Part shown: positions 1 through 64,000 of the stretch, one piece after another
Numbering within the stretch: position 1 is the stretch's first letter
Layout: every line of letters starts with the position of its first letter
DNA from: Periplaneta americana
Lineage: Eukaryota; Arthropoda; Insecta; Blattodea; Blattidae
Direction of reading: 5' to 3'
Length of the DNA: 64,000 nucleotides
NCBI RefSeq assembly: GCF_040183065.1
Contig: NW_027185501.1
Location: 956,001 to 1,020,000 of the forward strand
Made by a program: the position numbers and the translations under genes
The notes under the pieces: generated by a model
Seen by the model: only the letters and a program-made list of their open reading frames with translations
Database searches by the model: none
What the model was told of the DNA's origin: nothing

Positions 1-206
1 TGCTCACGTACTCCGGCTGAATGCGCCAGCCTTCTCCAGGAGGTGACCAGAGAAGCACGAGTTCCCGTCACGCAGAAAGTACGAATGGGGAATGTTAAAG
101 TGTGGTGGCTTTTCAAGTTCGCCGTGCTGGATCAGAATACAGACCCTACATAACGCGCAAGCTGTCGCCGCTTCAAGATTACGTCACAGCAGAATTTACA
201 CTCTTC
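1..206 (+). other. Unrecognised stretch with an open frame at the window edge
   Basis: Frame 1 stays open from base 1 for 50 codons (reads CSRTPAECASLLQEV... and later GNVKVWWLFKF) and stops near 151. The sequence is less AT-rich than its surroundings. It could be the tail of an exon or a mobile element entering from the left. I do not recognise the peptide, and no start codon or splice site decides the matter. Confidence 0.2.
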
Positions 207-648
207 TGGTGACGACGCAACAAAAGCCAAAACGCTGAGGTTCTCCGCAAAGGCTCATTCACAATAAAAATTGAACATAACCGTAACATAAACACAGAAG
301 TTTGCGCCCAGGCTACCAAATGGGATCATTCACAATGATTCACATAAGCATTGACAAATATTGGCGTAAGAGGTTAACATGAAAGTTTGCAAACTCCAAA
401 CTTTCATGCTTATGCTTACGTGATTTGCAAACAGAACACAATCGTGGAGCGCTGAAGTATACGACAGAATATGAGGAAATGACGTAGTTGTTATGTTTCC
501 ATGGTTACCAAGTATCTTTGCGGTTATGTTTATGTTCCCATCGTGAATGTTCTTGATTTTACCGCAAAGTTTACATTTTTAAGTCAACGCTTACGTTATG
601 TCTATGGTGACGACACAACTCTCAAGTCAAAATGCTGAGGTTCTCCGC
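207..648. repeat. MITE-like insert between direct repeats
   Basis: Two related segments, each starting TGGTGACGAC and ending GAGGTTCTCCGC (207-248 and 605-648), flank a block whose ends are loosely inverted: GGCTCATTCACAAT at 252 and the complement of CATCGTGAATGTTC ending near 552, with ACATAACCG-type subterminal motifs on both sides. A further internal ATCATTCACAATGATTC copy lies near 323. This fits a small non-autonomous DNA element plus a local duplication. The family is unknown. Confidence 0.35.
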
Positions 649-888
649 CCTACTCATTAATTTCTATAGTCGTAAGACAAAGTGATTATTTATTCATTTT
701 TCTGATTACTTTTTCGCTTGAGGTTCGTAACTAACATCTGGTTATGAACTATTATTTCACCTACAGAGTCCTTCGTATATGACGGTACGAGATTTATGAA
801 ATCAAGCACTTGTCTATCTTTAATAAATTATTCCACAACATTTCACATAACAAGAAATGTTAAAGTTTTCATCACATATTGCTTACAG

Positions 889-1916
889 CAGCGGTGACCA
901 AAGTGGGTGTCGTGATTACATCGTGTAATCACAAACATTCAAACGGGTACGAGGAGTTTTCTGTACATTGCTGTGTGTTTCATTCACATACTGAAGGCAA
1001 GAAGTGGCGGTATCATGTCGCCGTACAAACTCTGTCTCTACAAGCAGTAAGAGGTGGTTCCGTAAAGAATGAGAAGGAGAACGTTTTTGTTGTTCTGTCG
1101 GACAAAATATAATATGTTTACTTCGCTGAACGGTTCAATTAGGAGTATATAGAAACATTAATTGCCACGCTGAATAATGTATTATTATTATTATTTTTAT
1201 TATTATTATTAGTGACCACTAAGTATGTGTTTCTATAATTCTTCTGTACGTGCATGAATATTGATATTTTTAGATCTTCTCCCTAGAAGGATAAAATTAT
1301 TAGGTTTTATCTCAATTTTAATCTTCTCAATCTTTAGATGAGGGTAACTATTTATTAGTTATTCATTTAATAATAATATTGTAGAAAAACTGATTCAATA
1401 TTATGTGTCAACGGACTGTTAAACGCCAGGAATTGACATGCCTTAAATCATAGCCAGGAAGAGAAAGATGAGATAAACAAATGTAAGGAAGTCAGCTCCC
1501 TAATGGGGTTTGAAATATCTCGTGGTCTAAAGTATTTTAATAGAACAGAATTTCTCAAAAGAGTAACGCTTATAATAGCTTAAATAACTTGTCTACAAGA
1601 AGTTTTTAATTGTCAAAAACTACGAATTTCTCGACCAAGTATCGAGAGAAGAATTTGGAAAATTCCTGATTATATTAAAGAGGAAGGTTAAGAAAAGAAG
1701 CAAGAAAATCGTATATTATTCACTGGCTCTTGATGACAGCAGTGACATTACTGATACAGCAAAGCTTGAGATTTTTATCCGCGGGATTGATCAAGATGTT
1801 AGTACAGGAACCGCCACTGGTTGTAGTTTTCGTGCCAAGTACTTTTCTTTCGTCTCCTCACTTCATAGGCTGCCTGTCGCATGTAATCACTGCAGCTCGA
1901 GTTTTGGTCACCGCTG
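889..1916. mobile_element. hAT-type non-autonomous element, copy 1
   Basis: The ends are inverted repeats: CAGCGGTGACCAAA at the left and TTTGGTCACCGCTG at the right, with a second matching inner block (GTGATTACAT) about 8-10 bp further in. Flanks are GCTTACAG (881-888) and ACTTACAG (1917-1924), an 8-bp target duplication with one mismatch, which is the hAT signature. No transposase is visible inside and the small frames are chance. It contains a (TTA)n tract near 1183-1212. It is about 1.03 kb and closely matches the copy at 5383-6426 along its length. Confidence 0.8.
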
Positions 1917-1924
1917 ACTTACAG

Positions 1925-2577
1925 CAAAAGGTGAAAGAAGAAAATATTATAGTGCAGTACGGGGTAGGACTATAGGTGGAGATTGGGCCAAGCAGACTCA
2001 TAGTTAAAGACACTGATACGGACTAGTGCTCTATTGCACTGCCTCTAATATTTGACTGAAATGGCAGGGAAATTTATCCCTTCTTCAGGGATCTTTACGT
2101 AACATAATTATATGACACGTAATCGTACATATATTTCCCTTTCGAAAGAACCATACCAGCGCTACGGATTTTTATCGGTGTTGCGTCCGCAAATTTCTGA
2201 TCCAATGGCAAGCACGATAACGCTACACTACCATTAAGATGTAGAGAACACAAATGCAACGGGTAGAAGTTCGTTTCGAAGTTACTATTTTTTAATAATC
2301 CGATGTGAAACGCGTGGAGTATTAACAGTCTGATTCGATTAAGTGTAAATCTGACTCATCTTCCCTTGGGTTTAATATACTGGTTCACGTTGTCTTTTCT
2401 GAAATAAACGGTGTGGCAGCAGGCCAGCAACTAGCATTGTTTACCTTCACCGAGTCTATGGCCAGCTTTAAACGATTCAGTTCGTCAATATTTACGAATG
2501 ACAAGCTGTTCGATTGTGCGCTGTACGTCTTCATCAGTAATGTGACCAGAATTCTGGAGCTCAATACGGGACACTTA
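1925..2577. other. No gene seen
   Basis: AT-rich sequence between two hAT insertions. Small frames are present, but none has a recognisable domain or splice context. The 71-codon frame at 2413-2628 runs into the next element's terminal repeat and is rejected. Confidence 0.5.
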
Positions 2578-2837
2578 CCCTATAGCAGCCGTGGCGAAAA
2601 TGTGATCGTGCGCCGAGCCACTGTGTAACCTGCAACGTGCATAGCACCTATGGAGGGAGGCGGACACCCGAAGGGGATGTGAAGCAACTGTCTGACTTAC
2701 TAACGGATTTTCATTTTCCTTACGTCAAGCACTTAAATATAATTTTATACAGTACAAAGCTACAAACTAATGTTTAGTGTAACGAAGAAAGAAATGAACA
2801 ATAATTGAACAATATCACAACCTAAAATTAACTGTCT

Positions 2838-3167
2838 TCAGAATGTCTGCGACAAAGTTTCAAAATCAGGAATTATGTCACTTACTGCCAGTCGTAATTG
2901 ATCACGAAGGTATTTGTCTGTCAGTCGTGATCTAAATTTGGTTTTTACTATTTTCATTGTTGAAAATAATTTTTCACAAACGTAAGTTGTAGCAAACATG
3001 GCTTCAACAGAGCAAGCGAAAGAACGAAGCATCGGATATTTATTTTTTGGCAAAGATTTGAAAGTTCAACATTTGTCAAGTCCTTACATCTAGCTTTCAT
3101 TTGACATCACATTGTAAATCAGTGAGTTCAAATTGAAGAGCTAACCGCATTTTTCGTACATCGACGT
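2838..3167 (-). pseudogene. hAT transposase C-terminal dimerisation domain remnant
   Basis: The - strand reads FACSVEAMFATTYVCEKLFST, then KSRLTDKYL-like KFRSRLTDKYLRDQLRLAVS and IIPDFETL. This is the hATC dimerisation motif (ALFGSTYLCEQ..FS..K..RSRLTD.HL) of the GTF2IRD2/ZBED-like hAT group. Upstream codons (LALQFELTDLQCDVK) continue the homology but contain two in-frame TGA stops and a frame change near 3060. It is a relic inside the 2586-3633 element, with no catalytic core present. Confidence 0.8.
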
Positions 3168-3172
3168 ACAGA

Positions 3173-3207
<35 letters not shown>

Positions 3208-3219
3208 AATAATAATGAT

Positions 3220-3263
<44 letters not shown>

Positions 3264-3276
3264 TAATAATAATAAC
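3173..3276. repeat. Microsatellite (GAT)n then (AAT)n
   Basis: A run of GAT units passes into AAT/TAA units with few interruptions. It lies inside the hAT element at 2586-3633. Confidence 0.95.
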
Positions 3277-4003
3277 ACTTAACCTTTTAATGTTTCATCA
3301 GTAACATGTAGTATAATGCCGTTTTATGTTATACAACCGTTTTCCTGTTAATAGTTGTGAACAAATCATACATTTAATATTCTCATCATATTGGCAGCAA
3401 AAAAATTGCGTCCTCCCATCCTACTTGAAACTTTCGTTTTTGTAGAGGTACATGGTTTCGAGAGAGACATTGCGACGATATGCCACTCGCAGGTCAGAGA
3501 CAAATACAAATGGAACGGAGTTCGACTCCAGTGAGTGAGAGGGTGGGGGTTGGGGAAGGTAGGAAGCAAGAGAAATGCATAGCTATCAATGCGAGTCACA
3601 ATGTGCTCGCGAGTCACATTTTCGCCACGGCTGCCCTATAGCTTAGCAAAAAAGAACTCCCTCTACTAAATTACATCGCTCGTAACACAAGATACAAAAT
3701 AACTAATACATTAGTCTACTAATAACAAGATTTTGAAGTTGAGGTACAAACTCTGAAGTTACGTGCACACAAGATAAAGAAGTATTTACAGAACAGCTGG
3801 CAAGGAAGTCCTCTCCCATCTTACACATAACGTATCAGTTAGAAATTTTGCAATATAGGCCGAGAAAATGAGTAAACTTTCGCCCGAAAAACAAACGTAG
3901 GCCTAAATATTATGTTGGCCACAATACAATATTATATTATTGTCTCTGAGGTGTAGAAATATAACATTTTCTTAAACCTATAGCGAGTTATTCAGAGTAA
4001 TAC

Positions 4004-4187
4004 CACGGTCTAGTACATACAGTCACGAAGCTTGAGTTGTTGAGGGTACTAGGAACAACAGACTGTGCCGGTACTATTTCGCATTGTCTGTGATGAGACG
4101 ATAGTAGCGATCCTAGTGGTTAGCAACTATCTATGGATGCATATTCCCTACGTATTGAGCTTCGTGACTGTATAGGTACTAGACTGA
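4004..4187. mobile_element. 184-bp MITE
   Basis: Ends are inverted: GTCTAGTACATACAGTCACG at the left, and at the right the complement reads GTCTAGTACCTATACAGTCA, followed on both sides by CGAAGCT. Flanks carry AGTAATAC (3996-4003) and GGTAATAC (4188-4195), an 8-bp target duplication with one mismatch. No coding content. The duplication length suggests hAT, but the terminal bases are not clearly hAT-like, so the superfamily is open. Confidence 0.65.
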
Positions 4188-4216
4188 GGTAATACTGTTT
4201 CAAAAGCTAGTTCTTA

Positions 4217-4220
<4 letters not shown>

Positions 4221-4293
<73 letters not shown>
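4221..4293. repeat. Microsatellite (TAA)n
   Basis: About 24 uninterrupted TAA units. Confidence 0.97.
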
Positions 4294-4294
<1 letters not shown>

Positions 4295-4895
4295 TGATTA
4301 TTATATTATCCGAACATTCAGCATTTGTAATTAAATAAATGACATAAATGAAGTAACTGTGAAGTATAAATCACAGAAATAAACTTGTCTTAAAATAGTA
4401 ACATTACTATAAAATACACAATATTTAGATAAACATTTAGAAAACAATATTATGTCCTATTTACTATACAGAGTGTACAGGGTATAAGTGCCGTCCTTTT
4501 CACAGTCGTCGGTGGCGGTCTACAAAATCAAAAAATGTCCATACAACATACCTAGGGTAAAAACTTGATAGTTTTCCAAGAAAAAAAATTATTTTCTTGT
4601 TTTGTGTTATACTGCTTATATCGTTAGTAAAATTACGAAAACAATTACATCAGTAGATATATCTAGCAAAAAGTTAATATTAGTTTAAATAAATATTTGT
4701 GTGTTCTATTACATTTTCGTGAAATTAAATAAAATGCATGCTTAAATATGTTAATATTCTGACGTGGTAACGTGTTCAGCACGCAGTACTCCGCTCAGAC
4801 ATAGGTACGAGTCAGCTGAGTTCAAGCTCCCTGTTCATAGCTCTGCTGCCGAGCGGATGACAGTTCAGTACAGGATATTCCATAAACAACTTACA

Positions 4896-5210
4896 ATGTC
4901 ACTCACAGTTTAGGAATATCATATGTTAGGCCTATTAATTTATGGAGAAAGTCGTCGTAATTCAAGTGAGGCAAGAAGCATGTACCGTCAAAGTTTTCCT
5001 CAAAGAAGGTTACCTAATGGGCGAACTTTTGTAGCAGTTTATCAAGGATTATTAGAAACTAGGAGTCCCTTACGCCGTTTCGACAATCACACAACCAGAA
5101 ATTTGTTTAAAAATGATACTGCTTTACGGAAGCGGGAGAGATTAAAATGTTGCATTAGAAAAAAAGTTCGTTTGAATTTGTGCAGAAAACAATTATTGTT
5201 TATTTTTTAG
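4896..5210 (+). pseudogene. DUF4817-type helix-turn-helix protein remnant (transposon-derived)
   Basis: From an ATG at 4896 the frame reads MSLTV, then a TAG stop, then EYHMLGLLIYGESRRNSS, ARSMYRQSFPQRRLPNGRTF and VAVYQGLLETRSPLRRFDNH. This matches the DUF4817 pattern (LLLYGE..RN..EA..LY...FP.RR.P...TF..L...L.ETGS) found at the N-terminus of insect transposon proteins. The DDE part that should follow is missing and the frame ends at 5210. A possible element start lies near 4484 (CAGGGTATAAGTGCCG), resembling the ends of the foldback elements at 11.4 and 12.3 kb. I saw no right end. Confidence 0.65.
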
Positions 5211-5382
5211 ACGCTCGATGAAAAATGGAGCAATATTGTTACATAAAATGTAAATTTACCATAATGTTCAATTAATGAGATAGAAAGTTTGTATTTGCTG
5301 CTCGTTTTATGTAAACAACAGTATTGTCATGGTCCGCTTCTGCATTAGAACAGAGCATCTGTCTTGAATCGGTATGTCTGTA

Positions 5383-6426
5383 GCGGTGACCAAAGCGGGT
5401 GTCGTGATCACATCGTGTAATCACAGACGTTCAAACGGGTACGAAGAGTTTCCTGTACATTGCTGTGTGTTTCATTCACGTACTGAAGGCAAGCAGTGGC
5501 GTTGCTTTACGAACTCTGTCTCTACAAGCAGTAAGAGGTGGTTTCGTAAAGAATGAGAAGGAGAAGTTATTTGTTGTTCTGTCGGATAAAATATAATATG
5601 TTTACTTCGCTCAACGGTTCAATTAGGAGTATATAGAAACATTAATTGCCACGCTGAATAATGTATGTACTACTGCTGCTGCTGCTGCTGCTGCTACTAC
5701 TACTGCTACTACTACTACTATTGACCACTAAGTATGTGTTTCTGTAATTCTTCTGTATGTGCATGAATATTGATATTTTTAGATCTTCTTCCTAGAAGGA
5801 TAAAATTATTAGGTTTTATCTGAATTTTAATCTTCTTAATCTTTAGATGTGGGTAACTATTTATTAGCTATTCATTTAATAATAATATTGTAGAAAAACT
5901 GATTCAATATTATGTGCCAACGAACTGTTAAACGCCATGAATTAACACGTCTTAAAGCATAGCCAGGAAGAGAAAGATGAGATAAACAAATGTAAGGAAG
6001 TCAGCTACCTAATGGGGTTTGAAATATCTCGTGCTCTAAAGTACTTTAATAGAACAGAATTTCTCAAAAGAGTAACGCTTATAATAGCTTAAATAACTTG
6101 TCTACAAGAAGTTTTTAATTGTCAAAAACTACGAATTTCTCGACGAAGTATCGAGAGAAGAATTGAGAAAATTCCTGATTATATTCAAGAGGAAGGTTAA
6201 GAAAAGAAGCAAGAAAAATCGTATATTATTCACTGGCTCTTGATGACAGCGGTGACATTACTGATACAAGAAAGCTTGAGATTTTTATCCGCGGGATTGA
6301 TCAAGATGTTAGTACAGGAACCACCACTGGTTGTAGTTTTCATGCCAAGTACCTTTCCTCCGTCTCCTTACTTCATAGGCTGTCTGTCGCATGTAATCAC
6401 TGCAGCTCGAATTTTTGTCACCGCTG
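5383..6426. mobile_element. hAT-type non-autonomous element, copy 2
   Basis: Near-identical to the element at 889-1916 over its whole length, including the right end (CACCGCTG). The right flank is GTCTGTAC (6427-6434). The left flank reads GTCTGTA then GCGGTG, which is exactly an 8-bp duplication GTCTGTAC plus a CAGCGGTG end that has lost CCA at the junction. The internal microsatellite is CTG/CTA here (5670-5721) where copy 1 has TTA. It contains no transposase. Confidence 0.8.
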
Positions 6427-6437
6427 GTCTGTACCCA

Positions 6438-6635
6438 CTTCAGCTATACTGTGTACTTCTAAACCCCCTCCACCCCGCTTGAGCTATACTGTGTACTTCT
6501 AAACCCCCTCCACCCCGCTTGAGCTATACTGTGTACTTCTAAACCCCCTCCACCCCGCTTGAGCTGTACTGTGTACTTCTAAACCCCCTCCACCCCGCTT
6601 GAGCTATACTGTGTACTTATAAACCCCCTCGTCCC
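6438..6635. repeat. 40-bp minisatellite, about five copies
   Basis: Units start at 6438, 6478, 6518, 6558 and 6598 and contain GAGCTATACTGTGTACTTCT followed by AAACCCCCTCCACCCCG. Copies 1-4 are almost identical (one A/G change), and the last is divergent and truncated. It begins directly after the target duplication of the hAT element on its left. Confidence 0.95.
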
Positions 6636-6679
6636 TATCCAACGTCTAATATTGTAAACTTTAATAATCAGCTAAATAT

Positions 6680-7106
6680 CCTTCTTCTTCTTCCTCTTAG
6701 TTTAACCTCTCCCTTCTAGGTGCATTTACGCGACCCACGCCACCCGGGCCTTACAGGGCCGCGACCTGTCGGCAAGGAATTATTCTATGGATCACATACA
6801 TACTTTTTTGACCACACAAGGACATGGAGGGCCTCCCCGGATGAGGGATCAGCTCAATGCCAGGGCCGCCTCCGATACAACACAAACATTTAAGACATTA
6901 CACAGCATTCACTCACACATATGAAAGGATTAAGGGAAGGATCTCCGTCTATGGCCGGACTTTCAAGAGGCACAATCCCGGCATTTGCCTGGAAATAACT
7001 GAGGAAACCATGAAAAACCTCAGTTAGGTTTGCCGGCCCCTGGGATCGAACCCCGGACCTCCCGAATGCAAGGCCAGCCCTCTACCACGCCGCTAGCCCG
7101 CTCGGT
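6680..7106 (-). mobile_element. tRNA-derived SINE with tRNA-Ala(TGC)-like head
   Basis: Reading the - strand from 7106, the head contains an A box (TAGCGGCGTGGTAGAGG), an anticodon-loop-like CTTGCAT and a B box (GGGGTTCGATCCC), then about 350 bp of body, ending in a (GAA)n-like tail (CTTCTTCTTCTTCC on +). Imperfect 10-bp target duplications AGCTAAATAT (6670-6679) and AGTTAAATAT (7107-7116) flank it. The order of tRNA head, body, simple tail and duplication fits a retroposed SINE. The family name is unknown to me. Confidence 0.75.
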
Positions 7107-7436
7107 AGTTAAATATTGCAATTAGAAAAAAATTGTAAGGACATTTTTTCTTCCCTATGACATGAATAATCATATTATTCATTATAACTATGTTCTTTTA
7201 CTGCTACACCTTTGTTTATTTTAAATGTCATGGTTTTGAATTTGAAAAAAAAAATGGTCACCTTAGCCTAAGTCCTAGAAGTCTTCTACTGAAAGTAATG
7301 GAGAATTTAAATTATCGAGATTAAAAACGTACAGTTACCCTTAAAAAGAATGAGACGATTCTTGGTCGTCGGAAGTTAAAGTTCTACAGCGCGGTTCACT
7401 CGATATCGACGTAACGATACATAAAATGAGAAATAG

Positions 7437-7504
7437 TACAAGAATTGTTACAAGGACCACAACAAGGACAAGGACCAGAATAAGGATCACGAAGAAGACC
7501 GCCA
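7437..7504. repeat. Short purine-rich AAGGACC repeat block
   Basis: AAGGACCACAACAAGGACA and AAGGATCACGAAGAAGACC repeat a hexamer-based theme. The same theme, on the opposite strand, makes up the 1.1-kb minisatellite at 22979-24110. Confidence 0.5.
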
Positions 7505-7620
7505 TTTAAGGCCAGGATTTCACAACATAGCTCGAGTCACAAAATATCATTGCTTCACTGTACCGAATGGCAAATGCCTGCTAAGGGATCTACATTCTGG
7601 ACTGCTGCTGTCACTGTCTT

Positions 7621-7692
7621 GTCTCGGTAGCTCATATAGTAGCGTGTCGGTTCCGCTGTATAACCGAAACGTCTCGTGTTCGATCCCGGGTA
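7621..7692 (+). tRNA. Degenerate tRNA-like sequence
   Basis: It has an A-box-like TAGCTCATATAG and a B-box GTGTTCGATCCC at tRNA-like spacing, a possible anticodon stem TCGGTT/AACCGA with an oversized loop, and a T-run 10 nt after it. The T stem is poor. It is most likely a tRNA pseudogene or the head of an old SINE. Confidence 0.3.
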
Positions 7693-7894
7693 AAATTTTT
7701 TTTATTGAGGTGTAATTAATTTGTTCAGAGTTCCTCGACTGTCTAATTTGTCGAAAAATATGAATAATTTATGCCCAATTTCTGGGTTTTACAAGTTGGC
7801 TGAACCTCGTCAAAAAAAAAATAAAACTTACTTGGAAGTTAAAAGTATTCTTCCCCAAACAAAAATCATAAGAAACAAAAAGAGACCTGTTAAC

Positions 7895-8902
7895 TTAAAA
7901 TCTTGTCCACATGCCATCAGCTTCTATTACAGATCTAAGTCGATCTGGCATGGATGTCACGAGATTGTGAAATAAGTTCTGATCCCCGACGAGATCTTCC
8001 CAGGTGTCAACAACTTGATCCCACAATTCGTCTCGATTTCGAGGGCGTCGGTGGGCATAGGGACTATCCTTCTCTTTTTCAATTCTACCCATAAATTTTC
8101 GATGACATTCAAATCAGGTGACTTCGGAGGCCAATTAATGATTTCGATCTCGGGTCTCCTTTGAAACCATCTTTGAATGCTTGCAGCATAGTGCACGGGA
8201 TGGCTATCCTGCTGGAAGAGCAATGTTCCTTCGGGAAAACGTTCTCGGGCGGAGGGAAGGAATATATTTTCCAGAATGTGCTCGTAAGTTCCCGCATTAA
8301 ACCGGCCATAGATGCTTCTATAACGCCAGGTCCATCGTAAGACATCCACCCCCAACACGATATGCTAAAGCGCCCCGATCTTTCACGTCGGTGCACATAG
8401 CGCTGGTCATGTCGGAGACCATCCTCACGATAGACACGGACAGGACCTTCGTAATCACTCGAGAAGGTTGTTTCGTCGGATAAAAATTACATTTCTCCAA
8501 TCGAAATCCACTCGATTGGTAGCGAAAGCAAGACGGTCGACAGCTTGTGCTTCCCCCAATATTTCCATTTGCGCAGCCCTCCGGCTCCTAATACCGCGGT
8601 TCCTCAACCTGCTGATCACAGTCTGTGGAGAGCCGGGAAAGTTAGTACTGCTCTTATTTCGTTAGCAGTTAGAAAGGGGTCCTGTCGAACTGTCTCGAAT
8701 AAGAGAGCATCCTCTTCCAATGAAGAAATCCGCGGACGCCCAGGAATAGGGCGATTTTCGACCTCCCCTAAATTTTGGTAACGATAACACACCTCGCGGC
8801 TGTACTTCCAGGAACACCGACCAAACGGCCAGCAGATCTAGCCCCATATCCAGCCTCAACTAGAGCTATAACTCGCTGTCTCATGTCACGTCGGTTCGCC
8901 AT
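7895..8902 (-). pseudogene. Tc1/mariner-type (DDE_3) transposase, decayed
   Basis: On the - strand an ATG at 8902 starts MANRRDMRQRVIALVEAGYG and an HTH-like segment (ARSAGRLVGVPGSTAARC) before a stop. Downstream, in shifting frames, come all three acidic motifs: SDETTFS (near 8465), FQQDSHPVHYA and SPDLNVIENLW. There are 35 residues between the second D and the E. WPPKSPDLNVIENLW is diagnostic of Tc1/mariner-IS630 transposases. Several stops and frame changes make it non-functional. Terminal repeats are uncertain: a weak match exists between ACAAGTTGGCTGAACC near 7790 and the complement of GGAAGTCCAACTGTTGC near 9052. Confidence 0.85.
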
Positions 8903-9059
8903 TACGATGAGAAATGAGGGATGACGATAATACTTTAGTGTAGACATGACTATTTAACGTGATATAGAATTATTGAAATAAGAGGCATCTTGCATAGTAA
9001 GAGTTAATAAATCAACCCTAAATTAAATATCTAAATAACAGGATATAACAGGAAGTCCA

Positions 9060-9930
9060 ACTGTTGCGAAACTAATCAAATTAAATCTAAGCTGAAGTAG
9101 CACAGCCATTGATAAATGTTTTGTACACAGAATTAGACTGAATTCCTATTCGACAGAACCTATAATCAATGGCTTGCCTGAACATGATAAACAAATCCTA
9201 AGTGTTTCCAATGTCACTGAACAATTATTAAATTTAAACTTGTAGATATCATAAGAAAGAAAATATTTTTTCACTAAAACCAATGATTATAAAGTAGAAG
9301 ATCCCAAATCTATTGCAAATTCTTTTAACGTATTATAGTATATAGTACAGAAATATTATTGACAACTTAAACGTTCAAGATTTTGCAAAAGATACTGCAA
9401 TTGGTTACTTAACAGATGCATTTAATAATTAGTATTAATATATGTAATTAGTCAATAACTGCAACAGTGCTTTTCCATTCAATCATAATATGAATAAAAT
9501 TGAATGCATACTAAATTAAACACTATTGCAAACACGTAGATAAAATAGTTAAAATTAACGGAAGGTGTGAGAATGAAATAATCTAAAGCCATACTTTTAA
9601 CAAAAATTGTTTTGTGCAAGTGCATTTCTTACACATATGGGAAAGCTATTAATAAAATATTGTAATAATTACTCAACAAATTACATAGCCTAAGGACTCT
9701 AAACCTTTGTAAAAGTTTGTCTATTATTATATATATTTTTATAATTTAATTTTAATTGTTAGTTTTTAATATATATGCATTTACATTGTATATGTGTGTG
9801 TATAAATGAATTCATTAGATTAACGTTTATAATATTATAACTTGTAATTTTGTATTGTTTGCGATCATTAACACTTAATCTCAGGACTTTGTAAAACTCT
9901 ATTTCAACGTTATTTAGAGAAAAAAAAATA
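9060..9930. other. AT-rich, no gene seen
   Basis: No frame with recognisable content, no clear inverted ends and no tandem structure. Confidence 0.5.
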
Positions 9931-9933
9931 GTT

Positions 9934-10005
9934 GTATAGACTAAGAATCGAACTCGCACTCTTCTACACAACACGCAGAAGTCTTACCGTCTGAGCTATT
10001 GAAAC
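9934..10005 (-). tRNA. Degenerate tRNA-like sequence
   Basis: The - strand reads an A box TAGCTCAGACGGTAAGAC, an anticodon arm CTTCTGC/GTAGAAG around loop GTGTTGT (central GTT), and a B box AGTTCGATTC, followed by TTTTTTTT. The T stem pairs poorly and the acceptor stem is weak. It is probably a tRNA pseudogene or SINE head. It is unrelated in sequence to the 37-64 kb array. Confidence 0.35.
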
Positions 10006-10009
10006 GACA

Positions 10010-10815
10010 TGAAAGCTTTCCTTTCTGTGTGGAGTGTCGATCTAGTCATGAAGGTCCATTGTCGGTTTAACTACACGATTTATGTATATATTTATCTTTC
10101 ATTTACGTAATATTATCATATTTTTTTGCAGTTTTTGAAGTGAATTTCGGAACGATGCTAGTAACAAACCAAATAGTCTGAATTTAAGTAACTCAATATT
10201 CGTTATCTTGTGTATCAGTGCTCTGGTCTCCGATCATGCGCAGTGTCTCACATCTGAGACTTAGGAATATTCAATCGTCTCATCCTTTTTCAGGGAAACT
10301 GTACATAACTATACCACAGGCGCGCAGAAATCCTAATAATATAAAAAAGAAGCTATATTTCTAGCTTGTAAAGAGACTTAAATCTTGGAATTAAATCCCG
10401 TTTTAAAAACATTTGTTTACTATAATTTTATACTTGTATCTATCCTTTCACATCCAACCACGGAAAACATTACCGTCATGTACACCACTCCAATGCACGT
10501 CTGGCAGATTTAATCCTCCAGATATAATCGGATGACGTCATGGCTTCCACACTCCTGTGGAACATTATATTATTATGCCGCAAATGAATCACAATATGCC
10601 TTACTTCCAAGAGTCCAATGTTGAAAGAAGCGCTACGCATGTCTCAGAAACAAAGATTGCTTATACGTTGTTAAGATGTTAGTCTATCTATCACTTAGCA
10701 TTATCAATCATTACATTCTTAATCCGCATCCTTGAAAATGATCTCAACATTACTGTCTTGGACGAAAGCCTCTTGAAGGCTGAACAATCTTAGTACGAAA
10801 TTGTCTACTTCATTC
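10010..10815. other. No gene seen
   Basis: AT-rich unique-looking sequence. Nothing recognisable on either strand. Confidence 0.5.
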
Positions 10816-10818
10816 CTA

Positions 10819-10828
10819 TTTATTATTA

Positions 10829-10895
<67 letters not shown>
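10819..10895. repeat. Microsatellite (TTA)n
   Basis: About 25 TTA units with one GTT interruption near the start. It gives spurious poly-Ile frames on both strands. Confidence 0.97.
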
Positions 10896-10896
<1 letters not shown>

Positions 10897-11423
10897 AATA
10901 TTTCATATCGCAACATATCAGTACAACCAAATACAAAAATGCACTTTCCAAGGCTACTGGGAAGAAGATTTCTTTGCTTCCAACAGTAATTGCAACATCG
11001 AGTCGAAAATCTCAATTTGCATTCGACTTATGTAAAGCTTTTGTTGCTGCCGAAATCCCTTTGTGGAAAGTGCAAGGTTGTGGGTATAGTACAAGGTTTT
11101 TGTAATTGCCTTTTATTGCGTATTTTAGCTATTTATGATGCCTTTTTTGCCTGCCCATTTTAATGATTCATAATGCCTAAACTTCCGGTCTCTGATTATA
11201 AACAATATAAAGAGTTTATATTTGAAGCACTGCTTAGTTACAGTATCTATATTTATGTTATTTTATACACGTTAGAAAAATACGTAAATAACATTTTATT
11301 TATAGGCTATTGCAAAGAGGAGAAAACTCCCCTAAGAAGACGCCTATATACACAGTAGTATTCCAACGCTCTACAATAGTCAAAACTATTTTCCAATACT
11401 ATTTTTAAAGTTTTAATTTATAC

Positions 11424-11990
11424 AGGGCGAACCATAAGTAATGTCATTAATTTCATGGCGTTACTTTTGAGGTATTTCAAACGAAAAGGTTTAATACAAT
11501 TTTGCCCGTTTTTGCTTCCCTTTCGAGATAAAAATTCTTTCACATGAAACATTTCATAACGTGTTTTGTGAAAGCCATTGATAGAATTCATAATATGCTC
11601 AGTCAATTTAAGAAAGCAGTGTATTATGATAATGAATGATTGAAAGAATTTTAGTTTTGTTCTTTAAATACATAGAAATTTGATCCGAACGAATGTAACT
11701 TTTCGTTTTGAAAAGGAATTTTAAAATGTTAAATTTGTTTCAAACAAATTTCTGCATAGGCCTATTTAAAGGACAAAGTAAAATTCTTTCAATAATTTAT
11801 TATCATAATACACTGCTCTCTTAAACTGACTGAGCATATTGGGATTAAATCAACGGCTTTCCAAAACACGCTATGAAATGTTTCATATAAAACAATTTTC
11901 ATCTCAGAAAGGAAACAAAAACGAGTAAAATTGTATTAAATCTTTTATATTTGAAATATTTCAAAGAATAACACCTTGAAATTAACCATA
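11424..11990. mobile_element. Foldback element 1 (long inverted arms)
   Basis: The left arm (about 11428-11710) and right arm (about 11745-11990) are reverse complements at roughly 85% by eye. Examples are GTTTAATACAATTTTGCCCG versus the complement of the right-arm segment ending at 11955, and TCAGTCAATTTAAGAAAGCA versus TCAGTCAGTTTAAGAGAGCA. The centre is short, so almost the whole 565 bp can fold on itself. The left end follows CAGGG. No coding content. Confidence 0.75.
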
Positions 11991-12310
11991 TGGTTGTTTC
12001 TGTATGTTTCTATGAAAATATTATCACAATTCCAGTGTGCCAAGAAAGTAGCTATTCTTGGAGGAAAATGTAATTGTTCAGGACAGGAAGAAGTAAGCGT
12101 TATGTACTAACAGTTTAAGATTTCCGTAGCAGGTATTCGATACTTGAAGTTCTTTTCGCGGAAGATTTTTAAAACTTAATTTATAATGTTTTATTTCTTC
12201 TGAAAAAAGAATCGTGACTGCACTCCTAAGTTACGGTTGAAACTATGGCACGGAAGTTCTGATCACTGCTGGTTTGATTCTTACATGTGTGTATTTCGTC
12301 GTACTATACA

Positions 12311-12738
12311 GGGTGTTACAGAAATGCTTTGACAAACCTTCGGGGAATGTTCTTCACACCAAAACAAGAAATAAAGTTCATATAAACATATGTCCGACAA
12401 TCCTTAGTTTTTTAGTTATTAATGAAAGAACATAATGAAACATCTGTTAGATATTGTCAGCTTGGTAGCAAGTGTTGCAACTTTAATCAATTCAGAAACT
12501 CATAACAAATGTTCAAAATGTTCTCCTCTTGCTTCCACTTTCATTGTTATGGTTTCTGAATAGATTAAAGTCGCAACACTTGCTACCAACTTGACAATAT
12601 CTAACATGTTTCATTATGTTCTTTCATTAATAACTAAAAAACTAAAGATTTTCGGACATATATTTATATGAACATTTTTTCTTGCTTTGGTGTGAGAAAC
12701 ATGGCCCCAAGGTTTGTCAAAGTATTTCTGAAACACCA
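12311..12738. mobile_element. Foldback element 2 (long inverted arms)
   Basis: Arms of about 200 bp: GGTGTTACAGAAATGCTTTG at the left matches GGTGTTTCAGAAATACTTTG read from the right end, and the match continues through AGTTTTTTAGTTATTAATGA to TTGGTAGCAAGTGTTGC. About 45 bp of non-paired centre carries AATGTTCAAAATGTTCTCC. There is no ORF. It begins like foldback 1 with a CAGGG-type terminus 0.9 kb away. Confidence 0.82.
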
Positions 12739-12833
12739 TGCAAATGAGACACTCATTAGCAGAAATTTCCTAGTATTGACTTCATTTGAGCGAAATTTCA
12801 AGGTGGTTGGGAAGAAAATAATCGCTTTTACGC

Positions 12834-12971
12834 TATATAAGCAGCCGCTGAGCTCCAGTCCTTTTATTGTGTGCTCAAACTTCTCCGTTGGATATTCGGA
12901 GTTTGTTTATTTTACATTTTTCAAGAATTATTGTCATTGTAGTGATAATTGCATTTATATTGTACAATAAA
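12834..12971 (+). promoter_or_regulatory. TATA box plus downstream AATAAA module
   Basis: TATATAAG at 12834-12841 is followed 20-30 nt later by a pyrimidine-rich CTCCAGTCC that could be an initiator, and 126 nt later by AATAAA (12966-12971). A promoter this close to a poly(A) signal without an ORF is typical of a solo LTR or a very short transcript. I could not fix LTR ends or a target duplication. Confidence 0.3.
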
Positions 12972-12999
12972 AATTGAAATGTGTCGTGGCTGAGATTAA

Positions 13000-13580
13000 A
13001 GTGTTCTAAATTGTACGACGATTTTCCTATAAGTTATAAGTAAGGAACCTATTCAGGGCGGGTTGGGTGGGACCACAGCTCTCCCAGTGATCACATCGAG
13101 TTTATACTACTCCACACTACAAAACTAAGGTATTTTCAGTGTTTGTTTTTAATTTCCTAAGCTGGCAGTACATTAATAAAACTTCACCAAAAAATTAGAC
13201 ATGCAATTTTTCTTTCTAAAAATCATCAAACAAAATTGATTAGCAGTCTTTTAGCTTTCATTTAAGACAAGATTTGTGATTCTGTGATACTCTTGAGAGC
13301 GGATATATAATTTTCTTTATAACACTTCCTTGTTTGCATTTTTATGTCTGTGACAAAGGCAAGAGTGAAAAGGTTGTAATTAAAAGGCTTCATACATTGA
13401 TATGCAACTATGTTGGGGAATATAGAGGTTTTACTTAAAATAATATGAGAAAAGAAATTTCCTGTAAGTTCTTCCCCTTAAGCAAGTCTTTATATCTCAA
13501 TATATTTCAGAGAGAGGAAAGCACACTTCGCAGAAAATTGATTACATTAGGACACCAGTGTTAAATTCAATGTCAGGCAA
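13000..13580. other. No gene seen
   Basis: AT-rich sequence left of the pogo element. No recognisable content. Confidence 0.5.
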
Positions 13581-13599
13581 ACACAATAGGGGAAGTCCG

Positions 13600-13994
13600 T
13601 GTAACTTGGACCAGTGTGTAACTTGATCCAATGATGCAATCACTATTTCCAGGATAGTTTGCAAGGTACTTTATACAGCGCTTTGAACCTTCTACATGGT
13701 AGGCAACTGTCCATAAATCTCATTATGCAGAGTTGGCTTGACGCGGTCATAACGGTGTCGAACATTCTGTCCCCAAATTCTTCAAATCTTTTCACATTAG
13801 TTTGACAGCGTGTTGTGCGAAGACGTTTAGAAATACAAGACTGCCTTATACATACGAAGAAATACCAGTGTTGGAGGTAAGTTGAGTGAAATTTATATCA
13901 ATGTTTGTAAAGTAGTTTTTACGTAAATAATTTTTAAGTGTTTCTTTTACAATGCGTGTAAATTGAACCATCACAAAGCGTGTAACTTGAGCCA
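13600..13994 (+). promoter_or_regulatory. Left subterminal motif set of the pogo element (four copies)
   Basis: Copies of TGTAACTTGNNCCA lie at 13600-13613, 13617-13630, 13957-13970 (TGTAAATTGAACCA) and 13981-13994. All four point inward. Repeated subterminal motifs are often transposase binding sites. The role here is inferred. Confidence 0.6.
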
Positions 13995-14286
13995 ATGCTA
14001 AAATGTACCTACCCTTATAATATAACAAATTTAGAAGATAAAATTGTCCATTATGTCTTCACTAGTGTGAATTTCCAAAAATCAGAGGTCAGTGGATGAA
14101 AATTTTGTAAGGACATATAATTAAAATATTATTGATATAATATTATATAAATAATAATATTATAAAACATTACTTTAGTTTATTTCAATATTTTATTTCT
14201 TAAATTCTGTAATAAGACTTCGTTTCATTTGGTGGGTCGACAATTACAACTTTTTAACAAATTCTGCTTTCGCCATTACTTTACAG
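13877..14286 (+). other. Probable 5' UTR intron of the pogo transposase gene
   Basis: A consensus donor (GGAG followed by GTAAGT) at 13877 and an acceptor (TTACTTTACAG) ending at 14286, directly before the ATG at 14287. It would remove the upstream sequence including two of the subterminal motifs. Inferred from splice signals only. Confidence 0.5.
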
Positions 14287-16046
14287 ATGACTACAAGACA
14301 GGCAAGAAAAGCGAAGGGAGTGTATGGGAAGTGGAAAGAAGAAAATCTGCAACTCGCTTTAGTTGCAATATTGGAAGGGGTTGGCGTCAATGAGGCTGCA
14401 CGAAGATATAATATACCTAGTGCCACACTTAAAAGATACAACGCTAAAATTAGACAGCCCGGTCACCCACTTGACTTGCCACAAGAGGTGGAAAATGATC
14501 TTGTGACACATCTTCTGCAGCTAGAAAAAATGTTCTATGGGTAAATACATTACAGCAAAATGTATATTAGGGCCTACTATAGACCTACAACTTAATTCAA
14601 TCAAACTTAATATAGGCCTAATACTTAATCTGCTTATTCTTTAATTTCAGATTGACACGGAGAAGTGTTATGAAATTAGCATACGAGATTGCAGAGAAGA
14701 ATAAACTGGCCACTTGGTTCAACAGGGAAACGAAGTCTGCCGGCAAAGAATGGTTTTCCGGCTTTATGAAGCGCCATCCCGAACTTAGCCTTAGGCAGCC
14801 AGAAGCCACATCACTTGCCAGGGCTTCAGGATTCAACAGGGTTGTCGTCGGCAAGTTCTTTGACACATTGGAACACCTTGTCGACCAACGCAAATTAACT
14901 GCTGCCAGAATATTCAACATGGACGAGACATCCCACAATGTCGTTCAACGCCAATAGAAGATTTTGGCACAGAGGGGAAAACCTCAGGTTGGAGCCATTT
15001 CTTCTTGTGAGCGAGGTCAGAATGTGACAGGAGTGTATGCCATGAGTGCGAGTGGCTTCTTTGTACCTCCTATGCTGATTTACGCTAAGAAAAAAATGAT
15101 GGAGTCTCTCACATTTGGAGAGCCTCCTAACACCATCTTCCGCTGTCAGGATAAGGGATGGATGGATTCTGACACATTCTGTGAATGGATTAGACACTTC
15201 ATTAGAACTGTCAAACCCAGCCCTCAGGAGAAAGTACTGTTGATTTTAGATGGTCACAGTAGCCATACGCAATCGCTGAAAGCGATTGAGATCTGCCGTC
15301 AGTACGGTGTGATAATGTTATCTCTACCGTCACACTGCACGCACCATCTCCAACCGCTGGATGTGTCGTTCTTCAAACCTCTGAACACATTCATGTCAGC
15401 TGCCATATCAACGAAGATGAGGGAACTTCCAGGACAGCGGCTGAATATCCAGCACATTGCCTCACTGGTAGGAGTGACATTCCCCAGAGCAGCAAATATG
15501 CAGATTGCAATGAATGGCTTTAGGCACACTGGTCTTTGGCCTGTCGACCGAAATGTGTTTTCAGAGGCTGATTTCGCGCCTTTTTTGGTGACCGATCGGC
15601 CTTTGAATGGTGAGCCATCAGCATCAGCATCTCGGGCAGCAGAAGAAGTGGAAGGAGCAACAACAGCAGCATCAGCAGAGAAAAAGATGGGAGACAATGT
15701 GGAGCTACTTTCTGGTCTCACAGAATATGTATCACTGAAGGAAATAAGCCCTTTGCCTTCGTCTTCCAAATCTGGACAGAGAAAATCCGGAACGAGATAC
15801 AATGCATCTGGCGTGGTGCTGACGGCTACGCCTCACAAGAATGCTCTGCAGCAACAATCAGATGGGAAGGCAGCAAAGAAGAGAAAATTATTTGATTTGA
15901 AAGTTAAGGTGACATCCAAAACACGCTGTGTTATTTGTGGTGAAAGTGAGAACAAAGACTGGATTCAGTGCAATCGGTGTGGAAAATGGGCCCACGAAGA
16001 ATGTGCAATAATTACAGATGAACTATTTTATTACTGTTGTATGTGA
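14287..16046 (+). pseudogene. Pogo-family (DDE_1) transposase with C-terminal zinc finger; one in-frame TAG
   Basis: Two exons joined in phase 2: the donor GG/GTAAAT at 14541 and acceptor TTTCAG ending 14650 restore MFYGLTRRSV, the expected family sequence. The 549-codon product has an HTH_psq-like domain (residues about 15-50, ALVAILEGVGVNEAARRYNI), a CENP-B-type DNA-binding region (about 85-150), then a DDE_1 core with IFNMDETS, LLILDGHSSH and LQPLDVSFF, giving D-D-D with 36 residues between the last two. The C-terminus has a PHD/FYVE-like cluster (CVICGE, WIQCNRCGKWAHEEC, YYCC). Start 14287 is supported by the preceding acceptor. The only visible defect is a TAG at 14955-14957, between NVVQRQ and KILAQRGKPQ. 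It would cut and paste its own element via the terminal repeats in the nucleus. The stop could be a recent lesion or a sequence error. Confidence 0.88.
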
Positions 16047-16115
16047 AATAATTGCTTGACACAAATTTTTGTTTGAATAAACAACATTATAGGAGTTAAA
16101 TGTGTTTAATATGCC

Positions 16116-16346
16116 TGGTCCAAGTTACACGATCCTCTGGTTCATATTACACGACCCTGGCTCAAGTTACACGACATCGAAATTTTGATTAAATTTTATT
16201 TTTGAAGTATTAGAATTAAAATTAGTGAAGTCATATTTTATTTAGGGATTTATTATGGCATACTACCATCATAAAAAATTCAGGGACATTTTTCTCAATA
16301 TGATAAGTGAGTTACGGCCATTCAAACTTAGGTGGTCCAATATACA
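16116..16346 (-). promoter_or_regulatory. Right subterminal motif set of the pogo element (four copies)
   Basis: Reverse-complement copies of the left-end motif lie at 16116-16129 (TGGTCCAAGTTACA), 16138-16151, 16158-16171 and 16333-16346. All four point inward, mirroring the left set. Confidence 0.6.
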
Positions 16347-16460
16347 CGGTCTTCCCCTACATACAAAGAACGGAAAAATGACGAGTAACTTGAAGACCTA
16401 AAGAGGCACATAGATATAAGAATAGAATATAAGAAGAGATATGAATTTAATGGTACATAC

Positions 16461-17051
16461 AATCCTGTGGCTGTCTCGATATGGAATGGCGAACCACGGT
16501 AAATCTTTTAGGACTTTTCTGAAACTCGTTTCATAGAAAATAGAGCCACCGTCAGCTCCGGGCTCTAACACCATGTTGCCGACACCGGCACTGACACCAC
16601 TATGAAGAGGTAAAACGACATGTAACACTTCCAATTTTTTTGTTGTCACTTTATTCGAAGACACCGATCTGTCACTATCAGACGTCTTCTTGCATCCCGA
16701 GAGCTCGTCGCTGTTGCAACACTCACCATCACTACACTTGGACCCACCACAGAAGTTAATACGGTTGTACAACCCCACAAGCTTCGACGTCAATTCCTCG
16801 ACGTTCTCCTCGTCCAGACACGAGTTTACGGGTGTGAAATATAATCCAATAACCCCACAAGCGGCGTCGTTAGCTTTATCGGGGTCGTTATATTTTATTG
16901 CCGAGGACAGTATTGCCGACTCTATGGGTGTCACAGAGATTTATTTGTCGTCCTCGACGCTAATCGCGGAACACTTGACCAGATGAGAACCCAGCACTCT
17001 ACGGAACCACCAAGAGGTTATATCCGGTATCGTTACGATATTTGAAGCCAT
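16461..17051 (-). pseudogene. Nucleoredoxin-like (thioredoxin-fold) first exon with an in-frame TAA
   Basis: From ATG at 17051 (CAAATGG context) the - strand reads MASNIVTIPDITSWWFRRVL, GSHLVKCSAISVEDDK, a TAA (16941-16943), then continues in the same frame: ACGVIGLYFTPVNSCLDEEN, ELTSKLVGLYNRIN, a Cys/Ser-rich insert, KKLEVLHVVL, and SFRKVLKDLPWFAIPYRDSH. The pattern VGLYF...LYN.I...EVLHV...F....DLPW.AIPY.D matches nucleoredoxin-like Thioredoxin_8 domains. The usual WCPPC active site is replaced by VNSCLDEEN, so a classical dithiol site is absent. After RDSHRI a GTATGT donor suggests the exon ends at 16461. Upstream is CpG-rich, like a promoter. One TAA in an otherwise clean 197-codon frame points to a recent pseudogene, a polymorphism or an assembly error. 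The family call is from motif recognition only. Confidence 0.55.
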
Positions 17052-17059
17052 TTGCGTAG

Positions 17060-17235
17060 GTAGTTCTGTTTGAAAACTGACAGGGATGAAGAAGATTGGC
17101 GAAAGGAGCGGAGGTGAGCGATTACCTCGTGCGCGCACCGTGAGGGCTGGACCACGACTGAATGGCCGAGCGAGAGAACCAACCAACGTCTGTCGGCAGC
17201 CAGCGTGCTCTGTCTCGCTCCCTCGCTACTATCCG
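17060..17235 (-). promoter_or_regulatory. GC- and CpG-rich 5' region of the nucleoredoxin-like gene
   Basis: CpG-dense sequence (GCGAGAGA, TGCGCGCACCG, CTCGCTCCCTCGC) directly upstream of the ATG at 17051, in strong contrast to the AT-rich surroundings. It is the probable transcription start area, cut at 17236 by a MITE. Confidence 0.45.
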
Positions 17236-17642
17236 TGCGTTTTTTTTTAAAGCGCTTCAGTAAAGCGCTTCATGCCTTTGCTGCAGCAAAATGAGGGTCG
17301 AAAAAAAACGTAAGTAGGTCAACTGACTGCAAAATGGGGGACAATTAATATACGCTTCTATTTCTGCCGTAATAAATTTAACCCTAAAAGAACCAAACAT
17401 GTTAAATAATTTCGACTTCTATGATAATGACATTGGATTATTATTATTAGACGATTTTGACAATAATAAACGTTGCAAAAGACCAAAACACACATTCCGC
17501 CATGATGGATCGTGCAGCAAACTCGTAAAGCGAAGTTTTGATTTGCTGCCCGCTTGCTACAGCGCTGCTGCAGCGACGGTGAAGCAAATGTAATAAAAGA
17601 ACGGTCTGCTGCAGCGCTTTATGTCTTGCTTAAAAAAACGCA
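17236..17642. mobile_element. MITE with poly-T inverted ends (PIF/Harbinger-like?)
   Basis: The left end TGCGTTTTTTTTTAAAGCGC matches the complement of the right end, TGCGTTTTTTTAAGC, followed by AAAGCGCTGCAGCAG on the inside. A 64-codon frame at 17399-17593 (MLNNFDFYDNDIGLLLLDDF) is vaguely like a Harbinger transposase N-terminus but is too short to call. No clear target duplication was seen. It lies about 185 bp upstream of the nucleoredoxin-like ATG. Confidence 0.55.
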
Positions 17643-17796
17643 TGGTATATACTGTTCCGCCCAGCTTACTTCGTCCTAAACGAAACGAAACGTAACAATG
17701 CGATGTGAGACGGGGAACTTCCTATATCTCTGCGTCTTCTTACTTTGTTTTAAAATTTAACTAGACTACAAGTTATTAATATATTTAATTTAATTA

Positions 17797-19267
17797 TTTA
17801 GAGGAATAAGCCTTCTCAATTCTGGCTACAAAATTTATACCTAATTACTGAAAATTAAATTGAACCAATTTTATGACACTACACTGGATGAAGCACAAAA
17901 TGGATTCCGAAAAGGTAGATGATGTGCAGATGGATATTTTACACTGAAGCTTTTGATTGAAAAACATAGAGAATTCAATATTGAAATCCATCTGGCATTT
18001 TTGATATGAAGAAAGCCTTCGACAGAGTAGATAGAAACAAATTATTGAATACTTTAGCACATGACGGTATTCCAAATCAATTAATAACAGCTATTTACAA
18101 TATTTATAATAATAATTATATACAGGTTAGGATTGAAAACAAATATTCAGAATGGAGACGAATAAATCAAGGAGTGAGACAGGGTGGTAGTTTATCTCCT
18201 CTATTATTTATAATATACATGAATCACATTATTAAGAATTGGAGATTGAAACCACATGGAAGTATACCGATAAGTCGTTTGTCCCAAATAGATATTTTAT
18301 TATTTGAATCTTGTAGATTCAAAACCCTCTAAAGACCATTTTGTTCACAATTGATTTATGCCCACATATTGCTTGCTAAAAATTAATTCTAATGATTTAT
18401 ATCATTTGAATTCCAAAAGTCATTAAATTTAAAGAAAATGGTTTGTTAAAAGTCACTGTTAGGTTGAAAATTTCCTCTATTTTCCACCAGTTACTGTTAG
18501 AATTCTTCAATTTGTGAAAGTGGATATAGGGGATTTTGAATCTATAGGATTCATTTGCTGATGATATTGTGTTTATGGTAACTTCAGAAGATAATTTACA
18601 ACGTTTGGTTTAAAACTTTAATCAAATGGCAGAAAGTTTCAATATGGAAATTTCAACTGACAAATCTAAAGTGATGGCTTTTTTAGGAAAGGAACCAATC
18701 CGTAGCAAAATTTGCATCAATAATAAGATCATCGAATAAGTAAAAAATTTTAGTTATCTCGGTTACCAATTTTCATATGAAGACGAAAAGGATTTGAATG
18801 AGAAAATTATTAAATTAAACAGAGAAATGGGGATAATTAATCACATATTCAAACCAACCTTAGTACAAAAACACACGCGCACCAGAATTTATAAAACATT
18901 GGCCAGACCTATACTTGTTTTGGTAGTGAAGCTTGAACGATTCGTAATATTGATTCACAAAGATTGACGGCGGCAGAAATGAGATTTATGGGTCGTACAG
19001 CGGGATACACGAGAATGGATCATATTAGAAATTTTGACATTATGAAAAAACTGCAGATTGAACCGATTACGGAATACCTACAGAAATACAGAAAAAACTG
19101 GAGATCACATGTCATCAGAATACCTCGTTCTAGAATTCCACGCCAAATTTTAAATTACCATCCTGTGGGCAAGAGATCCTTGGGCAGACCGTTCAAGCGT
19201 TGGCAAGAGACCGTAACGGACCACTAGGCCCAATACATGCAAGGATCATGATGATGATGATGATGAT
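17797..19267 (+). mobile_element. 5'-truncated LINE with reverse transcriptase, interrupted by a MITE
   Basis: The RT reads RGISLLNSGYKIYT, AQNGFRKGR, FDMKKAFDRVDRNKLLNTL, INQGVRQGGSLSPLLFIIYM, then, after a nested MITE (18306-18552), ADDIVFMVTSEDN. A C-terminal region follows: RLTAAEMRFMGRTAGYTRMD, NWRSHVIRIPRSRIPRQILN, GKRSLGRPFKRWQE. The endonuclease domain and the start of RT are missing. Stops occur near 17840, 17922, 18611, 18737 and 19226, so it is dead. The 3' end is a (GAT)n tail at about 19247-19267. TTTAATT-like sequence on both sides may be the target duplication. The clade is not assigned. Confidence 0.88.
18306..18552. mobile_element. 247-bp MITE nested in the LINE RT
   Basis: Ends GAATCTTGTAGATTCAAAA and the complement of TTTTGAATCTATAGGATTC are inverted. 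ATTT is duplicated at both sides (18302-18305, 18553-18556). Removing the insert and one ATTT rejoins LLF with ADDIV, which is the expected RT catalytic motif, so the boundaries are well supported. No coding content. Family unknown. Confidence 0.85.
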
Positions 19268-19761
19268 TTAATTCGTAAATACAGACAATACAAAATAGGG
19301 CAAACTTGGCTAATTTCGTGATACTAAGGTTTTAGTACAAAAAATAAGGTTCAAATTTAAAAAGAAACGAGTGTTTTTAATGTACGTACAACACTGTATT
19401 ACGTTTCAGGAAGTTACATATCAGCATTTTTATCTCAAATATATTTATACAAAAATTGCAAACAAGCAATATAAATAAACAAAACAATTGTCACTCTAAA
19501 ACAGACCTACAGAACTGTAGCTCCTCAGAGCGACTGCCTTACACCAATGTTGCCAACACCTAGTGGAAAAAAGTGGCTACAACTGATCCCGAAAATGGCC
19601 AAAAGTGGCTAAAGTTTAAATCGCTAAAAACGATAGGCCTAAGTATGTCAGGTACAAACACATTTAAAAAAAGTGTACGTATTATATCGTAAAAATAAGC
19701 TGAGAGAGAAGGAATTAGAGAAATAGGCAACTGTTAATTATAACTCACATAATAGAAACAC

Positions 19762-19830
19762 ACATCATCATCATCATCATTATCATCATTATCATCATCA
19801 TCATCACGTCATCATCATCATCATCATCAA
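19762..19830. repeat. Microsatellite (ATC)n
   Basis: Runs of ATC with a few interruptions, expanded from the Asp-coding tail of the hAT transposase. Confidence 0.95.
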
Positions 19831-19849
19831 CGCTGCCATCTTCCTCATC

Positions 19850-20100
19850 CCTTGTTTCCAACACCCTTTCAGTACTTGGTTCATTCTCTGACGACGTATA
19901 GGTTGCGGTTGTTCCCACAAGGCGAAGAACTTCAGAAAGAACTTCGTATGAATAATAACACTTCTGCATACGGTGCGGCGTAATCCAAACTTGCCGTTCA
20001 AAATAGCCGACAATGTTTTTATTTTAATCCTGTTCCTCAGTTTGTTTTTAACGATACTGACCTGACTGAAAACTCTCTACTACAGCATTCGAATGTGAGC
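19850..20100 (-). pseudogene. hAT transposase C-terminal part
   Basis: In two nearby frames the - strand reads SHSNAVVE, RVFSQVSIVKNKLRNRI, KTLSAILNGKFGLRR and then CYYSYEVLSEVLRLVGT, followed by an acidic tail that has become a (GAT)n tract. SNA.VERVFS..NK.RNR is the hAT dimerisation signature. At least two frame changes are present. Confidence 0.75.
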
Positions 20101-20277
20101 CGTGCCCGCCATCATAGCCGTTCACCTAGTACGTCACTTCGTCCGTCAGAGCGCTCTCAGACGTTACATTATAGATAGCGCTATGAATCCTTTCATTGTT
20201 CTTTCCAAATTATCCTATTGGCCGGTTGATTACGTCTCACGAGGGGAGAGGGAAAGTGAGTTTACCTGGTCACGGGC

Positions 20278-20412
20278 AGTTATAGATAACATCACTCAGG
20301 ACTCGCACGCCTTATAGATAACAACACTCAGGACTCGTACGCCGTATAGATAACATCACTTAGGAGTTGGAAGCCGTATGGGTAACAGTACTTAGGAGTT
20401 GCAACTCGCATT
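20278..20412. repeat. About 33-bp tandem repeat, four degenerate copies
   Basis: The unit is TATAGATAACATCACTCAGG plus ACTCGCACGCC. The first two copies are close and the last two drift (ACTTAGGAGTTGG). Confidence 0.8.
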
Positions 20413-20784
20413 GATAGTTTTCATTCTGGCAATTCACGTGTGCTCTCGAAATGGAGCTCGAACTGTTTTCTATTCTCGTAACTTAAGTTTATCGTGATAG
20501 ATAGTTCGACAACAGTGCGTCATTATATTTATTTTGAATATTTACGCATTACATGGAACTTTGTTTGAGATGTATATCTTGTGATTTAGCGTGGTTACAT
20601 CTTGTGTCAGATTTGTATCAGTGGAGTAGGTAAATTTGCGTCGTGTTATTTTTATTTTCGATTGTATGTGTTTGAGAGATTGTAGTGGATCGTACTTTGA
20701 AATATCGCTTGCTAGTGATACATCTTGGGGGCGAGTAATTGTGATTGCGTCGTGTGACATATATGTGATATATATACGAGGTAT

Positions 20785-20884
20785 ATTGTATTGGGGATCA
20801 CGTGATGAAGTATAAGTTGATATGTGTGGTTTGATGATTGGGGATTACGTGATGAGATATGATTTGAAATGTGAGGTTTTGATG
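20785..20884. repeat. About 47-bp tandem duplication
   Basis: TTGGGGATCACGTGATGA and TTGGGGATTACGTGATGA head two consecutive related units of G/T-rich sequence. Confidence 0.65.
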
Positions 20885-21824
20885 TTCCAAGACGGTTTGT
20901 GTTATAGAGCAGCGATTACGATCTTTGGGTTACGTTCCATTTGACGTTGTAATGAACTAGTATAGTATGGGTCTCATATATTGTTCTAGTATTTTCCCTA
21001 CTCCATTTTGATTTATTGGTTCCCATTGCCGCTATTTCAGGAATCGAGTGCATTGAGTTTCCGTTGCTATTCAAACGATCATTGAGATTTGAAATTGTCG
21101 TCTGTTACTTACATTACGTGTATCTCTCTCTCTCTCTTGGGCATTGTTAATTGTAAAGTACAGAGCTTTTGTGTCAGTGCAATCTGCACAGTTCATGCGA
21201 GGTGTATGTGGAATTGGTAATGTATAGTGATCAGTCATGTGATACCTTATACTGGGTAAAGTTTTTGTGTTATTGAGTTTACATATATGTTCAGTTTGGT
21301 TAGTCAGATTGTATGGTATCTGTGATTGAATGGGCCATGTATTGAGTTAGTGTACTGACTGGTGTTGTGTTGAGAGTGTTTTCATAGCTAGATGGTTAAT
21401 AGGTCAGTTATTGATTATTGAGAGATGGCCATATTAGATTGTATTATGACCTATAAGTATGTTTTCCCAGTCTAGTAATACTTTCACAATTCAGATATCG
21501 TTGTGTATTAGTTCAGATTAACTTGTGTTATTTTCATTCGCTTATTTCATATTTCTTTGTTATTTCATTCACCATTCATGTATATTGTTATCCATTATTG
21601 TTAATTATATCTGTTATACAAATTCACACTATTTATTTCTAAAAGTCTTCCACTGCGCACATCCAATCTTCCAATGTACCGTCCATCTGGCGATAACAGC
21701 CATTATAAGAAAGATAGAGGAGGAGTGGATGATCATACCTTACCGCCGCCACGCACCTCCTCGAATGGGGCAAATTTACCGCAGAAGTATGGTTTACAAA
21801 ATTTACAAAAAAAAAAAAAAAAAC

Positions 21825-21923
21825 GTTTGAATTAACTGTAGGAACAAGTTGTATCCAGTCTTTTAATTCTCCCCAATTCTCCCATTCTTTTCCATACTTT
21901 TGAGTATATTTTGGTTTCGGCAT
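21825..21923 (-). pseudogene. hAT transposase N-terminal start
   Basis: MPKPKYTQKYGKEWENWGEL and KDWIQLVPTVNSN resemble the conserved start of hAT transposases that precedes a BED-type finger. The frame is then cut by the poly(A) end of the insert. Same strand as the C-terminal part 1.7 kb away. Confidence 0.65.
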
Positions 21924-22359
21924 GATTAATAATATATTTTATTACTCTCGTGATATTTAATTAAAACACAATCACTAATTTCAAACATATCACAGCACGA
22001 TACCTGAACTAAACTACCATATAGCAACTATTATTTTAAGATTGGATGCAATGCAGTCTACAGACGCACATCACAAAATAATCATCACGTGCTCAGTGGA
22101 AAGAGAAAAGAGAAAATTATTCATTTAACCGAGGGAAGTACCGAATACCGATGAGGCAATGCGTACCTAATTGTATGCTGCTGTGCAATTTTGTGTAACG
22201 GTAGTGACCATTGAAAAATCCGAAGTCGAGAAATTAGATCCACGTATGTACGTAGGCTATAAGTAATAAAAATTAGAATGTATCTAAAAAAATTCAAAAT
22301 GGCCAAAAACAGCTAAATGGAGCACAGAAAGTGGCTAAATTGTAACACTGCCTTACACC

Positions 22360-22978
22360 CCTTATTACCCCACCCACCTTTTCTACCAGTGTGGCTCGGC
22401 TGCATCAACATTCATTCTCGCGGCGGCAGGTATACAATACGCTTTCAAGAATTACAAATGAACAGATAATAAAATCCTTAGGAACACACCTTTAGAAAGT
22501 AATAGAAAAATGAATGAGGAAAACGGATAAGTTAAAAGACATGTAAAATAATTTTTAAAATATATATGTGTTCATTGCTTATATGCTATAAATTTATGTT
22601 TCCGTAGGTGACGACAAGAGGAAAGTTTTCGAAAAATCTAAAGCAGGCTAGGTACAAAGAAATCTCGAAGAAACTACCGACAGGAAATCTAGCATAATTG
22701 TAAACCTTGAAACGAGATAACGCATTATAAATACAATGACTTTATTACAATCCTCTCTGAAAATTACAGTGCCGCCACTGACGGACCTTCCATGCGCAAA
22801 AAATGTATACAACTCTACGCAGAAGTCGATCATCCCCAATAGAAGTGGAGTTAGGCTGACGTCATATTTCCCCTACTTACGGGTTCTGCAGGCCTGCACT
22901 AGACACTATCAAGGGGACACTCCAATAAAAATGACAATTTCCTAATCATGTTTTTCAAATCAAAATAATTCTGAGAGC
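22360..22978. other. No gene seen
   Basis: Mixed sequence without recognisable frames, inverted ends or tandem structure. Confidence 0.45.
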
Positions 22979-24110
22979 ATGTTCACTATGCAAAGGACTA
23001 ACAAAACCCAAATTCTGAACTCCCATGTGGTCATTCTTGTTCTGATTCATGTTGTTGTCCTTATCGTGATTTTTGTCATGATTCTTATCGCTGTCCTTGC
23101 CGTTGAGCTTCTAATCCTTATCGTGGTCCTTGTTGTATTTGTTCTAGTCCTTGTGGGGATGATTGTTGTAATTGTCGTGGTCTTTGTCCTTTTTGTGATC
23201 CTTGTAGTGGTCCTTGTCCTTATTGTGATCCTTGTCGTACTACTTGCCGTGATCCTTATCGCGATCCTTGTCATTGTCCTTATCATTTTCCTAATCATGG
23301 TCCTTATCATAGTGCTTGCCGTCTTTGTCATGGTCCTCATAGTAGTTTTTATTTTTCTCACAATACTTATCGTGGTCGTGGTTCTTATCGCAATCCCTAT
23401 TGTGGTCCAGTTCGTAGTCCGTATCGTGATGCTTGCCGTGGCCCATGTTGTGATCCTTGTTGTGGCTCTTGTCGTTGTTCTTATCTTCTTTTTTGCCCTT
23501 ATCGTGGTCCTTATTATGATCCTTGTTGTCTTTCTCGTGGTCTTTACCGTAGTCGTTGTCTTTGTCGTGATTGTTGTCTTTGTTGTAGCTTTATCGTGGT
23601 CTTTGTTGTCTTTCATACGGTCCTTGTGATCTTCACCGTGGTAATTATCATGGTTCTTAATTTGATTCTAACCGTGGTCCTTGTCTTTGCCTTATCGCGG
23701 TCCTTGCTGTCCTTATCATGGTCGTTATCGTGATCTTTGCCTTTGTCGTGGTCATTGTTGTCTTTATCTTATTTCTTATAGTGATCCTTATTGTCTTTGT
23801 CGTCATTCTTATCATAGTCCTTGTTTTTGTCGTGATTTTTATCGTAGTCTTGGTCTTTGTCGTGATCCTTGTAGTCCATGTCGTGGCCTAAGCTGTGATC
23901 CTTATCGCAGTTCTTGTCTTTGACTTTGTCGTGGTTCTTATCTTGGTCCTTATTATCTTTGTTACGATCCTTATCTTGATCCCTGTTGATTTCCTTATAG
24001 ACCTTATCGTGGCCGTGGTTCTTTTGATCCTTATCGTGATCTTTATCGTGGTCCTTGCTTTTAACCTTGCCGTGGTTCATATAGTGGTCCTTGTTATTTT
24101 TGTTATAGTC
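22979..24110. repeat. Degenerate hexamer-based minisatellite, open on both strands
   Basis: About 1.1 kb built from GTCCTT and GTGATC-type hexamers (for example TTGTCGTGGTCCTTATCGTG). Because unit lengths are multiples of six and units lack stop triplets, + frames give a Val/Leu/Ile run (22979-23629, 216 codons) and - frames give Thr/Arg-rich (23047-23616) and Asp/Lys/His-rich (23769-24080, KDHDKDHDKDQ) runs. No signal, splice site or family homology is visible. Treated as satellite DNA. Confidence 0.8.
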
Positions 24111-24269
24111 CTATACAGTGCAGCTCCATAAATAGACACTCCACAAATAGACGCTCACTCTCGTATAGTTCACGATACAAAGTGAGTCAACGCATCCTGT
24201 CCCGTGCTGCACAGGGCTAACCAGTTGAACCAGTGCAGCAGTGTGCAGATACTCGTACACGTTGGCAGC

Positions 24270-24440
24270 AAGGCAGGGAACAAAAAATGTGTACTTATGT
24301 TGAAGCAGAAGTTACAACTATTGGAACGGTTTAAAAAATGTGAATCAATCGGAGCCATCCCTCAAGAATTTGACATTTCGATGAGAACAGTGCATGGCAT
24401 GAAACAAAATTATTCATCTAAATACGAGGCATTCTGTAGT
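24270..24440 (+). pseudogene. CENP-B/jerky-type HTH fragment (pogo-derived)
   Basis: KKCVLMLKQKLQLLERFKKC then ESIGAIPQEFDISMRTVHGM matches the N-terminal HTH of CENP-B, jerky and Tigger proteins (K..LTLKQKLEIL..F..GES...LA.EFGVS..TV..I). The frame goes on through about 20 further codons without similarity and stops at 24482. No DDE domain follows. It is unrelated in sequence to the pogo element at 13.6-16.4 kb. Confidence 0.6.
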
Positions 24441-24489
24441 AATTACAAGAAGCTTTGTTATTATCAGTTAATTTTAGGATGAAAACACA

Positions 24490-25255
24490 GCTTATTTTGT
24501 GTAATTTCCTAAATTTAATCAATAAGGATGATTTATGTTCTCTCTTGAAGGGTATACACCATTTTAAAATAATTTAATACACAAACAGAACTATCACATG
24601 AAATGCTCAGTAAGTTTTTGTAGCTTTATTCTCTTCAGCTCTAATCAACAATAACAATAATCTAGGTTGCGAGGCAACGATAGAAAAAATGCGAAAACAA
24701 ATGAATGAGGTGTATAAACAACTGAATGCTCTTTCATATTTAAGTATAAAAATATAGGGGTGCCATTTTAAATTTTAAAGTGAGGGTGGCTGGGGTAGGA
24801 GGTGAAATCCAAAATGCAATTAAGCCTTGTTTAAGACTTCCCCCTTGATATCTAAATTTACGTGTTTTTTAAATTGAATTCAATTTAAATAACTAGTTAC
24901 TTAGAGTGGGGTGTTTTGAAATGAAAGTCCTGTATGCAGATACATTTAGAGAGTTTTTCCTCTAGAAGTTTGTTTTATGTTTCAAATGTATCACGTATAT
25001 TATACTTAATCACGGATTTGTTTTGTTATATATTTTGCATATACTACAATATATTATTTAAAATTATATACGCTAATTATTTATGTTTCGGTTTGTACGC
25101 CATAAAAACATTGTACAGCCCTTATGTTTACCAATGTCCGCAGTACTCCGTAGAAAGACAGAGTTCGTACCTCGTCTCGCACACGGACCATTGCTGTGTC
25201 CATTTGTGGAGTTCCACTGTATTTGTCATTTCAAAATAATGTTTTTCCCCTTTAG
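24490..25255. other. AT-rich, no gene seen
   Basis: Small frames only. No recognised repeat. Confidence 0.45.
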
Positions 25256-25289
25256 AAAGTAGCTTTTGTGTCACACGGTAAGCTACTTT
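25256..25289. other. Perfect 10-bp hairpin
   Basis: AAAGTAGCTT and AAGCTACTTT separated by 14 nt. It could be a transcript hairpin or the centre of an old inverted-repeat element. Confidence 0.5.
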
Positions 25290-25569
25290 CATATTTTCAT
25301 AAAAGATCAAACATCATGGACGAAAATATGCATGCACGGCCAGACACCTTCCTACGTGGCTACACCTATATCGTGTGAATAGCGCTATAGAACTGACACT
25401 TCTCACCACCAAGAACCATCCCATTCTTTTTTGGAGACAAATGTAGCTATAGAAACCCGTAGGTTGTTGGCACCCTGACTTCAGATGCAGAAAAGGATTA
25501 TGTGAGTCGTAGAGAGAAATATTTTAATACACATTATCATTAGAGATTCGAACAAGAAATGTAGCAAAA

Positions 25570-25571
<2 letters not shown>

Positions 25572-25625
<54 letters not shown>
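25572..25625. repeat. Microsatellite (AT)n
   Basis: About 27 TA/AT dinucleotides. Confidence 0.98.
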
Positions 25626-25629
<4 letters not shown>

Positions 25630-25800
25630 GAACTGGTAATGTAAATTACGGGAAAACGGCTGAACGGATTTTAATAAATGACCCCTCATTTTGAAGCTTG
25701 GAAACCAAAGTTTTTCAGAAAAATAGCAGTTTTCAGTGAAATAACAATTTTCCTACATCATTTTCATGTTTTCCAAAATCCATCTTTCGTCAGTTTTGAA
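25626..25800. repeat. Interspersed repeat fragment
   Basis: ACGGGAAAACGGCTGAACGG and the text after it resemble a motif common in insect interspersed repeats, often next to (TA)n. Family not assigned. Confidence 0.4.
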
Positions 25801-25999
25801 AACTAATTGCATTTCAGAATAAAACAAAACACACACTACAATAAACAATAGGCTATTACACGAAGGCCATGACCTGCAGGATTGCTGACATATTTAGAGT
25901 TCAAATTCAATTTGTTATTAATAACTTCGAGACTTACTAAAATTATTTACAGGTCTGATTCTGCGGTGTGTAATTTTCTGAGCATAGCTGTGTATTGGA

Positions 26000-26730
26000 T
26001 ATTAAAATCTACAAAACGTGAGCTGGTTTGATGACATTATTACCATTAGAAATGGAAACTTGCGTAAGATAATACTATTGTTATTAAAAATCAAATATTT
26101 TTATAGTTATTAATCAAGTGCGTTTGGATCTTTTTCTTATACTTAATGGGGGTGTGGTGTAGATATTTATATGCGTCATTCTCTTGAGTATTGGCTCGAG
26201 AGAGCGCAAAAATTACAATTCCTAAGAAAAGACGGTATTATTTACTATAAAATAATAGGCCTACAAAATTGTGTAGTCTCCCGATCATTTTAGCAAGATC
26301 TCTTACATTTCAAGGTTTACATGCAGCAGCTATACCAAGATACTATGTCTATTCGAACGTATAGCAAACTTGACTCTTTTAACTTTCACCTACAATTACA
26401 ATGACCTGAAATAGCTATTGCTTTACTCCCACATGAAAAGCCCACTGATCGTCCTGACATTCTTACTTGCGTTTTCGCATTGAAACTCAAAAACTGAAGG
26501 TGGATATATTCAAGAAAAAGTATTAGGCATAAAAAACCATTCAGAGGAAGTATGTTTCATTATTACGGAAGCAAATAACTTTCAAAATGTCTGGTATTTT
26601 TCATTGAAAATAAATCTCAAAAATTTTTATTTGAACGTTTAATGAACTCAGTTTGCAGCATTTGCTGCACAAGCCACTAATATACTCTAAAAGACTCAAG
26701 CCATGCACTAAAATCAGATAAAATAAACAC
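26000..26730. other. No gene seen
   Basis: AT-rich sequence without recognisable content. Confidence 0.45.
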
Positions 26731-26734
26731 TTCA

Positions 26735-26976
26735 TGAATAATTTCAAGGGAAAAATTGTTCCGGGGCCGGGTATCGATCCTGGGACCTCTGGTTGAACGT
26801 ACCAGCGCTCTACCACTGAGCTACCCGGGAACTCCACCCGACACCGTCTCAACTTTTCCCTTTATATCCACACAACTCGCGTGGGCTGACGAAATGCCAG
26901 AGACCCACAACGAGTGCACAGAATCTCTGTGTGACTTGAAATTGTGGTTTTCTGTTAACGTACACAGTAACGTATA
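26735..26976 (-). repeat. Isolated divergent copy of the array monomer
   Basis: About 240 bp homologous to the 285-bp array unit at 37-64 kb, including the tRNA-like core, the flanking TTTTTCCC/GGGAAAA arms, GAGTGCAC and TTGTGGTTTTCTGTTAACG. It lacks the segment with the ATTTGCAT octamer and ends in AT-rich sequence. Divergence from array copies is clearly higher than among them, so it is an old dispersed member rather than a recent escapee. Confidence 0.85.
26759..26830 (-). tRNA. tRNA-like sequence, Asn-type GTT loop (isolated copy)
   Basis: A 72-nt cloverleaf on the - strand. The anticodon arm is CTGGT/ACCAG around loop ACGTTCA, with central GTT and C at the position of U33. The acceptor is TCCCGGG/CCCCGGA with one C-C mismatch, D arm GCTC/GAGC, T arm CCAGG/CCCGG with one mismatch. 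TTTTT follows at +4. Compared with array copies it has paired changes at 27:43 (T-A to C-G) and 6:67 (A-T to G-C). Confidence 0.6.
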
Positions 26977-26979
26977 TAT

Positions 26980-27605
26980 TAATTATATTATTAATTAATT
27001 ATATATATTAAAAAGAAAAGGAACATGTGCTTCTATCATTGCAGAAACAATGTAAAATTTCTTCAATTTTGGTGAAAACATCATCACAATTGGGATTCAC
27101 TAACTGAAAATATATTTCAATACTCAGTGCATTGTATTTCTTTTTATGAATAAATATATACGCATCATTTTATGTTGTTACTATTTTCTATTACCAAGCA
27201 CATCCCCATCCCCAATGACTAGGTTCAGTTTAACCATTGACATTCTCACAATTGTGATATCCGTTACTCTCAATCATCCTCAGGTTTCATCATACAAACA
27301 TGTATTTCAAATCCACCACTCCCAAATCAATAAGCTACCACTGGAATTATGTTATATTCTTGTAACATATATGTTTAGAATAATCTCAACATATACACCA
27401 ATTCTTAAGGATTATTAATATTTGAAAACCTATATACCAATTCTTAATATTGGAAAAGGATTACTAATATTTGAAAGGAAAGTGTAATAGGTTAATAACC
27501 CATTCCCCATTTGGAACTCTAAACGAACCCAACCCTTTGATTATGTGAGATGGAAATGGATGGTTAAGACATAAAAGAAATTACAGTGCAAAACTATTTC
27601 CAAAA
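26980..27605. other. AT-rich, no gene seen
   Basis: No recognisable frames. A poly(A) signal of the gene at 27784-28490 lies just to the right (AATAAA on -, 27612-27617). Confidence 0.45.
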
Positions 27606-27710
27606 AGAACATTTATTACAATTCGAACATTCTTCATAATCAAGCTTAACATTCACCACGCTTCATCATGGTCACTGTTTTTTACACTCAGAGCATTTAA
27701 ATTGTGCGAT

Positions 27711-27780
27711 TTCTTCTTCTTCTTCTTCTTCTTCTTCTTCTTCTTCTTCTTCTTCTTCTTCTTCTTCTCTCTTCTTCTTC
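27711..27780. repeat. Microsatellite (CTT)n
   Basis: About 22 CTT units in the presumed 3' UTR of the small spliced gene, reading (GAA)n in its transcript. Confidence 0.97.
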
Positions 27781-27783
27781 AAT

Positions 27784-28490
27784 TCAAACCGAGGCTGGAG
27801 CTGCAGTATCATCTGAATTAAAATAAAAAATAAATATTGTGAGACATTATTAACGCTATGGCTGCTATTACACTACCAAAGTTTTTTTTGACAAAGATCT
27901 TTTATAAAATATATGATAGTGTAATAGTTGTATAAATTCGAGCGTATTATTCATCATCTTGCCCCCCCGCCCACTGCTGTCTAAACTTGTTCAATGTCAA
28001 TTATTCTATACTGCAATACTTCTTTCATTACACTTCTAAATAATTCACCTCATCATCCAGCCACATTACCTCCAACCGATATGTGTATAGCTCGGATTAC
28101 TTTCTACATGATACAATTACATGTAATTCCTCACACATTCACACTTATACTGATAAAATTAAGCAATTGTTACTCACCTTTCTTTTTCTGAAACTCCAAC
28201 TTGTGCATTTTCTTCCCATCACCTATCTCCACCTGTCCTTTGTATAGTAGAACAATGTCTGACTCATCATTCACATTATTCAACAATGCGTCCGACATAC
28301 TGCTAAATCGCTGTGGTAGAAAAACTGAAAATTCCTCTAGCATTGCGAGGATTGTTGTCCCGTATCGAGTTCTTTTCCTCTCCATGCTTTTTATTAAATA
28401 TGGTTTTCCAGGTGTTAACTCTCCTATATTGTAAATTTTGTTCACGTATTCTCCGGCTCCCAAACGTGTAAGCATCGAGCAGGAATCCAT
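27784..28490 (-). CDS. Small spliced gene, 113-aa protein of unknown function
   Basis: Exon 1 (28490-28178) starts MDSCSMLTRLGAGEYVNKIY and continues NIGELTPGKPYLIKSMERKR, TRYGTTILAMLEEFSVFLPQ, RFSSMSDALLNN, IVLLYKGQVEIG and KLEFQKKK. A consensus donor AAAG/GTGAGT (28177) and a strong acceptor (TTTTAATTCAG, ending 27813) join it in phase 1 to exon 2 (27812-27784), which adds DDTAAPASV and a stop. AATAAA lies 167 nt downstream (27612-27617). No signal peptide or membrane segment. The spacing of KPY.I...ERKRTRYGT...A.LEE...FLPQRF.....L......LLYKG......LEF looks like a small beta-rich (OB-like) fold, of a kind I loosely associate with invertebrate mobile-element proteins. I do not recognise a named family. 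Upstream lie 200-bp repeats that share TTATGCATATGTA with the 5' flank, so the gene and repeats may belong to one element. Confidence 0.6.
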
Positions 28491-28552
28491 ATTGATTTAC
28501 TGCAGCGATTATGCATATGTAATAACATTACACAACATATACGGAAAACCCT

Positions 28553-28557
28553 AATAT

Positions 28558-28602
<45 letters not shown>
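28553..28602. repeat. Microsatellite (TAA)n
   Basis: About 16 TAA units upstream of the small spliced gene. Confidence 0.95.
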
Positions 28603-28822
28603 CCATGTTCTGCGATTGTTTTTTAATCAAATATCAAGTACGAATAGAGAGCACCAACTTAAGTAATTATTGAAAAGGTGCAATATATTGGACCTATCAT
28701 ACAATATTATTTGAGACGTTCAGAGCAGAAGTAGTGTAGGTCAAAAATGGTATTGATGGTTAAAGTAAACATTCTGTAAAATACAGCACAAAGTAGCAAT
28801 TAATATTTAATTTAATAATGCA

Positions 28823-30048
28823 CGCATAGCAGATAGCGATTAGGCAAATGTCATCAATACAATATTTGTGTAACAAAAGACGCTGCAAGAACAATCGCCG
28901 GATATGAATTAGCAAAGATTGCATATTATTTACATCATGCAATATTTGTGTAATATTTTTTATCATCACTTAGCAATTTCATCGCCGGATGTAAAATTAG
29001 CAACCTTGCATAATACTTGCACACATAGCAGATAGCGCTTATGCACTGGTAATCAATACAATATTTGTGTAACATAAGACGCTGCGAGAACAATCGCCGG
29101 ATGTGAATTAACAGCTTGCATATTATTTGCATCATGCAATATTTGTGTAATATTTTTTTATCATCACTCAGCAATTTCATCGCCGGACAATCACCGGATG
29201 TGAGCTTGCATAATATTTGCACGTGTAATCACATCATCATTGTGCAGGTGAAATTTCAACTATACAAACTTGTATGAACATATGTAATTCAAATTATTAC
29301 GTTACGCCCCAACTTCAATTACATACCTGCATTTGTGAATGACGTCACACTTTAAGTTACGCCACTATGATCGTGTGTATTTCAAATTATTACCCCATCC
29401 CCCATTTCCAACTTCAATTACAAATTTATGACGTCACACTTTAAGTTACGCCACTATGAACGTATGTATTTCAAATTATTACCCCGCCTCCCCCATTTCC
29501 AACTTCAATTACAAATTTATAACATCACACTTTAAGTTACGCCAATATGAACGTATGTATTTCAAATTATAAACACCCCTCGCCCATTTCCAACTTCAAT
29601 TACAAATTTATAACGTCACACTTTAAGTTACGACCCTTCGTGACGTAAGACACATCCTGTTTAATTTACAAGTGTGCTAGATTAATTTTTTATCAGCAAA
29701 TGGCTTAAAGTACAACCATTTATGTCCCACATTCCAATTTACACTTGCGAATTTCCAACACCCAACCCCCCCCCCATTTTCCATTCCTCATCAATTAAAT
29801 TACCATTAGATTAGAATCTTAATAATAATAAGAAAAAGAATGTATGTGTTTAAGTGTGATAGATTAATTCTTTACTCAGCAATTGGATGTGAGCTTGCAT
29901 AATATTTGCATACATAGTAGATAGCGAGTATGCATATGTATTCAATACAATATTTGTGTAACATAAGACGCTGCGAGAACAATCGCCGGATGTGAATCAG
30001 CAACCTTGCATAATATTTGCACACATAGCAGATAGCGAATATGCACAT
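28823..30048. repeat. 200-bp tandem repeat, two full and two partial copies
   Basis: Units begin CATAGCAGATAGCG at 28825, 29025 and (diverged, CATAGTAGATAGCG) 29913, with a further start near 30025. Each contains ATCAATACAATATTTGTGTA, GACGCTGC, ACAATCGCCGGAT and TTGCATAATA. Copies 1 and 2 are adjacent. Copies 3 and 4 are separated from them by the 90-bp repeat block. The last unit is cut short. Confidence 0.85.
29340..29637. repeat. About 90-bp tandem repeat starting TGACGTCAC
   Basis: Units start at 29340, 29429, 29520 (TAACATCAC) and 29611 (TAACGTCAC) and run CACTTTAAGTTACGCCACTA, then ATTTCAAATTATTACCCC and CCATTTCCAACTTCAATTAC. Half-units lie before 29340 and again at 30095-30190. A C-homopolymer marks some units. 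Confidence 0.88.
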
Positions 30049-30176
30049 TAGATCTGCATTGAGGAGATGGGATTTTCAAACATATATGAACTTGTGTATT
30101 TCAACCCCCCCCCAAATATACAAACTTGTATGAATATGTCATGCCCCAACTTCAATTACGTACCTGCAAGTGTGCA

Positions 30177-30339
30177 TGACGTCACACTTTAACCTTGAAC
30201 TCTTAGATAGCCATTTATGACGTCATAATTTAAGTTACGCCCCTTTCTTACGTCATACTTTAAGCCCCACCCCCTTCATGACATCATACTTTAGCCACGC
30301 CCACTTCTGACTTCACTTGCCACGCCCCCTATGACGTCA
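30177..30339. promoter_or_regulatory. Cluster of TGACGTCA (CRE-like) palindromes
   Basis: TGACGTCA occurs at 30177-30184, 30218-30225 and 30332-30339, with related TTACGTCA (30249) and TGACATCA (30280), each followed by TTTAAG or CACGCCC. The motif is the CREB/ATF site in animals. Whether it acts here is unknown. It is also the leading motif of the 90-bp repeats to the left. Confidence 0.4.
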
Positions 30340-30424
30340 CATGGGGAGCCTCTGGGAGCCTGTCTGACAGGCTTTATGACCTTCATTTCTTATCTACTTT
30401 TGAACATAGTTCTCCCCTGTGCAG

Positions 30425-30579
30425 GTAGCCCACTGCCAGTGAAAGAAGACAAGGACAAGTCCTGGTTTGGTTTCCCCACATCTCAGGCTGGGAATTACAG
30501 TGTGACAGATTGTCGTAGCCTTGTCAAGACATTAGTGTGTGGGGTGAAGACTATCACTTGGGGCTGTGCATCTTGTAAG
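30425..30579 (+). CDS. Internal exon of a TRRAP/Nipped-A-like gene
   Basis: The exon is 155 bp, bounded by acceptor TTCTCCCCTGTGCAG (ending 30424) and donor TGTAAG/GTAATA (30580). It reads SPLPVKEDKDKSWFGFPTSQ, AGNYSVTDCRSLVKTLVCGV and KTITWGCASCK. This closely matches the segment DCRQIVKTLMCGVKTITWG..SCK that I recall from vertebrate TRRAP, the very large HEAT/FAT/PI3K-like scaffold of SAGA and NuA4 histone acetyltransferase complexes (nucleus). It enters in phase 1 and leaves on a codon boundary. No neighbouring exon was recognised in this window, so flanking introns are long: at least 6 kb to the right, and more if the satellite array is intronic. The clean frame and both splice sites argue for an active gene. 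Confidence 0.82.
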
Positions 30580-30695
30580 GTAATACGAATTCACACAATG
30601 CACTCACATATATGCATCTTGTTTTGCAGAAGGAAGAGAATCTATGATTTCGTCAGACGTACAGTGGTCATTAAACGCTTCAGTCTATTCAATAA

Positions 30696-31300
30696 TAGTC
30701 TTACTAATATACCGTGTATAGTTTTTATACGAGACTTATGCAGAGTTGAGACAGAAAACGTTAATAATAAACTGTGAATAAGCTATGGACGTATAAACAG
30801 GCCGTAACTATGCAATGGGAATTGCTTTGCAGTAGTTATATACACGAAACCCCTTGTTTAGGCGTTGTATATAGCGAAAAAAATGGCCGCCCCTCTAACA
30901 GCTGTTCGTATCGACTGTCATTTTATGATGATGGTTGCCTTGTAACCACAGAAGAACAAACCAAAGATCATAGAATTATTAGAATTAATATTGCTGTAGC
31001 TTGTATTCTTTGACCAAAATGTAGTGTGGTAATCGATTAGAGCCAGTTGTACTATCGATATTTAACACGCCATACTAGAGCGCTCTACCGGATGCAATAG
31101 AGAACCTCAGATATTCTATTACCTTTTGTAACGAAGTAATGACGAAACTATGACGTAGCTGTGTAACAGTCATACTGTTATACACAACGTATGTAGTGAT
31201 TATTAGTAAGGAATTTACACACGACTTATAAACCAGCTACTCATTGTATAAGTATAAGACAGTTAAACGTCTGTATATAGAGTTTTTATTAGTAAGACCG
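30696..31300. mobile_element. PIF/Harbinger-like non-autonomous element
   Basis: Ends TAGTCTTACTAATA and, as complement of the right end, CGGTCTTACTAATA are inverted. TAA is duplicated on both sides (30693-30695, 31301-31303), the 3-bp target typical of PIF/Harbinger. 605 bp, no transposase. It lies in the intron directly after the TRRAP-like exon. Confidence 0.7.
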
Positions 31301-31303
31301 TAA

Positions 31304-32465
31304 ATATAAAAATTGCTATTTTTCGTTTAAGTGATATGGAATATAAATCTTCGGGTTCTTATCACACTTACATCATACGTAAATAAGGACGAAAGTACTA
31401 ATAATGTTGGTGAAACATATGTAGTAATCCTGTTAAAACTGCTTACAACTCTTGCTGTCAATTTTAATCTTATATTTTACTAGCTGAAAGTACCCAGCGT
31501 TGCCCGGGTTTTCCTTTCTGCTTCTGTTTTCAAATGAACTGTTTGTTAAATTTTCGAAAATTTCGGAAACCCAACTATAGACAACCAAAACGAATTGTTT
31601 TACTACTGTTCCTCGCACATAAAGATGAATCTTTACTTAACTTCACTTACATGAATTAATACTACTTAGCCAAATGCCTGCCAGGTTTAACTAAATTTAA
31701 AACAATTGTAGATCAGGCACCGAAAAGAAGTCATGTGCATGACGTTCAACTTTGTTTCAAATTTTAAATTTATATATTTATTTGTTTTGTTTATTTATCT
31801 CTGCCGGTCAGTTACCGCTAAATTTCAAGTGCTTTATCTTAGTCGTGGCTGTCAGCGTATTAAACACCATTAATTTTTCTGCTGTCTCCTTTCCTCCCCG
31901 CCACAAATGTGACGTTGTACAGAGGCAGAGAAAAAATAATTATAAGATCTGTACATTTAACTGAAGCTGTGCTGACATACATTTCACGTAATTTCATGTC
32001 TATGTGTGCTTTCACTTGAACTTCAGAGACAGCTGATGGTAATTAGAGAATTCTCTTGTTCCCAGTCTGAATCGTTGGGGTGTCATCGTGAGCCTAAATT
32101 TATCTATCGGTCGTACCAAAGAATCAATATACGTATGTAATTCAATTTATATTGGAATATGTTTTACTCCTTGACAGCTGTACGCCCGCTTATATCATAC
32201 CAGGGCTTTTTAAAATATGACTTAAGATATAATATCTAACAAATTTAGAACATATTAAATATATTACTTTTTATTTTATATACAGAATGCAGATAGAGTA
32301 TAATTTTGCAAGAAGTCATTGTTCAGCATAAATAATAATATTCTGAAAGACATCCTATGTTATTATAGAAAATGAAGTGACCGTTCTTTCCACAACGCTT
32401 GACATACTACACTGGCAACCTGATTACACAGATACAATTTCGCAATAACACATTATTCTTAAAGG
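31304..32465. other. No gene seen; one short repeat motif
   Basis: ACTAGCTGAAAGTACCCAGC continuing GTTGCCCGGGTTTTCC at 31479-31516 is a motif I know from insect interspersed repeats (family unassigned). The rest is AT-rich without recognisable frames. Confidence 0.4.
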
Positions 32466-32469
32466 GGAT

Positions 32470-32706
32470 TATTCCTGTGTTCGTCCATGGTTTGGAATTT
32501 AGGTTAAGTTTAGATTTAAGACCTCTCCTGGCACCACATTATCATAATCATCCTATCCTATCATCGGGGTAATGTAACTCTGCCTTCCAAGCGCCTTAAC
32601 CTCAGAAGTGTGTTACAACTATGCCACTGCCAGAAGAGAAGACCAGAAATGTCGAAAAGACAACCTGGTGGCATTGGTTAAAAAAATAATGATAATAATA
32701 ATAATA
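32470..32706 (+). repeat. SINE/LINE 3' fragment with (AATA)n tail
   Basis: GGTTAAGTTTAGATTTAAGA, CATCGGGGTAATGTAACTCT and GACAACCTGGTGGCATTGG followed by TTAAAAAAATAATGATAATA resemble the 3' part of an insect retroposon ending in a simple A-rich tail. Family not assigned. Confidence 0.4.
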
Positions 32707-32709
32707 AAC

Positions 32710-33305
32710 AACAAAACAACAGCTATAAAAATAAGCATACTGGTACCTCACATAGATTTACTTTTCATGGTGCACCAAAACCAGTGAAGTTGTCTACAAT
32801 TTTTGCACATTACTCCCAGAAAGGAATGTTACAGATAAGAGATCAAAGTTCAAATTACTTTGTTTTGGGAAGATAAGGTTTCTTATTGTTTCCTTAAGAA
32901 CTGAGAATTTATCAAGAAATAGAAGAGCACTTCGTAGGCCACGACTCCAGAGGAAGGACTAAATGGACAATAATTTCATCCTAGAGGCCCTCAAGATGCT
33001 GCTCAAGATAGAAGTTTTTGAAGAGCTTTAGTGAATAAGGCCAAAAACCGTATCCCATTTGAATGGTTATAAGTTAAAGGCATGACTGAATTTGTTGTAC
33101 CACAAATAAAATCTCTTAAAAAAAATAAAATATATGCTTTCCTGAATATAAGTTTTTAAGTGTGTGAAAATTATTTTATTAATACTTCACTGAAGCAACA
33201 ATTTCGAGGAATCAGTATTAACAGCCAGGAGCATTTGAAACTGAGTGTAAGTTATTAAATGCAATACCAATGCTTACACTTTCAAATAAAATTTTGAGAT
33301 TAAGT
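32710..33305. other. No gene seen
   Basis: AT-rich. No recognisable content. Confidence 0.45.
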
Positions 33306-33308
33306 ATA

Positions 33309-33545
33309 TAAATGTTGTTGTTGTTTTCTAATGCCAGGCGTTTGACAATAAAGTCAATTGACCTCTTGCACTCCAATATTTTTCAAAGATATTATCATGG
33401 CCAGCCACTTAAGATTCTGTACCATTAAAGTAGTCCACGCCCGGAGATCCGATTGGGGGACTATTTTACCTCCGGATAATTTTACCTTAATGGTATTCAT
33501 TTCATATTGGAGTGAAAATGGCAAGTTGTAGCCAATTTAAGTGAA
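33309..33545 (-). repeat. Interspersed repeat with (AAC)n tail
   Basis: It begins GTTGTTGTTTTCTAATGCCA then GGCGTTTGACAATAAAGTCA and includes GATCCGATTGGGGGACTATT. I recall this sequence as a common insect SINE/LINE 3' region. The (GTT)n edge would be the tail of a - strand insertion. Confidence 0.45.
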
Positions 33546-33549
33546 CACC

Positions 33550-35660
33550 ATATTTTAACGTTTTGGTGGCTACTTCATTCACACACAACCCCCAGAATGT
33601 CTGGAGGACATCCATCATGTCTGCATTTATTCTCTTGAGTAGTGTGGGATTTCTGAAGATTACTTAATACATTTATACGTTCTGAAACTAAAAATAATTA
33701 GAACAAAATCATATTTAGCATTTTAGACAAATTTTATGTTTATACATTTTCTTCGAAAGTAATATGTACAAATAACATTTAATTTCTCATATCTTTTAAT
33801 TAAGCATGCTCTTTATGCCATAAGAAGTACCACAATGTATTTGTTGTAGGCCTATGTTATTAAATGTATTAGTGCCCAAAAGAAATTTCGAGCATTAACA
33901 TACAATGTATGTTCTCTGCCTCTAAACAGCAAAAGAACTCCTCCTCTCATTCCACATTATATAGTCATTTTTAGCTCGTATGTACACAGTGCTTTGATAA
34001 GACATGTGCCATCACTGATACTGAATAGAATAATCTGCTCACATCTATTGTTTTATGAATTGCTAAGGAAATTAGAGTTAGGAAGGGAAGGGGAGTAAGA
34101 AGTTGTCGCATAGTGTGTCAAGCGCTGTCTAGGTCAGTGTGAGATTATTCCTCAAATGATACACCAATGTCCACGGCTGAATGAATGAATTAGATTTTAT
34201 CGATCAGTAGCCCCACATATTCCCAGGTTATGAACTTAACAAACCATGTACATCTCAGTTCATAAGTCAGATCACTGTATATTTTACGTGCTGTCCGGGG
34301 GAGGGAGGGACGTAACTCTGAAGGGGTATAAATTACCTTCTCAGATTATGGCAGCATATTTACATTTTATACTAAATCCGCCAAAATAATTCGAAAACAT
34401 TTTTCCTGTAAGAAACAATATTGGTTCAGATTCAGTTAGCCTACCTGGAAATTTTAAAAACAAAAAACTACAAATTTTATGTTCACACAAAGGTTTAAAC
34501 TCTGTCCGCCTATCAGAAAGTGGCATGAGGAGCATGGTGCTCGTATCAATCTGTATTATCTCTAGTCTTAAGTGCAATATATTTTTTCCTTAGTTTCTGA
34601 ATTTTATTTTAATACTGAGTTTATTTCATTGTAACATAGGTACCAGTACCATCAAGATTTTCACAATATTATGTCTTATCGAATTATGGAAGCTCCAGTT
34701 CTGTATGTGCCTTCATGATTTGGAAGCTCACGAAAAGTCTTAAAATACTCTATTTGTATTGAACTACACTTTATGTATTATTTGTAATTTTTTATTGTTC
34801 GAATAATAATTGTTCAATCAACTGTTCGAAGACAGAGTGGAACCTCTTAAGTGACACCAATAAGGCATCACTCATGAGGCAACTATGCCAGGAGATAATG
34901 GGGTACGGTGATTAGTTCCTTTCCCCCTCTATTGCATACATCGCTTACTAGTAACATATTATGCTAATCAGACTAAGATAGTTTAAATTATTATGTGACA
35001 TATTTTTGAGGAGCTAATGCGAAACTGATACAAGCCGCTTTGCAGTAAGAGAGAAGTTATTTGTCTACCATAGAAAGAATGGGTTGTCAATGATAAACAT
35101 ACTAACATCCCCTTCGTGGCGAAGAGAATTGAATAAAATTACTTACGCATAATAGCCTAATTGGTGCCTGACTAAAAATGTCATTGAGATAGGATTTCGT
35201 GTTATTTAAAACTGATAGTAATATCGTCCATTACGATTATACTGTTATGTTTAGTGGAAATTAGGAAAAACAGAGTGTACTGTTCATTAGAATTTAGTGT
35301 GGAAGTTGCAGAACATAATATCGTAAAATATTTCACTTATATCAAAAGTTTGTTTCTATAAAATTCTTCACAATATAGTGCTACCAGTACTATTTTTGCA
35401 GTTACTTTGTATTAAGTTTATTGCACTATTGAAGTGTATTTGGACATTAATTAATTTATTGTGTACCTACATACCTAAGCATAATACATCAACCATATAC
35501 ATGCCTATCTCTGCGCTTAATTGACTGATGCATATCAAAATGTGCCACAGTAATATGCATAAAAATTTAAGCACCCTATCTCAGCATTTAACTGATTGTT
35601 GTGTAACTATAATGCTATCATTTCTATTTCGACAAGTGCAATATTGAAATATCGTCCATA
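33550..35660. other. No gene seen
   Basis: Long AT-rich stretch. Short frames only, no tandem or inverted structure noticed. Compatible with intron. Confidence 0.45.
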
Positions 35661-35672
35661 ATAGTATGTGTA

Positions 35673-36104
35673 CTTACTTACTGGCTTTTAAGGAACCCAG
35701 AGGTTCATTGCCGCCCTCACATAAGCCCGCCATTAGTCCCTATCCTGAGCAACATTAATCCAGTCTCTATAATCATATCCCACCTCCCTCAAATCCATTT
35801 TAATATTTTCTTCCCATCTACGTCTCGGCCTCCCCAAAGGTCTTTTTCCCTCCAGTCTCCCAACTAACACTCTTTATGCATTTCTGGATTCGCCCATACG
35901 TGCTACATGCCCTGCCCATCTCAAACATCTGGATTTAATGTTCCTAATTATGTCAGGTGAAGAATACAATGCGTGCAGTTCTGTGTTGTGTAACTTTCTC
36001 CATTCTCCTGTAACTTCATCCCTCTTAGCCCCAAATATTTTCCTGAGAACCTTATTCTCAAACACCCTTAACCTATGTTCCTCTCTCAAAGTGAGAGTCC
36101 AAGT
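35673..36104 (-). mobile_element. LINE 3' fragment (RT C-terminal region and 3' end)
   Basis: The - strand reads TLTLREEHRLRVFENKVLRK, IFGAKRDEVTGEWRKLHNTE and RCLRWAGHVARMGESRNA, with the frame lost before the WRAYVRAAMNL-type tail, ending CTTTTAAGCCAGTAAGTAAG-like at 35673. A 9-bp target duplication GTATGTGTA flanks it (35664-35672, 36105-36113), so this is a clean 5'-truncated insertion of about 430 bp. I associate the family with Blattodea. Confidence 0.88.
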
Positions 36105-36114
36105 GTATGTGTAA

Positions 36115-36940
36115 CTTATTTTTATACATATAGTATGCATCAGTACATGAAACATTATTATATGTGTGGTTATCAAGTCCGCAAAAATTAAGTATGTGTC
36201 CCTAGAATTTAAAATGCTACAGAATTTTTAACGCGTTTTTCTCGAACTAACAGAATGTCACATAGCCTGTTTATAAATAACGCCATCCAATTATGCTTAT
36301 TTTTTTTATTTATGTACATTACTTTAATGATATCTCCATGATATGTGAAACATTTCCACAGTAAATATAATTATATATTACAAATTTTAAAAATGATTTT
36401 GGCTTTCATGTCTTGAAAATGATATAAGTAAAAATATTTCATTACATACATCGGATGTCCCCTTTCAATATAATTTATTTAATTTCTGTTTGTTGTATTG
36501 TATATAGTCTGAGTCTTCATATTTAAACCCTAAGGGTGAAACCTAAGCATTTTCTCCTTATTTGTACATACGCTAGTGGATTACAGTGATTTCCTACTTG
36601 TCATGTTTAATTTTCGTTTGTCAACTTTGTTTCGATTTTCGATACTAACAAATACTACACCTGGTAGTTATTTTCTAAATGTTATGTTGACAGCATCATT
36701 TTTCTTTGAAGAAGTTGCCAACGGTTCACAAAACGAAAGTTATTACTGAGTGTTATTTGAAATTTAAAAGTAATTAATAATTAACACTTATCAACCCATT
36801 TAACGGTAAGATGTGGTAAATAAGCAAATCATTTTGTTATTATTATTATTGTTGTTTCAGGTGCACAGCAATGTGTTTTTACCTGCTTTGGTGATACCTG
36901 GTAACATTCTGCAATATTGAAAAGACAGCCACATTAGGTT
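36115..36940. other. No gene seen
   Basis: AT-rich sequence with no recognisable content. Confidence 0.45.
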
Positions 36941-36944
36941 TTAA

Positions 36945-37057
36945 AGAAATAATCTTGTACAAAATTTTGTCCAATATTCTTTTGAGAAAATTAACTCCAT
37001 ACGTAGATGAAATTATTGGGGATCATCAGTGCGGTTTTCGGCGTAATAGATCGACTA
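36945..37057 (+). pseudogene. LINE reverse-transcriptase fragment cut by the satellite array
   Basis: LYKILSNILLRKLTPYVDEI then IGDHQCGFRRNRSTI is RT blocks 1-2 of a LINE, probably the same family as the 3' fragment at 35673-36104. The expected next residues (DQIF) are replaced by array sequence. TTGA is shared by both partners at the joint. Confidence 0.8.
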
Positions 37058-38783
37058 TTGAATAATTTCGAGGGAAAATTGTTCCGGAGCCGGGTATCGA
37101 ACCTGGGACCTTAGGTTTAACGTACTAACGCTCTACCACTGAGCTACTCGGGAACTCTAACCGACACCGATCCAATTTTTCCCTCTATATACACAGACCT
37201 CAAAGTGGGATGACAACCGTCAAGCATCCAACTTCGAGTGCATACCAACTCCGTGTGTCTTAAATTGTGGTTTTCTGTTAACGAACGGTGACGTATATTA
37301 TGCAAATCAAGATTTCAGTTATAACTCCCTGTAAAGTTGATTTGAATAATTTCGAGGGAAAAATTGTTCCTGAGCCGGGTATCGAACCCGGGACCTTTGG
37401 TTTAACGTACCAACGCTCTACCACTGAGCTACTCGGGAACTCTAACCGACACCGAACCAATTTTTCCCTCTATATCCACAGACCTCAAAGTGGGCTGACA
37501 ACCGTCAAGCATTCAACTTCGAGTGCACACTAACTCCGTGTGACTTAAATTGTGGTTTTCTGTCAACGAACAGTGACGTGTATTATGCAAATCAAGATTT
37601 CAGGTATAACTCCCTGTAAAGTTGATTTGAATAATTTCGAGGGAAAAATTGTTCCGGAGCCGGGTATCGAACCCGGGACCTTTAGTTTAACGTACCAACG
37701 CTCTACCACTGAGCTACTCGGGAACTCTAACCGACATCGATCCAATTTTTCCCTCTATATCCACAGACCTCAAAGTGGGCTGACAACCGTCAAGCATTCA
37801 ACTTCGAGTGCACATTAACTCCGTGTGACTTAAATTGTGGTTTTCTGTTAACGAACAGTGACGTGTATTATGCAAATCAAGATTTCAGGTATAACTCACT
37901 GTAGAGTTGATTTGAATAATTTCGAGGGAAAAATTGTTCCGGAGCCGGGTATCGAACCCGGGATCTTTGGTATTACGTACCAACGCTCTACCACTGAGCT
38001 ACTCGGGAACTCTAACCGACACCGATCCAAATTTTCCCTCTATATCCACAGACCTCAAAGTGGGCTGACAATCGTCAAGCATCCAACTTCGAGTGCACAC
38101 TAAATCCATGTGACTTAAATTGTGATTTTCTGTTAACGAACAGTGACGTGTATTATGCAAATCAAGATTTCAGGTATAACTCCCTGTAAAGTTGATTTGA
38201 ATAATTTCGAGGGAAAAATTGTTCCGGAGCCGGGTATCGAACCCGGGACCTTTGGTTTAACGTACCAACGCTCTACCACTGAGCTACTCGGGAACTCTAA
38301 CCGACACCGATCCAATTTTTCCCTCTATATCCACAGACCTCAAAGTGGGCTGACAACCGTCAAGCATGCAACTTCGAGTGCACACTAACTCCGTGTGACT
38401 TAAATTGTGGTTTTCTGTTAACGAACAGTGACGTGTATTATGCAAATCAAGATTTCAGGTATAACTCCCTGTAAAGTTGATTTGAATAATTCCGAGGGAA
38501 AAATTGTTCCGGAGCCGGGTATCGAACCCGGGACCTTTGGTTTAACGTACCAACGCTCTAACACTGAGCTACTCGGGAAATCTAACCGACACCGATCCAA
38601 TTTTTCCCTCTATATCCACAGACCTCAAAGTGGGCTGACAACCGTCAAGCATCAAACTTCGAGTGCACACTAACTCCGTGTGAATTAAATTCTGGTTTTT
38701 TGTTAACGAACAGTGACGTGTATTATGCAAATCAAGATTTCAAGTATAACTCCCTCTAAAGTTGATTTGAATAATTTCGAGGG
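37058..38783 (-). repeat. Array block 1: six monomers on the - strand
   Basis: tRNA-like cores at 37082-37153, 37367-37438, 37652-37723, 37937-38008, 38222-38293 and 38507-38578. Exact 285-bp spacing. The leftmost copy is the most diverged (GTACTAACG for GTACCAACG, GGTGACGTATATT), as often at satellite edges. Confidence 0.95.
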
Positions 38784-38836
38784 AAAAATTGGTACGTTAA
38801 ACCAAAGGTTCCGGGTTCGATACCCGGCTCCGGAAC
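38770..38836. other. Orientation switch of the array
   Basis: - strand spacer (ATTTCGAGGGAAAAATTGG) runs straight into the + strand 3' half of a core (TACGTTAAACCAAAGG, to 38836). TTGG is common to both sides. The 5' half of that core is missing. The result is a near-palindrome centred near 38807, with GAGGGAAAAATT and AATTTTTCCCTC at its flanks. Confidence 0.9.
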
Positions 38837-40134
38837 AATTTTTCCCTCGAAATTATTCAAATCAACTTTACAGGGAGTTATACCTGAAATCTTGATTTGC
38901 ATAATACACGTCACTGTTCGTTAACAGAAAACCGCAACTTAAGTCACACGGAGTTAGTGTGCACTCGAAGTTGGATGCTTGACGGTTGTCAGCCCACTTT
39001 GAGGTATGTGGATATAGAGGGAAAAATTGGATCGGTGTCGGTTAGAGTTCCCGAGTAGCTCAGTGGTAGAGCTTTGGTACGTTAAACCAAAGGTCCCGGG
39101 TTCGATCCCCGGCTCCGAAACAATTTTTCCCTCGAAATTATTCAAACCAACTTTACAGGGAGTTATACCTGAAATCTTGATTTGCATAATACACGTCACT
39201 GTTCGTTAACAGAAAACCATAATTTAAGTCACACGGAGTTAGTGTGCACTCGAAGTTGCATGCTTGACGGTTGTCAGCCCACTTTGAGGTCTGTGGATAT
39301 AGAGGGAAAAATTGGATCGGTGTCGGTTAGAGTTCCCGAGTAGCTCAGTGGTAGAGCGGTGGTACGTTAAACCAAAGGTCCAGGGTTCGATAACCGGCTA
39401 CGGAACAATTTTTCCCTCGAAATTATTCAAATCAACTTTACAGGGAGTTATTCCTGAAATCTTGATTAGCATAATACACGTCACTGTTCGTTAACAGAAA
39501 ACCACAATTTAAGTCACACGGAGTTAGTGTGCACTCGAAGATGCATGCTTGACGGTTGTCAGCCCACTTTGAGGTCTGTGGATATAGAGGGAAAAATTGG
39601 ATCGGTGAAGGTTAGAGTTCCCGAGTAGCTCAGTGGTGGAGCGTTGGTACGTTAAACCTAAGATCCCGGGTTCGATACCCGGCTCCGTAACAATTTTTCA
39701 ATCGAAATAATTCAAATCAACTTTACAGGGAGTTATACCTGAAATCTTGATTTGCATAATACACGTCACTGTTCGTTAACAGTAAACCACAATTTAAGTC
39801 ACACGGAGTTAGTGTGCACTAAAAGTTGGATGCTTGACGGTTGTCAGCCCACTTTGGGGTCTGTGGTTATAGAGGGAAAAATTGGAACGGTGTCGGTTAG
39901 AGATCCCGAGTAGCTCAGTGGTAGAGCGTTGGTACGTTAAACCAAAGGTCCCGGGTTCGATACCCGGCTCCGGAACAATTTTTCCCTAGAAAATATAAAA
40001 ATCAACTATACAGGGAGTTATACCTGAAATCTTGATACACGTCACTGTTCGTTAACAGAAAACCACAATTTAAGTCACACGGAGTTCGTGTGCACTCGAA
40101 GTTGGATGCTTGTCGGTTGTCAGCCCACTTTGAG
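38837..40134 (+). repeat. Array block 2: first + strand monomers
   Basis: Cores start at 39049, 39334, 39619 and 39904, 72 nt each. The copy at 39904 is followed by a spacer lacking about 9 bp (CTTGATACACGTC). The cores at 39334 and 39619 have changes in the anticodon or T arms. Confidence 0.93.
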
Positions 40135-43100
40135 GTCTGTGTATATAGAGGGAAAAATTGGATCGGTGTCGGATAGAGTTCCCGAGTAGCTCAGTGGTAG
40201 AGCGTTGGTACGTTAAACCAAAGGTCCCGGGTTCGATACCCGGCTCCGGAACAATTTTTCCCTCGAAATTATTCAAATCATCTTTACAGGGAGTTATACC
40301 TGAAATCTTGATTTGCATAATACACGTCACTGTTCGTTAACAGAAAACCACAATTTAACTCACACGGAGTTAGTGTGCACTCGAAGATGCATGATTGACG
40401 GTTGTCAGCCCACTTTGAGGCCTGTCTATATGGAGGGAAAAATTGTATCGGTGTCGGTTAGAGTTCCCGAGTAGCACAGTCGTAGAGCGTTGGTACGTTA
40501 AACCAAAGTTCCCGGGTTCGATACTCGGCTCCGGAACAATTTTTCCCTCGAAATTATTCAAATCAACTTTACAGGGAGTTATACCTGAAATCTTGATTTG
40601 CATAATATACGTAACTGTTCGTTAACAGAAAACCACAATTTAAGTCACACGGAGTTAGTGTGCACTCGAAGTTGGATGCATGACGGTTGTCAGCCCACTT
40701 TGAGGTCTGTGGATATTGAGGGAAAAATTGGATCGGTGTCGTTTAGAGTTCCCGATTAGCTCAGTGGTAGAGCGTTGGTACGTTAAACCAAAGATCCTGG
40801 GTACGATACCCGGACCCGGAAAAATTTTCCCGTCGAAATTATTCAAATCAACTTTAAAGGGAGTTATACCTGAAATCTTGAATTGCATAATACACGTCAC
40901 TGTTCGTTAACAGAAAACCACAATTTAAGTCACACGGAGTTAGTGTGCACTCGAAGATGGATGCTTGACGTTTGTCAGCCCACTTTGTGCTCTGTGGATA
41001 TAGAGGGCAAAATTGGATCGGTGTCTGTTAGAGTTCCCGAGTAGCTCAGTGGTAGAGCGTTGGTACGTTAAACCAAAGGGCACGGGGTCGATACCCGGAT
41101 CCGGAACAATTTTTCCCTCGAAATTATTCAAATCAACTTTACAGGGAGTTATACCTGAAATCTTGATTTGCATAATACACGTCACTGTACGATAACAGAA
41201 CACCTCAATTTAAGTCACACGGAGTTATTGTGCACTCGAAGTTGGATACTTGACGTTTGTCAGCCCACTTTGAGGTCTGTGGATATGGAGGGAAAAATTG
41301 GATCGGTGTCGGCTAGAGTTCCCGAGTAGCTCAGTGGTAGAGCGTTGGTACGTTAAACCAAAGGTCCCGGGTTCGATCCCCGGCTCCGGTAAAATTTTTC
41401 CCTCGAAATTATTCAAATCAACTTTACAGGGATTTATACCTGAAATCTTGATTTGCATAATACACGTCACTGTTCGTTAACAGAAAACCATAATTTAAGT
41501 CACACGTAGTTAGTGTGCACTCGAAGTTGCATGCTTGACGGTTGTCAGCCCACTTTGAGGTCTGTGGATATAGAGGGAAAAATTGGATCGGTGTCGGTTA
41601 GAGTTCCCGAGTAGCTCATTGGTAGAGCGTTGGTACGTTAAACCAAAGGTCCAGGGTTCGATATCCGGCACCGGAACAATTTTTCCGTCGAAATTATTCA
41701 AATCAACTTTACAGGGAGTTATTCCTGAAATCTTGATTAGCAAAATACACGTCACTGTTCGTTAACAGAAAACCACAATTTAAGTCACACGGAGTTAGTG
41801 TGCATTAAAAGTTGGATGCTTGACGGTTGTCAGCCCACTTTGAGGTCTGTGGATATAGAGGGATAAATTGGAACGGTGTCGGTTAGAGATCCCGAGTAGC
41901 TCAGTGGTAGAGCGTTGGTACGTTAAACCAAATGTCCCGGGTTCGATACCCGGCTCAGGAACAATTTTTCCCTAGAAATTATAAAAATCAACTTTACAGG
42001 GATTTATACCTGAAATCTTGATACACGTCACTGTTCGTTAACAGAAAACCACAATTTAAGTCACACGGAGTTCGTGTGCACTCGAAGATGCATGATTGAC
42101 GGTTGTCAGCCCACTTTGAGGCCTGTCTATATGGAGGGAAAAATTGGATCGGTGTCGGTTAGAGTTCCCGAGTAGCACAGTCGTAGAGCGTTGGTACGTT
42201 AAACCAAAGGTCCCGGGTTAGATACCCGGCTCCGGAACAATTTTTCCCTCGACATTATTCAAATCAACTTTTCAGGGAGTTATACCTGAAATCTTGATTT
42301 GCATAATACACGTCACTGTTAGTTAACAGAAAACCACAATTTAAGTCACACGGAGTTAGTGTGCACTCGAAGTTGGATGCTTGACGGTTGTCAGCCCACT
42401 TTGAGGTCTGTGGATATAGAGGGAAAAATTGGATCGGTGTCGGTTAGAGTTCCCGAGTAGCTCAGTGGTAGAGCGTTGGTACGTTAAACCAAAGGTCCCG
42501 GGTTCGATACCCGGCTCCGGAACAATTTTTCCCTCGAAATTATTCAAATCAAATTTACAGGGAGTTATACCTGAAATCTTGATTTGCATAATACACGTCA
42601 CTGTTCGTTAACAGAAAACCACAATTTAAGTCACACGGAGTTAGTGTGCACTCGAAGTTGCATGCTTGACTGTTGTCAGCCTACTTAAAGGCCTGTGTAT
42701 ATGGAGGGAAAAATTGGATCGGTGTCGGTTAGAGTTCCCGAGTAGCTCAGTGGTAGAGCGTTGGTACGTTAAACCAAAGGTCCCGGGTTCGATACCCGGC
42801 TGCGGAAGAATTTTTCCATCGAAATTATTCAAATCAACATTGCAGGGAGTTATACCTGAAATCTTGATTTGCATAATACACGTCACTGTTCGTTAACAGG
42901 AAACCACAATTTAAGTCACACGGAGTTAGTGTGCACTCGAAGTTGGATGCTTGACGGTTGTCAGCCCACTTTGAGGTCTGTGGATATAGAGGGAAAAATT
43001 GGATCTGTGTCGGTTAGAGTTCCCGAGTAGCTCAGTGGTAGAGCGTTGGTACGTTAAACTAAAGGTCCCGGGTTCGATACCCGGCTCCGGAACAATTTTT

Positions 43101-43260
43101 CCCTCGAAATTATTCAAATCAACTTTACAGGGTTTTATTCCTGAAATCTAGATTTGCATAATACACGTCACTGTTCGTTAACAGAAAACCATAATTTAAG
43201 TCACACGGAGTTAGTGTGCACTCGAAGTTGCATGCTTGACGGTTGACAGCCCACTTTGAG
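40135..43260 (+). repeat. Higher-order repeat unit A (11 monomers, 3126 bp)
   Basis: Cores start at 40180, 40465, 40750, 41035, 41320, 41605, 41890, 42166, 42451, 42736 and 43021. Each monomer has private variants (for example AGCACAGTCG at 40465 and 42166, CGATTAGCTC at 40750), and the same order recurs in unit B at +3126. Confidence 0.93.
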
Positions 43261-46200
43261 GTCTGTGTATATAGAGGGAAAAATTGGATCGGTGTCGGAT
43301 AGAGTTCCCGAGTAGCTCAGTGGTAGAGCGTTGGTACGTTAAACCAAAGGTCCCGGGTTCGATACCCGGCTCCGGAACAATTTTTCCATCGAAATTATTC
43401 AAATCATCTTTACAGGGAGTTATACCTGAAATCTTGATTTGCATAATACACGTCACTGTTCGTTAACAGAAAACCACAATTTAACTCTCACGGAGTTAGT
43501 GTGCACTCGAAGATGCATGATTGACGGTTGTCAGCCCACTTTGAGGCCTGTCTATATGGAGGGAAAAATTGTATCGGTGTCGGTTAGAGTTCCCGAGTAG
43601 CACAGTCGTAGAGCGTTGGTACGTTAAACCAAAGTTCCCGGGTTCGATACTCGGCTCCGGAACAATTTTTCCCTCGAAATTATTCAAATCAACTTTACAG
43701 GGAGTTATACCTGAAATCTTGATTTGCATAATATACGTAACTGTTCGTTAACAGAAAACCACAATTTAAGTCACACGGAGTTAGTGTGCACTCGAAGTTG
43801 GATGCATGACGGTTGTCAGCCCACTTTGAGGTCTGTGGATATTGAGGGAAAAATTGGATCGGTGTCGTTTAGAGTTCCCGAGTAGCTCAGTGGTAGAGCG
43901 TTGGTACGTTAAACCAAAGATCCTGGGTTCGATACCCGGACCCGGAAAAATTTTCCCGTCGAAATTATTCAAATCAACTTTAAAGGGAGTTATACCTGAA
44001 ATCTTGAATTGCATAATACACGTCACTGTTCGTTAACAGAAAACCACAATTTAAGTCACACGGAGTTAGTGTGCACTCGAAGATGGATGCTTGACGTTTG
44101 TCAGCCCACTTTGTGCTCTGTGGATATAGAGGGCAAAATTGGATCGGTGTCTGTTAGAGTTCCCGAGTAGCTCAGTGGTAGAGCGTTGGTACGTTAAACC
44201 AAAGGTCACGGGGTCGATACCCGGATCCGGAACAATTTTTCCCTCGAAATTATTCAAATCAACTTTACAGGGAGTTATACCTGAAATCTTGATTTGCATA
44301 ATACACGTCACTGTACGATAACAGAACACCTCAATTTAAGTCACACGGAGTTATTGTGCACTCGAAGTTGGATACTTGACGTTTGTCAGCCCACTTTGAG
44401 GTCTGTGGATATGGAGGGAAAAATTGGATCGGTGTCGGCTAGAGTTCCCGAGTAGCTCAGTGGTAGAGCGTTGGTACGTTAAACCAAAGGTCCCGGGTTC
44501 GATCCCCGGCTCCGGTAAAATTTTTCCCTCGAAATTATTCAAATCAACTTTACAGGGATTTATACCTGAAATCTTGATTTGCATAATACACGTCACTGTT
44601 CGTTAACAGAAAACCATAATTTAAGTCACACGTAGTTAGTGTGCACTCGAAGTTGCATGCTTGACGGTTGTCAGCCCACTTTGAGGTCTGTGGATATAGA
44701 GGGAAAAATTGGATCGGTGTCGGTTAGAGTTCCCGAGTAGCTCATTGGTAGAGCGTTGGTACGTTAAACCAAAGGTCCAGGGTTCGATATCCGGCACCGG
44801 AACAATTTTTCCGTCGAAATTATTCAAATCAACTTTACAGGGAGTTATTCCTGAAATCTTGATTAGCAAAATACACGTCACTGTTCGTTAACAGAAAACC
44901 ACAATTTAAGTCACACGGAGTTAGTGTGCATTAAAAGTTGGATGCTTGACGGTTGTCAGCCCACTTTGAGGTCTGTGGATATAGAGGGATAAATTGGAAC
45001 GGTGTCGGTTAGAGATCCCGAGTAGCTCAGTGGTAGAGCGTTGGTACGTTAAACCAAATGTCCCGGGTTCGATACCCGGCTCAGGAACAATTTTTCCCTA
45101 GAAATTATAAAAATCAACTTTACAGGGATTTATACCTGAAATCTTGATACACGTCACTGTTCGTTAACAGAAAACCACAATTTAAGTCACACGGAGTTCG
45201 TGTGCACTCGAAGATGCATGATTGACGGTTGTCAGCCCACTTTGAGGCCTGTCTATATGGAGGGAAAAATTGGATCGGTGTCGGTTAGAGTTCCCGAGTA
45301 GCACAGTCGTAGAGCGTTGGTACGTTAAACCAAAGGTCCCGGGTTAGATACCCGGCTCCGGAACAATTTTTCCCTCGACATTATTCAAATCAACTTTTCA
45401 GGGAGTTATACCTGAAATCTTGATTTGCATAATACACGTCACTGTTAGTTAACAGAAAACCACAATTTAAGTCACACGGAGTTAGTGTGCACTCGAAGTT
45501 GGATGCTTGACGGTTGTCAGCCCACTTTGAGGTCTGTGGATATAGAGGGAAAAATTGGATCGGTGTCGGTTAGAGTTCCCGAGTAGCTCAGTGGTAGAGC
45601 GTTGGTACGTTAAACCAAAGGTCCCGGGTTCGATACCCGGCTCCGGAACAATTTTTCCCTCGAAATTATTCAAATCAAATTTACAGGGAGTTATACCTGA
45701 AATCTTGATTTGCATAATACACGTCACTGTTCGTTAACAGAAAACCACAATTTAAGTCACACGAAGTTAGTGTGCACTCGAAGTTGCATGCTTGACTGTT
45801 GTCAGCCTACTTAAAGGCCTGTGTATATGGAGGGAAAAATTGGATCGGTGTCGGTTAGAGTTCCCGAGTAGCTCAGTGGTAGAGCGTTGGTACGTTAAAC
45901 CAAAGGTCCCGGGTTCGATACCCGGCTGCGGAAGAATTTTTCCATCGAAATTATTCAAATCAACTTTGCAGGGAGTTATACCTGAAATCTTGATTTGCAT
46001 AATACACGTCACTGTTCGTTAACAGGAAACCACAATTTAAGTCACACGGAGTTAGTGTGCACTCGAAGTTGGATGCTTGACGGTTGTCAGCCCACTTTGA
46101 GGTCTGTGGATATAGAGGGAAAAATTGGATCTGTGTCGGTTAGAGTTCCCGAGTAGCTCAGTGGTAGAGCGTTGGTACGTTAAACTAAAGGTCCCGGGTT

Positions 46201-46330
46201 CGATACCCGGCTCCGGAACAATTTTTCCCTCGAAATTATTCAAATCAACTTTACAGGGTTTTATTCCTGAAATCTAGATTTGCATAATACACGTCACTGT
46301 TCGTTAACAGAAAACCATAATTTAAGTCAC
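43261..46330 (+). repeat. Higher-order repeat unit B (second copy of A)
   Basis: Cores start at 43306, 43591, 43876, 44161, 44446, 44731, 45016, 45292, 45577, 45862 and 46147. It matches unit A base for base apart from scattered single changes (for example GGGCACGGGG in A, GGTCACGGGG in B), well under 2% by eye. The match ends about 46318-46333. Confidence 0.92.
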
Positions 46331-48080
46331 ACGTAGTTAGTGTGCACTCGAAGTTGCATGCTTGACGGTTGTCAGCCCACTTTGAGGTCTGTGGATATAG
46401 AGGGAAAAATTGGATCGGTGTCGGTTAGAGTTCCCGAGTAGCTCATTGGTAGAGCGTTGGTACGTTAAACCAAAGGTCCAGGGTTCGATATCCGGCACCG
46501 GAACAATTTTTCCGTCGAAATTATTCAAATCAACTTTACAGGGAGTTATTCCTGAAATCTTGATTGGCAAAATACACGTCACTGTTCGTTAACAGAAAAC
46601 CACAATTTAAGTCACACGGAGTTAGTGTGCATTAAAAGTTGGATGCTTGACGGTTGTCAGCCCACTTTGAGGTCTGTGGATATAGAGGGATAAATTGGAA
46701 CGGTGTCGGTTAGAGATCCCGAGTAGCTCAGTGGTAGAGCGTTGGTACGTTAAACCAAATGTCCCGGGTTCGATACCCAGCTCAGGAACAATTTTTCCCT
46801 AGAAATTATAAAAATCAACTTTACAGGGATTTATACCTGAAATCTTGATACACGTCACTGTTCGTTAACAGAAAACCACAATTTAAGTCACACGGAGTTC
46901 GTGTGCACTCGAAGATGCATGATTGACGGTTGTCAGCCCACTTTGAGGCCTGTCTATATGGAGGGAAAATTGGATCGGTGTCGGTTAGAGTTCCCGAGTA
47001 GCACAGTCGTAGAGCGTTGGTACGTTAAACCAAAGGTCCCGGGTTATATACCCGGCTCCGGAACAATTTTTCCCTCGACATTATTCAAATCAACTTTTCA
47101 GGGAGTTATACCTGAAATCTTGATTTGCATAATACACGTCACTGTTAGTTAACAGAAAACCACAATTTAAGTCACACGGAGTTAGTGTGCACTCGAAGTT
47201 GGATGCTTGACGGTTGTCAGCCCACTTTGAGGTCTGTGGATATAGAGGGAAAAATTGGATCGGTGTCGGTTAGAGTTCCCGAGTAGCTCAGTGGTAGAGC
47301 GTTGGTACGTTAAACCAAAGGTCCCGGGTTCGATACCCGGCTCCGGAACAATTTTTCCCTCGAAATTATTCAAATCAAATTTACAGGGAGTTATACCTGA
47401 AATCTTGATTTGCATAATACACGTCACTGTTCGTTAACAGAAAACCACAATTTAAGTCACACGGAGTTAGTGTGCACTCGAAGTTGCATGCTTGACTGTT
47501 GTCAGCCTACTTAAAGGCCTGTGTATATGGAGGGAAAAATTGGATCGGTGTCGGTTAGAGTTCCCGAGTAGCTCAGTGGTAGAGCGTTGGTACGTTAAAC
47601 CAAAGGTCCCGGGTTCGATACCCGGCTGCGGAAGAATTTTTCCATCGAAATTATTCAAATCAACTTTGCAGGGAGTTATACCTGAAATCTTGATTTGCAT
47701 AATACACGTCACTGTTCGTTAACAGGAAACCACAATTTAAGTCACACGGAGTTAGTGTGCACTCGAAGTTGGATGCTTGACGGTTGTCAGCCCACTTTGA
47801 GGTCTGTGGATATAGAGGGAAAAATTGGATCTGTGTCGGTTAGAGTTCCCGAGTAGCTCAGTGGTAGAGCGTTGGTACGTTAAACTAAAGGTCCCGGGTT
47901 CGATACCCGGCTCCGGAACAATTTTTCCCTCGAAATTATTCAAATCAACTTTACAGGGTTTTATTCCTGAAATCTAGATTTGCATAATACACGTCACTGT
48001 TCGTTAACAGAAAACCATAATTTAAGTCACACGGAGTTAGTGTGCACTCGAAGTTGCATGCTTGACGGTTGACAGCCCAC
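46331..48080 (+). repeat. Higher-order repeat unit C (six-monomer partial copy)
   Basis: Cores start at 46432, 46717, 46992, 47277, 47562 and 47847. It repeats 44630-46330 at an offset of 1700-1701 bp. Its right edge (CCATAATTTAAGTCACACGG, then GGTTGACAGCCC) matches the right edge of unit A (43185-43255), not that of B. Confidence 0.9.
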
Positions 48081-50116
48081 TTTGAGTTCTGTGGATATAG
48101 AGGGAAAAATAGGATCGGTGTCGGTTAGAGTTCCGGAGTAGCTTAGTGGTAGAGCGTTGGTACGTTAAACCAAAGGTCCAGGGTTCGATACCCGGCTCCG
48201 GAACAATTTTTCCCTCGAAATTATTCAAATCAACTTTACAGGGAGTTATTTCTGAAATCTTGATTTGCATAATACACGTCACTGTTCGTTAACAGAACAA
48301 CCACAATTTAAGTCACACGGAGTTAGTGTGCACTCGAAGTTGCATGCTTGACGGTTGTCAGCCCAGTTTGAGGTCTGTGGATATAAAGGGAAAAATAGGA
48401 TCGGTGAAGGTTAGAATTCCCGAGTAGCTCAGTGGTAGAGCGTTGGTACGTTAAACCAAAGGTCCCGGGTTCGATACCCGGCTCCGGAACAATTTTTCAA
48501 TCGAAATTATTCAAATCAACTTTAGAGGGAGTTATACCTGAAATCTTGATTGCATAATACACGTCACTGTTCGTTAACAGTAAACCACAATTTAAGACAC
48601 ACGGAGTTAGTGTGCACTCGAAGTTGGATGCTTGACGATTGTCAGCCCACTTTGAGATCTGTTGATATAGAGGGAAATATTGGAACGGTGTCGGTTAGAG
48701 TTCCCTAGTAGCTCAGTGGTAGAGCGTTGGTACGTTAAACCAAAGGTCCCGGGTTCGATACCCGGCTCAGGAACAATTTTTTCCACGAAATTATTAAAAT
48801 CAACTTTACAGGGAGTTATACCTGAAATCTTGATACACGTCACTGTTCGTTAACAGAAAACCACAATTTAAGTCACACGGAATTAGTGTGCACTCGAAGT
48901 TGCATGCTTGACGGTTGTCAGCCCACTTTGAGGTCTGTGGATATAGAGGGAAAAATTGGATCGGTGTCGGTTAGAGTTTCCGAGTAGCTCAGTGGTAGAG
49001 CGTTGGTACGTTAAACCATAAGTCCCGGGTTCGATGCCCGGCTCCGGATCAATTTTTCCCTAGAAATTATTCAAATCGTCTTTACAGGGAGTTATACCTG
49101 AAATCTTGATTTGCATAATACACGTCACTGTTCGTTAACAGAAAACCACAATTTAACTCACACGGAGTTAGTGTGCACTCGAAGATGCATGATTGACGGT
49201 TGTCAGCCCTCTTTGAGTCCTGTCTATAAGGAGGGAAAAATTGGATCGGTGTCGGTTAGAGTTCCCGAGTAGCACAGTCGTAGAGCGTTGGTACGTTAAA
49301 CCAAAGGTCACGGGTTAGATACCCGGCTCCGGAACAATTTTTCCCTCGAAATTATTCTAATCATCTTTACAGGGAGTTATACCTGAAATATTGATTTGCA
49401 TAATACACGTCACTGTTCGTTAACAGAAAACCACAATTTAAGTCACACGGAGTTAGTGTGCACTCGAAGTTGCATGCTTGACGGTTGTCAGCCCACTTTG
49501 AGGTCAGTGGATATAGAGGGAAAAATTGGATCGGTGTCGGTTAGAGTTTCCGAGTAGCTCAGTGGTAGAGCGTTGGTACGTTAAACCATAAGTCCCGGGT
49601 TCGATGCCCGGCTCCGGATCAATTTTCCCTAGAAATTATTCAAATCGTCTTTACAGGGAGTTATACCTGAAATCTTGATTTGCATAATACACGTCACTGT
49701 TCGTTAACAGAAAACCACAATTTAACTCACACGGAGTTAGTGTGCACTCGAAGATGCATGATTGACGGTTGTCAGCCCTCTTTGAGTCCTGTCTATAAGG
49801 AGGGAAAAATTGGATCGGTGTCGGTTAGAGTTCCCGAGTAGCACAGTCGTAGAGCGTTGGTACGTTAAACCAAAGGTCACGGGTTAGATACCCGGCTCCG
49901 GAACAATTTTTCCCTCGAAATTATTCTAATCATCTTTACAGGGAGTTATACCTGAAATATTGATTTGCATAATACACGTCACTGTTCGTTAACAGAAAAC
50001 CACAATTTAAGTCACACGGAGTTAGTGTGCACTCGAAGTTGCATGCTTGACGGTTGTCAGCCCACTTTGAGGTCTGTGGATATAGAGGGCAAAATTGGAT
50101 CGGTGTCGGTTAGAGT

Positions 50117-50188
50117 TCCCGAGTAGCTCAGTGGTAGAGCGTTGGTACGTTAAACCAAAGGTCCCGGGTTCGATACCCGGCTCCGGAA
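50117..50188 (+). tRNA. Representative array tRNA-like core (GTT, Asn-type)
   Basis: Acceptor TCCCGAG/CTCCGGA (6 of 7 pairs, C4-C69 mismatch), T8 A9, D arm GCTC/GAGC, anticodon arm TTGGT/ACCAA with loop ACGTTAA (GTT central, C instead of U at 33), five-nt variable loop, perfect T arm CCGGG/CCCGG with TTCGATA, discriminator A. A box TAGCTCAGTGG (50124-50134) and B box GGTTCGATACC (50167-50177) are intact. TTTTT at 50192-50196 could end Pol III transcription. The fold resembles tRNA-Asn only in the anticodon; the body is not that of the usual eukaryotic tRNA-Asn. Likely a tRNA-like RNA or SINE-type core, not a translating tRNA. Confidence 0.6.
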
Positions 50189-53100
50189 CAATTTTTCCCT
50201 CGAAATTATTCAAATCAACTTTACAGGGAGTTATACCTGAAATCTTGATTTGCATAATACACGTCACTGTTCGTTAACAGAAAAACCACAATTTAAGTCA
50301 CACGGAGTTAGTGTGCACTCGAAGTTGCATGCTTGACGGTTGTCAGCCCACTTAGAGGCCTGTGTATATGGAGGGAAAAATTGGATCGGTGTCGGTTAGA
50401 GTTCCCGAGTAGCTCAGTGGTAGTGCGTTAGTACGTTAAACCAAAGGTCCCGGGTTCGAAACCCGGCTCCGGAAGTATTTTTCCATCTAAATTATTCAAG
50501 TCAACTTTGCAGGGAATTATACCTGAAACCTTGATTTGCATAATACACGTCACTGTTCGTTAACAGGAAACCACAATTTAAGTCACACGGAGTTAGTGTG
50601 CACTCGAAGTTGGATGCTTCACGGTTGTCAGCCCACTTTGAGGTCCGTGGATATAGAGGGAAAAATTGGATCGGTGTCGGTTAGAGTTCCCGAGTAGCTC
50701 AGTGGTAGAGCGTTGGTACGTTAAACCATAAGTCCAGGGTTCGATACCCGGCTCCGGAACAATTTTTCACTCGAAATTATTCAAATCAACTTTACAGGGA
50801 GTTATACCTGAAATCTTGATTTGCATAATACACGTCACTGTACGATAACAGAAAACCTCAATTTAAGTCACACGGAGTTAGTGTGCACTCGAAGTTGGAT
50901 ACTTGACGTTTGTCAGCCCACTTTGGGGTCTGTGGATATGGAGGGAAATATTGGATCGGTGTCGGCTAGAGTTCCCGAGTAGCTCAGTGGTAGAGCGTTG
51001 GTACGTTAAACCAAAGGTCCCGGGTTCGATCCCCGGCTCCGGAAAAATTTTTCCCTCGAAATTATTCAAATCAACTTTACATAGAGTTATTCCTGAAATC
51101 TTGATTAGCATAATACACGTCACTGTTCGTTAACAGAAAACCACAATTTAAGTCACACGGAGTTAGTGTGCACTCGAAGTTGCATGCTTGACGATTGTCA
51201 GCCCAGTTTGAGGTCTGTGGATATAAAGGGAAAAATTGCATCGGTGAAGGTTAGAGTTCCCGAGTAGCTCAGTGGTAGAGCGTTGGTACGTTAAACCAAA
51301 GGTCCCGGGTTCGATACCCGGCTCCGGAACAATTTTTCCCTAGGAATTGTAAAAATCAACTTTACAGGGAGTTATACCTGAAATCTTGATACACGTCACT
51401 GTTCGTTAACAGAAAACCACAATTTAAGTCACACGGAGTTCGTGTGCACTCGAAGTTGGATGCTTGTCGGTTGTCAGCCCACTTTGAATTCTGTGGATAT
51501 AGAGGGAAAAATTGGATCGGTGTCGGATAGAGTTCCCGAGTAGCTCAGTGGTAGAGCGTTGGTACGTTAAACCAAAGGTCCCGGGTTCGATACCCGGCTC
51601 CGGAACAATTTTTCAATCGAAATTATTCAAATCAACTTTACAGGGAGTTATATCTGAAATCTTGATTTGCGTAATATACGTCAATGTTCGTTAACAGAAC
51701 ACCACAATTTAAGTCACACGGAGTTAGTGTGCACACGAAGTTGCATGCTTGACCGTTGTCAGCCCACTTTGAGGTCTGTGGATATAGAAGGAAAAATTGG
51801 ATCGGTGTCGGTTAGAGTTCCCGAGTAGCTCAGTGGTAGAGCGTTGGTACGTTAAACCAAAGGTCCCGGGTTCGATACCCGGCTCCGGAACAATTTTTCC
51901 CTCGAAATTATTCAAATCAAATTTACAGGGAGTTATACCTGAAATCTTGATTTGCATAATACACGTCACTGTTCGTTAACAGAAAACCACAATTTAAGTC
52001 ACACGGAGTTAGTGTACACTCGAAGTTGCATGCTTGACGGTTGTCAGCCTACTTAAAGGCCTGTGTATATGGAGGGAAAAATTGGATCGGTGTCGGTTAG
52101 AGTTCCCGAGTAGCTCAGTGGTAGAGCGTTGGTACGTTAAACCAAAGGTCCAGGGTTCGATACCCGGCTCCGGAACAATTTTTCCCTCGAAATTATTGAA
52201 ATCAACTTTACAGGGAGTTATTCCTGAAATCTTGATTTGCATAATACACGTCACTGTTCGTTAACAGAAAACCACAATTTAAGTCACACGGAGATAGTGT
52301 GCACTCGAAGTTGCATGCTTGACGGTTGTCAGCCCAGTTTGACGTCTGTGGATATAAAGGGAAAAATTGGATAGGTGAAGGTTAGAGTTCCCGAGTAGCT
52401 CAGTGGTAGAGCGTTGGTACGTTAAACCAAAGGTCCCGGGTTCGATACCCGGCTCAGGAACAATTTTTTCCACGAAATTATTAAAATCAATTTTACAGGG
52501 AGTTATACCTGAAATCTTGATACACGTCACTGTTCATTAACAGAAAACCACAATTTAAGTCACTCGGAGTTAGTGTGCACTCGAAGTTGGATGCTTGTCG
52601 GTTGTCAGCCCACTTTGAGGTCTGTGGATATAGAGAGAAAAATTGAATCGTTGTCGGATAGAGTTCCCGAGTAGCTCAGTCGTAGAGCGTTGGTACGTTA
52701 AACGAAAGGTCTCGGGTTTGATACCCGGCTCCGGAACAATTTTTCCCTCGAAATTATTCAAATCAACTTTACAGGGATTTATACCTGAAATCATGATTTG
52801 CGTAATATACGTCAATGTTCGTTAACAGAAAACCACAATTTAAGTCACACGGAATTAGTGTGCACTCGAAGTTGCATGCTTGACGGTTGTCAGCCCACTT
52901 TGAGGTCTGTGGATATAGAGGGAAAAATTGGATCGGTGTCGGTTAGAGTTACCGAGTAGCTCAGTGGTAGTGCGTTAGTACGTTAAACCAAAGGTCCCGA
53001 GTTCGATACCCGGCTGCGGAACAATTTTTCCCTTGAATTTATTCAATTCAACTCTACAGGGAGTTATAGCTGAAATCTTGATTTGCATAATACACGTCAC

Positions 53101-55794
53101 TGTTCGTTAACAGAAAACCACAATTTAAGTCACACGGAGTTAGTGTGCACTCGAAGTTGGATGCTTGACGGTTGTCAGCCCAATTTGAAGTCTGTGGATA
53201 TAGAGGGAAAAATTGGATCGGTGTCGGTTAGAGTTCCCGAGTAGCTCAGTGGTAGAGCGTTGGTACGTTGAACCAAAGGTCCCGGGTTCGAAAACCGCTT
53301 CCGGAACAATATTTCCCTCGAAATTATTCAAATCAACTTTACCGGGAGTTATACCTGAAATCTTGATTTGCATAATACACGTCACTGTTCGTTAACAGAA
53401 AACCACAATTTAAGTCACACGGAGTTAGTGTGCACTCGAAGTTCCATGCTTGACGGTTGTCAGCCCACTTTGAGGTCTGTGGAAATAGAGGGAAAAATTG
53501 GATCGGTGTCGGTTAGAGTTTCCTTGTAGCTCAATGGTATAGCGTTGTACGTTAAACCAAAGGTCCAGGGTTGGATACCCGGATCCGAAACAATTTTTTC
53601 CTCGAAATTATTCAAATCAACTTTACAATGAGTTATACTTGAAATCTTGATTTGCATAATACACGTCAATCTTCGTTAACAGAAAACCACAATTTAAGTC
53701 ACACGGAGTTAATGTGCACTCGAAGTTGGATGCTTGTCGGTTGGCAGCCCACTTTGAGGTCTGTGGATATCAAAGAAAAATTGGATCGGTGTCGGTTAGA
53801 GTTCCCGAGTAGCTCAGTGGCAGAGCGTTGGTACGTTAAACCAAAGGTCCCGGGTTCGATACCCGGCTCCGGAACATTTTTTGCCTCGAAATTATTCAAA
53901 TCAACTTTCCAGAAAGTTATACCTGAATTCTTGATTTGCATAATACACGTCACTGTTCGTTAACAGAAAACCACAATTTAAGTCACACGGAGTTAGTGTG
54001 CACTCGAAGTTTGATGCTTGACGGTTGTCAGCCCACATTGAGGTCTGTGGAAATAGAGGAAATACTGGATCGGTGTCGGTTAGAGTTCCCGAGTAGCTCA
54101 GTGGTAGAGCGTTGGTACGTTAAACCGAAGGTCCCGGGTTCGATACCCGGCCCCGGAACAATTTTTTCCTCGAAATTATTGAAATCAACTTTACAGGGAG
54201 TTATACCTGAAATCTAGATTTGCATAATAGACGTCACTGTTCGTTAACAGAAAACCACAATTTAAGTCACACGGAGTTAGTGTGCTGTCGAAGTTGGATG
54301 CTTGACGGTTGTCAGCCCACTTTGATTTCTGTGGATATAGAGGGAAAAATTGGATCGGTGTCGGTCAGAGTTCCCGAATAGCTCAGTGGTAGAGCGTTGG
54401 TACGTTAAAGCAAATGTCCCGGGTTCGATACCCGGCTATGGAACAATTTTTCCCTCGAAATTATTCAAATCAACTTTACAGGGAGTTATACCTGAAATCT
54501 TGATTTGCATTATACACGTCACTGTTCGTTAACAGAAAACCACAATTTAAGTCACACGGAGTTAGTGTGCACTCGAAGTTGGATGCTTGAAGGTTGTCAG
54601 CCCAATTTGAGTTCTGTGGATATAGAAGGAAAAATTTGATCGGTGTAGGTTAGAGTTCCCGAGTAGCTCAGTGGTAGAGCGTTGGTACGTTAAACCAAAG
54701 GTCCCGGGTTCGATACCCGGCTCCGGAAAAATATTTCCCTAGGAATAATTCAAATCAACTTTACCGGGAGTTATAACCTGAAATCTTGATTTGCATAATA
54801 CACGTCACTGTTCGTTAACAGAAAACCACAATTTAAGTCACACGCTGTTATTGTGCACTCGAAGTTGGATGCTTGACGGTTGTCAGCCCACATTGAGGTC
54901 TGTGGATGTAGAGGAAATACTGGATCGGTGTCGGTTAGAGTTCCCGAGTAGCTCAGTGGCAGAGCGTTGGTACGTTAAACCAAAGGTCCCGGGTTCGATA
55001 CCCGGCCCCGGAATACTTTTTCCCTCGAAATTATTCAAATCAACTTAACAGGGATTTATACATGAAATCTAGATTTGTAAAATACACGTCACTGTTCGTT
55101 AACAGAAAACCACAATTTAAGTCACACGGAGTTAGTGTGCAGTCGAAGTTGGATGCTTGAAGGTTGTCAGCCCACTTTGATGTCTGTGGATATAGAGGGA
55201 AAAATTGGATCGGTGTCGGTCAGAGTTCCCGAGTAGCTCAGCGGTAGAGCGTTGGTACGTTAAAGCAAAGGTCCCGGGTTCGATACCCTGCTCCGGAACA
55301 ATTTTTCCCTCGAAATTATTCAAATCAACTTTACAGGGAATTGTACCTGAAATCTTGACTTGCATTATACACGTCACTGTTCGTTAACAGAAAACCACAA
55401 TTTAAGTCACACGGAGTTAGTGTGCACTCGAATTTGGATGCTTGATGGTTGTCAGCCCACTTTGAGGTCTGTGGATATAGAGGAAATATTGGATCGGTGT
55501 CGGTTAGTGTTCCCGAGTAGAACAGTGGTAGAGCGTTGGTACGTTAAACCAAAGGTCCCGAGTTCGATACCCGGCTCCGGAACAATTTTTCCCTCGAAAT
55601 TATTCAAGTCAACTTTACAGGGAGTTATACCTGAAATCTTGATTTGCATAATACACGTCACTGTTCGTTAACAGAAAACCACAATTTAAGTCACACGGAG
55701 TTAGTGTGCACTCGAAGTTGTATGCTTGACGGTTGTCAGCCCACTATGAGGTCTGTGGATATAGAGGAAATATTGGATCGGTGTCGGTAAGAAT

Positions 55795-55920
55795 TCCCGA
55801 GTAGCTCAGTGGTAGAGCGTTGGTACGTTAAAACAAAGGTCCCGGGATCGATACCCGGCCCCGTGGTGGAGCGTTGCTACGTTAAACCAAAGGTCCCGGG
55901 TTCGATACCCGGCTCCGGAA
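55795..55920 (+). tRNA. Array core with duplicated anticodon and T arms
   Basis: A complete 5' part is followed by two anticodon plus T-arm units (GGTACGTTAAAACAAAGG and GCTACGTTAAACCAAAGG), joined at CCCCGTGGTGGAGCG. The same structure occurs at 59551-59676 and 62167-62291. Confidence 0.8.
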
Positions 55921-58900
55921 CAATTTTTCCCTCGAAATTATTCAACACAACTTTACAGTTAGTTATACCTCAAATCTTGATTTGCATAATACACGTCACT
56001 GTTCGTTAACAGAAAACCACAATTTAAGTCACACGTAGTTAGTGTGCTCTCGAAGTTGGATGCTTGACGGTTGTCAGCCCACTTTGAGGTCTGTGGATAT
56101 AGAGGGAAAAAATTGGATCGGTGTCGGTTAGAGTTCCCGAGTAGCTCAGTGGTAGAGCGTTGGTAAGTTAAACCAAAGGTCCCGGGTTCGAAACCAGGCT
56201 CCGGAACAATTTTTCCCTCGAAATTATTCAAATCAACTTTACAGGGAGTCATACCTGATCTCTTGTTTTGCATAATACACGTCACTTTTCGTTAACAGAA
56301 AACCACAATTTAAGTCACACGGAGTTAGTGTGCACTCGAAGTTGGATGCTTGACGGTTGTGAGCCCCCTTTGAGGTCTGGGAATATAGAGGGAAAAATTG
56401 AATCGGTGTCGGTTAGGGTTCCCGAGTAGCTCAATGGTAGAGCGTTGGTATGTTAAACCAAAGTCCCGGGTTCGATACCCGGCTCCGGAACATTTTTTCC
56501 CTCGAATTTATTCAAATCAACTTTACAGGGAGTTATACCTGAAATCTTGATTTGCATAATACACGTCACTGTTCGTTAACAGAAAACCACAATTTAAGTC
56601 ACACGGGTTTAGTGTGCACTCGAAGTTGGATGCTTGACGGTTGTCAGCCCAATTTGAGGTCTGTGGATATAGATTGAAACATTGGATCGGTGTCGGTTGG
56701 AGTTCCCGAGTAGCTCAGTGGTAGAGCGTTGGTACGTTAAACCAAAGGTCCCGGGTTCGATACCCGGCTCCGGAACAATTTTTCCCTCGAAATTATTCAA
56801 ATCAACTTTACAGGGAGTTATACCTGAAATCTTGATTTGCATAATACACGTCACTGTTCGTTAACAGAAAACAACAATTTAAGTCACACGGATTTAGTGT
56901 GCACTCGAAGTTAAATGTTTGACGGTTGTCAGCCCACTTTGAGGTCTGTGGATATAGAGGGAAAAATTGGATCGGTGTCGGTTAGAGTTCCCGAGTAGCT
57001 CAGTGGTAGAGCGTTGGTACGTTAAACCAAAGGTCCCGGGTTCGATAACCGCCTCCGGAACAATTTTTCCCTCGAAATTATTCATATCAACTTTACAGGG
57101 AATTATACCTGAAATCTTGATTTGCATAATACACGTCACTGTTCGTTAACAGAAAACCACAATTTAAGTCACACGGAGTTAGTGTGCACTCGAAGTTGGA
57201 TGCTTGACGGTTGTCAGCACAATTTGAGGTCTGTGGATATAGAGGGAAAAATTGGATCGGTGTCGGTTAGAGTTCTCGAGTAGCTCAGTGGTAGAGCGTT
57301 GGTACGTTAATCCAAAGGTCCCGGGTTCGATACCCGGCTCCGGAAAATTTTTTCCCTCGAAATTATTCAAATCAACTTTACAGGGACTTATACCTGAAAT
57401 CTTGATTTGCATAATGCACGTCACTGTTCGTTAACAGAAAACCACAATTTAAGTCACACGGAGTTAGTGTGCACTCGAAGTTGGATGCTTCACGGTTGTC
57501 AGCCCACTTTGAGGTAAGTGGATATAGAGGGAAAAATTGGATCGGTGTCGGTTAGAGTTCCCTTGTAGCTCAGTGGTAGAGCGTTGGTATGTTAAACCAA
57601 AGTGCCGGGTTCCATACACGGCTCCCTAACAATTTTTCCCTCGAAATTATTCAAGTCAACTTTACAGGGAGTTATACCTGAAATCTTGTTTTGCATAATA
57701 CACGTCACTGTTCGTAAACAGAAAACCACAATTTAAGTCACACGGAGTTAGTGTGCACTCGAAGTTTGATGCTAGACGGTTGTCAGCCCACTTTGAGGTC
57801 TGTATATATAGGGGAAAAAATTGGATCGGTGTCGGTTAGAGTTCCCGAGTAGTATAGTGGTAGAGCGTTGGTACGTTAAACCAAAGGTCCCGGGTTCGAT
57901 ACCCGGCTCCGGAACAATTTTTCCCTCGAAATTATTCAAATCAACTTCACAGGGAGTTATACCTGAAATCTTGATTTGCATAATACACGTCACTGTTCGT
58001 TGACAGAAAACCACAATTTAAGTCACACGGATTTAGTGTGCACTCGAAGTTAAATGCTTGACGGTTGTCAGCCCACTTTGAGGTCTGTGGATATAGAGGG
58101 AAAAATTGGATCGGTGTCGGTTAGAGTTCCCGAGTAGCTCAGTGGTAGAGCGTTGGTAAGTTAAACCAAAGTTCCCGGGTTCGATACCAGGATCCGGAAC
58201 AATTTTTCCCTCGAAATTATTCAAATCAACTTTACAGGGAGTTATACCTGAAATCTTGATTTGCATAATACACGTCACTGTTCGTTAACAGAAAACCACA
58301 ATTTAAGTCACACGGAGATTGTGTGCACTCGAAGTTGGATGCTTGACGGTTGTCAGCACAATTTGAGGTCTGTGGATATAGAGGGAAAAATTGGATCGGT
58401 GTCGGTTAGAGTTCTCGAGTAGCTCAGTGGTAGAGCGTTGGTACGTTAATCCAAAGGTCCCGGGTTCGATACCCGGCTCCGGAATATTTTTTCCCTCGAA
58501 ATTATTCAAATCAACTTTACAGGGACTTATACCTGAAATCTTGATTTGCATAATACACGTCACTGTTCGTTAACAGAAAACCACAATTTAAGTCACACGG
58601 AGTTAGTGTGCACTCGAAGTTGGATGCTTGACGGTTGTCAGCCCACTTTGAGGTAAGTGGATATAGAGGGAAAAATTTGATCGGTGTCGGTTAGAGTTCC
58701 CGAGTAGCTCAGTGGTAGAGTGTTGGTATGTTGAACCAAAGTCCCGGGTTCCATACACGGCTCCCTAACAATTTTTCCCTCGAAATTATTCAAGTCAACT
58801 TTACAGGGAGTTATACCTGAAATCTTGATTTGCATTATACACGTCACTTTTCGTTAACAGAAAACAACAATTTAAGTCACACAGAGTTAGTGTGCACTCG

Positions 58901-61900
58901 AAGTTGGATGCTTGACGGTTGTCAGCGCACTTTGAGGTCTGTGGATACAGAGGGAAAAAGTGGATAGGTGTCGGTTAGAGTTCCCGAGTAGCTCAGTGGT
59001 AGAGCGTTGGTACGTTAAACCAAAGGTCCCGTGTTCGATACCCGGCTCCGGAAAAATTTTTCCCTCGAAATTATTCAAATCAACATTACAGGGAGTTATA
59101 CCTGAAATCTTGTTTTGCATAATACACGTCACTGTTCGTAAACAGAAAACCACAATTTAAGTCACACGGAGTTAGTGTGCACTCGAAGTTTGATGCTAGA
59201 CGGTTGTCAGCCCACTTTGAGTTCTGTATATATAGGGGAAAAAATTGGATCGGTGTCGGTTAGAGTTCCCGAGTAGAATAGTGGTAGAGCGTCGGTACGT
59301 TAAACCAAAGGTCCCGGGTTCGATACCCGGCTCCGGAACAATTTTTCCCTCGAAATTATTCAAATAAACTTTACAGGAAGTTATACCTGAAATCATGTTT
59401 TGCATAATACACGTCTCTGTTCGTTAACAGAAAACCACAATTTAAGTCACACGGAGTTAGTGTTCACTCGAAGTTGGATGCTTGACGGTTGTCAGCCCAC
59501 TTTGAGGTCTGTGGATATAGAGGAAATATTGCATCGGTGTCGGTTAGAGTTCCCGAGTAGCTCAGAGGTAGAGCGTTGGTACGTTAAAACAAAGGTCCCG
59601 GGATCGATACCCGGCCCCGTGGTAGAGCGTTGCTACGTTTAAGCAAAGGTCCCGGGTTCGATACCCGGCTCCGGAACAATTTTTCCCTCGAAATTATTCA
59701 AATCAACTATACAGTTAGTTATACCTGAAATCTTGATTTGCATAATACACGTCACTGTTCGTTAACAGAAAACCACAATTTAAGTCACACGTAGTTAGTG
59801 TGCTCTCGAAGTTGGATGCTTGACGGTTGTCAGCCCACTTTGAGGTCTGTGAATATAGAGGGAAAAATTGGATCGGTGTCGGTTACAGTTCCCAAGTAGC
59901 TCAGTGGTAGAGCGTTGGTACGTTAAACCAACGTTCCCGGGTTCGATATCCGGCTCCGGAACAATTTTTCCCTCGAAATTATTCAAATTAACTTTACAGG
60001 GAGTTATACCTGAAATCTTGATTTGCATAATACACGTCACTGTTCGTTAACAGAAAACCACAATTTAAGTCACACGGAGTTAGTGTGCACTCGAAGTTGG
60101 ATGCTTGACGGTTGTCAGCCCACTTTGAGGTCTGTGGATATAGAGGGAAAAATTGGATCGGTGTCGGTTAGAGTTCCCGAGTAGCTCAGTGGTAGAGCGT
60201 TGGTACGTTAAACCAAAGGTCCCGGGTTCGATATGCGTCTCCGGACAAATTTTTCCCACGAAATTATTCAAATCAACTTTACAGGGAGTTATAACTGAAA
60301 TCTTAATTTGCATAATACACGTCACTGTTCGTTAACAGAATACCACAATTTAAGTCACACGGAGTTAGTGTGCACTCGAAGTTGGATGCTTGACGGTTGT
60401 CAGCGCACTTTGAGGTCTGTGAATATAGAGGGAAAAATTGGATCGGTTTTGGTTAGAGTTCCCGAGTAGTCAGTGGTAGAGGGTTGGACGTTAAACCAAA
60501 GGTCCTGGGTTCGATACCCAGCTCCGGAACAATTTATCCCTCGAAATTATTCAAATCAACTTTACAGAGAGTTATACCTGAAATCTTGATTTGCATAATA
60601 CACGTCACTGTTCGTTAACAGAAAACCACAATTTAAGTCACACGGTGTTAGTGTGCACTCGAAGTAGAAAGCTTGACGGTTGTCAGCCCGCTTTGAGTTC
60701 TGTGGATATAGAGGGAAAAATTGGATCGGTGTCGGTAAGGGTTCCCGAGTAGCTCAGTGGTAGAGTTTTGGTACGTTAAACCAAAGGTCCCGGGTTCGAT
60801 ACCCGGCTCCGGAACAATTTTTCTCTCGAAATTATTCAAATCAACTTTACAGGGAGTTATACCTGAAATTTTGAATTGCATAATACACGTCACTGTTCGT
60901 TAACAGAAAACCACAATTTAAGTCACACTGGTTTAGTGTGCACTCGAAGTTGGATGCTTGACGGTTGTCAGCCCAATTTGAGGTCTGTGGATATATATTC
61001 AAACATTGGATCGGTGTCGGTTGGAGTCCCCGAGTAGCTCAGTGGTAGGGAGTTGGTAAGTTAAACCAAAGGTCCCGGGTTCGATACCCGGCTCCGGAAC
61101 AATTTTTCCCTCGAAATTATTCAAATCAACTTTACAGGGTGTTATACCTGAAATCTTGATTTGCATAATACACGTCACTGTTCATTAACAGAAAACCACA
61201 ATTTAAGTCACACGGATTTAGTGTGCACTCGAAGTTAAATGCTTGACGGTTGTCAGCCCACTTTGAGGTCTGTGGATATAGAGGGAAAAATTGGATCGGT
61301 GTCTGTTAGAGTTCCCGAGTAGCTCAGTGGTAGAGCGTTGGTACGTTAAACCAAAGGTCCCGGGTTCGATAACCGGCTCCGGAACAATTTTTCCCTCGAA
61401 ATTATTGAAATCAACTTTACAGGGAGTTATACCTGAAATCTTGATTTGCATAATACACGTCACTGTTCGTTAACAGAAAACCACAATTTAAGTCACACGG
61501 AGTTAGTGTGCACTGGAAGTTGGATATTTTACGGTTGTCAGCCCACTTTGAGGTCTGTGTATATAGAGGGAAAAATTGAATCGGTGTCGGTTAGATTCCC
61601 CGAGTAGCTCAGAGGAAGAGCGTTGGAACGTTAAACCAAATGTCCCGGGTTCGATATCCGGCTCCGGAACAATTTTTCCCTCGAAATTATTCAAATCAAC
61701 TTTACAGGGATTTATACCTGAAATCTTGATTTGCATAATACACGTCACTGTTCGTTAACAGAAAACCACAATTTAAGTCACACGGAGTTAGTGTGCACTC
61801 GAAGTTGGATGCTTGACGGTTGTCAGCCCACTTTGAGGTCTGTGGATATAGAGGGAAAAATTGGATCGGTGTCGGTGAGAGTTCCCGAGTAGCTCAGTGG

Positions 61901-64000
61901 TAGAGCGTTGGTACGTTAAACCAAAGGTCCCGGGTTCGATACCCGGCTCCGGAACAATATATCCCTCGAAATTATTCAAATCAACTTTACAGGGAGTTAT
62001 ACCTGAAATCTTGATTTGCATAATACACGTCACTGTTCGTTAACAGAAAACCACAATTTAAGTCACACGGAGTTTGTGTGCACTCGAAGTTGGATGCTTG
62101 ACGGTTGTCAGCCCACTTTGAGGACTGTGGATATAGAGGATATATTGGATCGGTGTCGATTAGAGTTCCCGAGTAGCTCAGTGGTAGAGCGTTGGTACGT
62201 TAAACCAAAGGTCCCGGGATCGATACCCGACCACGTGGTAGAGCGTTGCTACGTTAAACCAAGGTCCCGGGTTCGATACCCGGCTCCGGAACAATTTTTC
62301 CCTCGAAATTATTCAAATCAACTTTACAGGGAGTTATACCTGAAATCTTGATTTGCATAATACACGTCACTGTTCGTTAACAGAAAACCACAATTTAAGT
62401 CACACGGAGTTAGTGTGCACTGGAAGTTGGATATTTTACGGTTGTCAGGCCACTTTGAGGTCTGTGTATATAGAGGGAAAAATTGAATCGGTGTCGGTTA
62501 GATTTCCCGAGTAGCTCAGTGGAAGAGCGTTGGAACGTTAAACCAAAGGTCCCGGGTTCGATACCCGGCTGCGGAACAATTTTTCCCTCGAAATTATTCA
62601 AATCAGCTATACAGGGAGTTATACCTGAAATTTTGATTTGCATAAAATACGTCACTGTTCGTTAACAGAAAACCACAATTTAAGTCACACGGAGTTAGTG
62701 TGCACTCGAAGTTGGATGCTTGACGGTTGTCAGCCCAATTTGAGTTCTGTGGATATAGAGGGAAGAATTGGATCGGTGTCGGTTAGAGTTTCCGGGTAGC
62801 TCAGTGGTAGAGCGTTGGTACGTTAAACCAAAGGTCCCGGGTTCGATACCCGGCTCCGGAACAATTTTTCCCTCGAAATTATTCAAATCAACTTTACAGG
62901 GAGTTATACCTGAAATCTTGATTTGCGTAATACACGTCACTGTTCGTTAACAGAAAACCACAATTTAAGTCACACGGAGTTAGTGTGCATTCGAAGTTGG
63001 ATGCTTGACGGTTGTCAGCCCACTTTGAGGTCTGTGGATACAGAGGGAAAAATTGGATTAGTGTCGGTTAGAGTTCCCGAGTAGCTCAGTGGTAGAGCGT
63101 TGGTACGTTAAACCAAAGGTCCCGGGTTCGATACCCGGCTCCGGAACTATTTTTCCCTCGAAATTATTCAAATCAACTTTACAGGGTTTTATACCTGAAA
63201 TCTTGATTTGCATAATACACGTCACTGTTCGTTAACAGAAAACCACAATTTAAGTCACACGGAGTTAGTGTGCATTCGAAGTTGGTTGCTTGACGGTTGT
63301 CAGCCCAATTTGAGGTCTGTGGATATAGAGAAAAAAATTGGATTGGTGTCGGTTAGAGTTCCCGAGTAGTTCAGTGGTAGAGCGTTGGTACGTTAAACCA
63401 AAGGTCCCTGGTTCGATACCCGGCTCCGGAAAAATTTTTCCCTCGAAATTATTCAAATCAACTTTTGAGGGAATTATACCTGAAATCTTGATTTGCATAA
63501 TACACGTCACTGTTCGTTAACAGAATACCACAATTTAAGTCACACGGAGTTAGTGTGCACTCGAAGTTGGATGCTTGACGGTTGTCAGCCCACTTTGAGG
63601 TCTGTGAATATATACGGAAAAATTGGATCGGTGACGGTTAGAGTTCCCGAGTAGGTCAGTGGTAGAACGTTGGATGTTAAACCAAAGGTCCCGGGTTCGA
63701 TAGCCAGCTCCGGAACAATTTTTCCCTCGAAATTATTCAAATCAACTTTACAGGGAGTTATACCTGAAATCTTGATTTGCACAATACACGTCACTGTTCG
63801 TTAACAGAAAACCACAATTTAAGTCAAACGGAGTTAGTGTGCACTCGAAGTTGAAAGCCTGACGGTTGTTAGCGCACTTTGAGGTCTGTGGATACAGAGG
63901 GAAAAATTTGGATAGGTGTCGGTTAGAGTTCATGAGTAGCTCAGTGGTAGAGCGTTGGTACGTTAAACCAAAGGTCCCGTGTTCGATACACGGCTCCGGA

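Follow-up and report, generated by a model that had tools for sequence, protein, structure and literature searches.

A giant satellite of Periplaneta americana lies within one insertion of a tRNA-bearing retroelement that resembles Penelope-like elements

A satellite of about 283 kb in Periplaneta americana, made of 285-bp monomers that each carry a tRNA-like unit, is bracketed by both ends of a single insertion into a LINE. The monomer is very probably a hammerhead-less, tRNA-bearing, retrozyme-like and non-autonomous Penelope-like element (PLE), one insertion of which grew into the satellite. Dispersed copies of the same monomer have target duplications and a 42-nt tail at one end only, an anatomy also seen in PLEs of the same genome. 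From this insertion anatomy we infer that a PLE protein served as helper in trans.

Results

The window analysed here is a stretch of 64,000 nucleotides (C20:956001-1020000, C20 being the scaffold that carries it). A tandem array of 285-bp monomers occupies it from 37058 to its end and continues beyond, in agreement with the original prediction; it is not in a single orientation, as it inverts close to its left end (Table 1). The window holds 89 full-length monomers, 5 on the minus strand and 84 on the plus strand, besides partial ones, where about 94 had been predicted, and the array extends far beyond the window. Only full-length matches enter the monomer counts and divergence figures given here, partial copies being excluded. 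Five full and two partial monomers form the minus-strand start. From C20:993058 to its end at C20:1276291 the array spans about 283 kb, which would amount to about 1,000 monomers if it is continuous, the span being known from sampled stretches of C20: the array was present in 11/11 stretches from 1,030,000 to 1,250,900 and in 4/4 from 1,256,000 to 1,274,600, and absent from all three stretches sampled from 1,280,000 and all four sampled from 1,300,000.

Of the 93 tRNA matches that Rfam returned for the window, 92 belong to the array and one to a separate copy at 26759. ARAGORN made 67 tRNA calls, of which the 66 in the array were 65 Asn(GTT) and one Tyr. The acceptor stem of the array consensus has one C-C mismatch, and the anticodon loop has, by eye, a C at position 33. 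The window also includes an exon of a TRRAP-like gene (30430-30579).

Table 1. Positions of the array, its LINE target, the parts of an example monomer and a dispersed monomer within the window
Feature	Position	Strand	Basis or remark
LINE reverse-transcriptase ORF portion, insertion target	36957..37058	+	Flank join and right-flank translation; ORF resumes at C20:1276292
Left target-site duplication GATCGACTAT, 10 bp	37049..37058	+	Right copy from C20:1276292
Left arm of leftward-pointing monomers, full and partial	37058..38791	-	Tail-less outer end (TGAATAATTTCGAGGG)
Head-to-head inversion junction, 3-nt overlap	38789..38791	.	Minus and plus matches overlap
Right arm, tandem 285-bp monomers	38789..64000	+	Runs on to C20:1276291, with the 42-nt tail there
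13-bp stem, 5' arm (GAGGGAAAAATTG), example monomer	39017..39029	+	
tRNA-like cloverleaf with A-box-like and B-box-like motifs, example monomer	39049..39120	+	ARAGORN, Rfam
13-bp stem, 3' arm, T5 run within, example monomer	39121..39133	+	
42-nt tail hairpin between two putative cDNA start sites, example monomer	39145..39186	+	Consensus coordinates, insertion ends
Dispersed subfamily B monomer, tail-less	26735..26990	-	Monomer match

The left end of the array, TGAATAATTTC, is tail-less and stands directly after GATCGACTAT of the LINE ORF. At the right end a 42-nt tail (...CTTGATTTGCA) is followed by GATCGACTATTGATCAG, the same 10 bases, and the LINE ORF then runs onward. When the two flanks are joined without the array, they find an equal-length match in 40/40 scored LINE copies (of 1677 first-look candidates) at 97-98% identity, spanning query positions 57 or 58 to 307. 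Because the joined flanks match the empty LINE site at equal length, the satellite has the limits of a single retroelement insertion, a point that the original prediction overlooked.

The monomer is not confined to this site. In the genome searched (3,231,669,367 bases in 91 contigs) it is dispersed on many chromosomes, as judged from 40 scored of 1561 first-look candidates. Among the matches listed, best matches only, there were 31 subfamily A sites outside the window array; the 20 that were fetched (L009-L028) hold 22 insertions with matches of at least 90%. Fourteen of the 22 have divergent arms, minus before plus, including one with more than two blocks (L010), and the other eight have one arm only. 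The inversion point and the arm lengths vary between insertions. Seven or more letters are common to both ends in 16/21 insertions, against 11/420 mismatched end pairs, the five insertions with fewer than seven being L009, L016, L020, L026a and L028. The duplications of the dispersed insertions are about 10 bp long, a length in which some letters counted as duplicated may belong to the element. L013, whose right end lies past the fetched stretch, was excluded from the end and duplication tests.

The outer ends follow a strict pattern. With boundaries placed by hand, 23 insertions could be classed, 14 with one tailed and one tail-less end, six with a tail-less end opposite a truncated or unmatched one, and three with a tailed end opposite a truncated or unmatched one; like ends, either two tails or two tail-less ends, occurred in 0/23. 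The tail is thus present at exactly one end in all 14 insertions with both ends intact, as well as in the window array. By eye, neither an A tail nor a short-repeat tail is present at the ends of the dispersed insertions.

These ends bear on two other explanations. The unit could be a tRNA-derived SINE moved by a LINE, its inverted parts arising from twin priming and its tandem monomers from later amplification. SINEs make up 3.47% of the P. americana genome and most have tRNA promoters, according to the available portion of PMC12774602; the unit likewise has a tRNA-like core with A-box-like and B-box-like motifs, and target duplications of about 10 bp are compatible with such an origin. We nevertheless consider it unlikely, as the outer ends are fixed, the inverted arm included, and in 14/14 intact insertions the tail is the whole difference between them. 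LINE twin priming, by comparison, would give a variable inverted outer end. In addition, small insertions are already tandem in both arms, and, rather than forming the head of the unit, the tRNA-like part stops about 25 nt short of its 3' end. A foldback DNA transposon of the FB or Galileo type, with inverted termini made of tandem repeats, would explain divergent arms of tandem monomers between target duplications; it is highly improbable given that the ends are unlike in every intact case, that eight of 22 insertions are one-armed with arm lengths and inversion point variable among insertions, and that PLEs of the same genome follow the same end rule. It was on the fixed yet unequal ends that both a plain SINE with LINE twin priming and a foldback DNA transposon were rejected.

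The comparison with PLEs came from a genome search for GIY-YIG, which gave at least 108 matches (150 of 7670 candidates scored), several of them in close minus/plus pairs. Four PLE loci were fetched (L037-L040). One, L037, encodes a 604-aa ORF with RVT_1 (E 1.1e-13) and GIY-YIG (7.9e-7); its right end enters a minisatellite, and it was left unscored for ends. The remaining three (L038, L039 and L040) are head-to-head inserts with 13, 12 and 12 letters common to both ends, respectively, and all 3/3 have a tail at exactly one end.

This arrangement resembles what has been described for PLEs elsewhere. As set out in the accessible part of PMC11167929, PLE reverse transcription starts at two internal sites in a stem-loop, the tail being the stretch between them, and insertion involves cutting and extension of both target strands. 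In the same portion of that anole PLE study, the start site was the same on both strands in vitro and the tail was optional. For the Penelope of A. vaga, the available text of PMC3846280 reports an inverted pLTR, duplications of 8-10 bp and a 31-bp tail on one inverted pLTR. The strictness seen in P. americana, with one start of each kind per intact insertion, may be new and suggests a rule of PLE integration under which each insertion has one tailed and one tail-less start.

The cockroach unit shares with PLEs (Penelope/Poseidon, Adineta Pen) its tandem units, a head-to-head part, duplications of about 8-13 bp, a tail of 30-45 nt at one end and 5' truncation. It differs from them in that 285 bp is too short for an RT-endonuclease ORF, so that only a non-autonomous element is possible. 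It is also unlike them in having a tRNA-like core, in that no hammerhead core was found in it, and in filling about 283 kb of a single locus. No PLE was found to have the same end sequence as the monomer, and blastn of the unit against eight GIY-YIG loci gave only matches of 11-15 nt (E 1.8 to 6.2). Similarity of the tail to one PLE family is no more than suggestive (shuffle fractions 0.0065 and 0.0005); to the other family it has none (0.26 and 0.37).

An exact CTGANGA, the hammerhead core, is on neither strand of the unit, where only one-mismatch matches occur, and Rfam gave no ribozyme family in it at E up to 10. Rfam is weak alone in this respect. Its search of six GIY-YIG loci found no hammerhead, and it missed a minimal hammerhead-like motif visible by pattern in PLE loci. 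Of the two negative results for the 285-bp unit, the lack of an exact core is therefore the stronger.

The monomers within an insertion carry information about the template. In nine insertions with at least three full monomers, 13 variants off the family consensus are in all monomers of their insertion, 122 are in one monomer and 19 are in some only. In L027, four variants are in all 7 monomers of both arms, with none besides; in L013, one variant is in all 19 monomers of both arms, plus 4 singletons. Across 93 monomers the mean number of differences is 3.4 within an arm, 2.7 between the arms of one insertion and 6.6 between insertions. Since the monomers of one insertion are alike across both arms, the template was probably a unit-length circular RNA of 285 nt, copied by a rolling-circle process of the kind proposed for retrozymes. 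Uniform monomers could also have arisen from later conversion, or by copying of a linear transcript if its source array was already uniform. Variants shared by some but not all monomers occur in L011 (1), L016 (8), L021 (2), L023 (5) and L024 (3), and two all-monomer variants recur in a second insertion (one in L015 and L024, the other in L011 and L014), so that not all of them are private.

A second subfamily, B, includes the dispersed copy in the window (Table 1), and its full-length genome matches are at 96-99% (40 of 1899 candidates scored). The sample compared with A was four copies, two of them from L064, with the tail from two; one B site was deliberately chosen. Between the B and A consensus sequences, 10 stem positions differ: four pairs are changed on both sides, two have become G-U and none is broken. 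The complete pair changes are A-U to G-C in the acceptor stem, U-A to C-G in the anticodon stem, G-C to A-U in the 13-bp stem and A-U to U-A in the tail stem. Four or more such changes would arise by chance placement with a probability of 6.5e-5 over 48 pairs; when a base entered in two of these pairs is counted once, the value is 9e-5 over 47 pairs or 6e-5 over 46. Differences between A and B are also less frequent in the core (6/72) than elsewhere (43/212; Fisher p = 0.019), and in stems (10/95) than at other sites (39/189; p = 0.045). An older relative in L020 keeps 13/13 pairs of the flanking stem despite further changes; by eye, it has lost the anticodon arm and one pair of its T stem is broken.

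Given that, between subfamilies, changes in the cloverleaf, the 13-bp stem and the tail hairpin all leave the pairing intact, selection acts on the mobile RNA rather than on the satellite. Read on the plus strand, the wobble pairs are G-U, and they therefore point to a plus-strand RNA that spans the upstream stem arm as well as the tail. Such an RNA exceeds a Pol III transcript reaching from the tRNA start to the T5 run. The A box fits the canonical form as quoted in the available part of PMC9191728. The B box departs from canonical at one position in subfamily A (GGTTCGATACC) and at two in subfamily B (GGATCGATACC). Because subfamily B spread with a B box off at two positions, spread does not seem to depend on a strong Pol III promoter. 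The longer RNA and the departures in the B box of subfamily B lead us to prefer, with modest confidence, a structural or processing role for the tRNA-like fold.

Inside the array, by contrast with the mobile subfamilies, the tRNA unit shows no sign of maintenance and the monomers decay neutrally. Over 89 monomers, the core of 72 nt departs from the consensus at a rate of 0.0353 per site and the spacer at 0.0374 (Mann-Whitney p = 0.62), with singletons per site at 0.56 and 0.45, respectively (p = 0.17). Stems, at 0.040, are not spared relative to loops, at 0.029; among changed stem cells, 109 break a pair, 32 keep it by one change and three keep it by two. The original prediction held that cloverleaf, A box, B box and T5 are intact in nearly every copy. 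Exact A boxes are found in 66/89 array monomers, exact B boxes in 53/89 and T5 in 82/89, and only 42/89 have all three. Exact retention is 74% for the A box and 60% for the B box, against a mean of 68% over all monomer 11-mers, placing them at the 68th and 19th percentile among these 11-mers.

The original prediction offered two readings, a core under selection in the satellite or an array that is young or homogenised. The first of these, preferred there, in which the tRNA unit would serve the array in Pol III transcription or as a boundary, is accordingly very improbable: the 92 Rfam matches in the array and the structure kept between subfamilies would suit it, whereas core and spacer diverge equally, exact retention of the boxes is close to that of other 11-mers, and pair-breaking stem changes outnumber pair-keeping ones by 109 to 35. 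The equal divergence of core and spacer, which is the sequence half of the check proposed with the original prediction and came out against it, led to the rejection of selection on the core inside the array; what stands of that idea is the pair-preserving change between the mobile subfamilies A and B. Among the 84 plus monomers, pairs that differ at no more than 2 sites are found at recurrent spacings (ten pairs 11 apart, five 6 apart and five 17 apart), which shows that the array grew by block duplication.

Discussion

The fixed but unequal ends, the target duplications and the arms of tandem monomers are best accounted for by a PLE-type insertion. In the mechanism that we propose, a 285-nt unit RNA, probably circular, would be bound by a PLE protein, which would make staggered cuts in the target, about 10 bp apart, and prime cDNA from both DNA ends. 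One cDNA would start at the 5' foot of the 42-nt hairpin and so have no tail, and the other would start at the 3' foot and include it. Repeated passage of an arm round the template could yield tandem monomers, and microhomology would join the two arms head-to-head. For the tRNA-like core on its 13-bp stem, processing or protein binding is the most likely role, and Pol III transcription is possible. The insertion into the LINE would later have grown in place by block duplication to form the 283-kb satellite. A more specific version is tentative, and we are inclined to doubt it: the cloverleaf on the 13-bp stem would replace the hammerhead as processing device, host tRNA enzymes would cut and close unit circles, and the PLE enzyme would copy these by rolling circle, with cDNAs from opposite feet of the hairpin.

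The metazoan non-LTR retrozymes are among the closest known systems. In the available parts of PMC7229834 and PMC7761336, these are described as tandem monomers of about 300 bp with a GC content under 45%, occurring as dimers to long multimers with duplications of more than 4 bp and with a probable circular RNA, all of which resembles the cockroach unit. Retrozymes carry type I hammerheads according to the same texts, whereas no hammerhead core was found in the cockroach unit. By the hammerhead criterion the unit is therefore not a retrozyme, but it works like a retrozyme moved by a PLE. PLEs are already suspected as the retrozyme helper in the portions of PMC7229834 and PMC7761336 at hand. 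The latter describes the retrozyme repeats as being without a motif that identifies the helper, while the unit ends of the cockroach carry a PLE tail. For this reason the element bears on a question posed in that text, namely the identity of the autonomous element that mobilises the small tandem circular-RNA elements of animals.

Two further systems share single traits with the unit. Helenus / TRIMp3, as presented in the accessible part of PMC10886601, is a non-autonomous retroelement whose terminal repeat includes a tRNA-like Pol III unit; it is an LTR element with a PBS, a PPT and 4-5-bp duplications, whereas the cockroach unit has the anatomy of a PLE. The SINE-derived satellites of squamates, as described in the available part of PMC10702118, are likewise arrays that arose from an interspersed SINE-type element. 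Those arrays formed from portions of SINEs, while in the cockroach the whole unit is tandem at insertion and its ends bound the satellite. In the titles and abstract openings of the papers listed on PLEs, retrozymes, SINEs, tRNA satellites and the cockroach, no description of a PLE-type element with a tRNA unit was found.

With both ends, the target duplication and the empty site all present, the birth of a giant satellite is readable at this locus, and one mobile-element insertion can seed such a satellite. The 4,974 annotated tRNAs of P. americana, as given in the portion of PMC12774602 available, can be seen in the same light, and mobile and satellite copies may contribute to tRNA counts in such genomes.

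Features of the array and related loci

Judged by eye from its left flank, a second subfamily A insertion, at the dispersed site L019, appears to sit in the LINE reverse-transcriptase ORF family that also hosts the window array. In three monomers of the array the tRNA core contains a 54-bp duplication, which points to slippage or exchange there. An older relative, subfamily C (68-73%), is present at the dispersed-insertion site L020, where the copy lacks the anticodon arm and keeps the flanking stem.

An exon-like frame in the window matches TRRAP chains of solved structures (E ~5e-10), which places the start of the satellite ~6.5 kb away from a TRRAP-like exon. The window minisatellites both contain similar ACTTTAAG...CGCC motifs, as seen by eye. 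At L037, the 3' end of the Penelope-like element (PLE) with the 604-aa ORF enters a 125-bp minisatellite, which has a 92-bp stretch in common with a segment near the ORF start.

Coordinates of the features described
Feature	Position
Minisatellites, 91-bp and 30-bp/24-bp	window 29342-29632 and 30218-30340
TRRAP-like exon	window 30430-30579
54-bp core duplications	window 55809-55917, 59567-59673, 62181-62282
Subfamily C copy	L020:2973-3140
125-bp minisatellite	L037:5816-7001, together with the PLE 3' end
92-bp stretch near ORF start	L037:2814-2905
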